Source: Phycisphaerae bacterium
Lineage (GTDB): Bacteria; Planctomycetota; Phycisphaerae; Sedimentisphaerales; Anaerobacaceae
DNA length: 36,172 bases
Assembly: GCA_030619925.1 (NCBI GenBank)
Contig: JAUXAL010000043.1
Coordinates: 1 to 36,172 of the forward strand
Direction: 5' to 3'
The notes beneath the pieces were generated by a model. That model ran no database searches. It saw only the letters and a list, made by a program, of their open reading frames with translations, and had not been told where the DNA came from. Position numbers and translations under genes: made by a program. This document shows, in pieces, positions 1-36,172 of the stretch; position 1 is the first letter of the stretch, and each line of letters starts with the position of its first letter.

Positions 1-90
1 ACTGCCATCGGCCTGTGTATGGAAGAAGGCAGCACCTTCAAAGCTCTGAACATAGAAGACTCTACTGGTTGTTGTAATTGCGTACTCTAA
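1..90 (+). CDS. C-terminal end of an unidentified protein (cut by window edge)
   Basis: The first frame is open from base 1 to a TAA at 88-90 and gives 29 residues ending in DSTGCCNCVL. The cysteine-rich tail (CCNC) could bind a metal or take part in thiol exchange, but the fragment is too short to assign a family. The gene would continue upstream of the window. It could also be a chance open frame, although the composition looks like coding sequence and the repeat-rich intergenic DNA begins only after the stop. Confidence 0.5.
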   Translation, partial: TAIGLCMEEGSTFKALNIEDSTGCCNCVL

Positions 91-132
91 TACTCAGTAA
101 TTATCCGTCGTTTTATATAGCCCCCATCCCGC

Positions 133-170
133 GCATTTGCATTTCGACATTGGACATTCGCATTCGATAC
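133..170. repeat. Degenerate heptamer tract (gcatttc/gacattg type)
   Basis: Successive 7-base units gcatttc, gacattg, gacattc and gcattcg run in register. It is one of about ten period-7 tracts in the window with unrelated unit sequences. Confidence 0.6.
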
Positions 171-206
171 CTGTCCTCGTGAAAACAGGGATTTGATATT
201 CCCGTC

Positions 207-234
207 GTCATTGCGAGCGCAGCGCGGCAATCTC
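207..234. repeat. GTCATTGCGAG...GGCAATCTC dispersed palindromic repeat
   Basis: Imperfect inverted repeat with ATTGC and GCAAT arms around a GC-rich centre. From memory, very similar sequences are scattered in intergenic DNA of many environmental genomes; no copy count was possible here beyond a weaker partial match at 263-277. Confidence 0.5.
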
Positions 235-285
235 TTCATTTTTGCGGCTTGATTTTTAATATTATTGCGGCAATCTCAATCCCAA

Positions 286-313
286 CTCAAAACTAAACAC
301 TAAAAACTAAATT
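286..313. repeat. Degenerate heptamer tract (actaaac/actaaaa/actaaat)
   Basis: Three or more units of 7 bases with a constant ACTAA core precede the promoter of the TIR gene. Confidence 0.55.
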
Positions 314-315
314 GC

Positions 316-344
316 TTGACAGCAATTTCACTTTACGCTATTTT
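316..344 (+). promoter_or_regulatory. Sigma70-type promoter for the TIR gene
   Basis: TTGACA at 316-321, a 17-base spacer and TATTTT at 339-344. Transcription would start near 351 and leave a leader of about 120 bases that contains a heptamer tract. No other promoter-like pair was noticed between here and the gene. Confidence 0.55.
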
Positions 345-392
345 TTAACCGGCTAAAGACGAACACACCAAGGGGCGCAATACTGCAACGAA

Positions 393-437
393 AAAACTAA
401 ATACTAACGACTAAATACTAACGACTATCGACTAATT
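393..437. repeat. Degenerate heptamer tract (actaaat/actaacg)
   Basis: Units actaaat, actaacg, actaaat, actaacg, actatcg and actaatt run in register with period 7. The tract lies in the predicted 5' leader of the TIR gene. Confidence 0.7.
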
Positions 438-472
438 TGGCCCCGAGCTGTTAAAATGGGAGAGTCTGCTCT

Positions 473-1246
473 GTGAGTAGTGCATTCTTAAGCTATAGCC
501 ATGAAGATAAAGCTTTTGCTCGAAGGCTAGCTGCGGATCTTCGACGCAACGGGCATATTGTTTGGATAGATGAGGGCGAAATCAAAGTTGGTGATTCGCT
601 TATTGAAAAGATCAGAGACGGCATAGACAGGGTTGATTATGTTATAGCTTTAATTTCAAATGCTTCAATCAACAGTCCTTGGGTTAAAAAGGAATTGGAT
701 ATTGCATCAAATCGTGAGATGGAACAAGGTCGAGTTGTGGTATTGCCAGCCATACTAGATGATGTTGACCTACCTGGGTTTCTCAAAGGGAAAATGTATT
801 CAGATTTTTGCGACAAAGCAAACTATCAATCGTCCCTTTCTTCTATTTTGCAGAGTTTGGGACCTGCAAGACCGGCGCCAAAAATTAATCCATCTGAACT
901 TGAACCATTGAAAACGCACATAGCAAACTTGGAGAAAACACTGGATTTTCATCATCGTGAAGCACACAGGAGGGATAAATTAAGAAGGATATCAAGGAGT
1001 CAGGAACTACAAAAGGCAATTGATGAAGATAATAAGATTCACCCAGAACTTGCCCACATAAATAACGAGTATACTTTCGAATGCATGGGAGTACCTATAA
1101 CCATTGGCTATGTATTTCACGCCATTCATAAAGCTTCTTACAAAGGCACACATGTCATTGAGGTAGGATTAACCCTTGAAGATAAGTGGGACAACCTTAC
1201 CCTCATGCTCGAAGCCTATAAGGATTATTTGGAACTCTCCGAATAA
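473..1246 (+). CDS. TIR-domain protein, probable NAD-consuming defence effector
   Basis: Residues 1-130 form a TIR domain. The start FLSYSHEDK is the usual first strand, and SINSPWVKKE around residues 65-74 is the conserved WxxxE segment, with E74 in the position of the catalytic glutamate of NAD-cleaving TIR enzymes. Residues 140-195 are charged and helical, and the last 60 residues match no family I recognise; they may sense the trigger or hold a partner. No membrane segment or signal is seen, so it is cytosolic. The GTG start at 473 has GGGAG at 458-462. The gene converges on an OLD-family nuclease gene only 52 bases away, a pairing that suggests anti-phage defence. Bacterial TIR proteins in such settings deplete NAD or make cyclic ADP-ribose signals. 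The fold assignment is firm; the defence role is inferred. Confidence 0.85.
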   Translation: MSSAFLSYSHEDKAFARRLAADLRRNGHIVWIDEGEIKVGDSLIEKIRDGIDRVDYVIALISNASINSPWVKKELDIASNREMEQGRVVVLPAILDDVDLPGFLKGKMYSDFCDKANYQSSLSSILQSLGPARPAPKINPSELEPLKTHIANLEKTLDFHHREAHRRDKLRRISRSQELQKAIDEDNKIHPELAHINNEYTFECMGVPITIGYVFHAIHKASYKGTHVIEVGLTLEDKWDNLTLMLEAYKDYLELSE

Positions 1247-1298
1247 CTGAGACCCCCACCTATTTTTGCAGACTAAATCGACTTCTTCAACAACCCAT

Positions 1299-3179
1299 CT
1301 ACTCACTCATCGATTCATTTGAAGAAGGTTTAAGCTTATCTGCGTCCTTCTTAATCTCATCAAAAATTTGCATTAAGCACTCATGTTTAGTAACTTCCGA
1401 CCAACTCAATGCCTGTGCAATCCTTCGATTGCATTTTTTTGACACTTCTAAACTCTCTAGTTCCTTACGCATAGACTTTCTGTGATCACAAGCCCAGCTT
1501 TCTACCTTACTTCTCGGCAGCACACTTTTCACAGCCTCTTCGGTAAAGTAGTCCTCTATTTGTCGTCGCTTGGTAAGAATACAGGGTATCCCCAATTTAC
1601 TGCATTTTTCCTTGAGCTTTTTCCTGATTTTTTTCGGTTCCCTACTCCCAGGGTCGCTGTCCCTATCCGCAAATACAATCATGTTCGGCGTAACCCTTTT
1701 GAGCTTCCTTAAATCAAAATCGTCACTGCCGACTTCATCAGCATTAAAGGATTGTACTATCAATAGCAGGTGCTCCAACACGCGTTTTCTCTCTGGCCAC
1801 TTATCTAACCATTCTTCCACGACTCCTGCGCCAGTTTTTCCTTCAACGTAAACAACTATATCCGCCTGTGCCAAATGTCCCGGCCGTGCTCCGATTATTC
1901 CTCCCGCCTCTTGCAAATCATTGTTTGAAAGAGTTCTTCCCATTGCGCTTTTCCCATCTGGATTTGTTATTGCATGCACCGCAATATTACTGCTTGCCCT
2001 TACAAAAACGGGTGATTGTGTCGTAAGGAAAATTACACTATTACCAACGCGCCTTTCTAGTTCAGTGAGTAGTACTTCTTGTGCCCCCGGATGCAAATGG
2101 CTCTCTGGCTCCTCCCACAGGATGCACGCGGTTCTCTGGTGAATTAAAAGGCAGCCAAGAATCAATAGTTGCTCGACTCCACCGCCCATGTTTGCAAGGT
2201 TTACTGTGTTACCGTCCGTCCATTCAAATGCTAACTCTAGCTCTGAGCCACTTTCGCCAGTAAACCTCGGATGTAGCCGACCTATTTCTGGCACTATTCT
2301 TTTAACAAAATCAGCGATCTCTCGAAATGCCCTATAGTTATTTAAGTTTAAGTTGTGTATATAATTCACAAGGTTCGATCCATTTTGATCTAATTCACTA
2401 CACGCCAGCGCGCCCATTATTTCGTTACCGTGTCGATAGGGGCTTACCAAAAATGCCGTGTAGAATGTTTTTAAGATATATTCATAAGCCGGACTCAGTA
2501 AATTAATAATAATGTCACTTGGTCTTCCAGTCAGGGTATTTCCGCCGCCTCCCTCAATTCTTAAATCATTCCCAATACCATGTTTTTCTACCAAGTCTAA
2601 TATTGTTGGATAGACCTCTGGACGCTGCCTTGTAATTAATAGTTGATGTAATGGTATGCCCAACATTCGAGTCCCCGGGCTTTTACTTTCGCTTTCGGCA
2701 ATGAGTATATCAGTCGAGTCTCCTTTACTTTTGTTACTTTTTGTATTTATTGATACTAATCCGAAATTTCCTTGAGGAGGTAGGGCGACAAATTTGAACG
2801 TTAGGCTGGAAAATAAATCATTCTCAAGCTGTGCACTTATAGCCGCGTCCGATAGGTAAGGAGGGTCATGATGTATTTGCCAAGAATCTTTTGCAAGAAT
2901 AAACTGTTTTTTTCTCTCTTCCTTCGATTGCTTGACAGAAATAGATATACTCAATTCAGGTGTCTTATCAAGCCTATCTCGAAAGTATCCGGCCGGTACG
3001 TTGATTGGTTTACCATTGTTGACAGGGCTAAAATATTCATGTAGAAAACTTAGGCACTTCAGAATTGAGGTTTTGCCGGAATTGTTTCGGCCAATGAGCA
3101 CATTAATAGGTTTGACCAGACTTAATTCGACGTGCTCAACCCCCTTGAAATTTTCGATAACAATCTTCGATATTTCCAT
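1299..3179 (-). CDS. OLD-family ATP-dependent endonuclease (AAA ATPase + TOPRIM)
   Basis: The 626-residue protein begins with an SMC/ABC-like ATPase: Walker A GRNNSGKT at 30-37, a signature-like NMGGGVEQ near 330-337, Walker B ACILWEEPE at 351-359 and the TTQSP switch near 386-390. A TOPRIM nuclease domain follows, with VVYVEGKTG (E446) and IVFADRDSD (D505, D507) as metal ligands. This order is that of P2 OLD and of GajA from Gabija. No UvrD-like helicase (GajB) lies beside it; the nearest gene is a convergent TIR gene. It probably cuts or nicks DNA when nucleotide levels fall during infection. A TTGACA-17-TAGTGT promoter lies just upstream. The 100 C-terminal residues are lysine-rich and unassigned. 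The class is sure; belonging to a defence system together with the TIR gene is inferred. Confidence 0.88.
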   Translation of the reverse strand: MEISKIVIENFKGVEHVELSLVKPINVLIGRNNSGKTSILKCLSFLHEYFSPVNNGKPINVPAGYFRDRLDKTPELSISISVKQSKEERKKQFILAKDSWQIHHDPPYLSDAAISAQLENDLFSSLTFKFVALPPQGNFGLVSINTKSNKSKGDSTDILIAESESKSPGTRMLGIPLHQLLITRQRPEVYPTILDLVEKHGIGNDLRIEGGGGNTLTGRPSDIIINLLSPAYEYILKTFYTAFLVSPYRHGNEIMGALACSELDQNGSNLVNYIHNLNLNNYRAFREIADFVKRIVPEIGRLHPRFTGESGSELELAFEWTDGNTVNLANMGGGVEQLLILGCLLIHQRTACILWEEPESHLHPGAQEVLLTELERRVGNSVIFLTTQSPVFVRASSNIAVHAITNPDGKSAMGRTLSNNDLQEAGGIIGARPGHLAQADIVVYVEGKTGAGVVEEWLDKWPERKRVLEHLLLIVQSFNADEVGSDDFDLRKLKRVTPNMIVFADRDSDPGSREPKKIRKKLKEKCSKLGIPCILTKRRQIEDYFTEEAVKSVLPRSKVESWACDHRKSMRKELESLEVSKKCNRRIAQALSWSEVTKHECLMQIFDEIKKDADKLKPSSNESMSE

Positions 3180-3214
3180 ACTTTCCGACCTACAACTCTA
3201 AACCTTCAAACCAC

Positions 3215-3243
3215 ACACTACCCAAACTATCCAGCCATGTCAA
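3215..3243 (-). promoter_or_regulatory. Promoter for the OLD-family nuclease gene
   Basis: Read on the minus strand: TTGACA (3238-3243), 17 bases, TAGTGT (3215-3220). The leader would be about 30 bases. The -35 is perfect and the -10 is weak. Confidence 0.45.
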
Positions 3244-3279
3244 CACTATCATCGAACACCCACCTCTTCGGCCTCCTCT

Positions 3280-3315
3280 AACGACATACGATATACGACA
3301 TACGCAATACGAAAC
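3280..3315. repeat. Degenerate heptamer tract (cgacata/cgatata/cgcaata)
   Basis: Four to five units in period 7 upstream of the nuclease promoter. The core is related to the much longer CAATACG array at 3980-4172. Confidence 0.65.
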
Positions 3316-3366
3316 AAACCCGCAATTCCCGCCAACACATAAAATTCCGCCCGAAGGGCTTCCACA

Positions 3367-3400
3367 ATTTTGCATTTTACATTTTAATCTTTAATTTTCC
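3367..3400. repeat. Degenerate heptamer tract (ttttgca/ttttaca/ttttaat)
   Basis: T-rich 7-base units repeat in register about four times. It lies in the gene-free stretch 3180-4623. Confidence 0.55.
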
Positions 3401-3476
3401 CTCCGCCGCCTGCACGAGTCCGAATCCCTGTATGTTGTAGACAGGGACCCAGTTAGGCAGGGATCCAGATATTTAT

Positions 3477-3497
3477 GTGCTTATGAAGCACTTTTTT
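3477..3497 (+). terminator. Orphan intrinsic terminator
   Basis: Perfect stem GTGCTT-ATG-AAGCAC followed directly by six T residues on the plus strand. No plus-strand gene precedes it; the nuclease gene is on the other strand. A second hairpin, CCCTGT...ACAGGG (3426-3446), stands just upstream, so the pair could be the 3' end of a small RNA. Confidence 0.5.
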
Positions 3498-3713
3498 GGC
3501 CGTTTTTTTGTTGATTAAATCCGTGTTGATGAAAACTTGTTTTCGCCGGCTTCCCAAATGGGGCATTGAAAAATGTCCCGGCGACTGTGGACGAAGCTTC
3601 TGTAGATGCTTGCATCGAACAAAGATTCGGACAAAGGCGCCAAAGCTGGCTAAAAACAAATCAGCGTCAATCTGCGTTAATCTGCGTCTAATTTTTCTTT
3701 GTGCCGGAGCCTG

Positions 3714-3739
3714 TCCGCCGTAGCTTTAGCGAAGGCGGA
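3714..3739. repeat. TCCGCC...GGCGGA palindromic element
   Basis: Arms TCCGCC and GGCGGA enclose a spacer containing TAGCTTTAGC, itself partly self-complementary. A shorter relative (TCCGCC-gta-GGCGGA) occurs at 4248-4262 and a relative with CCTCCG/CGGAGG arms at 36061-36086. Confidence 0.55.
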
Positions 3740-3779
3740 TGTCTTTGTGGCTAATTCTTATCCTGAAATCCACGTCAAG

Positions 3780-3817
3780 CAGACTAAAAACTACGAACTA
3801 TGAACTACGAACTAAAA
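3780..3817. repeat. Degenerate heptamer tract (actacga/actatga)
   Basis: Units actaaaa, actacga, actatga, actacga and actaaaa are in register with period 7. The tract ends about 28 bases before a consensus promoter. Confidence 0.65.
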
Positions 3818-3844
3818 TGCGCGCATTTTATCGCATTTTTGTTC

Positions 3845-3872
3845 TTGACTTTTGCTCGAAATTTGGTATAAT
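3845..3872 (+). promoter_or_regulatory. Strong sigma70-type promoter with no gene behind it
   Basis: TTGACT (3845-3850), 16 bases and TATAAT (3867-3872) is among the best promoter matches in the window. Transcription would start near 3879. No convincing open frame follows, only a GC-rich foldable stretch and then repeats. Confidence 0.55.
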
Positions 3873-3878
3873 ACTAAC

Positions 3879-3946
3879 CGTCATAGAGATGGCAGGCATT
3901 TAGCGGAGAACCGCACGAATCGGGCAAGCCGCCCAAGTCAAAATTA
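3879..3946 (+). ncRNA. Candidate small RNA downstream of orphan promoter
   Basis: The segment after the promoter is markedly richer in GC than its surroundings and can form small hairpins, for example GCGG-agaa-CCGC and GGGC-aagcc-GCCC. It has no start codon with a ribosome site and matches no riboswitch or housekeeping RNA that I recognise. It ends where AT-rich DNA and the heptamer array begin; no terminator is obvious. It could also be the leader of a lost gene. Confidence 0.3.
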
Positions 3947-3979
3947 ATCGTTAGTGAATAGTTAATAACTACTACAAGC

Positions 3980-4172
3980 TACGCGATACTCAATACGCAA
4001 TACGCAATACGAGATATGAGCTACGATCTATGCAATACGCAATACGCGATACGCAATACGAGCTATGAAATACGCAATACGCTGTACGCTAAACGCTATT
4101 TTCTTCCTCGCTATACGCTATACGCAATACGCAATACGAGACGCTATACGCAATACGCGATACGCAATACTC
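3980..4172. repeat. Long CAATACG-type heptamer array
   Basis: About 190 bases made mainly of CAATACG, CTATACG, CGATACG and GAGATATG-like units in period 7, with occasional breaks. Open frames across it (RNTRYAIRNT-like) are translations of the repeat, not genes. There are no unique spacers, so it is not a CRISPR array. Confidence 0.8.
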
Positions 4173-4221
4173 GCCAACCGTCCTCTACATCTGTCGAGAG
4201 TCCTCTACAAATCAGCTCTTT

Positions 4222-4575
4222 TTATGCAAAACAAAGCCAATCTTGTCCGCCGTAGGCGGATTGCAAATGAACGTAAATCTATATAATACAGTGGATTATG
4301 AAAATAAATCCAATTGGACACTTGGTGAAAACAAACCCAATTCAAAGCCAATCAAAGCCAATTTGCCAGAGGGTAAAATTGATGCAAAGTGTGTATTTAC
4401 AAAGGATTATGAAGAAAAATGCGGATAGGGGCTATGAAAAAACAAAGCCAAAACAAAGCCAATTTCAGAAAAGCCAAAATGGACGTAAACTTCTATTTAA
4501 CAAAGGATTATGAAAATAAAACTGCCTTCGGGCTCCGGGAAAACAAAGCCAATCAAAGCCAATTTCAAACGCGAC
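4222..4575 (+). repeat. Dispersed repeat of about 340 bp, copy 1
   Basis: It starts ATGCAAAACAAAGCCAAT and contains three spaced copies of a GGATTATGAARA motif (near 4292, 4405 and 4504) alternating with AAACAAAGCCAA blocks, so it is itself built of repeats. A closely similar copy lies in the opposite orientation at 35655-36001, with the same left end. Reading frames in it (KTNPIQSQ-like peptides) are poor in conserved features and are taken as non-coding. Confidence 0.8.
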
Positions 4576-4593
4576 GACGGTTTTTCTGCTATC

Positions 4594-4622
4594 CAGGCCG
4601 GCGCTGCCGGCCCGCCGAAAAG
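4594..4622. repeat. Double-hairpin palindromic element, intergenic, truncated
   Basis: GGCCGGCGCTGCCGGCC followed by CCGCCG, directly after the 3' end of the NPCBM-PA14 gene. Its hairpin could serve as that gene's transcription stop. It is the same family as the in-frame copies upstream in the operon. Confidence 0.65.
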
Positions 4623-4623
4623 G

Positions 4624-7332
4624 TTACTGTCCTTGCCCCGCCATAACCACTTCAACAATAGCTTTCTTAGCCTCGGCCACGACAGGGCTGTACGGGTAGT
4701 CCTTCGCCATGGCCTCATAAATCACCTTGGCCTGCTCCACGGCCTTGATGCCACACAGCGCCCTTACCTGCCGGACGAGCACCTCCAACTTATAGTAGTT
4801 GCTCAGTTCGAGCTTATTCAACCGCTGAGCCAGATGAAAAGCTATCAGGTGCTCCCCCCTCGCCAGGTGTATATCCAGCCTTACCAGGTTCAGACTCGGC
4901 ATCAGCATCTTCACGGGATCTTCGGCGAGGATGGTCTCAATCTTCTCCATAGCGTAATCCAACTGCACCGGATCGTCCCTGGCCTCAGCCAACAGCCTCG
5001 CGTGCCGCAGCATCCCCATATGCTTGACCTTTTCGCTGGTCTTGCTGCCCTGTTTAGAACTCTCCAGCAGGTTCTCAAGCATCTCTCTCGCTCTTTGCAC
5101 CTCCCCCACAGCTACCAGCGTCTCGGCCCGAATTATCCCAAATCGATGCCCAGCAACGCTGGGTTTCGATCGGACCGGCCTTTGGCCGGCCTCCTTGTCT
5201 AAATCTCTTACCTTCTCGAGCTGGCTTAAAATCTCCCCTGCCTCCTTCACCTTTCCGAAGCACTGCAGCAACAATTCGGCTTGACAAACCATCGCCTGCT
5301 GCTGAACCCGCTTATCTTCGGTCGATTTCTCCCAAAGACCGGTGAAAAGTCTCAATGCTTGCTCATACTGCCGTACCGGAGCCGAGCGCAGGTGCCGGCC
5401 CAGCTCAAAGCAAAAACGCCGGTGCCGGGCCTCTACCACAAGTTCGCCTACCCTTTTCATTAAAGCCGCTACAACTTGCTGCTTCAACTCTGCGCGCTCG
5501 AGTCCATCGGCAAAAGCATACAAATTGACCAGAGCTCCGATAGGTAACCTGCCAAAATCGCTTTCGGATATGGCTTTCTCGAAAGTCTGTATGTTCATCG
5601 GCTCGGGACGGACCTTATCCCACAAAGCGTGAGCGTGAACTTTTTGCGCCACCTCAGCGACCACTTTCCGGTCTTCCAGCACTTCAAATGTCACCGGGCA
5701 CATCCCGGTCCGCAAAAATACATGCTCGATGCTTTGACCCGTCTCGATTTTTCCGTCATCGAATTTCCACCTGTATGAGTATTTGTCGGTTCCTTTTGCT
5801 CTGATTACCTTGAAGCGCATCTGCACCAGAGCCGCCCCGACGGCGGGCTTGGCCAAAGCCGGCGCCCCCGGCCTGTCGTCCAGTCGCCAATCATCGACTA
5901 TCTGCCATTCAAAGCTGCCACCATCTTTGGTTAGCTCATTATATCCAATTGCCGTAGCCACGTAGCGTCCCACAGGCAAAAAATCGCCTCTGGTAATAAG
6001 GCCTAATTTTCCTTTGGGACTTTGCCAGGCAGCCAACGTAAACATTCCTCCCCATGGGATGTAGTTGTGATATTCCAGCTTATGTAGGCCCGGCTCAAGA
6101 CGAATCCGGCCCTGTTTTTGTCCCCTGATCCCGGCCCGGTAGTTGTGTTCGCCGGGCCAGCTCACCACCTCCTTACCGTCAATAAGCAAGTGCGACCCCC
6201 AATTCGACGCCGTGGCGAATATGTACTGACCGGCTTTTTCAGTCTCAAAGAAACCCTTATAGTGATACAGCGCCATACTGCCTTTCTTAGCGTTACCAGA
6301 ACCGAATTCCGGCAGCCGATGAATTGGAAACCCATGGTGAATATTGCCGACCATACTCCTGCCTACCGGCTCGGCGACCTCGTTCCACACTCGCAGCAGC
6401 CCAGGCAGCTTATGGCACTCGGGGTAAATTTTGCTTGTACGTCTTGTCTCCAGGACCAGCCCGGCCTTCGGCTCCCATGCCGAAGGTGTGGATTTATACT
6501 TAGCTGGGGTCCCTTCTTTTGGCACCAGATAAGCGTAGTAGATCACGCTGCCGTGGGAGCTGTCGAAGAGAATTTCCATCGGCTCGCCCCGCCGGGTCCA
6601 AAGAAGCTGGCTGTCGACCCGCTTGCCCATTGAGGTAAAAACTACTGCTTCAAAATCTGTCGGGTCATATCCGGCTGTATATATTTTTGCATAAGATACC
6701 TTCGGATTCTTCCTTTTCAGCAGAAAACCTGCGTTAACCCAGTGTGCCCGCCGGCCCCTCATATTCGAACCGGTTGTTACTAATTTGAGCTCCTTACTTC
6801 CCGATAGTATCCCCACATTAATTTCAACCGGCGGCATCTGTTTGGTCAACGGCCTTGATTTGTACAGTCTTCTCTTATCTGCGTACACCTCAAAGCTGAC
6901 AGACGCATTAGGATCGGCCCTGTCATTAACACCAGCCAACGCCACAAAACGTCCATATTCCTTCTGGTTTTTGTAAACGACAGTCGTAGCCAAGGACACA
7001 GCGATGCCCTTTTTGTAGACTTTTCCGTTCACCCTATGGTATGTGCCGGCCCATTGTCCTTTAGTCTTTGATTTTTTCAAATCCGACGGTCCCTTAGTCG
7101 CCTTCAGGTCAGAGACGTAAACGTCAGGCACCTGCGCGTAACTGTGGTCCTTTTCAATGCGAAACCGCAACGTCGCATCCTCGACGTCCCACGGGACGGA
7201 TCTTCGGATTTCCCCGGCCCAACAGTTGCTGCACAAGAGCAAAGCTGCCGCTGCGGCAAACAACAACCGTCTTATATGCTCTATTGACAACACAATTTTC
7301 AGCATACTGTAACTACATCCAAAATTGTTCAT
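4624..7332 (-). CDS. Secreted NPCBM-PA14-PKD-helical repeat protein, last gene of MoxR operon
   Basis: The 902-residue protein has a hydrophobic export signal (RRLLFAAAAALLLCSNCWA, residues about 21-39), then an NPCBM-like domain (about 40-190), a PA14-like domain (about 335-455, with GQYIFATASNWGSHLLIDG), a PKD-like domain (about 500-575, YRWKFDDG) and a C-terminal half of helical, TPR-like repeats. NPCBM and PA14 usually bind carbohydrate, so it probably sits on the cell surface or in the periplasm and binds glycans or partners of the machine. Its ATG overlaps the preceding stop (ATGA), which implies coupled translation; M10 is an alternative start. Two palindromic elements are read in frame, at 5149-5192 and 5831-5873. 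Domain borders are estimates by eye. Confidence 0.8.
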   Translation of the reverse strand: MNNFGCSYSMLKIVLSIEHIRRLLFAAAAALLLCSNCWAGEIRRSVPWDVEDATLRFRIEKDHSYAQVPDVYVSDLKATKGPSDLKKSKTKGQWAGTYHRVNGKVYKKGIAVSLATTVVYKNQKEYGRFVALAGVNDRADPNASVSFEVYADKRRLYKSRPLTKQMPPVEINVGILSGSKELKLVTTGSNMRGRRAHWVNAGFLLKRKNPKVSYAKIYTAGYDPTDFEAVVFTSMGKRVDSQLLWTRRGEPMEILFDSSHGSVIYYAYLVPKEGTPAKYKSTPSAWEPKAGLVLETRRTSKIYPECHKLPGLLRVWNEVAEPVGRSMVGNIHHGFPIHRLPEFGSGNAKKGSMALYHYKGFFETEKAGQYIFATASNWGSHLLIDGKEVVSWPGEHNYRAGIRGQKQGRIRLEPGLHKLEYHNYIPWGGMFTLAAWQSPKGKLGLITRGDFLPVGRYVATAIGYNELTKDGGSFEWQIVDDWRLDDRPGAPALAKPAVGAALVQMRFKVIRAKGTDKYSYRWKFDDGKIETGQSIEHVFLRTGMCPVTFEVLEDRKVVAEVAQKVHAHALWDKVRPEPMNIQTFEKAISESDFGRLPIGALVNLYAFADGLERAELKQQVVAALMKRVGELVVEARHRRFCFELGRHLRSAPVRQYEQALRLFTGLWEKSTEDKRVQQQAMVCQAELLLQCFGKVKEAGEILSQLEKVRDLDKEAGQRPVRSKPSVAGHRFGIIRAETLVAVGEVQRAREMLENLLESSKQGSKTSEKVKHMGMLRHARLLAEARDDPVQLDYAMEKIETILAEDPVKMLMPSLNLVRLDIHLARGEHLIAFHLAQRLNKLELSNYYKLEVLVRQVRALCGIKAVEQAKVIYEAMAKDYPYSPVVAEAKKAIVEVVMAGQGQ
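5149..5192. repeat. In-frame double-hairpin element (NPCBM-PA14 gene, copy a)
   Basis: Hairpins CCCAGC-aac-GCTGGG and CCGGCC-ttt-GGCCGG surround a CGATCG-type centre. It is translated as AGQRPVRSKPSVAG between two helices of the C-terminal repeats. Confidence 0.75.
5831..5873. repeat. In-frame double-hairpin element (NPCBM-PA14 gene, copy b)
   Basis: The GCC-rich hairpins around GGCCAAAG read as PGAPALAKPAVGAA, just before the PKD-like domain. More diverged than most copies: the TGATCA centre is lost. Confidence 0.6.
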
Positions 7333-10300
7333 TTATTCTGTCTTCTGTTTTCTGTCTTCTGTCCTTTATCTTTGTCCCGCGCCAGCGCCTCAAAATAGGC
7401 GCCAATCATACGCTCATAGCCCCTGAAATCGTACTGCTGTTTCTGGGAGAGCATATCGTCCAGCCTCTTTGCCAGCGCTTTGTCCCGCGTATATTGCACT
7501 GCAAGTTGACTGCCCACTGCCCCGTGTGATTTTTTCAGCGTATCGACCGCCTCGTCGTAAGCGCTGCGGATATCGATTCCGCCGAGGCTGTTTATAGCTT
7601 CTTCTACCTCTTTCATTGCCTGGATGGAGTCTTCCAGTTCCATTGTCGGCAGATTGTGACTTTTGAGCTTGGGCACCAGCTCTTGTGCCGACTGTCGGAT
7701 GTTGCGCTGTTTTTCCTCTGTAGTTTTCATCATATCCAGCACTTTCGGCGGCAATTTACCGCCCGCCCCAAACATGCTGGCACCGTCGGTGGTTTTGCCG
7801 AGCCCTGTGCCCCCTGTCTGAGCCTTCGTGTCCTCATCCGTCACCTGGCCGTTTTCCAGTGGCGTGTTTGAGATTCGTTCCCGCAGACCATACTCATTGT
7901 CAGACAGTGCCTTTGCCACTGGTTCCACCAGCTGGCCGTCAGCCATACCGCTGCGTCCGGCTCCGCTGCGGCCCTGGAGGATATTATCCTCAGGCCTTTG
8001 GTCGCCGGTTTTGCCCTTGGCGCTGGTGCTGCTTATGGTCCCGTCGGCAACCGGCCCGGCGGTATGGTCCAGAGAAGCAAGGTAGCTGCCGATATCTTCC
8101 ACCTCCTGCCGCATCTCTTCTTCCGACGTAATCAAGTCGCTTACCAGGTCTTCGAGCTCCGAGGGTAGTTCAGCTAACGGCGCGACCAACTGCTCATCCT
8201 CGGGGATTTCCGCAATGAATTGGATATTATCCACGAACCCCAGCGTCGCCTCGCAGTTTATCATCAGTTCCTCAGCCATTTCCACCGCTTCGGTCTCCAG
8301 CCGATGAGCGTCCACTCGCGCCTGACGCATCTCCGCAGTTTCCTTGGCTTGTTCGGCAAGTTCGTCGGCCTCCTCGTAGAGACTTTTCATCGATTCGACC
8401 ATCGCGTCGTCCCCGAAGTCCAGCAGGTCCAGATTAGTAAAATCGTTTACCACATTCGATAGAATCTCCGCCAGCTTTGACTGATCCAGCGCAAGTTCTT
8501 CCAACGTATCTTCGTCATCTGCACTGAAGTCCTCCGGCGGTTTGTCCATAATCATTTGCCGTTGTTGCATTATCTCTTTCTGTTGCGTGACGAACTCATC
8601 CAACTCCTCGACTATTTCCTTGAGTGTTTCTTCTAAGCTTGCATCGAGTGACTCAGTGCTTTGACCCAGAATTTCCGCCATAGCCTTTTCCGCCTCAGCC
8701 TGGCTCCGCTTGGCGATTGCGCCCTTAAGCGAGACGAGTTGTTCGAGCAGAAAAGCCTGCAGTCTTTCAACAGACCGCAACGAACGCGAAACAGCAGGCT
8801 TGCTAACTTTCCGGGCTGCCCCCGCTGCTTCGCTTTTGCCAGGCAAAGTGGCGCCGGTGTCCTTCTCCACTGCGTCAACTGCTTTTATTTTCTCCATTGC
8901 CCGGGCATGTTCACCGTCTCGAAGGGTAACAAGTTTATCAACGAAACTTGGACGTGGAGGTGATGATACGTCCCAGGCCTCGGTCATGTGCGTACCGACG
9001 CGTTCCTGTTTTTTGCTCATTTCGACTTGATGCCTCTGCAAGGACCTGACATTCTCCGCTTCTTTCTTACTTTCATCAATTACATCGTCGAGATTGGTCA
9101 GCAGATTTTTTGTTACACCCAGCGCCGCCTGCTGGGCTTCAATCGCCTTGCTCAGTGCCGCAAAGGCATCACTGGCCGGGTCATCCTCCGCAATCGCCAG
9201 CTCATCCAGCGACTTGACCTGAACCGTTATCGGCTGCGATTTGCCCGTGTTGTTCATCGGGCTGAAATCCCGACAGAATGCTTGCAAAACATAGCTGTTG
9301 CCTGGTTTGAACCCAGCAGCGCTGGGTTTGATCAAACCGGCCGTTGGCCGGCTGGTATCAGCCGATAGAAACAGCGTTTCCTCCACCTGTCCTTCCCTTC
9401 CCGGCGGTCCTTCGTATCTCCAACGCTTTATTGTTTCCGCTGGGCTGTCTGTCCGCACCTGCCGAAGTGTCACATATACCTGGCCAACCCCAAAATCGTC
9501 GCGAGCCGCTATGTCAAGATTCAATCTTTCTCCCGGATTCACCGTATAGTTGCGATTGGCCTCCACAAATTCGATTTCCGGCACACCGTCTTGCTGCAAC
9601 AGGACGGCCCCGGAAGCAATGGCAATACGTCTATCGCTTCCCCCGGCAGCGCCGGCCTGATCAGACCCGCCTTCGGCGGGCTTGACCTCAATCTGGTAGG
9701 AACCGGCTCTTTGCAACTGCGTCTCTGCACGCCACACTCTGTCAACATTCTTAAACTCAATCGTTTCGCCGGGGGCCTTCCACCACAGCCCTTCTGCTTG
9801 TTTGTCCAGCTTCACCTCCACAACTACCTGCGAACCGGCCAGCCCTGATACGGCCTCAGGAGGCCCCAGTGTGCTGACCCGACCGCCGCCGCTGTATGCC
9901 GGCGGCGAAATATGAAACTGAGATTCTTGTATTCTCGGCACAGTGTCGACCATCACCTTGATGCTGGGACTATAAGTATCTGCCGCGAATACCCGAAAAG
10001 CAAAAGGCCGTTCCACACCTGCAAAAGTATAGCTGAACTGAGCAGACCCAGCGCTGCCGGCCCGCCGGAGGCGGGTCTGATCAAGGCCGGCGCTGCCGGG
10101 CTGTTTGTGCTCTGCGACCCGCATGGTCTTGGTCTTGCTCTTGCTCTTATCAGGATTTACACTGTCGGCTCCATCCAACCACGCAATCTCAGGATAACTC
10201 CGCAGCGAACCTGGTCCACTGGCATCGCCCTTGCCTTTAACCTCAACCGACACACGCAGGTCATCACCCTCTGCTATGGTCACATCACTGTCCGGCGTAA

Positions 10301-10934
10301 TCTTCAGCACGACCGAGCCTGCCGGCGGCACGTCCCCTAACGGCCGGATGAATCTGGCCAGCGCATTGACTGCGTAGGGGCCCTGACTGATACCATAAAT
10401 CCCCCATAGCAGCATAATAATCACCAATGCTGCCAGCCATTTCTTTATTCTCCGCCGTTCCCACAGTTTTTTCAAATCTGCCTTCGTCATCAAGGAAACC
10501 GCTGTATCTATTGTTCGCTGTACAAATGGTTCCTCGTCCGAGTCAAACTGGCGCCCTTCAAAATACATGGCATTGACCAGCATGTTTTCCGGCACATTGT
10601 ATTTACGCTCCAGAAGCAACGCAGTAGTCTCAAGGTTCTGGCGCTGTAAAATCGGTGACAATAGATTCTTCCAGAGTTCGAATATCATCAAACCGGCACT
10701 GCACAAGACAATCGCCAGACGTAAGCCCGGCGGAAGATGCAAAAGATTCTCTAAGAAAAACAACGCAAGCCACATCCCCAGGCAAACCGTCACCCAAACC
10801 AGCAATCCCAAGACCAGCCGGCCTGTAATCATTACCTGCCGGCCCTTGGCTATTATCTCTCGCACTGGGCCGGCAACGCCGGCCATGATCATGCCCGCCT
10901 TCGGCTGGTCCTGTAGCTCATCTACTTCACTCAT
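7329..10934 (-). CDS. Large membrane protein with coiled-coil C-terminus (DUF4175-like)
   Basis: The 1201-residue protein has three membrane segments near its start (about 39-62, 72-88 and 165-182), an extracytoplasmic beta-rich part (about 190-590) and a long acidic, glutamine- and glutamate-rich helical region (about 590-1010) likely to form coiled coils. It resembles the DUF4175-type proteins often placed in planctomycete MoxR operons; I base this on architecture and context, not on a search. It probably anchors the complex in the membrane and reaches to envelope partners. Its start overlaps the upstream gene by 8 bases. Four palindromic elements lie in frame (near 9311, 9641, 10045 and 10867). 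The C-terminal GQKTENRRQNK is encoded by a heptamer tract and may be an accidental extension. Confidence 0.75.
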   Translation of the reverse strand: MSEVDELQDQPKAGMIMAGVAGPVREIIAKGRQVMITGRLVLGLLVWVTVCLGMWLALFFLENLLHLPPGLRLAIVLCSAGLMIFELWKNLLSPILQRQNLETTALLLERKYNVPENMLVNAMYFEGRQFDSDEEPFVQRTIDTAVSLMTKADLKKLWERRRIKKWLAALVIIMLLWGIYGISQGPYAVNALARFIRPLGDVPPAGSVVLKITPDSDVTIAEGDDLRVSVEVKGKGDASGPGSLRSYPEIAWLDGADSVNPDKSKSKTKTMRVAEHKQPGSAGLDQTRLRRAGSAGSAQFSYTFAGVERPFAFRVFAADTYSPSIKVMVDTVPRIQESQFHISPPAYSGGGRVSTLGPPEAVSGLAGSQVVVEVKLDKQAEGLWWKAPGETIEFKNVDRVWRAETQLQRAGSYQIEVKPAEGGSDQAGAAGGSDRRIAIASGAVLLQQDGVPEIEFVEANRNYTVNPGERLNLDIAARDDFGVGQVYVTLRQVRTDSPAETIKRWRYEGPPGREGQVEETLFLSADTSRPTAGLIKPSAAGFKPGNSYVLQAFCRDFSPMNNTGKSQPITVQVKSLDELAIAEDDPASDAFAALSKAIEAQQAALGVTKNLLTNLDDVIDESKKEAENVRSLQRHQVEMSKKQERVGTHMTEAWDVSSPPRPSFVDKLVTLRDGEHARAMEKIKAVDAVEKDTGATLPGKSEAAGAARKVSKPAVSRSLRSVERLQAFLLEQLVSLKGAIAKRSQAEAEKAMAEILGQSTESLDASLEETLKEIVEELDEFVTQQKEIMQQRQMIMDKPPEDFSADDEDTLEELALDQSKLAEILSNVVNDFTNLDLLDFGDDAMVESMKSLYEEADELAEQAKETAEMRQARVDAHRLETEAVEMAEELMINCEATLGFVDNIQFIAEIPEDEQLVAPLAELPSELEDLVSDLITSEEEMRQEVEDIGSYLASLDHTAGPVADGTISSTSAKGKTGDQRPEDNILQGRSGAGRSGMADGQLVEPVAKALSDNEYGLRERISNTPLENGQVTDEDTKAQTGGTGLGKTTDGASMFGAGGKLPPKVLDMMKTTEEKQRNIRQSAQELVPKLKSHNLPTMELEDSIQAMKEVEEAINSLGGIDIRSAYDEAVDTLKKSHGAVGSQLAVQYTRDKALAKRLDDMLSQKQQYDFRGYERMIGAYFEALARDKDKGQKTENRRQNK
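7330..7372. repeat. Heptamer tract (ttctgtc type) coding for a protein C-terminus
   Basis: TTCTGTC, TTCTGTT, TTCTGTC and TTCTGTC units in period 7 overlap the end of the 1201-residue protein and the start of the next gene. The same heptamer recurs at 17930-18014 and 35601-35663. Confidence 0.7.
9311..9355. repeat. In-frame double-hairpin element (1201-residue protein, copy a)
   Basis: CCCAGC-agc-GCTGGG, TTTGATCAAA and CCGGCC-gtt-GGCCGG. Translated as RPTAGLIKPSAAGF within the beta-rich extracytoplasmic part. Confidence 0.8.
9641..9683. repeat. In-frame double-hairpin element (1201-residue protein, copy b)
   Basis: CCGGC-agc-GCCGG, CTGATCAG and CCCGCC-ttc-GGCGGG. Translated as KPAEGGSDQAGAAGG, a frame different from copy a. 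Confidence 0.85.
10045..10103. repeat. In-frame double-hairpin element, extended (1201-residue protein, copy c)
   Basis: A complete copy with a further half-hairpin (CAGCGCTGCCGG) at its left end. It is read as PGSAGLDQTRLRRAGSAG, the most frequent translation of the family. Confidence 0.85.
10867..10908. repeat. In-frame double-hairpin element (1201-residue protein, copy d)
   Basis: GGCCGGC-aac-GCCGGCC, ATGATCAT and CCCGCC-ttc-GGC. Translated as QPKAGMIMAGVAGP in the N-terminal tail, before the first membrane segment. Confidence 0.8.
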
Positions 10935-12174
10935 TGCTTCGTTCCTCCAAAACTCCTTTTTTTTGGCTTTGGCCTACAATAACAATGTCGTTCTTCTGCT
11001 GCAATTGCCAGAGCTTTTCTGAAATAATAACTTCCGGCGTAGGGTCCTTTGGGAGAAGAATGATGCGGAAGAATGTCCCGCGGCAAGACAGTATCAGCTC
11101 CTGGTTTGCCTTATCGTATTTCCATCGCCAGATACTCAACCGCCACGGTTCTACCACTGTCCCCAATTTCTTGTCCCACTCCCCGCCAATGGCACCGAAA
11201 TGGGTCGGAGCCACCTTTCGTCGCAGATTCACCAATGTAAGCACCTCACGGCTGTCCTCACTCTTGACCACTCCCAACAGTTCCTTGGCATTGTAAAAAT
11301 CTCTTTGCCTTCTTAGGTGGTCCTGGGCCAGAGCAAACAGCTCTTTATCCTGCTCTTCGGGCCAGCCAACAATATACTTTCCGTCCTTTCTTACCGCCAG
11401 ATAGAACTTCTCACCGAACGCGGATTCTACTACGCAGGTATCGTTGCTGTCGGTCACTTTAGTCGGTATCGGCGTCAGAGATTCCCTCGTCACAGCCTGC
11501 ACCGCATCGGTCGGACCGAAACACATATCAGTAAACTTTACCGTAACCTTAGGCGCAACGTGCATACCCTCGTCCAGCAGTTTTATTCTTCTGACATAGA
11601 CCAGGGCGTCCAGTGTCGTTCCCTCCTTGCCCCGCTGCTTGCTCCGCAAAATCAGCCTGTGCGTTTTCTCTTTGGTTTCAAGATACACCACCGTGGTGTA
11701 GAGATGTCCCTCCAGCGATTCACCGCTATTGAAGATTACCGTCGCGGCAAGATACCGCAGCGGATACGGTCGGCCGGAATAAGCCTTTGCAGCCGGCGAA
11801 TAATCTGCTTTCGCCGTTTTTTCGTCGTATTTGGTCTGCTCTATGAACCTCCACTTGCGGGCCATTTCCTCCTTTTCCGGATAAAAGCGAATCTCCCGCA
11901 CCGGCTCAAGGCCAAAGTGTCTGACCTTGCCATATTGCACGTCTTCGCCGGTTACCATATCTGTGGTTTTAAGCTTCCCCGCCCTGGGTATGTTTAGCTT
12001 AAAAGTTCGGCCCGGCGTCAGCGAAATTTCACCGGTCAGCACTTTGCCGTCCGAAAAATAAACCGCTGCTCTTGCTCCCGGATGCTCGACCCTCGTCGAT
12101 CGAGTATCGAGTATCGAGACGAGCAAGGCAAAAACCGAAAAGCCAAAAACACAAACCAACTGTATCACCTGCAT
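10927..12174 (-). CDS. Secreted protein of unknown function in MoxR operon
   Basis: The 415-residue product begins with an export signal (VIQLVCVFGFSVFALLVSI, residues 3-21). The mature part contains two similar beta-rich stretches near residues 38-70 and 140-170 (YFSDGKVLTGEISL and IFNSGESLEGHLYT), suggesting an internal duplication of a small barrel. I recognise no family. Residues 22-30 (LDTRSTRVE) are encoded by a CGAGTAT heptamer tract. It is the only gene of the operon without a palindromic element. It overlaps the next gene by 8 bases and follows the VWA gene after 18 bases, so it is cotranscribed. A periplasmic partner of the VWA proteins is possible. Confidence 0.7.
   Translation of the reverse strand: MQVIQLVCVFGFSVFALLVSILDTRSTRVEHPGARAAVYFSDGKVLTGEISLTPGRTFKLNIPRAGKLKTTDMVTGEDVQYGKVRHFGLEPVREIRFYPEKEEMARKWRFIEQTKYDEKTAKADYSPAAKAYSGRPYPLRYLAATVIFNSGESLEGHLYTTVVYLETKEKTHRLILRSKQRGKEGTTLDALVYVRRIKLLDEGMHVAPKVTVKFTDMCFGPTDAVQAVTRESLTPIPTKVTDSNDTCVVESAFGEKFYLAVRKDGKYIVGWPEEQDKELFALAQDHLRRQRDFYNAKELLGVVKSEDSREVLTLVNLRRKVAPTHFGAIGGEWDKKLGTVVEPWRLSIWRWKYDKANQELILSCRGTFFRIILLPKDPTPEVIISEKLWQLQQKNDIVIVGQSQKKGVLEERSNE
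12094..12124. repeat. Heptamer tract (cgagtat) inside a coding region
   Basis: CGATCGAGTATCGAGTATCG shows the period of 7 and codes for ILDTRSTR just after the signal peptide of the 415-residue protein. Confidence 0.6.
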
Positions 12175-12192
12175 ATTATCTATCTTCCTGCT

Positions 12193-14649
12193 TTAAAACA
12201 AATTCATCTTGCGCCGCACTATCCATTCCAGCATAAGAATGATTAGAAACATCAGAAGGTATATGTACCTGTCCTGGACCAGCGGCATCTCCAGGCTGAC
12301 AGCGTAATCCATAATCCTGCTTCTAAGTGTCTCAATCAGCTCTTCAAAGTCGGCCTCCCTAAAATACGCACCGCCGCCCCTCGTCGCCAGGTTGTCCAGA
12401 AACGCATGATCGACTTGGAGGTTAGCACCTTCATTCAGCCTTGGCCCCACTGCCAGTGTCTTTTCATAGGACTCTAATAGTTTTTCTCCCAGGTAGGCAT
12501 GTACTTCAAACAGGTATTCCGCCCTCTCAGAAAAGACCATTTCCGCACTGAACGTATTTTCCCTGCCCATCACGGCTTCGACAGATACCGGCCTGGTAAC
12601 CTGCTCATCAGAGGCCCCAGCGGCCTTCAAGGTTGCTTTCAAATGTAACTGTCCAGGGTTATATCGCCCGCCGACGCGAATCGTAGCACGGGCCTGTTCG
12701 CCTGGTCTATAGCCCTTTTTGTCCCACTTGACGCTGACAAAGCGCTGCCCTTCTTCCCACTGCGATAAGTTCCTGACCGCCTGTCGCCAGAAATGACCGT
12801 ACGCTTGCCCGAGCACCTCAGAGCCGACAGTCCACTTCCACAGAGTGTTTGTCGCTATTGCCATTGTTTGTCCCTGTCCATAACGCTGAAGCGCGATCAC
12901 CGGCACTGTCCTGTTGCCGACCGAAGCGTCCAGCAGGCTGATAGCTCCGCTCCTCAGAGGCCCATGTAGATTTATACTCTCGATAGTAGGGGCGGTTCGC
13001 GAACCGCCCCTACCAGCCGGCCAACGGCCGGTTTGATCAAGGCCGGCGCTGCCGGCCTGACCAATAAGTTCTGACGTTTCCGAAATAATACTGTGATTTA
13101 CCGCTGACAACGGCACACTTACCGTAAACTGGCCCGTTTGCAGCTCCGGCTCAGCATCACTTATCTCCCACGGAAACAACGGCTCAATCACCGTCCCCGA
13201 ATAACCGCCCCGACCGAAAGAATGCTCTCCTCCCAGAAAGATCACTGCTCCGCCCTCACGCACGTATTCTACCAGGGCCTGCAGTTGTTCTTCTTGCCAC
13301 TGCCAAGCGGGCAGTGAGCCCACTATAACGCATCTATACAGCCCAAGGCCGGCCCCGCCGTCTTTGATCAAACCCGCTTCCGGCGGGCCGGCTTTGCTGG
13401 AAGGAAAGCCGGCTTCAAGATTCTCATCGCCTTCATGGCGACTGCCCTGCACAATAAATCGGTCATCGCTTATGCGAAACAGTGCCGTCAGTGCCACCAA
13501 TGGGTCGCGGGCCAGCTCTTTGCGAATCATGCTGAAATCCCACCCCACCTGCTGAGCAAAAAGCAGTATAGGCAGAGCGGTCTTACGTATCTCTACTGGA
13601 AACGTCCTGGCGTTATTCAATTCTGACAGTTCTCCCTCAATCGTTTCAACCCGAACGCGATACTTTTTCGTTCCCAACCCAGCAGCGCTGGCTTGGGTCT
13701 GCCGAAAGCCGGTTTGCTCGAGGCCGGCACTGCCGGCCTGCACCCTGAATTTCACCCGTGCCTCGGCCCCTGCGAGGTCAACCACCTCAGCAGCTCGAAC
13801 TTGCCAGCCGTCTGCGTTCTTCTCCTCCAGCCTGACTTTCACCTGCCCGGCCCTTGCGGCAAAATCACCGGAGACAGAGCGGACCACGATGTCAGCGGCC
13901 ACTTCAAAATCGCTTTGCTCTTCCACAACCTCCGGTGCTTCGATCGTGGTTATCGCTATATCATTCCAGGTCTCCGGCTCACTGCCCACGCCGGTGATGT
14001 AAACCGGCACTTCGGGCAGTCTGACATCTTGTACCACTTCGTCGCCGCCGTCTGTAATCAGAATCACGCCCACGTAGCTGGACCGGTCAACGGCCGGTCC
14101 GGTCCAGGCCGGCGCTGTTGAGTCCAGCTTGTCTGCCATGGTAACCAGACACTTACCCAAATCGGTCTTTCGGACCCCTTCAGTAGGACCAAACGCGGCA
14201 AACTGCTTATCCTTCTCGGAATTGCCGGCGTCAGCCCTGCTCTTACTGCGCTTACTTAGCTCGCGCACCTCCAGGTCGAATTCCAGGGCATCAATATCAA
14301 TGTAAGAAGATTCCAGTCCCTGCGTGAGCTCTTCCACCAGGCCGGCAGCTCGCTGGGCCCGTGTGCTTTTGGATTCGTCCTCGACCTCCATGGAAGATGA
14401 TGTGTCGACCAGGACGACAACCTTTTTATTTTTTCCCGGCCTTTGCATCACGCTCCATACCGGGTCAAAATAGGCCAAAATCAGCAGCAGCACTATCAGC
14501 ACCTTGGGTACCAGCAGCATTACGGCTTGTTTGGCTGGATGCTGTCTTCGCAGTCGCCGATATAGAATAATCAGCCAAACCACCAGGCCCAGAATCAAGC
14601 CCGCCCCCAAGACCGGGTTAAGATGTGTCTGCCACCGAAGTGCTCCCAT
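12193..14649 (-). CDS. VWA-domain membrane protein with glutamine-amidotransferase-like domain
   Basis: The 818-residue protein has two N-terminal membrane segments (about 14-31 and 43-61), a VWA domain whose metal site starts DTSSS at D82, a class I glutamine-amidotransferase-like domain (about 415-490, with EGGAVIFLGGEHSFG, apparently without the catalytic cysteine nucleophile), and a last membrane helix (YIYLLMFLIILMLEW). This set matches the large VWA proteins of bacterial MoxR-DUF58 operons, probably acting in the envelope as metal-dependent binding subunits. Its ATG shares one base with the upstream stop (TAATG). Four palindromic elements and one 28-bp perfect palindrome are read in frame. 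The client of the complex is unknown. Confidence 0.82.
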   Translation of the reverse strand: MGALRWQTHLNPVLGAGLILGLVVWLIILYRRLRRQHPAKQAVMLLVPKVLIVLLLILAYFDPVWSVMQRPGKNKKVVVLVDTSSSMEVEDESKSTRAQRAAGLVEELTQGLESSYIDIDALEFDLEVRELSKRSKSRADAGNSEKDKQFAAFGPTEGVRKTDLGKCLVTMADKLDSTAPAWTGPAVDRSSYVGVILITDGGDEVVQDVRLPEVPVYITGVGSEPETWNDIAITTIEAPEVVEEQSDFEVAADIVVRSVSGDFAARAGQVKVRLEEKNADGWQVRAAEVVDLAGAEARVKFRVQAGSAGLEQTGFRQTQASAAGLGTKKYRVRVETIEGELSELNNARTFPVEIRKTALPILLFAQQVGWDFSMIRKELARDPLVALTALFRISDDRFIVQGSRHEGDENLEAGFPSSKAGPPEAGLIKDGGAGLGLYRCVIVGSLPAWQWQEEQLQALVEYVREGGAVIFLGGEHSFGRGGYSGTVIEPLFPWEISDAEPELQTGQFTVSVPLSAVNHSIISETSELIGQAGSAGLDQTGRWPAGRGGSRTAPTIESINLHGPLRSGAISLLDASVGNRTVPVIALQRYGQGQTMAIATNTLWKWTVGSEVLGQAYGHFWRQAVRNLSQWEEGQRFVSVKWDKKGYRPGEQARATIRVGGRYNPGQLHLKATLKAAGASDEQVTRPVSVEAVMGRENTFSAEMVFSERAEYLFEVHAYLGEKLLESYEKTLAVGPRLNEGANLQVDHAFLDNLATRGGGAYFREADFEELIETLRSRIMDYAVSLEMPLVQDRYIYLLMFLIILMLEWIVRRKMNLF
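12986..13013. repeat. Perfect 28-bp palindrome inside a gene
   Basis: GTAGGGGCGGTTCG is followed at once by its exact reverse complement. It is translated as GRGGSRTAPT and directly adjoins a double-hairpin element. From memory, similar GTAGGGGCGG repeats are scattered in many bacterial genomes. Confidence 0.85.
13014..13059. repeat. In-frame double-hairpin element (VWA/GATase gene, copy a)
   Basis: CCGGCC-aac-GGCCGG, TTTGATCAA and GGCCGGC-gct-GCCGGCC. Translated as AGSAGLDQTGRWPAG next to the 28-bp palindrome, so two repeat types are stacked in one loop. Confidence 0.85.
13345..13400. repeat. In-frame double-hairpin element (VWA/GATase gene, copy b)
   Basis: AAGGCCGGCCCCGCC, TTTGATCAAA and CCCGC-ttcc-GGCGGG. 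Read as SKAGPPEAGLIKDGGAGL just before the amidotransferase-like domain. Confidence 0.8.
13676..13740. repeat. In-frame double-hairpin element (VWA/GATase gene, copy c)
   Basis: Three GC-rich hairpins, with a TTGCTCGAG centre in place of TTGATCAAG. Read as QAGSAGLEQTGFRQTQASAA. Confidence 0.75.
14080..14120. repeat. In-frame double-hairpin element (VWA/GATase gene, copy d)
   Basis: GGACCGGTCAACGGCCGGTC and CAGGCCGGCGCTG are fused without the usual centre. Read as TAPAWTGPAVDRSS, inside the VWA domain. Confidence 0.55.
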
Positions 14650-16919
14650 TAGCCTGCCCTCCAGCCCGTAATCTTATCTGCAGGTGATTTGCCAATGATC
14701 CTCATTACCTTACGGCTCAGTCTGTTAACCGGAGCCACTGGCACTGTTTCGGCTTCTGATATTCTCTCTTCGGCAGTGCTTTGCCCGGCCCGCCGAAGGC
14801 GGGCATGATCAAGGCCGGCGCTGCCGGCCCGGGACGGCTTGTGGCTGCCCAGCCAGCCCTCTGCCAACAGCGCCAGCGTTGCCAGCAGAAGCAGAAATAA
14901 ATACGACTCTATTGCTCTTGCCTGGCCCTTATGGTGTTGTCCGAAGTCTTCGGCCTCATCGTAGGGCAATATCTTATGTGCCATCTGACCTATAATCGGA
15001 ACTTGCGAACCTTCGACAAATTTCTCTAATCCTTCTTTTTCTGATGCACGCACTGATATACAGTATTTGTCATCATCTGTCCTGACCAGGTACACCCCGG
15101 CTCGGGGAAAGGCTGGGATTTCTTGCCCTTTGCCTTTCCAGTCCATCGGATCACCCACCAGGGAAAGAATCTCAACCTCACTACCTTCGGCCATGATACC
15201 GCGCGGACGCTCACCGGCCACCAGTGATAATGTTCGCTGCCCTTCGGACGAGCCCCCCCCTACCGCCATGCGCTGGGTCATCACTACCAGCAACCCCGTA
15301 AGAGGCAGCGTATTCCACTGCGGAGCGAAAGCTGTGCCGCTGACGTAAATATTGCCCTGGCCCAGTTTTCTATGTGCAATTACTACTCTTTCGGAATCAA
15401 CTCCCAAAAGTGGCGTGAACTCGCCGGCCAATACCAGCGGATGAAACACGTACGCGCTGACGGGTTCCAGCTTCGAACCTGCTGATGCATCGCGGATTCG
15501 ATGCCAGAAGGTGGTTCTATCATCCAATACTTCCAAGCCGGCACCCCGCGGGTACACCTCACGGGCCTTTATGCCCGCACCGAGCCAGTCCGGGAGCTGT
15601 TCAGAAACGACTCTTCGCCCAGGTTTAACCGATGGAACGACCAGAAGATTGCCACCGGCTTCTACGTACTCCCGCAGCGGTACCGAGCTTTCTCCCATAA
15701 GTTGCAATCCCGTCCAGGTCATAACAATCATAATTGGTTTTTCCTCGGCAGCCGTTTGGCTCAACTGACCGGGCAAGCGGAACTCCGCAACCATACCGGT
15801 AAACTGCCCTTGGCCCGAAGGCGACAGGGCCACCGGCAGCACGCCGAACTCCTCCGGCGTGCCCCAAAACATGATTGTTGCCGTCTCTTCGCAGAATATT
15901 CCCACCCCCGCTTCATTGTCCGCCGAGAAGCCATCGCCTTCGATCCAGACCTTAATCCAGTGGTACCCATTCTCGTCCGGTTTTGTTTCCACTTCTACTG
16001 TCTCGGTCCTACCCCGCGCCAGCGTCACGTTCTCCGTATTTTTGCTGTCCTGGCTGTCAATAGAGTTGAGACGGATATTGGCGACAGTATCCGAGGTGTT
16101 CTGCAGCACCAAGCCGATTGAATAAGTGTGTTTAGGCAGAATCCTTTCCTCGGGCAATTGTATCGCCGTTATCGCCACGTTAGCTTCGTCCTGGATTTCA
16201 GGTTCGATCTTATGAACGTAAACTGTTATCGGCGCCTCACCCGCTTCAAGGCGCTCTGAGACTGTCCCCCACTCGGTCTGCTGTAGGTCGCTGAACACAT
16301 GCACAGCCCCGCCGCCCGCAGAGCTCGCACGAAGAAGTCCAAAAGCCCGCGCCAGCGCACGGCCGGCATCTCCTGTCGCCTGCGTAGGCCTGATTCTATC
16401 AAGTAAGGCTAAAAGAGACTCCTTGTCGGAAGTTAGCGAGTCGCCGACCAGCGCCGGGTTTCGATCTGACCGGCCCTCGGCTGGCTCTACCGCCGGGTCA
16501 TCGACCAGCAACACCACCGCTGCTTCCGAGCCGTCTTCCAGTGTGGAAATAAGTCTTCTGGCAGATGTCACCGCACATTGGAGCTTTGTCTTATCGTTAT
16601 CATAACCGGCCCCGTCGCTCATTGACCCGGAGTTGTCCACTACCGCCACCACCGAAATCTTGCCGCCCAGCCCCCCCGAGCTTTGAAATATCGGGCGTGA
16701 CAACGCCAGCAGTATGAATGCAATCAACAAAATCCGCATCAGAAGCAGCAGCCATTGCCGGATTTTGCGATGCGAGTTCAGCTTTGGATCCGTCCGGTGA
16801 AAGAACATCAGCGTCGAGAATACCACCGTGCGTTTTTTTTGCTTGAGAACAAAGTGAAAAACGATGGGCAGCCCCGCTAACGGTAGAAGATAAAGAAAGA
16901 TGGGAGCGGGAAAAATCAT
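14649..16919 (-). CDS. BatA-like VWA-domain membrane protein
   Basis: The 756-residue protein starts with the double-membrane BatA-type domain (FPAPIFLYLLPLAGLPIVFHFVL, then a second helix at about 56-75) and a VWA domain with metal site DNSGS at D95. A middle part carries an amidotransferase-like fold (YVEAGGNLLVVPS near 420), and a final helix (LFLLLLATLALLAEGW) is near 680. BatA-type proteins work with MoxR and DUF58 partners, and the gene overlaps the DUF58 gene by 4 bases (ATGA). Two palindromic elements are in frame, at 14784 and 16447. Membrane orientation puts the VWA domain on the periplasmic side or between the two helices; this cannot be settled from the sequence. Confidence 0.85.
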   Translation of the reverse strand: MIFPAPIFLYLLPLAGLPIVFHFVLKQKKRTVVFSTLMFFHRTDPKLNSHRKIRQWLLLLMRILLIAFILLALSRPIFQSSGGLGGKISVVAVVDNSGSMSDGAGYDNDKTKLQCAVTSARRLISTLEDGSEAAVVLLVDDPAVEPAEGRSDRNPALVGDSLTSDKESLLALLDRIRPTQATGDAGRALARAFGLLRASSAGGGAVHVFSDLQQTEWGTVSERLEAGEAPITVYVHKIEPEIQDEANVAITAIQLPEERILPKHTYSIGLVLQNTSDTVANIRLNSIDSQDSKNTENVTLARGRTETVEVETKPDENGYHWIKVWIEGDGFSADNEAGVGIFCEETATIMFWGTPEEFGVLPVALSPSGQGQFTGMVAEFRLPGQLSQTAAEEKPIMIVMTWTGLQLMGESSVPLREYVEAGGNLLVVPSVKPGRRVVSEQLPDWLGAGIKAREVYPRGAGLEVLDDRTTFWHRIRDASAGSKLEPVSAYVFHPLVLAGEFTPLLGVDSERVVIAHRKLGQGNIYVSGTAFAPQWNTLPLTGLLVVMTQRMAVGGGSSEGQRTLSLVAGERPRGIMAEGSEVEILSLVGDPMDWKGKGQEIPAFPRAGVYLVRTDDDKYCISVRASEKEGLEKFVEGSQVPIIGQMAHKILPYDEAEDFGQHHKGQARAIESYLFLLLLATLALLAEGWLGSHKPSRAGSAGLDHARLRRAGQSTAEERISEAETVPVAPVNRLSRKVMRIIGKSPADKITGWRAG
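14784..14833. repeat. In-frame double-hairpin element (BatA-like gene, copy a)
   Basis: A nearly ideal copy: CCCGCC-gaag-GCGGG, CATGATCAA and GGCCGGCGCTGCCGGCC. Read as SRAGSAGLDHARLRRAG in the tail after the last membrane helix. Confidence 0.9.
16447..16487. repeat. In-frame double-hairpin element (BatA-like gene, copy b)
   Basis: CCAGCGCCGGG, TTTCGATCTGA and CCGGCC-ctc-GGCTGG. Read as EPAEGRSDRNPALVG in a loop of the VWA domain. Confidence 0.7.
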
Positions 16920-17893
16920 GCCATTCTACTCCTCTGCAAAATGACGTCTATTACCTCCGTCCTGGTCTCTGCCAGGATATATTCGGCCCGGATTTTTTGA
17001 CAGCCGCTTCGCAGCTCGTCGAGATAAAGACGTAGCTGCTCAAGGTAAGCATCCCGTATCTGTCTAAAATCCACCGTTATCTTCTCTTTCGTCTCCAGCG
17101 AGGCAACATCCACCAGTCCCGTCATCGACATGCTAATCTCTGCCGGGTCCAAAACGTGAAACAGTGTAATCTGTTTGCCGTCATAGTGGAGGTGGTTTAT
17201 GCCCTGCAGTATGCTTTCGGGTTCTTCCAGCAGGTCGGAAATGACAATCACGAATGCTCTGCCCTTGATCAGTTCGGCCGCGCTGTGCAGCGCCGCCTCG
17301 ATATTGCCCGCCGAAGGCCGGGTTGATTCCGACCCGGCTGCGCTGGAATTCGCCGGCTCGATTTTTTCGAGGCCCAGCAGCATTGGCTTAAGCCCCACGA
17401 AGCTCCCGGACGGTTCATAGTACTTGCGGACCCGGTCATCGAACGTAATCAGCGAAACCATATCTCCCTGCCGCACCATCAGATACATCAGCGCCGCCGC
17501 CAGATAGCAGGCGTATTCACTCTTTTGCAGCGGCCCATCCTGCTTGTATTTCATACTGCCGGATATATCGAGCATAATGTAACAGCGGATACTTACATCT
17601 TCATGGAACCGCCGGATAACGTACCGGTCGCTTCGGGCGTAAACCGGCCAGTCAATCCGCGCAATCGGATCGCCCGGCACATATTCGCGGTACTCAGCGA
17701 ATTCCACAGAGGACCCGAACGCAGGCGACCTGTGCAGTCCCTGGCGGCTGCCGTCCATCGGCCGATGCACAGCTATTCCAACTCCGCGCAGACGCTCGGC
17801 CATTTGCGACGGAAGATACTTATAGCCGACCCCCGCCGAGGGCGGGCCCGCCACCGACCCGGCTCCGCTCCCCTGACCTGCCGATTCAGTCAT
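16916..17893 (-). CDS. DUF58 family protein
   Basis: The 325-residue protein carries the DUF58 signature (SVEFAEYREYVPGDPIARIDW, about 62-82, followed by YARSDRYVIRRF) leading into a VWA-like fold with the metal site DISGS at D109. Such proteins pair with MoxR ATPases. It lacks membrane helices, so it is cytosolic or peripheral. The ATG at 17893 is preferred over the GTG at 17899 because GGAGG at 17899-17903 gives the right spacing only for the ATG. The N-terminal 20 residues (GSGAGSVAGPPSAG) and residues near 185-198 come from palindromic elements. A heptamer tract separates it from the MoxR gene. Confidence 0.9.
   Translation of the reverse strand: MTESAGQGSGAGSVAGPPSAGVGYKYLPSQMAERLRGVGIAVHRPMDGSRQGLHRSPAFGSSVEFAEYREYVPGDPIARIDWPVYARSDRYVIRRFHEDVSIRCYIMLDISGSMKYKQDGPLQKSEYACYLAAALMYLMVRQGDMVSLITFDDRVRKYYEPSGSFVGLKPMLLGLEKIEPANSSAAGSESTRPSAGNIEAALHSAAELIKGRAFVIVISDLLEEPESILQGINHLHYDGKQITLFHVLDPAEISMSMTGLVDVASLETKEKITVDFRQIRDAYLEQLRLYLDELRSGCQKIRAEYILAETRTEVIDVILQRSRMA
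17306..17346. repeat. In-frame double-hairpin element (DUF58 gene, copy a)
   Basis: CCCGCCGAAGGCCGGG, TTGATTCCGA and CCCGGCTGCGCTGG. Read as SSAAGSESTRPSAG in a loop of the VWA-like fold. Confidence 0.7.
17830..17869. repeat. Probable double-hairpin element (DUF58 gene, copy b)
   Basis: CCCCGCC-gag-GGCGGG with a weak second hairpin. Read as GSGAGSVAGPPSAGV in the disordered N-terminus; a diverged copy. Confidence 0.5.
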
Positions 17894-17910
17894 ACACACC
17901 TCCGGTTAAC

Positions 17911-18014
17911 AGAAGTCAGAGGTCAGAAATCAGAAATCTGTCATCTGTCTTCTGTCCTCTATCATCTGTCTTCTGTCCTCTGTCCTCTGTCCTCTGTCCT
18001 CTGTCCTCTGTTCT
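17911..18014. repeat. Heptamer tract (ctgtcct/ctgtctt) in the MoxR-DUF58 gap
   Basis: About 12 units of 7 bases with core CTGTC fill nearly the whole gap between the two genes, starting with agtcaga/ggtcaga/aatcaga units on the other phase. It is the tightest heptamer array of the window. Confidence 0.8.
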
Positions 18015-18016
18015 TC

Positions 18017-19222
18017 CTACTCTGACTCACCCACCGCATCCAGCAGTTTTTTGATCACTGCATCGGTATCGAGTCCTTCGCTGGCCGCGGCGAAGTTGAG
18101 AATCATCCTGTGACGCAGCACCGGCAAGGCAAATTCTCGGATATCATCGCATGAGACATTGAAGCGGCCGTTCAGGACCACATGCGCCTTAGCCGCCAGT
18201 ATCAGCGATTGCCCGGCACGAGGTCCGCAGCCGTATCGCACAAACTTATTGACAAACTCAGGAGCCTCATCGCGCTGTGGTCGCGTTGCGCGGCACAGTC
18301 GGGCCGCATATTTAGCCACATACTCGCTGACCGGAACCTGCCGGACCAAATCCTGGTACCTCGTGACCGATTTAGCGTCGAGGACGCCGTCGAGCACCTC
18401 CCCATCGCGACCGGTAGTCGACAACAGAATTTGCTGCTCTTCCGGCAGGTTGGGATAGTCAACCTTTATAAGCAGAATGAACCGGTCTAACTGTGCTTCC
18501 GGAAGCGGATAGGTGCCTTCCAACTCTAAGGGATTTTGCGTTGCCAGCACTAAAAAAGGTTCAGGCAGCGTGTGGGTACGACCTGATTCGGTCACTGTAC
18601 GCTCCTGCATTGCTTCCAGCAGCGCCGCCTGCGTCTTCGGCGGAGTACGGTTGATCTCGTCGGCCAAAAGTACATTCGTAAAGATCGGCCCTCTGTGGAA
18701 AACAAACCGTCGCTGCCGAGTTTTCGGGTCGCTTTGTAGAATGTTCGTCCCGGTAATATCGGTGGGCATAAGGTCAGGCGTGAACTGAATCCGCTTGAAA
18801 TCGAGCAGCATCGTCTGCGCCAGGCTGTACACCATCATAGTTTTTGCCAGTCCGGGCACCCCCATCAGCACACAATGGCCCCGGGCAAAAAACGCGGTGA
18901 GGATCTGATCCAGCACCTTTTTTTGCCCGACAATGGCTTTGCCCACTTCAGCGAGGATATTAGCTTTGGCCTGTGCCAGCGATTCAACCGCCGCGACGGT
19001 CCCGCTTGACCCTGAAGCGGTTCTCACCAATGGAGCTGTGGACCCGCTTTCGTCGACAATCTGCCCGGATGCCACATCAAATTTGCATCCGCATTTGCAG
19101 CGAGCCCGCCGAAGGCGGGTTTGATCCGACCCGGCGCTGCCGGGCTGCCCGGGCGAAACATTGCTGACCTGATACATTCTTCCACATTCCGGACAGCTTA
19201 CAGTGGACCTCTTATCTGCCAT
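18017..19222 (-). CDS. MoxR-family AAA+ ATPase with N-terminal zinc ribbon
   Basis: This 401-residue AAA+ ATPase has Walker A GVPGLAKT at 121-128, Walker B VLLADEIN with D188/E189, and sensor ATQNPLELEGTYPLPEAQLDRF. These are hallmarks of MoxR chaperone-like ATPases that remodel VWA-protein partners. The first 50 residues form a zinc ribbon, CPEC at 10-13 and CKCGC at 42-46; between the pairs lies a palindromic-element peptide (GQPGSAGSDQTRLRRA, about 25-40). The ATG at 19222 has GGAGG seven bases upstream, so the longer frame to 19270 is not used. It is the second gene of the operon and precedes its DUF58 partner. It should act in the cytosol as a hexamer. Confidence 0.93.
   Translation of the reverse strand: MADKRSTVSCPECGRMYQVSNVSPGQPGSAGSDQTRLRRARCKCGCKFDVASGQIVDESGSTAPLVRTASGSSGTVAAVESLAQAKANILAEVGKAIVGQKKVLDQILTAFFARGHCVLMGVPGLAKTMMVYSLAQTMLLDFKRIQFTPDLMPTDITGTNILQSDPKTRQRRFVFHRGPIFTNVLLADEINRTPPKTQAALLEAMQERTVTESGRTHTLPEPFLVLATQNPLELEGTYPLPEAQLDRFILLIKVDYPNLPEEQQILLSTTGRDGEVLDGVLDAKSVTRYQDLVRQVPVSEYVAKYAARLCRATRPQRDEAPEFVNKFVRYGCGPRAGQSLILAAKAHVVLNGRFNVSCDDIREFALPVLRHRMILNFAAASEGLDTDAVIKKLLDAVGESE
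19104..19145. repeat. In-frame double-hairpin element splitting a zinc ribbon
   Basis: CCCGCC-gaa-GGCGGG, TTTGATCCGA and CCCGGC-gct-GCCGGG. Read as GSAGSDQTRLRRA between the two cysteine pairs of the MoxR zinc ribbon. Confidence 0.85.
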
Positions 19223-19235
19223 ACAATACCCTCCG

Positions 19236-19268
19236 CTACTACTCTGCGTAGTAGCTACGCTACGTAGC
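19236..19268. repeat. Two tandem small hairpins before the MoxR gene
   Basis: CTACTAC-tctgc-GTAGTAG and GCTACG-cta-CGTAGC share a base and fill the gap between the DUF4159 and MoxR genes. On the transcript they precede the ribosome site and may be a processing or attenuation signal; no T-run follows, so they are unlikely to terminate. Confidence 0.6.
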
Positions 19269-19274
19269 ACGAGT

Positions 19275-20840
19275 CTAATGAGTCATAACGTACGTAATAA
19301 TGTTCATACCTAACTGCTGGGCCCCGATCGAGTCATAGCCCCTTATTAGCGGATAGTAGGCCTCCAGCCAGCCGGCTTCAAGGTCGTAGGGACTGTAGAG
19401 AACTCTCAGGTCACCGTCGATTGTCACGCCCAATAGGTAGGGCCGATTCTTAAGTTCCGGTTTGTTTTTCGCCAGCACGGGCGAATACGTCACCTGCCTG
19501 ATTGAGACAAAACTGTTGTAGAGATTATGATTTGCCGCGATAGGCTCCAGTTTCGCCTCGGGCACAATCTTTGCCAGCTCCCGCCGCACCGCTCTGTCAA
19601 ACGTACTCAACCCCATACCGTTGTTTATCAAGAGCACGCCTCGGTAATCAAGGTGACGCCGCAGAGCAGTAACTGCCTCCGGAGAAAACGAGAAATCGTC
19701 CATACCTGTCATGTACAGAAACGGATACGAGGAAAGGTCGTCCTCTTCCGGGTCCACCGCCACGCGTTTTAGGTTGACGCGAACAGCACTGTGCCTCCGC
19801 AGCTTCGTCAGCAGTGCCGTTGCTCCCCCGGGATGCACGTTCCACACTCCGTCGTGCTTGATCTGGGCAAAGACAAATTCGTCTGTAGGTCTTTTCTCGT
19901 CCGCCAGGCCGAAAACTTCCGGCTGACCCTCCAAAAGTCCCACCTCGGCGTAGCCTACAATGTATGCCGCCAGGTTAAGGCCAATTTGATTGGCACTTTT
20001 TATGTCGTAATAAGCTGCCTGCCGCAGTCCGCTGAGCCTTCGTATATCACGGTTCCATCCGCAGCCTAACCCGTATTTCGAAACCAGCACACCGACCCGG
20101 CTGCCGACGTAGATACCCTCCATAAACGGCTTGGTGCCGCCGGCGCCGGCCTTGATCATGCTCCCCTTCGACGCACGGTCTTTTGGATAAATCAGCTTCG
20201 CCACATCCACAAGCATATGATAGAGCGGATGATCTGCCGGAAGCACCCGGAACCGACATTCCGGAAACGCCTCCAGGAAAATCTTCTTGGCCGATTCATA
20301 AAAGTAAGGCGAGCCCGCAATCGAATCGCAGATAACCATACCACCATTCAATACGTATTCACGCAGCGCCTGGATATGCGTCTGGCTAAGCCTCAGCGTC
20401 CGCCCTCCGCTGAATAGTAGTGCCGGCAGCTTCTTCGGGTCGAAGTGAAAATCGTTAAGGTTGACATTCTGCCAGTGATATGCCAAATCCATCGTCCGGC
20501 CGTTTCCCACGAACTTTTCCATGTCCGTAGGACACAGATTCCAGTCGGCAATCTCCGTCTTCTGGCCGCCTGAGTCCACAAAAGAGGCCGATTCACCCCA
20601 TATTACCTTGCCTACCAGGTAGTCTGGCTGCGGCGGCTTCTTGCGTTCGGTACGCCGCAAAGGTGTAGCCGGCAACGGCAGCGGCGCCAGCGCCTCGGCC
20701 GCGCTGATGTTCTTGCGCGGCGCCTTTGGAGTTGTCTTGTTGCCTAAATAGACGAACCAGTCGTTTTCCTTGCCCTGGGCCGGCACAGACGCCACGAACA
20801 TGGTCACAATTAACACACAGATCGCTCTTTTTGTTCTCAT
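19275..20840 (-). CDS. Secreted protein with two DUF4159-type domains, first gene of MoxR operon
   Basis: The 521-residue product has an export signal (RAICVLIVTMFVASVPAQG) and two similar domains, about residues 75-235 and 310-515. Both contain the DUF4159 pattern of a Rossmann-like layer: VFAQIKHDG, then FLYMTGMDDFSFSPEAVTALRRHLDYRGVLLINN in the second, LLFSGGRTLRLSQTHIQALREYVLNGGMVICD in the first. DUF4159 resembles amidotransferase-like folds and often accompanies MoxR/VWA genes; its activity is unknown. The ATG at 20840 is chosen over a start at 20975 because the promoter at 20984-21012 would place 20975 at the transcription start, and AAGG lies before 20840. One short palindromic element is in frame near 20133. 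Confidence 0.82.
   Translation of the reverse strand: MRTKRAICVLIVTMFVASVPAQGKENDWFVYLGNKTTPKAPRKNISAAEALAPLPLPATPLRRTERKKPPQPDYLVGKVIWGESASFVDSGGQKTEIADWNLCPTDMEKFVGNGRTMDLAYHWQNVNLNDFHFDPKKLPALLFSGGRTLRLSQTHIQALREYVLNGGMVICDSIAGSPYFYESAKKIFLEAFPECRFRVLPADHPLYHMLVDVAKLIYPKDRASKGSMIKAGAGGTKPFMEGIYVGSRVGVLVSKYGLGCGWNRDIRRLSGLRQAAYYDIKSANQIGLNLAAYIVGYAEVGLLEGQPEVFGLADEKRPTDEFVFAQIKHDGVWNVHPGGATALLTKLRRHSAVRVNLKRVAVDPEEDDLSSYPFLYMTGMDDFSFSPEAVTALRRHLDYRGVLLINNGMGLSTFDRAVRRELAKIVPEAKLEPIAANHNLYNSFVSIRQVTYSPVLAKNKPELKNRPYLLGVTIDGDLRVLYSPYDLEAGWLEAYYPLIRGYDSIGAQQLGMNIITYVMTH
20133..20170. repeat. In-frame double-hairpin element (DUF4159 gene)
   Basis: CCGCCGGCGCCGGC, CTTGATCATG and CCCCTTCGA; the second hairpin has decayed. 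Read as SKGSMIKAGAGGTK between the two DUF4159 domains. Confidence 0.65.
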
Positions 20841-20983
20841 TGCATTTGCCTTAGCCGCAAAATTATCGGTTTTGCCGGCCTGAACAATTATATTTACCTG
20901 CACCCATGGTACCGCAGGTACGCCTAATCGAGTCAGAGTTAAAAATAATGGAGTGTACCCTTTGCAGTTGCACAATCCACCTG

Positions 20984-21012
20984 ATTATACACTATTTTCA
21001 ACGAAAATTCAA
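20984..21012 (-). promoter_or_regulatory. Promoter of the MoxR operon
   Basis: Minus strand: TTGAAT (21007-21012), 17 bases, TATAAT (20984-20989). Start near 20977 gives a leader of about 137 bases. It is the only good promoter match in the gap upstream of the eight-gene operon. Confidence 0.6.
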
Positions 21013-21013
21013 A

Positions 21014-21056
21014 CCATATATATGTCGGCCTTAAAAAATTTAAGGCCTATATATTG
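21014..21056. promoter_or_regulatory. Long palindrome just upstream of the MoxR operon promoter
   Basis: GGCCTTAAA-aaa-TTTAAGGCC (21027-21047), extended by ATATAT on both sides with a small bulge. It abuts the -35 box and could be an operator for a dimeric regulator. It could also end transcription of the DUF6807 gene, though no T-run follows the stem. Confidence 0.45.
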
Positions 21057-21111
21057 TTATAGATTATTGCTAAAAAAGGACTTAGGGAAAAATGTTACAA
21101 CTCCCGTCGAA

Positions 21112-21142
21112 GGCGGACACGGGCCAGGCCGGCGCTGCCGGC
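21112..21142. repeat. Double-hairpin palindromic element, intergenic
   Basis: CCCGTCGAAGGCGGACACGGG and GGCCGGCGCTGCCGGCC, right after the stop of the DUF6807 gene. It probably serves as its transcription end by forming a stable hairpin. Confidence 0.7.
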
Positions 21143-21143
21143 C

Positions 21144-22115
21144 TCAGGGGCTCCAAACGCGTTTTTTTTGCGTTTGGGAACGCTTAGCAGACCGTTCGTA
21201 CCGTTTGAATATCTCTCCTATTCCCGCAGTTTTCGCATCGTTGTTGTGGACGACGACGCGGTAGCGCAGAGTAAGCGTTTGGCCCTTGGGCAGTTCCAGA
21301 CGCTCGTCTTTGAGCCAGAACATCGGCGTCGGCGAGAAGAAGCCATAATCGCGAGTGAACCATTTGCTCGGGAACCAGCGGTTGTCCGGATGCTGCAGAA
21401 TAGCGATGCCCTCGGTAACGCCGTCTCGCGTCCCTGAGTAGTCGCACCACGGCGAGGCCACGCCCCACGTGCCTTTTTCGCCGGTTTTGCCCTCAGCGTT
21501 TATCAGCGTGTTGCCGGCCTTGACGCTCAGCTCAGGTACGACGCGGGCAGCAAACAGCGCATGGTTCGTCTTAAGAATTTCGACGTCTGTCAAAGGTTCC
21601 AACGAAATTTCGAAATCAATAAAGCGCAGAGCTTCACTCGGCGCCGTAATAACGACACGGCGCAGATCAAGGATGACCGGCTCGTTTGCGCCTCTGCGCC
21701 AGAGGCATTTGTCGGTAAAAATGACGCGCTTTCCCGAGGCCTCGATGAGCTTCGGGCCCTGCGAGACAATCTGCCCATGTTCGTTGCTTTCCTGCCAGTA
21801 GTTGCCGCCGTTGACACGATCGCAGCCGAAGAACAACGAATGATGGTGCGGATACGGCTGTGATGTTTCGGTAGTGACGGACTTGCCCGATGCCGGCCCA
21901 TTCACCGGCCAGAAATACGGATATTTCTGCGATTTGCCGAACTTATAGCACGTGAACAGCTCGCCGTTGATGGTAACTACGACCTTATCCTTCTCGAATT
22001 TGGCCGCTACCTGCTGCGAAGCTGCTTGAGCATAGGTACTCGATTGTGTCGATATCAGAATATTGCACCCAGCAACGAACACATAAACTGAAATGATTTT
22101 CCTCAACAAATTCAT
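21144..22115 (-). CDS. Secreted DUF6807 (PmoA-like) family protein
   Basis: The 323-residue protein has a signal peptide (residues 1-31, ending near TYAQAAS) and the DUF6807 hallmark PYPHHHSLFFGCDRVNG (about 88-104) with a beta-sandwich pattern afterwards (GTWGVASPWCDYSG, GIAILQHPDN). Members are frequent in planctomycete and Bacteroidota sugar-catabolism loci beside Gfo/Idh/MocA genes, as here: the gene follows one after 24 bases. The histidine cluster suggests metal or sugar binding. The enzymatic reaction is not known to me. The ribosome site is weak, so translation may depend on coupling to the upstream gene. The end is bordered by a palindromic element. Confidence 0.85.
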   Translation of the reverse strand: MNLLRKIISVYVFVAGCNILISTQSSTYAQAASQQVAAKFEKDKVVVTINGELFTCYKFGKSQKYPYFWPVNGPASGKSVTTETSQPYPHHHSLFFGCDRVNGGNYWQESNEHGQIVSQGPKLIEASGKRVIFTDKCLWRRGANEPVILDLRRVVITAPSEALRFIDFEISLEPLTDVEILKTNHALFAARVVPELSVKAGNTLINAEGKTGEKGTWGVASPWCDYSGTRDGVTEGIAILQHPDNRWFPSKWFTRDYGFFSPTPMFWLKDERLELPKGQTLTLRYRVVVHNNDAKTAGIGEIFKRYERSAKRSQTQKKRVWSP

Positions 22116-22139
22116 ACTCAGTCTTTTTAATAATCAATT

Positions 22140-23468
22140 CTAAAGCTGCCATGGGCTGCGCATCGCCCTTGAGAGCATCCGGTTCGCCTCATCATTGTTG
22201 TTGAACTGTTCTATTTCCGGGTCCCATTTTAGCTTTTGGCCAAGCCGCATTGCGATTTCACCCAGCAGACAGATACTGCACGAGCGGTGGCCGACTTCGA
22301 CGAGGACCGCGGTTTCTGCCCGCGATTTGATACACTCAAGAAAATTCGCTTTGTGGTTATTGCTTTTGTAGAGATGGATTTCGTTTGGACCGATAGTCGA
22401 GCTCAACAGTGACTTCGGCTGCGCGTCAATCTCTCCGCGCTTAATATACACCCAGCCTTGCGTTCCCTCGAAAAGAATCCCTTGTTTGTTCTTTTCGTTG
22501 TCCGCGCAGATGACCTTGACCCCGTTGGCATACGTGTACTCGATACGGAACGTTCCGTGTACGTCCCATAGTCCATCTTTTGGGTATTCCGCCTGGCCTT
22601 CAATCTCGACAGGGCCGGTGTATTCTGTCCCCATCCCCCACTGTGCGATGTCGTTGTGGTGGCTGCCCCAGCCCGTAATCATACCGGCGCCATAGTCTGC
22701 GATACGCAGCCATCCCGGCCGGCCATAGCCGTCTTGAGGATGGACACGTTTTTCGGTATAGGCGGCCCAGGGCGCAGGACCCAGCCACATGTCGTAATCA
22801 AGCTGCTCGGGGACCGGCATAGGCGGCTGCGGCCCCGTCGACGGATCGACCCCAAAGCCAACTTTCACGGTGTGCAGCTTACCAATCCGCCCGTTGCGGA
22901 CCAGCTCACAGGCAAAGCGAAACCTCGAATCGCTGCGCTGCTGACTTCCGACCTGAAAGACACGCCCGTAGCGGCGAACCGTATCGCTTAACACTCGTCC
23001 CTCCTTAATGGTCAACGTCAGCGGCTTCTGCAAAAATATGTCCTTGCCGGCCTTGGCTGCGGCAATGGCGGGCAGCGCATGCCAGTGATCAGGCGTGGCT
23101 ATCAGCACCGCGTCAATATCATCTCGTGCGAGAAGATTTCTGAAATCTTTGTACGTCGCACAGCCCTTATAGGTTCCAGTCGTGCTCTGCCTGCTGTAAT
23201 GTGTTTCGACAAGCCCCCTGGCGTGCTTGACCCTTTTGGAATCGACATCGCATACAGCGATGACCTGGGCTTGCTTAAATCCCAGGACCTCTTTCATATC
23301 GCCGAGCCCCATGCGTCCGACGCCGATACAGCCGACCAGGATGCGATTGCCCGGTGCCTCGGCGCCAAACACGCAAGCCGGTACGATTGTCGCCGCCGCC
23401 GCAGAGCATTTCAGAAACTCCCGCCGGGTTAGCCTGTTCGTCTTTTTAGTTCCTCGGCTTTTCAGCAT
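22140..23468 (-). CDS. Tat-exported Gfo/Idh/MocA family oxidoreductase
   Basis: The 442-residue protein has a twin-arginine signal (RRLTRREFLK-like, arginines at 15-16, then a hydrophobic run to about 35) and a Rossmann domain with the nucleotide loop GCIGVGRMG. The FLQKPLTLT segment has the K-P that places the catalytic lysine, with Q instead of E before it. The GAGMITGWGSHHNDIAQWG segment carries the catalytic-histidine region of the family. It probably oxidises or reduces a sugar or sugar acid outside the cytoplasm with tightly bound NAD(P). AGGAA precedes the ATG, and a TTGCGA-17-TAAAAT promoter lies upstream. Cotranscribed with DUF6807 and divergent from a TIM-barrel gene, which suggests one pathway. 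Confidence 0.9.
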   Translation of the reverse strand: MLKSRGTKKTNRLTRREFLKCSAAAATIVPACVFGAEAPGNRILVGCIGVGRMGLGDMKEVLGFKQAQVIAVCDVDSKRVKHARGLVETHYSRQSTTGTYKGCATYKDFRNLLARDDIDAVLIATPDHWHALPAIAAAKAGKDIFLQKPLTLTIKEGRVLSDTVRRYGRVFQVGSQQRSDSRFRFACELVRNGRIGKLHTVKVGFGVDPSTGPQPPMPVPEQLDYDMWLGPAPWAAYTEKRVHPQDGYGRPGWLRIADYGAGMITGWGSHHNDIAQWGMGTEYTGPVEIEGQAEYPKDGLWDVHGTFRIEYTYANGVKVICADNEKNKQGILFEGTQGWVYIKRGEIDAQPKSLLSSTIGPNEIHLYKSNNHKANFLECIKSRAETAVLVEVGHRSCSICLLGEIAMRLGQKLKWDPEIEQFNNNDEANRMLSRAMRSPWQL

Positions 23469-23528
23469 TTTTCCTCTGCCTTTCTCGATGCAAAACCTAA
23501 AACTTTGGTATTTAGTCTGTGAAATATT

Positions 23529-23557
23529 ATTTTACCAAATACGCTGTCCATTCGCAA
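23529..23557 (-). promoter_or_regulatory. Putative promoter for the Gfo/Idh/MocA-DUF6807 pair
   Basis: Minus strand TTGCGA (23552-23557), 17 bases, TAAAAT (23529-23534), in the 181-base divergent gap. Weak but well spaced. Confidence 0.35.
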
Positions 23558-23649
23558 CGCGAATTTACTTGTATCTAAAAGACATTTGTGTTATCTTTAG
23601 CTCGAACGTAAACAGCAGGGTGTTAATATTAAAAAAGGAGAAAATACAG

Positions 23650-24510
23650 ATGACAGAAAAAGAACAGACCAGAAGACAGTTTCTACAGGTAGCCGGTATA
23701 GGAGCGGCGGCCTCGCTGGCCGGTGCGAGCAGCTGTTCGACACAGGTTCGCGGTTCCGCTTCGCGTCGACAGGGCAAAACGCCGTTTGAATTAGGCTTGG
23801 CCTCCTATACCTTGAGAAAATTCAAACTGGATGAAACGCTGGCGATGACCCGGCGGCTTGACTTGAAGTACATTTGTTTCAAGAGTTTTCACCTGGAGCT
23901 GGACAGCACACAGGCCGAAATCGAAGCGGCAGTGGCAAAAGTCAAGGAAGCGGGCCTGACGCTTTACGGCGGCGGAGTGATTTCTATGAAAACCGAACCT
24001 GACGTGCATCGTGCCTTTGATTATGCCAAAGCCGCCGGAATGAAGGTCATAATCGGTGTGCCGGCACCCGAGCTGCTGCCGCTGGTAAATAGAAAGGTCA
24101 AACAATACGATATCAAGGTGGCTATTCACAATCACGGGCCGACAGACAAGATTTATCCGACGCCGGGGAGTGCTTACGAAAAAATAAAGCATCTGGACAA
24201 GCGGATTGGACTTTGCAACGACATCGGACACACCCAGCGGGCAGGTGTGGACCCGTCGGTCTCGGCCAAGAAGTATGCAGACCGGTTGCTGGACGTGCAC
24301 ATAAAGGATGTCTCAGCAGCGGCCGCTGAGGGACATGGAGTGGAAATCGGACGAGGGGTGATTGACATTCCCAAGTTCTTAAAGACGCTGTTAAAGATAA
24401 AATATTCCGGTATCGTATCGTTCGAATACGAAAAGGACGCCGAAGACCCGCTGGCGGGCCTGGCCGAGTCGGTCGGTTACGTCAGAGGAGTGCTCGCAGC
24501 TATTTCGTAA
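23650..24510 (+). CDS. Tat-exported sugar isomerase/epimerase-like TIM-barrel protein
   Basis: This 286-residue protein starts at the ATG at 23650, which has AGGAG at 23635-23639; the frame is open far upstream but that part is antisense to the neighbouring gene. The signal has RRQFLQVAG and then AAASLAGASSC, so it may be a lipoprotein. The remainder is a xylose-isomerase-like TIM barrel: IHNHGP (about residue 160), LCNDIGHT (about 190), DVHIKD (about 215) and SFEYE near the end are the usual metal-binding strands. The substrate is probably a keto or aldo sugar handled outside the cytosol together with the divergent Gfo/Idh/MocA oxidoreductase. Substrate not predictable. Confidence 0.85.
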   Translation: MTEKEQTRRQFLQVAGIGAAASLAGASSCSTQVRGSASRRQGKTPFELGLASYTLRKFKLDETLAMTRRLDLKYICFKSFHLELDSTQAEIEAAVAKVKEAGLTLYGGGVISMKTEPDVHRAFDYAKAAGMKVIIGVPAPELLPLVNRKVKQYDIKVAIHNHGPTDKIYPTPGSAYEKIKHLDKRIGLCNDIGHTQRAGVDPSVSAKKYADRLLDVHIKDVSAAAAEGHGVEIGRGVIDIPKFLKTLLKIKYSGIVSFEYEKDAEDPLAGLAESVGYVRGVLAAIS

Positions 24511-24554
24511 CCCGTACTCCGTGGCTCCAAGCCATTGAGTCGGTCTTTGGTGGA

Positions 24555-25595
24555 TTAACCGAGCCTTACAGGTTTTTGCTCTTTGGCGGACTTATATACT
24601 GCCAGTATAATTTCCACCGCTTTGCGCGCCTCGGCTCCATCAATCCAAAAATCTTCGCCGCTTTCGAGAGCATCTATAAAGGCCTTGAAATTGCGTGTGT
24701 GATTTTCATGTGTGATGGCAGCCGGGTCAGCCACGCCGCCTCCGCCTGTGATCTCGCCGAATTTCTTTCGGATTTGTTCATCTTCCGGTTTTTCGTCGGC
24801 GAACTGCCAGAGGGTAATACTGTTTTCCACATTTATGATTGTGCCTTTTGTGCCAGTAATTTCAAATCGTCTGAATTGTCCCGGATACGAGCCGGTGGTG
24901 CCGTAGATAACTCCCAATGCGCTGGTGGTATAGCGCAGCACCGCGACCGCGGTATCTTCTGTTTCAATCTGAGGATGTCCCAGTTTCGCGGTGAATGCCT
25001 GCAGAGACTCAATCGGCGGCATTACATCACACAGCATATCAACCATGTGAATGGACTGGTTCATCAGCGCACCGCCGCCGTCAAGTTTCCACGTGCCGTG
25101 CCAGGAGTCCTTGTAATATTCATCGGTGCGCCACCAGGGAACATATATGCCGGCGTAGGTAATTACGCCGAGGCGTCCGGAGTTTATCGCTTCTCTGATA
25201 GGCACAATCATATCGTTAAATCGGTACGGAAATATGCCACCCAGACGAGTACCTCTCTTTTCGTGGGCCTCTATCATAGCGTCAATTCGCTCCAGAGTAA
25301 CCTCCAGAGGTTTTTCGCATATTACGTGTTTGCCGGCCTCGGCTGCGGCAATGGTCGGCTCCAGATGGAAGCCGCTTGGTGTGGCGATGGTGACAATATC
25401 TATCTCTTTGACCTTCAGCATCTCTTCATAGCTTCCGAAAGCCTTGGCCTCGTATTTATCCGCTAATTTTTCAGCCCTATCTGGAATCTTGTCACAACAA
25501 GCTATGAACTTTGTGTTGGGAATATCGCCCAAGGCTCTTGCGTGAAAATCCGCGATTAATCCGGCACCCACTATTCCAAAGTTCCAGGTTTTCAT
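24555..25595 (-). CDS. Cytosolic Gfo/Idh/MocA family oxidoreductase
   Basis: The 346-residue protein lacks a signal. It has GIVGAGLIADFHA as nucleotide loop, ICEKPLEVT with the catalytic-lysine motif, and GGGALMNQSIHMVDML, in which N replaces the usual D of the DxxxH motif. That change could shift the proton relay or substrate range. It is the last gene of a three-gene operon after the TIM-barrel gene (24-base gap), with AAGGA before its ATG. The likely step is NAD(P)-linked oxidation of a cyclic polyol, sugar or amino sugar. It ends 45 bases from the convergent TIM-barrel gene; no clear terminator is seen there. Confidence 0.9.
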   Translation of the reverse strand: MKTWNFGIVGAGLIADFHARALGDIPNTKFIACCDKIPDRAEKLADKYEAKAFGSYEEMLKVKEIDIVTIATPSGFHLEPTIAAAEAGKHVICEKPLEVTLERIDAMIEAHEKRGTRLGGIFPYRFNDMIVPIREAINSGRLGVITYAGIYVPWWRTDEYYKDSWHGTWKLDGGGALMNQSIHMVDMLCDVMPPIESLQAFTAKLGHPQIETEDTAVAVLRYTTSALGVIYGTTGSYPGQFRRFEITGTKGTIINVENSITLWQFADEKPEDEQIRKKFGEITGGGGVADPAAITHENHTRNFKAFIDALESGEDFWIDGAEARKAVEIILAVYKSAKEQKPVRLG

Positions 25596-25619
25596 ATTTG
25601 TTTTCCTTTCCGTATAAAG

Positions 25620-26456
25620 TTAATCACAAGCCAGGCCAACATCGGCCGCAATATTTCTCACCGCTGCAATCGCCTTTGAAAAAAGTTCAGGCCCGGTGGA
25701 GCCCCCAAACTGACCGCCGGCCTGCAGGTGCGGCTCCATCGTAAGACAGCCGTCATAGTCCATCGCCGCAAGCTCGGCGAGCAGATCCTTAATCTGGCCG
25801 TCACCTTCGCCCGGTATGCTGCCAACGTCTTGTGCCCCGAGCTTCCAGTCTTTGATATGAATGTGGACAACGTAGGGCTTCATCACAGGCCAGCACCTTT
25901 TGACATTGTCTGTAATCTTTTCTCCCCAGACGAAATTGGCCGGGTCATATACCAGCCGCAGTCTCGGCGAATCGATTGTCTTTATAATGTCAACGCACTG
26001 CTCAGCGGTATGGCCGTAAATATTAGCTTCATTTTCATGGACCATGGTAACGTCAACGTCCTTTAGCACCTCGACCTTGGCAGCCATTCTCTCCATCACC
26101 TGGTCGCGATAGTCGTCGATATTCTCACCTTCCGGAGCGTAGTAACTGAACATTCGTATGTACGGCGTTTCAAAGAGCAACGCCAGCTCGACCGCGTGTT
26201 TGAACTTGTCAAGATGCGGCTCGAAAGGCTCGTCAAGCCTTACCTTGCCTATTGGTGAGCCGATAGCGCTTACTTTCAGGCCGTGGTCTTGTATCATCTT
26301 TTTCGCCTCGTTCAACTTGTCCTTCGCCAGGTCCATTATATTTGCCTTACTAATAAAGCGAGGCTCAATATAACCCACACGTTCGGCGGCAAGATACTTG
26401 ACCTGCTCTAAAAAGTCGTCGACTACCTCATCTGCAAATGCACTTAATTTCGCCAT
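25620..26456 (-). CDS. Cytosolic sugar isomerase/epimerase-like TIM-barrel protein
   Basis: The 278-residue protein starts at the ATG 26456, because GGGAG lies nine bases upstream; a TTG two codons earlier is too near that site. Its TIM barrel has MVHENEANI (about 140), LVYDPANFVWG (about 170), HIHIKDWK (about 197) and CLTMEPHL (about 238), the strands carrying the four metal ligands of the xylose-isomerase-like family. It stands between an enolase-superfamily gene and a Gfo/Idh/MocA gene in one operon, so isomerisation or epimerisation probably follows or precedes dehydration and oxidation of the same sugar. No signal, so cytosolic. Confidence 0.9.
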   Translation of the reverse strand: MAKLSAFADEVVDDFLEQVKYLAAERVGYIEPRFISKANIMDLAKDKLNEAKKMIQDHGLKVSAIGSPIGKVRLDEPFEPHLDKFKHAVELALLFETPYIRMFSYYAPEGENIDDYRDQVMERMAAKVEVLKDVDVTMVHENEANIYGHTAEQCVDIIKTIDSPRLRLVYDPANFVWGEKITDNVKRCWPVMKPYVVHIHIKDWKLGAQDVGSIPGEGDGQIKDLLAELAAMDYDGCLTMEPHLQAGGQFGGSTGPELFSKAIAAVRNIAADVGLACD

Positions 26457-26502
26457 TTTCAATTACTCCCTAATACGGACAAAACAGTTCAATAAACCAA
26501 TT

Positions 26503-27927
26503 TCACTTTTCGAAATGCGCTGCCAAATCGGGCAGCTCTCTCTTAATTTCACTTAACCTGTAACCAAAACCCGGCCCACTTAATGTTGACAAATCAACCC
26601 GGCCGTTGCGCCGCTTATAAAGCCCCGGATGTACCGCCTCCTCCGGCGCCGAAGCTGCCGGGTAAAACTGCATCGAATTGGTCTCTACCCCCATAATCGT
26701 TCCCGCATACGCCGCCAGAAGAACGTGGGGTATCTGTGCCAGCATCGGATTAGTCAAATCCTGCACCATCAGCGTCATCCCGTGCGCCTTGGCCCAGCAC
26801 AAACTCAATAATGCGCCGGTTTGAGTCTTGCAGGTTTTCAACGCCACTCCGGTCCAGCCTAACCTCCGCCCGAGCCTTATCAATTTCCAGTCGTGAGCAC
26901 TTTCATCCATAAACAGCGGCTTGCGCGCCGATACGCTGTGAACATCAATCTGGTTTTCTTCCAGGTCGTATGGAAACGGCTGCTCCACATAGAGAATCAT
27001 CTGGTAGATTCGAGGATGTTCTGCCATCAACCGGTCCAGAATGTCGCTCACATACGCAGGGTCGGTAACCGTGCAGTTGAAATCGCTGGTCAACCATAGA
27101 GCGTTATTCTCGAGCGCAATTTCGCCGACTCTAATCAATCGTTCGTAATCCCACGACGAATCGTTGCCGCGCAGTTTCACTTTCAGGCACGTCAGACCAT
27201 CACGTTTTACCCAATCCGGCAACAAGACCGGGTAGCCGTCGTCCGGCTCTGTTCCCGTCAGTTCGGATGCGTCGAGCAAATCCTTGCCGCCTACGAGGTG
27301 CCAGGCGGGCAGGTTCTTGGGCGACGGGAAATCGAGAAAATCTGATACGTATTTGCCGGCAAACGAGACGTCGCATCCTTCGGCGGGTTTAAGCAAGGCG
27401 GACAAATCAGTATTCATAAATTCGGCGTTGTAGGTCGAGTATACATCCCGGCTGAGAAGCTGACCATACGCATCGTGCAAGGCAACATCAAAAGCCGAAC
27501 AACAAACCAGGGCCGCCAGATGCGGCATCGGCTCTGCCTGCCGGCCCCGCTGGTCGTTGAGCTGCTCCAGAAGCCCGGGCAATACTGATTCGATAAAATC
27601 GCTGCCTAATTCGATGGGATGGCCCTGCCGGTCGAACTGTGCCCATGCCTCGGCAAGCATACGGCAGAAAAGCTGCATCGCGTCGCATCTTTCCTGATAT
27701 CCCAGACTGCTGGGCCAGGCCCACTGGACGCTCAGCGGAGTTTCGCCCCATCCCTGTGCCTTTCGCCCCTGTTTGTTTGCCACCGTCATGCAGGCACGCG
27801 CACAAATAACAGAGGTCAACGTTTCAGGCCCAAACTTCAGCGGAACTCTTGTTTCCACCGGAATAAAGTATAAATCCACAGATACCGGACTAATATCAGT
27901 TGTTTTTTGATTCTTTCCTTTTACCAT
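26503..27927 (-). CDS. Enolase-superfamily enzyme (mandelate racemase / muconate lactonizing type)
   Basis: The 474-residue protein carries the superfamily's catalytic set in order: KVK at 249-251, D282 (SDFN), E315 (VEQPF), D341 (MDES) as metal ligands, and K364 (ALKTCK) opposite. Lysines on both sides are typical of the muconate-lactonizing/dipeptide-epimerase group rather than the acid-sugar dehydratases with histidine. It is long for the family; extra residues (about 160-240) lie before the barrel lysines. First gene of a three-gene operon, with a strong promoter 37 bases upstream. Racemase, epimerase or cycloisomerase chemistry is possible; the neighbours favour a sugar-derived substrate. 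The AAGGA is only two bases from the ATG, so a start slightly downstream is possible. Confidence 0.82.
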   Translation of the reverse strand: MVKGKNQKTTDISPVSVDLYFIPVETRVPLKFGPETLTSVICARACMTVANKQGRKAQGWGETPLSVQWAWPSSLGYQERCDAMQLFCRMLAEAWAQFDRQGHPIELGSDFIESVLPGLLEQLNDQRGRQAEPMPHLAALVCCSAFDVALHDAYGQLLSRDVYSTYNAEFMNTDLSALLKPAEGCDVSFAGKYVSDFLDFPSPKNLPAWHLVGGKDLLDASELTGTEPDDGYPVLLPDWVKRDGLTCLKVKLRGNDSSWDYERLIRVGEIALENNALWLTSDFNCTVTDPAYVSDILDRLMAEHPRIYQMILYVEQPFPYDLEENQIDVHSVSARKPLFMDESAHDWKLIRLGRRLGWTGVALKTCKTQTGALLSLCWAKAHGMTLMVQDLTNPMLAQIPHVLLAAYAGTIMGVETNSMQFYPAASAPEEAVHPGLYKRRNGRVDLSTLSGPGFGYRLSEIKRELPDLAAHFEK

Positions 27928-27970
27928 ATTCCTTGACGTCCAAATCCTATTGATGATTAATATTAGGAGA

Positions 27971-27998
27971 GTTATAACTTATGTCCAACTATTGTCAA
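27971..27998 (-). promoter_or_regulatory. Promoter of the enolase-superfamily operon
   Basis: Minus strand TTGACA (27993-27998), 16 bases, TATAAC (27971-27976). Start near 27964, leader about 37 bases. One of the best promoter matches of the window. Confidence 0.6.
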
Positions 27999-28131
27999 CC
28001 CTTAGTGATGATATTATTGTGACTTCGATCATTGATGATCTCCCAATAGTAAGCGGGCAAAGTAGCGCTCTTAAGGAAAAAGAGTTGAAATCAAAGACTT
28101 GATCAACTGTTGGACAAAGAAAAGAACCTTA

Positions 28132-28395
28132 ATGGATTTGAAAAAAGAACCGTCAGATGAGAAACCTATGGCCGAAAAGCCAGCCTTATCAACGCTGGTA
28201 CTATTCTTGTCATACATAACCGATCTGGTATTTGCGGCTCTCGTTTTCATCGTTTTTCTTTTAGCCACGTGGGGTTTGCACTATTGTGGTGATGCTCTGG
28301 ATAAGCTAAGTATTAATTTCGTACTATTAAGATTCTTCGAATTAACACTCATACCGTGCGGCACACTTTTGTGTGCCATTTTCGTTTTAGAGTGA
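28132..28395 (+). CDS. Small two-helix membrane protein, unknown
   Basis: The 87-residue frame has a charged start (MDLKKEPSDEKPMAEK) and two hydrophobic stretches, about residues 22-50 and 64-85 (TLVLFLSYITDLVFAALVFIV and FELTLIPCGTLLCAIFV). No family recognised. An ATG at 28132 is taken; the ribosome site is weak and a TTG 33 bases earlier is possible. It lies in an AT-rich island between two sugar operons, 68 bases before a gene for another membrane-anchored protein in the same direction, so the two may be cotranscribed. Base composition differs from the flanking metabolic genes, which suggests later acquisition. Confidence 0.5.
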   Translation: MDLKKEPSDEKPMAEKPALSTLVLFLSYITDLVFAALVFIVFLLATWGLHYCGDALDKLSINFVLLRFFELTLIPCGTLLCAIFVLE

Positions 28396-28463
28396 GTTTT
28401 AACTTAATCTTAAAACTAAAGAGTCAGCTTCAAGAACTATTATAGATTAAGGAACTTTGTGAG

Positions 28464-29318
28464 ATGAGAAAGTTTTTTCAGACACTGTGCAAACACAAAC
28501 TATGCATGTCCATCGGCATTATGATTATTATCATTATGTTTCTTTCATATGTGAGTATCTCGGTAGGTAATTTGGTGTCGCATAATGCTTGCGATGTATC
28601 TATGCTTGGATCTGAGATGCTTTGTGAATCGGGGCCCGATTTTAAAAGTGCATCAGAAGACAACATAAAAATGGTGGAAACATATACCAATCGCATGGAA
28701 GACAAGTATCTTGCCGGAATTCTGAGAGTTTTTTGTAAAGAATATAGCCCCATGAAAGGTTTTGAAAAAGCATTGAAAACTCTTAAAAAAGCCAAAGACA
28801 GCAGCCAGGAAGAGTGTGCAAAAGCTATATGGTTAGCTGGTGAGCAAGTCGAGCAATATCGTATGAAGGCAGAAACCTTCCCAAACCTTGTTCAGTTAGT
28901 TTTGCATAAATATCAGAAAGTATCTGATGAATTAGTGAAAGATATTAAAATAGCGCTTGACGAGTCCAAAAAATCATTGGAGCGGTTTAAGAAAAACCCA
29001 ACTTTGGAAAATGCTGTGTATTCATGTGAGGATGACAGGTGGACAATGCTTTTGTTGTTCCTGGCCCGGGCAGGCTACAATAGTGGTCACAGTAAGCTTT
29101 TTGACGACTTCCAAAAGATAGTGAAAGCAGCAAAAGAGAGCAAAGAAAACATAGTTGTCAGACTCCCAAAAGATGATCCGCGGAAAGAATTCCTCACAAT
29201 AATCTCTGATAGCGAGCAACGCCGACTAAAGATCTTGGAAGCCATGCAGGCTAATGATATGTATACAGCTCTCGAGCTGAATGAAATTCTTGATAGAAAT
29301 CGATTTGTAAATAATTAA
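28464..29318 (+). CDS. Membrane-anchored helical protein, unknown
   Basis: The 284-residue protein has one N-terminal membrane segment (about 14-36, CMSIGIMIIIIMFLSYVSIS) and then a lysine- and glutamate-rich, mostly helical outer part. Cysteines at about 43, 54, 90 and 118 could form disulfides if it faces the periplasm. AAGGAA lies before the ATG. I recognise no domain. Lysine codons are mainly AAA and the gene is AT-rich, unlike the neighbouring sugar genes. The preceding small membrane protein points the same way and may be a partner. A role in the envelope or as a stress or immunity component is only a guess. Confidence 0.6.
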   Translation: MRKFFQTLCKHKLCMSIGIMIIIIMFLSYVSISVGNLVSHNACDVSMLGSEMLCESGPDFKSASEDNIKMVETYTNRMEDKYLAGILRVFCKEYSPMKGFEKALKTLKKAKDSSQEECAKAIWLAGEQVEQYRMKAETFPNLVQLVLHKYQKVSDELVKDIKIALDESKKSLERFKKNPTLENAVYSCEDDRWTMLLLFLARAGYNSGHSKLFDDFQKIVKAAKESKENIVVRLPKDDPRKEFLTIISDSEQRRLKILEAMQANDMYTALELNEILDRNRFVNN

Positions 29319-29381
29319 ATGCACTATGTGTGGAACAAGTCACATAAAATATCTATTTTTTGGCTAAAAACAAATAAAAAT

Positions 29382-29428
29382 GGCGTTGACAAAAAAAAGA
29401 TTGCCAACGCCAAAAAAATAGAAAAGTG
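29382..29428 (+). repeat. Duplicated hairpin-linked motif, copy 1
   Basis: GGCGTTG (29382-29388) can pair with CAACGCC (29405-29411), followed by an A-run and TAGAAAAGTG. The 27 bases from 29402 recur at 29666 with two differences. Confidence 0.6.
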
Positions 29429-29514
29429 CTTACCCCGATATTCTTATTACAATATTACATATAAGTTTTCACGTTGTAAAATTTTTTTGAGAAAATTTAA
29501 GGAAAAATCATGAG

Positions 29515-29545
29515 AATCGCGTTTTTTTGCTCAAAAAACGCGATT
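29515..29545. repeat. 13-bp perfect hairpin
   Basis: AATCGCGTTTTTT, loop TGCTC and the exact complement AAAAAACGCGATT. It lies between the two motif copies and may stop transcription from the upstream gene, although no clear T-run follows on the plus strand. Confidence 0.6.
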
Positions 29546-29583
29546 TGTTTGAGAAAAATTTTTAGCTTTTTTTCGCATTTGTA

Positions 29584-29612
29584 TTGACAACTGTTTTTTG
29601 CAGGAATATGTT
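29584..29612 (+). promoter_or_regulatory. Promoter for the 92-residue protein gene
   Basis: TTGACA (29584-29589), 17 bases, TATGTT (29607-29612). Start near 29619 gives a 139-base leader that contains motif copy 2. Confidence 0.5.
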
Positions 29613-29641
29613 GTAAGATGTCGAAAGTAATAAAATGTTAG

Positions 29642-29692
29642 GGCGTGCGCAATAGTACGGTTTGATGCCAACGCCGAAAAAGTAGAAAAGTG
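29642..29692 (+). repeat. Duplicated hairpin-linked motif, copy 2
   Basis: GGCGT (29642-29646) can pair with ACGCC before A-rich DNA and TAGAAAAGTG (ending 29692). 25 of 27 bases equal copy 1. It sits in the predicted leader RNA of the next gene, so an RNA or protein binding role is possible. Confidence 0.6.
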
Positions 29693-29757
29693 ACAATCGC
29701 ATCTCTCTCTCTATTGCTACTCCCCTTTTTGGATTTACCAAATAGAGGATGTGTATA

Positions 29758-30036
29758 ATGGAAAAGGAAAATTCTCTAAATGAAGAACAACTCCACAAAC
29801 CCAATGAGTGTAAACAACTGGAACATCACAATCTCGAACCTAAGATGATCAATGGTTGTGAGTTTGATGGCACTATACAGTCACACCATAGAAGTGTCAC
29901 GCTGAAGGTTTATGAAAGGGATGTTTTGGTTAAGGGGACTGTCATGTCTGACCGAAAAAAACAACCTAGGTTGATTCGGTTGTTGGTCGAAGGATTGAAG
30001 TGGTTCCGAGGAAGGATCTTCAAAAAGTCTGAATAG
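29758..30036 (+). CDS. Small basic-ended hypothetical protein
   Basis: The 92-residue product starts at the ATG at 29758, which has GAGGA eight bases before it; an ATG at 29749 would overlap that site. The first half is acidic and polar (KENSLNEEQLHKPNECKQLEHH), the middle looks like short strands (VTLKVYERDVLVKGTVM) and the end is strongly basic (RLIRLLVEGLKWFRGRIFKK), possibly an amphipathic membrane- or nucleic-acid-binding helix. No family recognised. It has its own promoter and a leader with a duplicated motif, which supports its being real. Confidence 0.55.
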   Translation: MEKENSLNEEQLHKPNECKQLEHHNLEPKMINGCEFDGTIQSHHRSVTLKVYERDVLVKGTVMSDRKKQPRLIRLLVEGLKWFRGRIFKKSE

Positions 30037-30475
30037 AAGTATTCTGGCGGCTGATGTAATATAGGAAACAGATCCAAAACTTCGCAGATGCAAGCGTAGA
30101 ACGCGCAAAGATGCCGCGAAAATATGTAGAACATATGGAGCAGAGGTATCTTTCTTTTATTGTGGGATTATTATATCTGGAACTTAGCCCAAAGAAGCAG
30201 TTCAGACTGACCGATTCTACAGCATATTCCGTCTTAATTTCTTCTTAAACGAGGCCTTGCGAGGTTGGTCGGTTCCAGTTATATTGACCTGTTCTGTTGG
30301 CCCGAATCTGCGACCTGAAAAGACATCTTTTTGTGTTGCTTTGTTGGCCCAAGTTTCTATAATCTTGAAAGGTTGCTTTTGCAGGAGGCATTACTTCTTC
30401 TGAACAAGATACATTTATAAACGGTTAAGAATTTTAACTTTAGCGCGCGAACATTTTAGTGAAAGGAGCATAGGT
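30037..30475. other. Gap of 439 bases without recognised gene
   Basis: Apart from a promoter near 30336-30363 I see no gene, tRNA or clear repeat. Short self-complementary words (CATATG near 30133) are unremarkable. The first half may be a decayed remnant. Confidence 0.5.
30336..30363 (+). promoter_or_regulatory. Putative promoter of the second sugar operon
   Basis: TTGCTT (30336-30341), 16 bases, TATAAT (30358-30363). Leader of about 106 bases to the gene start at 30476. Confidence 0.45.
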
Positions 30476-31651
30476 ATGAAACTCAACCGAAAATTGAAGA
30501 TGGGAATGGTTGGTGGCGGGCCGGGAGCGTTTATAGGTGAGGTACACCGCAAGGCATCTCGCATGGACGGCGGCATCGAGCTTGTCGCCGGGGCGTTTGA
30601 TATTAACCCGCGCAAATCAAAGCAAATGGGACGGGAGCTGGGCCTCAATCCCAGGCGGGTCTACGGCACTTACAACCAGATGATCGAGCGAGAGCTTAAC
30701 TTAGCCGAGGGCGAGAGGATCGATTTCGTCTCAATTACTACGCCGAACAACTGGCACTTTCCTATTGCCAGGGATTTTCTCAATGCCGGCTTCCACGTGA
30801 TGTGCGAAAAACCAATGACGATTAGCGCCAAAGAGGCCAAAGACTTGCGAAAACTTGTCAAGAAGTCCCGCAGAGTGTTCGGACTCATGCACAATTACAC
30901 CGGTTATCCGATGGTCAAGCTGGCTCGCGATATGGTGCGCTCCGGCGAGATGGGTAAGATTCGCAAGATTGTCGTACAGTATCCGCAGGGCTGGCTGTCT
31001 ACCCCTCTGGAAAGAACGGGCCAGATGCAGGCCGCATGGCGGACCGACCCGAGGCAAAGCGGCGGCGCCGGCTGTATGGGCGACATCGGCACGCACGCCG
31101 AGAATCTCTCCGAATACATAACGGGCTTGAAGATTACCCATGTATGCGCCGACCTGACGACTTTTGTCAAGGGCAGGCGGCTGGACGACGACGGCAACTG
31201 TCTGCTGCGTTTCAACAACGGCGCCAGGGGAGTCCTTCATGCCAGCCAGGTTTCCATCGGTGAGGAGAACAACCTGGTCATCTGGATTTATGGCGAAGAA
31301 AAAGGCCTGGAATGGCACCAGGAGCATCCTAACTACCTGTGCGTAAAGGTCCCCGATGGGCCGGTGCAGGTTTGGTGCCGTGGAAACAATTATGTCGGGG
31401 CGAAAAGCCCTGCGGCAGGTCGTGCAACACGCTTGCCGTCCGGCCATCCTGAAGCTTTCTTTGAGGCCTTCGCTAACACTTACTGCAACTTCGCTGATAC
31501 TGTGCGTGCAAGATTGACCAGGACAAAACCGGACCCGCTGGCACGGGATTTTCCGGATGTTAACGATGGTCTGCGGGGTATGCTCTTTATTGAGACCGTT
31601 TTGGCCAGCACAAAGAGCAGGCAGAAATGGACCGCGTTCAAGAAAGCCTGA
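30476..31651 (+). CDS. Cytosolic Gfo/Idh/MocA family oxidoreductase, first gene of operon
   Basis: The 391-residue protein has no signal. The nucleotide loop is VGGGPGAFIG, the lysine motif is MCEKPMTIS (about 104-112), and GGAGCMGDIGTHAENL (about 198-213) is the canonical D-x-G-x-H catalytic segment of the family. The loop GGGPGAFIG and the length resemble enzymes acting on glycosides or keto-sugars; substrate uncertain. AAAGGAG (30460-30466) precedes the ATG. It is followed after 29 bases by a TIM-barrel gene and then by a second, exported oxidoreductase. A pairing of inside and outside oxidoreductases suggests that a substrate is oxidised in the periplasm and handled further in the cytosol, or the reverse. 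Confidence 0.9.
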   Translation: MKLNRKLKMGMVGGGPGAFIGEVHRKASRMDGGIELVAGAFDINPRKSKQMGRELGLNPRRVYGTYNQMIERELNLAEGERIDFVSITTPNNWHFPIARDFLNAGFHVMCEKPMTISAKEAKDLRKLVKKSRRVFGLMHNYTGYPMVKLARDMVRSGEMGKIRKIVVQYPQGWLSTPLERTGQMQAAWRTDPRQSGGAGCMGDIGTHAENLSEYITGLKITHVCADLTTFVKGRRLDDDGNCLLRFNNGARGVLHASQVSIGEENNLVIWIYGEEKGLEWHQEHPNYLCVKVPDGPVQVWCRGNNYVGAKSPAAGRATRLPSGHPEAFFEAFANTYCNFADTVRARLTRTKPDPLARDFPDVNDGLRGMLFIETVLASTKSRQKWTAFKKA

Positions 31652-31680
31652 AAAAAAAACTTAAATTAGGAGTGCTAAAA

Positions 31681-32625
31681 ATGAAATACCAACAAGAGAT
31701 TTCCCCTCAGCGGGACAAGAAGATGTCTCGGCGTGATTTTGTGGCTTCCGCTGCGGCAGCAGCAGTGGCCATTTCAACGGCGAGCTCTACAGTGCGGGCG
31801 GCAAACCCGTCCAAAAAGTTCAGACTCAAGTATGCGCCGCGTTTTGGTATGTTTGAACAACACGCAGGCAAGGACCCGATCGACCAGCTCAAATTTATGG
31901 CCGACCAGGGCTTTTCGGCAATGTTTGATAACGGCCTGATGAAAAAGGACAAGGACTTGGTAGCTAAGATCGTCAGGGAAACGGACAGATTGGGGATGAC
32001 CATCGGACCGTTCGTCTTACAAGGTATCGGTGGAAAGTCATTTGTCACAAACGACAGGGAAATACGCCGGAACATCATAAAGCAGGTCAAGGACGGAGTC
32101 GAGTTTGCCAAGCGCGCCAACGTCAAATGGGCACTCGTGGTGCCTGGCGCCTATGACCAGGCCCTGGAGTGGGACTATCAGACGGCCAACGTAATCGAGA
32201 ACCTCAAGTATTGCGCCAAAGTATGCGAGCCGTCGGGGCTGGTGATAGTAATTGAGCCTCTCAACGCCTGGACAAATCATCCAGGGCTGTTTTTGACGAA
32301 GATTCCCCAGGCGTATCAGATTTGCAGGGCAGTGGGCAGCCCTTCCTGCAAGATTGTCAACGACCTGTATCACCAGCAGATCACCGAAGGCAACCTTATC
32401 CCCAATATCGATATGGCCTGGGATGAAATCGCCGCTTTTCATTTGGGCGATAACCCCGGCCGCAAGGAGCCAACAACCGGAGAGATCAATTACAAGAATA
32501 TTTTTAAGCATCTCCATAAGAAAGGTTATCGAGGCGTCTTGTGTATGGAACATGGCAACAGCAAACGCGGCAAGGAAGGCGAGAGGGCCGTCATTGAAGC
32601 CTATCGGGCCTGTGACGATTTTTAG
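31681..32625 (+). CDS. Tat-exported hydroxypyruvate-isomerase-like TIM-barrel protein
   Basis: The 314-residue protein starts at the ATG 31681, with AGGAG eight bases upstream. The signal SRRDFVASAAAAAVAISTASSTVRA has twin arginines at 17-18. The rest matches the hydroxypyruvate isomerase group of the xylose-isomerase-like barrel: IVIEPLN (about 195-201), KIVNDLYHQQ (about 225), then FHLGDNPGRKEPTTGEINY (about 257-275) and CMEHGN (about 294). In this group E, D, H and E bind the metal. The Tat signal is unusual for cytosolic Hyi enzymes and points to a different sugar substrate outside the cytoplasm. It lies between two oxidoreductase genes. Confidence 0.9.
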   Translation: MKYQQEISPQRDKKMSRRDFVASAAAAAVAISTASSTVRAANPSKKFRLKYAPRFGMFEQHAGKDPIDQLKFMADQGFSAMFDNGLMKKDKDLVAKIVRETDRLGMTIGPFVLQGIGGKSFVTNDREIRRNIIKQVKDGVEFAKRANVKWALVVPGAYDQALEWDYQTANVIENLKYCAKVCEPSGLVIVIEPLNAWTNHPGLFLTKIPQAYQICRAVGSPSCKIVNDLYHQQITEGNLIPNIDMAWDEIAAFHLGDNPGRKEPTTGEINYKNIFKHLHKKGYRGVLCMEHGNSKRGKEGERAVIEAYRACDDF

Positions 32626-32698
32626 GCCGGTCGCTCTTATAGAGAATTTTGGAGGCGCGTGAACTAATTGAAAGCAATTTAATCGAAAGGGAACATTT

Positions 32699-34003
32699 AT
32701 GAAGAAGAAAGCAGACGAAACAACAGGTCAGGTTTCTCGCAGAGATTTCATTAAGACATCGGCGGCGGCATCGCTCGCGGCTATGGGTGCGGGAACAAAC
32801 CGCATCTTCGCCGCCGGCTCTGGCAAAATCCGCATCGCTCTGATCGGCTGTGGCGGCCGCGGCAATGGAGCTTTGAAAAACTGCACGGAGGCAGGCAAGC
32901 ACATCGGCCGCGAGATAGAAGTCGTTGCGGTCGCCGACTGGTTCAAGTCCAAGGCCGAGAAAACCGGCGAAAGTCACGGCGTCCCGAAACGGCGATGCTT
33001 TAGCGGCGCCGACGCGTATGAGAAGCTCCTCAGGACCAACGCTGACGTCGTGCTGATGGCCACCTCGCCGAATTTCCGCCCGGTGCATTTCGAGGCAGCA
33101 ATCAAAGCGGGCAAGAACGTATTCATGGAAAAGCCCGTTGCTGTCGACCCGCCGGGTGCCCGCAGAGTCATCAAGGCCGGCGAGCTGGCAAAACGCAAAG
33201 GCCTGGCCGTCGTCGCCGGCACACAGCGCCGTCACCAGGCAAAATATCTCCAGACTAAATATGCCGTTGAGCGCGGCGCAATCGGTAAGATCAGAGGCGG
33301 CTGTATCTGGTGGTGTGGTCGTATCCCCTGGATCCACCGACGCAAGCCCGAGTACACCGATGCCGACTACCTGGTGGACAACTGGCTCAATTTCGTCGAA
33401 ATGTCAGGCGACCACATTGTCGAGCAGCACCTTCACAACCTCGACGTCGCCAACTGGTTCATTGGTCATCCGCCGATAAGAGCCATCGGCTTTGGTGGAC
33501 GCGCTCGCCGAGAAACGGGCAACCAGTATGACCTCTTCAGCATCCAATACGACTATGCCGACGACCTTCACATACACAGCATGTGTCGGCAAGTCAGCAA
33601 CTGCTGGAATAGAGTTGCCGAGCACTTTGTCGGCAGCAGAGGTTCGACTTTCGGTGACGGCAGCTCGATGGAGTCCCGCAAGAACGTCGACGTACCGGAC
33701 TTCCCCGAGCACGGAGGTCCTTATGTGCAGGAGCATATCGACCTGCTTAACAGTATTCTCGAGGGCAAGCCTCTCAACGAGACCCGCAACGTTGCCGAAT
33801 CTACGATGACCGCGATCATGGGCCGAATCTCTGCTTATACCGGCCAGGCGATAAGATGGTCGGACGTGGCCGAGAACGAAAAGTCTCAGTGGTACAACTT
33901 TACTCTCAAGCCGACCGCTGAAGACTTCGAGACCGGTAACGCGGTGGCGCCCCCGGACGATGTTATTCCGATACCGGGTTCGCCGTACAAACCGAGACGA
34001 TAG
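32699..34003 (+). CDS. Tat-exported Gfo/Idh/MocA family oxidoreductase, last gene of operon
   Basis: The 434-residue protein has the Tat motif SRRDFIKTS (arginines at 14-15) and hydrophobic stretch to about 36. It has loop LIGCGGRGNGA, FMEKPVAVD for the lysine motif and GTQRRHQ after it. The segment SGDHIVEQHLHNLDVANW replaces the usual D-x-G-x-H with HIVEQHLHNLD, typical of the longer Tat-exported branch common in planctomycetes and Bacteroidota. AAAGGG precedes the ATG; the gap from the TIM-barrel gene is 73 bases. It probably acts on a sugar in the periplasm with prebound cofactor. Confidence 0.9.
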   Translation: MKKKADETTGQVSRRDFIKTSAAASLAAMGAGTNRIFAAGSGKIRIALIGCGGRGNGALKNCTEAGKHIGREIEVVAVADWFKSKAEKTGESHGVPKRRCFSGADAYEKLLRTNADVVLMATSPNFRPVHFEAAIKAGKNVFMEKPVAVDPPGARRVIKAGELAKRKGLAVVAGTQRRHQAKYLQTKYAVERGAIGKIRGGCIWWCGRIPWIHRRKPEYTDADYLVDNWLNFVEMSGDHIVEQHLHNLDVANWFIGHPPIRAIGFGGRARRETGNQYDLFSIQYDYADDLHIHSMCRQVSNCWNRVAEHFVGSRGSTFGDGSSMESRKNVDVPDFPEHGGPYVQEHIDLLNSILEGKPLNETRNVAESTMTAIMGRISAYTGQAIRWSDVAENEKSQWYNFTLKPTAEDFETGNAVAPPDDVIPIPGSPYKPRR

Positions 34004-34139
34004 AACGTTCTCGCTGTCGATGCGGGCGTTGTCCCCGGCAAGGTGAAAGCTCAGGTCTGACGACTGTTGACTATTATTCTGTAACATCTAATTTGCTGGC
34101 GCCGTAAGGTGTCCCCAAGGGAGTGGCAGCCTCAAGCGA

Positions 34140-34157
34140 GTCCCGAAAAATCGGGAC
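34140..34157. repeat. GTCCCGA hairpin after sugar operon
   Basis: GTCCCGA-aaaa-TCGGGAC, a perfect 7-bp stem. It could help to end transcription of the operon, but no T-run follows. Confidence 0.45.
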
Positions 34158-34172
34158 GAGCTTGCCGATGGC

Positions 34173-34200
34173 GTAGAGACGCAAGATTTTGCATCTCTAC
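34173..34200. repeat. GTAGAGA...TCTCTAC inverted repeat
   Basis: Arms GTAGAGA and TCTCTAC with an inner GCAA/TTGC pairing. From memory, close relatives occur as dispersed repeats in several bacterial phyla. Confidence 0.6.
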
Positions 34201-34264
34201 TAGTCTGTGCATTTATCGTGTTACAGACCACTATTTGTCGGTCTGTTGGCTTTTCACGAGCCGA

Positions 34265-35440
34265 TTAGTCTATCTCAACTATTTCTACGAACCGCACCAA
34301 GGCCCCTGCCGTTTGCCGATGCGGCTCGACTGTTCCGACCAGGCCGACCTTGCGGTCTATAAGTCTGCCCAAATTCATCGTCGAGACATAGTTGGCAGGT
34401 AGGGCGTAACAAGCGGTTTTGCCGGATTCGTCAACTATCCGGTAGTGTCCGGGGCCGTAAGTCATGAAAGTCTGTAACCGCCCTACAGCCGCAAATCTAC
34501 CCATATCTTCGACTTCTGCCAGCCTTCTCACACGTGCTTTATCTATCCCCTCCTTAATCTTCTGCAATTGTTTATTCTGAAGCTGAACCTCTTTGCCTAC
34601 TGCCAAAGCCAGCTCAAAACCGTCTATCTGCTTAATCATAAACTCCGCATAGCGTGCAGCTTTGCCGGCCGTCTTGTCGTCGGCAATCGTGACAAGGCCC
34701 CTTTTTATTTTTGTGTAATTCTGCTGGTCCATTGGTTTCGCCTGCTCAGCTTTTATCTGCTTTTCCAGAGCCTGATATTCTTTGAGCCTTACCTCAGCCG
34801 AAACCATCTCCGGTCCAACCACCAGAGTCCCGTTGGGGCCGACCAGAGGAACCTCACCAACCGACTTGAGCGGCTTCGTAAAATCGGTGCTTACCCAAAG
34901 ATAGGCAAAAGCCGGAGGAGCTATTTTATAATAATCGTCCATCTGTTCGCCCAACAACTTGACCTTCTCGCCCCGGTTGAGCTTTCCCTGTAGAGTCGTC
35001 GAATATAACGGCTTTACGTAATCCGAGCCGGCATAGACACGAACACTGTCACCGGTAACAGTCCCGGCAGCAGGATTATTCGGGTCAATCTTGACATACT
35101 GCATTGAAATCCAGGAAAAACTCCCGGCCGGCGGTACAATGCACGACCAGCTAAATTGTCTGTCGACCACTTTTACTTTGTCGCCCTTGTTGAGCTTGCC
35201 GCAGTGGTAATAGTTTGTACCCGGCCCGGAACGAACATAGAGGTCATCGCCCGTTATCTCGGCAACGTAGGGAAAAGATGGCATACCAGCTTCATTAGGC
35301 TCACCGGCCCCGGCAACAGCTTCTTGGGCAAAACCAACCTGACAAATCAAAAATAAAAATCCGAAAATCAAAATTGTGGAATTCCTTATTTTTGCACTTT
35401 GATTTTTGATATTTAATTTTCTTTCGGTGTGAGATTCCAT
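34265..35440 (-). CDS. Secreted protein with two or three bacterial SH3-type domains
   Basis: The 391-residue protein starts at the ATG 35440, with GGGAG about ten bases upstream and a promoter at 35520-35548. The frame stays open up to 35935 but that part translates a dispersed repeat. A signal peptide (KIRNSTILIFGFLFLICQVGFAQ) is followed by SH3-like modules: ITGDDLYVRSGPGTNYYHCGKLNKGDKV, then VTGDSVRVYAGSDYVKPLYSTTLQGKLNRGEKV, both about 55 residues. A helical linker and a C-terminal beta part follow (YGPGHYRIVDESGKTACYALP). SH3-type modules often bind cell-wall or other peptides, so an envelope role is likely. It converges on the sugar operon and stands alone. Confidence 0.8.
   Translation of the reverse strand: MESHTERKLNIKNQSAKIRNSTILIFGFLFLICQVGFAQEAVAGAGEPNEAGMPSFPYVAEITGDDLYVRSGPGTNYYHCGKLNKGDKVKVVDRQFSWSCIVPPAGSFSWISMQYVKIDPNNPAAGTVTGDSVRVYAGSDYVKPLYSTTLQGKLNRGEKVKLLGEQMDDYYKIAPPAFAYLWVSTDFTKPLKSVGEVPLVGPNGTLVVGPEMVSAEVRLKEYQALEKQIKAEQAKPMDQQNYTKIKRGLVTIADDKTAGKAARYAEFMIKQIDGFELALAVGKEVQLQNKQLQKIKEGIDKARVRRLAEVEDMGRFAAVGRLQTFMTYGPGHYRIVDESGKTACYALPANYVSTMNLGRLIDRKVGLVGTVEPHRQTAGALVRFVEIVEID
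35344..35425. repeat. AT-rich imperfect heptamer tract in the signal-peptide region
   Basis: Units such as TTTTTGA, TATTTAA and AAAATCA repeat roughly every 7 bases and encode the N-region and core of the SH3 protein's signal (IKNQSAKIRNST). Periodicity is weaker than in the other tracts. Confidence 0.4.
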
Positions 35441-35519
35441 TCTTCTGTCTCCCAAAAAATAGGTTCCTATTCCCCAGGTCCAGAAACAACCAGACCGCCA
35501 AATAATTCTTTGGCCTTTT

Positions 35520-35548
35520 AAATTAGCACCCGTCCGGTTGGTTGTCAA
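35520..35548 (-). promoter_or_regulatory. Promoter of the SH3-domain gene
   Basis: Minus strand TTGACA (35543-35548), 17 bases, TAATTT (35520-35525); start near 35513 and a leader of about 73 bases. It lies inside the longer open frame and so argues against the upstream start. Confidence 0.45.
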
Positions 35549-35600
35549 CTTTTTTATTGGATTAAATATAGTCGCTCCCGGCGGGATTTTCCAGCAATAC

Positions 35601-35663
35601 CCGTCTTCTGTCTTCTGTCGTCTGTTTTCTGTCTTCTGTCGTCTGTCTTCTGACTTCTGTTTT
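35601..35663. repeat. Heptamer tract (ttctgtc/gtctgtt)
   Basis: About nine units of TTCTGTC and variants in period 7, directly at the end of the dispersed repeat copy. Same unit as at 7330 and 17930. Confidence 0.75.
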
Positions 35664-36001
35664 TGAGATTGGGTTTGATTGGGTTTGTTTTTTCGGAGCC
35701 TGAAGGTGGTTTCATTTTCATAATCCTTTTGTAAAAAAGCGTTTGCGTTCATTTTTTGGCTTTTCGGAAATTGGGTTTGTTTTGGCTTTGTTTTTTTATG
35801 GCCCTTAGCCGCATTTTTCTTCATAATCCTTTGTAAATACACACTTTGCATCAATTTTACTCTTTCGGCAATTGGGTTTGATTGGGTTTGAATTGGGTTT
35901 GTTTTCACCAAGTGTCCAATCGCTTTTATTTTCATAAGACTTTGTTAAAAAGATACTTACGTTCATTTGACTTTTTCGGAAATTGGCTTTGTTTTGCATA
36001 A
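35655..36001 (-). repeat. Dispersed repeat of about 340 bp, copy 2 (inverted)
   Basis: Read on the minus strand it starts ATGCAAAACAAAGCCAAT, like copy 1, and follows it closely, including the block AAAGTGTGTATTTACAAAGG and three GGATTATGAARA-like motifs. The two copies face each other across 31 kb. Confidence 0.8.
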
Positions 36002-36172
36002 TTGACTCACAGGCGCAAAGACACGCTCACAGCAGGCTCTGATGCGGAATAGCGACCCGTCCTCCGCAGTAGCGCAGCTACGGAGGGTGGATTCTTGTTT
36101 AAAGTTATGGATGCTCGTAACGATACTTGCTGTAGAAGCTTGAAGCTTGTTTTTTCGTGTATCCAGTTACCA
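36002..36172. other. Window end without recognised gene; CCTCCG hairpin
   Basis: A hairpin CCTCCG...CGGAGG (36061-36086) with inner GTAGC/GCTAC pairing. The minus strand has an open frame reaching the window edge, but its translation is of repeat type and I do not call a gene. Confidence 0.5.

Follow-up and report, generated by a model that had tools for sequence, protein, structure and literature searches.

Double-hairpin palindromic inserts dispersed through genes of a Phycisphaerae lineage

The question raised by this locus is what the short, GC-rich double hairpins are that recur throughout a MoxR operon, and how they came to lie inside its genes with the reading frames intact. The window considered here is the whole stretch of 36,172 nucleotides that was analyzed. 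The original prediction, made from this DNA alone, counted about 18 such elements, and that observation is confirmed by 17 complete copies and one partial copy (Table 1). Its placement of them also holds: 16 fall within seven of the eight operon genes (the gene at 10927-12174 has none), no element breaks a reading frame, those at 21102-21144 and 4591-4612 lie outside genes, and the sugar genes lack a full copy, the model described below finding none past 21144.

The unit comprises 43 nt, in which hairpin A and hairpin B, with loops of 3 nt each, are separated by an eight-base spacer that keeps the sequence GATC. The loop of hairpin A is GAA, and not gaag as first proposed; the size first given, 40-60 bp, must likewise be divided between a core unit of 43 nt and longer composites at 10041-10102, 12986-13058 and 13697-13739. 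Across 70 copies the spacer is nearly invariant at G20 (70/70), T22 (69/70) and C23 (68/70) and variable at positions 18, 24 and 25. Both stems covary strongly, both partners having changed in 240 cells compared with 74 after shuffling, with 92.5% of cells paired, and DNA folding of five strands from four copies returned two hairpins in each (z -2.3 to -4.4). Mismatches of the G.T and A.C types at non-terminal pairs, compared in asking which strand folds actively, numbered 12 and 6, a difference that is not significant. The ends of the unit are parts of different hairpins, and no terminal inverted repeats enclose it. Flanking bias is weak (C at -3, 0.47; purine at -1, 0.81; G at +1, 0.51), with no strong target motif in the copy flanks and no target duplication evident in the empty-site alignments inspected.

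Table 1. Double-hairpin elements and associated features in the window, with net gain relative to empty sites where available
Position	Strand	Feature	Detail
4591..4612	+	Incomplete copy with hairpin B alone, immediately outside NPCBM/PKD gene	model positions 21-42, 24.6 bits
5147..5190	-	Element in gene 4624-7332	site common to G051 (L127:2125)
5831..5874	+	Divergent element in gene 4624-7332	model match
9310..9352	-	Element in gene 7329-10934	net +36 nt
9640..9681	-	Element in gene 7329-10934	net +33 nt
10041..10102	+	Composite B'-A-B, three hairpins, in gene 7329-10934	net +57 nt
10867..10909	-	Element near N-terminus, gene 7329-10934	net +36 nt
12986..13013	.	Perfect 28-nt GTAG-ended palindrome adjoining 13016 element	sequence
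13016..13058	+	Element in gene 12193-14649	net +57 nt including neighboring palindrome
13346..13388	-	Element in gene 12193-14649	net +39 nt
13697..13739	+	Element in gene 12193-14649, extra hairpin just below	net +48 nt
14082..14124	+	Element in gene 12193-14649	net +36 nt; site common to G051 (L127:10916)
14788..14830	+	Element in C-terminal tail of BatA/VWA gene 14649-16919	empty site unalignable
16442..16485	-	Element in gene 14649-16919	net +36 nt
17306..17349	+	Element in DUF58 gene 16916-17899	net +36 nt
17831..17875	+	Degenerate element, N-terminus of DUF58 gene	net +51 nt
18017..19270	-	Host gene, MoxR-type AAA ATPase with putative N-terminal zinc ribbon	zinc ribbon read from sequence
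19104..19146	+	Element in MoxR gene 18017-19270, close to N-terminus, with a cysteine pair on either side	net +36 nt
20134..20174	-	Element in DUF4159 gene 19275-20975	net +33 nt
21102..21144	+	Intergenic element touching stop codon of gene 21144-22115	model match

A covariance model built from the 17 complete window copies was used to search the 4.0-Mb genome and its relatives. At E<=1e-4 it returned at least 113 matches in this genome, about 110 of them distinct, so that the scan proposed along with the original prediction added roughly a hundred copies to those of the window; a short pattern representing the unit matched 24 times in the whole genome, against 0 for a reversed control. The window, 0.9% of the genome, holds 16 of the 113 matches (Poisson P 2e-14), an enrichment biased upwards because the model was trained on window copies. 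At looser cut-offs a related set appears in the nearest relatives, with 48 matches in G051 and 17 in G060, and 40 other relatives have 0-2 matches each at E<=1e-4. The carriers are a marine planctomycete and its close kin. Copies in G051 lie mostly at sites other than those of this genome, and the nearest relative has other insertions within the same operon; the operons of five element-free relatives contain no copies. A second hairpin family, of 24 nt, behaves like the 43-nt family. No description of the 43-nt family was found in the open-licence papers covered.

Comparison with relatives bears directly on how these sequences arose. Orthologs from up to five relatives are without the insert and their flanking protein aligns, leaving gaps at the inserts, as had been anticipated. 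At 22 simple sites, compiled by hand, the net gain is 36 nt at 17, 39 nt at 3 and 33 nt at 2 (C126:47393 being counted as 36, relative to L273, and giving 39 relative to L272); typically, some 43 nt have taken the place of some 7, which adds twelve codons. Five composite or degenerate sites (10041, 13016, 13697, 17831 and C126:36904, in a MurD homolog) were kept apart, and the reading frame is open at these as at the 22 simple sites. Gains other than 36 nt, at five of the 22 simple sites and at the five composite or degenerate ones, imply that the 7-nt rule is not strict. Not entered in the table of gains are C90:22426 and C54:67864, which were aligned to a relative having its own insert there, the element at 5147 (equivalent to L127:2125, with no empty homolog at hand) and the unalignable 14788; for three further copies no relative spans the site. 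Conversely, G051 carries a +36 insert at a position left empty in this genome and in two others. Of two intergenic empty sites tried, one was alignable, and the copy there adds about 32 nt, a length not divisible by three, in a stretch that contains other indels too. At gene sites the comparison shows the element to be derived, an insertion after which the host frame is still open. The interpretation first placed on the elements is supported, since neither orthologs sharing the inserted residues nor a genome devoid of further copies was encountered.

The hosts are unrelated, and include MoxR and homologs of CarB, SecA, MurD and ROK-kinase; in the CarB, SecA and MurD homologs the insert falls at gaps of the alignment to solved structures. 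Conservation at 13 insertion sites is lower than at random positions (P 0.008). The insert is probably translated, usually as twelve extra residues in a variable protein stretch.

Genome-wide properties were examined in 90 copies, obtained from 97 rows of at least 40.6 bits by removing one both-strand duplicate and leaving out 6 of the remaining 96. Within called genes lie 70 of the 90, against 82% coding DNA, which is the chance level and indicates no depletion; in G051, where 44 rows less 8 (7 both-strand duplicates and 1 partial) gave 36 copies, 29 lie within genes against 81% coding, and 2 lie at a gene edge. The original prediction of four open frames, at least three of them used, needs amendment in that all six orientation-frame combinations are used genome-wide, the two stop frames holding 9 of the 70 gene copies where a third would be expected (P 1e-4). 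No called gene ends inside any of the 90 copies (P about 7e-10), although without selection about 18 of the 70 gene copies would be expected to close their gene. A test of stop retention (0/6 in stop frames, 109/134 elsewhere) was set aside as circular, because a copy is counted inside a gene only if its frame is open; the count of gene ends within copies takes its place.

These features are best explained if the copies belong to a small mobile element that is non-autonomous and has become dispersed, a double-hairpin "protein-coding palindrome" of one Phycisphaerae lineage. We place the probability of this explanation, of which confinement of the family to that lineage is a part, at about 0.86. 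Movement is read from presence and absence between species. The folded single strand would be what the mobilizing machinery recognizes; on insertion the eight-base spacer may replace about seven target bases, with the two hairpins supplying the added 36. The element may have spread through genes because the length change keeps frame, four of six frames are open, and the peptides are tolerated in variable stretches.

A more specific reading, put forward only tentatively, is that insertion itself preserves the frame. Some seven target bases would be swapped for a folded 43-nt double hairpin with a built-in gain of twelve codons, and genes would thereby be as open to colonization by the element as the DNA between them; the related 24-nt hairpin, with its +8 codons, would obey this rule too. 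If, on the other hand, insertion length were random, the gain of 36 would merely reflect selection for an open frame. The hosts are all intact genes, so gains must in any case be multiples of 3; gains of 33 and 39 occur too, and the sole alignable intergenic copy departs from multiples of three. However, frame selection favors 36 no more than 30, 33, 39 or 42, and 17 of 22 is well above an assumed one in five (P 1e-8); a crude model of random frame plus stop avoidance predicts 51% of copies in genes, against 78% observed (P 1e-7). Random length seems to us somewhat unlikely.

Other explanations fare less well. Ordinary GC-rich coding of fast-evolving linkers, alike by chance or codon bias, would account for the location of the sites in less conserved stretches, but a single 43-nt DNA unit yields different peptides in six orientation-frames, and the residues are absent in relatives; the empty sites refute this account, which we regard as next to impossible. 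Fungal mitochondrial byp elements are skipped by the ribosome, and small GC-rich hairpins within genes look like them. Yet if the insert were cut from RNA or bypassed, so that the protein lacked it, frame and stops would be irrelevant, contrary to the frame kept in gene copies aligned with empty orthologs and to the absence of genes ending within copies, and such removal is most improbable. Functional RNA or DNA signals (terminators, mRNA stabilizers or nucleoid sites), selected at each site, would fit the strong, conserved and covarying hairpins and the conserved GATC spacer; they are very unlikely in view of the use of both orientations relative to the host gene (38 anti, 32 same, among 70 gene copies), the unrelated hosts, the mostly different sites of the nearest relative, the empty operons of the five element-free relatives, and an Rfam scan of the window that found zero families at gathering score.

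An improbable but more substantial alternative is that these are RAYT-type (Y1 tyrosine transposase) REP/BIME elements, lying in genes by happenstance. This genome's contigs contain four Y1-transposase gene matches, one of which (C33:581) is flanked by GTAG palindromes, a GTAG palindrome adjoins the 13016 element, and intragenic REPs have been published (PMC3733652). On the other hand, the consensus unit has no GTAG or CGTC tag, these tetramers or their complements occurring at or within 8 nt of an end in only 2 and 5 of 90 copies, respectively. The four Y1 loci (2.5-3.2 kb each) hold no significant copy (best E 0.34), so the Y1 transposases were rejected as a source; no mobilizing enzyme was identified on the available contigs. 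The lack of depletion in genes also contrasts with REPs, which are mainly intergenic according to PMC3733652.

The likeness to Rickettsia palindromic elements (RPEs) noted in the original prediction holds for behavior and fails for size, as judged from descriptions. RPEs are in-frame palindromes in unrelated genes, with several families per genome, and are translated, and measure about 150 bp (PMC10969869). Set side by side by description, the two share in-frame location, unrelated hosts and several families per genome; the present unit differs in its 43 nt and two hairpins around a GATC spacer, its occurrence in another phylum, its usual gain of 36 nt at the cost of about 7 nt of target, and its lack of gene depletion. 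GTAG/CGTC-tagged REPs and BIMEs are short palindromes, often paired, some in ORFs, and Planctomycetes are included among their carriers (PMC3733652), whereas our unit is untagged, not mostly intergenic and not beside a Y1 gene. Bacterial MITEs (ERIC/RU, QMITE, Nezha) are non-autonomous and dispersed, with occasional in-frame fusion (PMC10969869), and span 70-300 bp (PMC3733652); the unit is shorter and has neither enclosing terminal inverted repeats nor an observed target duplication. Mitochondrial double-hairpin elements and GC clusters of fungi, sponges and yeast var1 are hairpin repeats, a portion of them double, and include some that lie in genes and are kept in transcripts (PMC2800124). 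Two hairpins and a short spacer are common to both, a likeness of plan only; the present elements occupy a bacterial chromosome, in about 110 copies, most in protein genes.

The double-hairpin inserts are a new example of "protein-coding palindromes", which to our knowledge are rare and known chiefly from Rickettsia. With element-free and element-bearing close relatives at hand, the lengths and ages of insertions, the target lost and the tolerance shown can be read directly, providing a natural experiment in which proteins, including CarB, SecA and MurD homologs, absorb ready-made 12-residue inserts. The exchange of 43 nt in for about 7 out offers a concrete prediction for an enzyme hunt. These findings bear on how protein-coding palindromes arise and keep frame; if insertion itself proves frame-preserving, this would be a mobile element that keeps the reading frame by geometry, and not by later selection.

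A search of the window with a covariance model built from 17 of its copies bore out the original prediction that double-hairpin elements are scattered through the MoxR operon: positions 4591-21144 hold 17 full copies and one half copy of the unit, with 16 copies lying within operon genes and spread over seven of the eight (gene plan DUF4159 - MoxR - DUF58 - BatA/VWA - large-protein). The same search found the element absent from gene 10927-12174 and from genes beyond 21.2 kb. Short tandem arrays (ATACGCAATACGC, TCTTCTGTC) and repeats of ~101 nt surround the operon (3972-4173, 17912-18011, 35603-35660, 4287-4564 and 35668-35996).

The source genome (4.02 Mb in 141 contigs, 93% complete, the window being its contig C91) yielded more than 150 model matches, with scoring limited to 150 candidates, and, when filtered more strictly, 113 at E<=1e-4, at least three of these being a second reading of one copy. 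Among 40 relatives searched at E<=1e-4, 36 had no match and four had one or two. The nearest relative by MoxR (G051, 81% identical) gave 48 matches at E<=0.1, a count in which some copies appear once per strand, and G060 gave 17 at E<=0.01. No match was obtained in G057, G058, G059, G061 or G062, whose searched records hold the whole or part of the operon, nor at E<=0.1 in G017 and G043, where operon genes are present. A class-wide scan of 249 genomes, with the best 25 candidates scored per genome, returned a match at E<=1e-5 in only three, the source genome included. The named close relatives are metagenome assemblies of Phycisphaerae or Planctomycetota. In a more distant relative, locus L087 (G013:C299) carries an element similar to that at C47:7158 within similar flanking coding sequence, a possible case of gene transfer together with the insert. 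Four copies (C3:29132, C51:10955, C84:52769, C87:69477) are embedded in a longer repeat flanked by TTCTCGATTC; two of them are in called genes and two are intergenic. G051 also contains two MITE-like repeats of ~130 nt (L053:5940-6080, L047:10228-10360), each with more than 10 matches in that genome at up to ~96% identity.

The consensus was drawn from 70 copies, each exactly 43 nt and no two alike. Hairpin A (CCCGCC-GAA-GGCGGG) and hairpin B (GGCCGGC-GCT-GCCGGCC) enclose a spacer with the core GATC, in which G at position 20 (70/70), T at 22 (69/70) and C at 23 (68/70) are nearly invariant; A at 21 (64/70) and T at 19 (60/70) are also retained, despite the resulting TGA, which closes one frame on each strand. 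The stems vary by compensated change: pair 4-14 is C-G in 53 copies and G-C in 12, pair 27-41 is G-C in 41 and C-G in 23, pair 31-37 is G-C in 59 and C-G in 10, and pair 30-38 is G-C in 59 and A-T in 10. In a 150-row alignment fitted to the model, which includes some copies read on both strands, 92.5% of cells were paired and both-side changes occurred in 240 cells, against 74 in shuffles. Covariation was weaker in the 17 training copies alone (nine both-side cells against 4.3, with 1/500 shuffles as high), where the number of pairs with a double change did not exceed that in shuffles. DNA folding of four copies gave both hairpins. Mismatches are more often G.T than A.C (12 versus 6), a bias that does not identify the active strand.

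When six window genes were aligned by codon against their counterparts in three to five relatives, 13 of 14 elements proved to be insertions missing from every relative; for the other, at 14788, the empty site was not alignable. Nucleotide alignments free of codon constraint likewise resolved as insertions the MoxR element, one that only G051 has in DUF4159, five more G051 elements and others in further source-genome genes. At 22 simple sites, in a table compiled by hand from the alignments, the net gain was 36 nt in 17, 39 in three and 33 in two. Since the unit measures 41-45 nt (mostly 43) and the gain is usually 36, about seven target bases are lost per insertion, a count uncertain within roughly 4 to 9 owing to chance border matches, which leave the net gain unaffected; at one site G051 reads GGG-ACAAAAG-CTCG and the source genome GGG-[43 nt]-CTCG. 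Every gain at gene sites is a multiple of three, as it must be where both genes are open, but this does not explain the preference for 36 (17/22, where one in five was taken as the expectation; P 1e-8). Against a fixed rule stand the five simple sites that deviate from 36 and the sole alignable intergenic copy, C8:10539, which gains ~32 nt in a stretch with further indels. At the five sites that are composite or degenerate the gain was 48, 51, 57, 57 and 60 nt; the last of these, in a MurD homolog, would fit 36 plus an adjoining hairpin of ~24, and one of the 57-nt gains would fit 36 plus 21 from a 28-nt palindrome.

Context was examined for the 96 best distinct copies, 90 of which lay in the DNA examined, in regions picked for holding copies and with a simple coding-potential script defining the genes. 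Seventy copies were inside called genes and 20 intergenic, where the coding share of that DNA was 82% (P 0.27); thus genes are not avoided by the element. In G051, with a coding share of 81%, 29 of 36 copies were in genes, five intergenic and two at a gene edge. The 70 gene copies use same-strand frames 7, 16 and 9 times and opposite-strand frames 16, 20 and 2 times, so that the two frames meeting TGA hold nine where one third was expected (P 1e-4). None of the 90 copies contained the end of a called gene; with the TGA present in 80% and 76% of 43-nt copies, neutral stops would have closed 26% of gene copies, ~18/70 (P 7e-10), although a gene here meant an open frame of 60 codons or more and shorter broken fragments would go undetected. 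The case for probable translation of the element rests chiefly on this absence of closed genes.

Whether the frame is kept by the geometry of insertion or by selection was weighed with two models. Insertion of random length, with two of six frames closed, predicts ~51% of copies in genes against the 78% observed (P 1e-7; 1.5e-4 in G051), whereas a frame that is always kept, with stop frames alone purged, predicts 75% (P 0.71; 0.45 in G051). This supports built-in frame keeping but does not prove it, because the model is crude: intergenic insertions may harm too, and the regions were picked for holding copies.

A second family consists of single hairpins of ~24 nt, GGTTCCCGC-NNN-GCGGGGTCC. Its pattern matches 14 distinct copies in 411 kb (loci L043-L080 among them), of which ten are genic and four are not; 176 kb of G051 gave three, and 109 kb of seven element-free records gave none. 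A gene of another planctomycete, aligned with 12193-14649 (L149), has a 75-nt in-frame insert that can be read as a double hairpin with an unlike sequence, which suggests that the group has several such families. A perfect GTAG palindrome (12986-13013) adjoins one element, and other GTAG palindromes flank a Y1 transposase gene (L010, C33:581) in a RAYT-like arrangement.

In-frame insertions of the second, single-hairpin family
Position	Approximate position	Net gain (nt)
C84:58314	58.3k	+24
C34:3681	3.7k	+24
C126:47752	47.7k	+24

Host proteins tend to be variable where the element lies. Identity between two element-free relatives was 44% in the 12 columns around 13 window sites and 59% at random positions (P 0.008), with single sites ranging from 17% to 75%. 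Alignment of CarB, SecA, MurD and ROK-kinase homologs to solved structures places the insert at gaps, and in MoxR it sits near the N-terminus between two cysteine pairs, which we take to resemble a zinc ribbon. Most aligned sites were found in one species alone. Those at 5147, 14082 and C126:47393, and probably C90:22426, are common to the source genome and G051; the two copies at 5147 differ by a compensated A-stem swap, and the copy at C126:47393 (L128:3471 in G051) is identical over 43 bases in a stretch otherwise 74% identical, reflecting either recent conversion or strong constraint. Four G051 operon elements (L127:5479, 5599 and 12993; L118:16227) occupy sites empty in the source genome, so the operon attracts or tolerates insertions in both.

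The unit has thus been dispersed, inserted in frame with the loss of several bases and without closing a gene, and altered by compensated change in its stems. Because host frames differ, we infer that neither the covariation nor the conservation of GATC can arise from the peptides. Both would fit a mobilising machinery that recognises a folded single strand, or repair of either arm using the other. The eight-base spacer between the stems roughly matches in length the target it would replace, and the two hairpins would account for the gain. The step we favour, speculatively and at a probability of about 0.3, is the joining of a folded single-stranded patch into a short gap at a fork, moved by a putative enzyme.

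In-frame palindromes are already known as Rickettsia palindromic elements and intragenic REPs, and tagged REPs have been reported from Planctomycetes (PMC3733652); the 43-nt element lacks a tag of the kind outlined in that report. Searches of the open-licence literature turned up no description of the double-hairpin family, which would hence be new in itself, within a kind of in-frame palindrome that is not.
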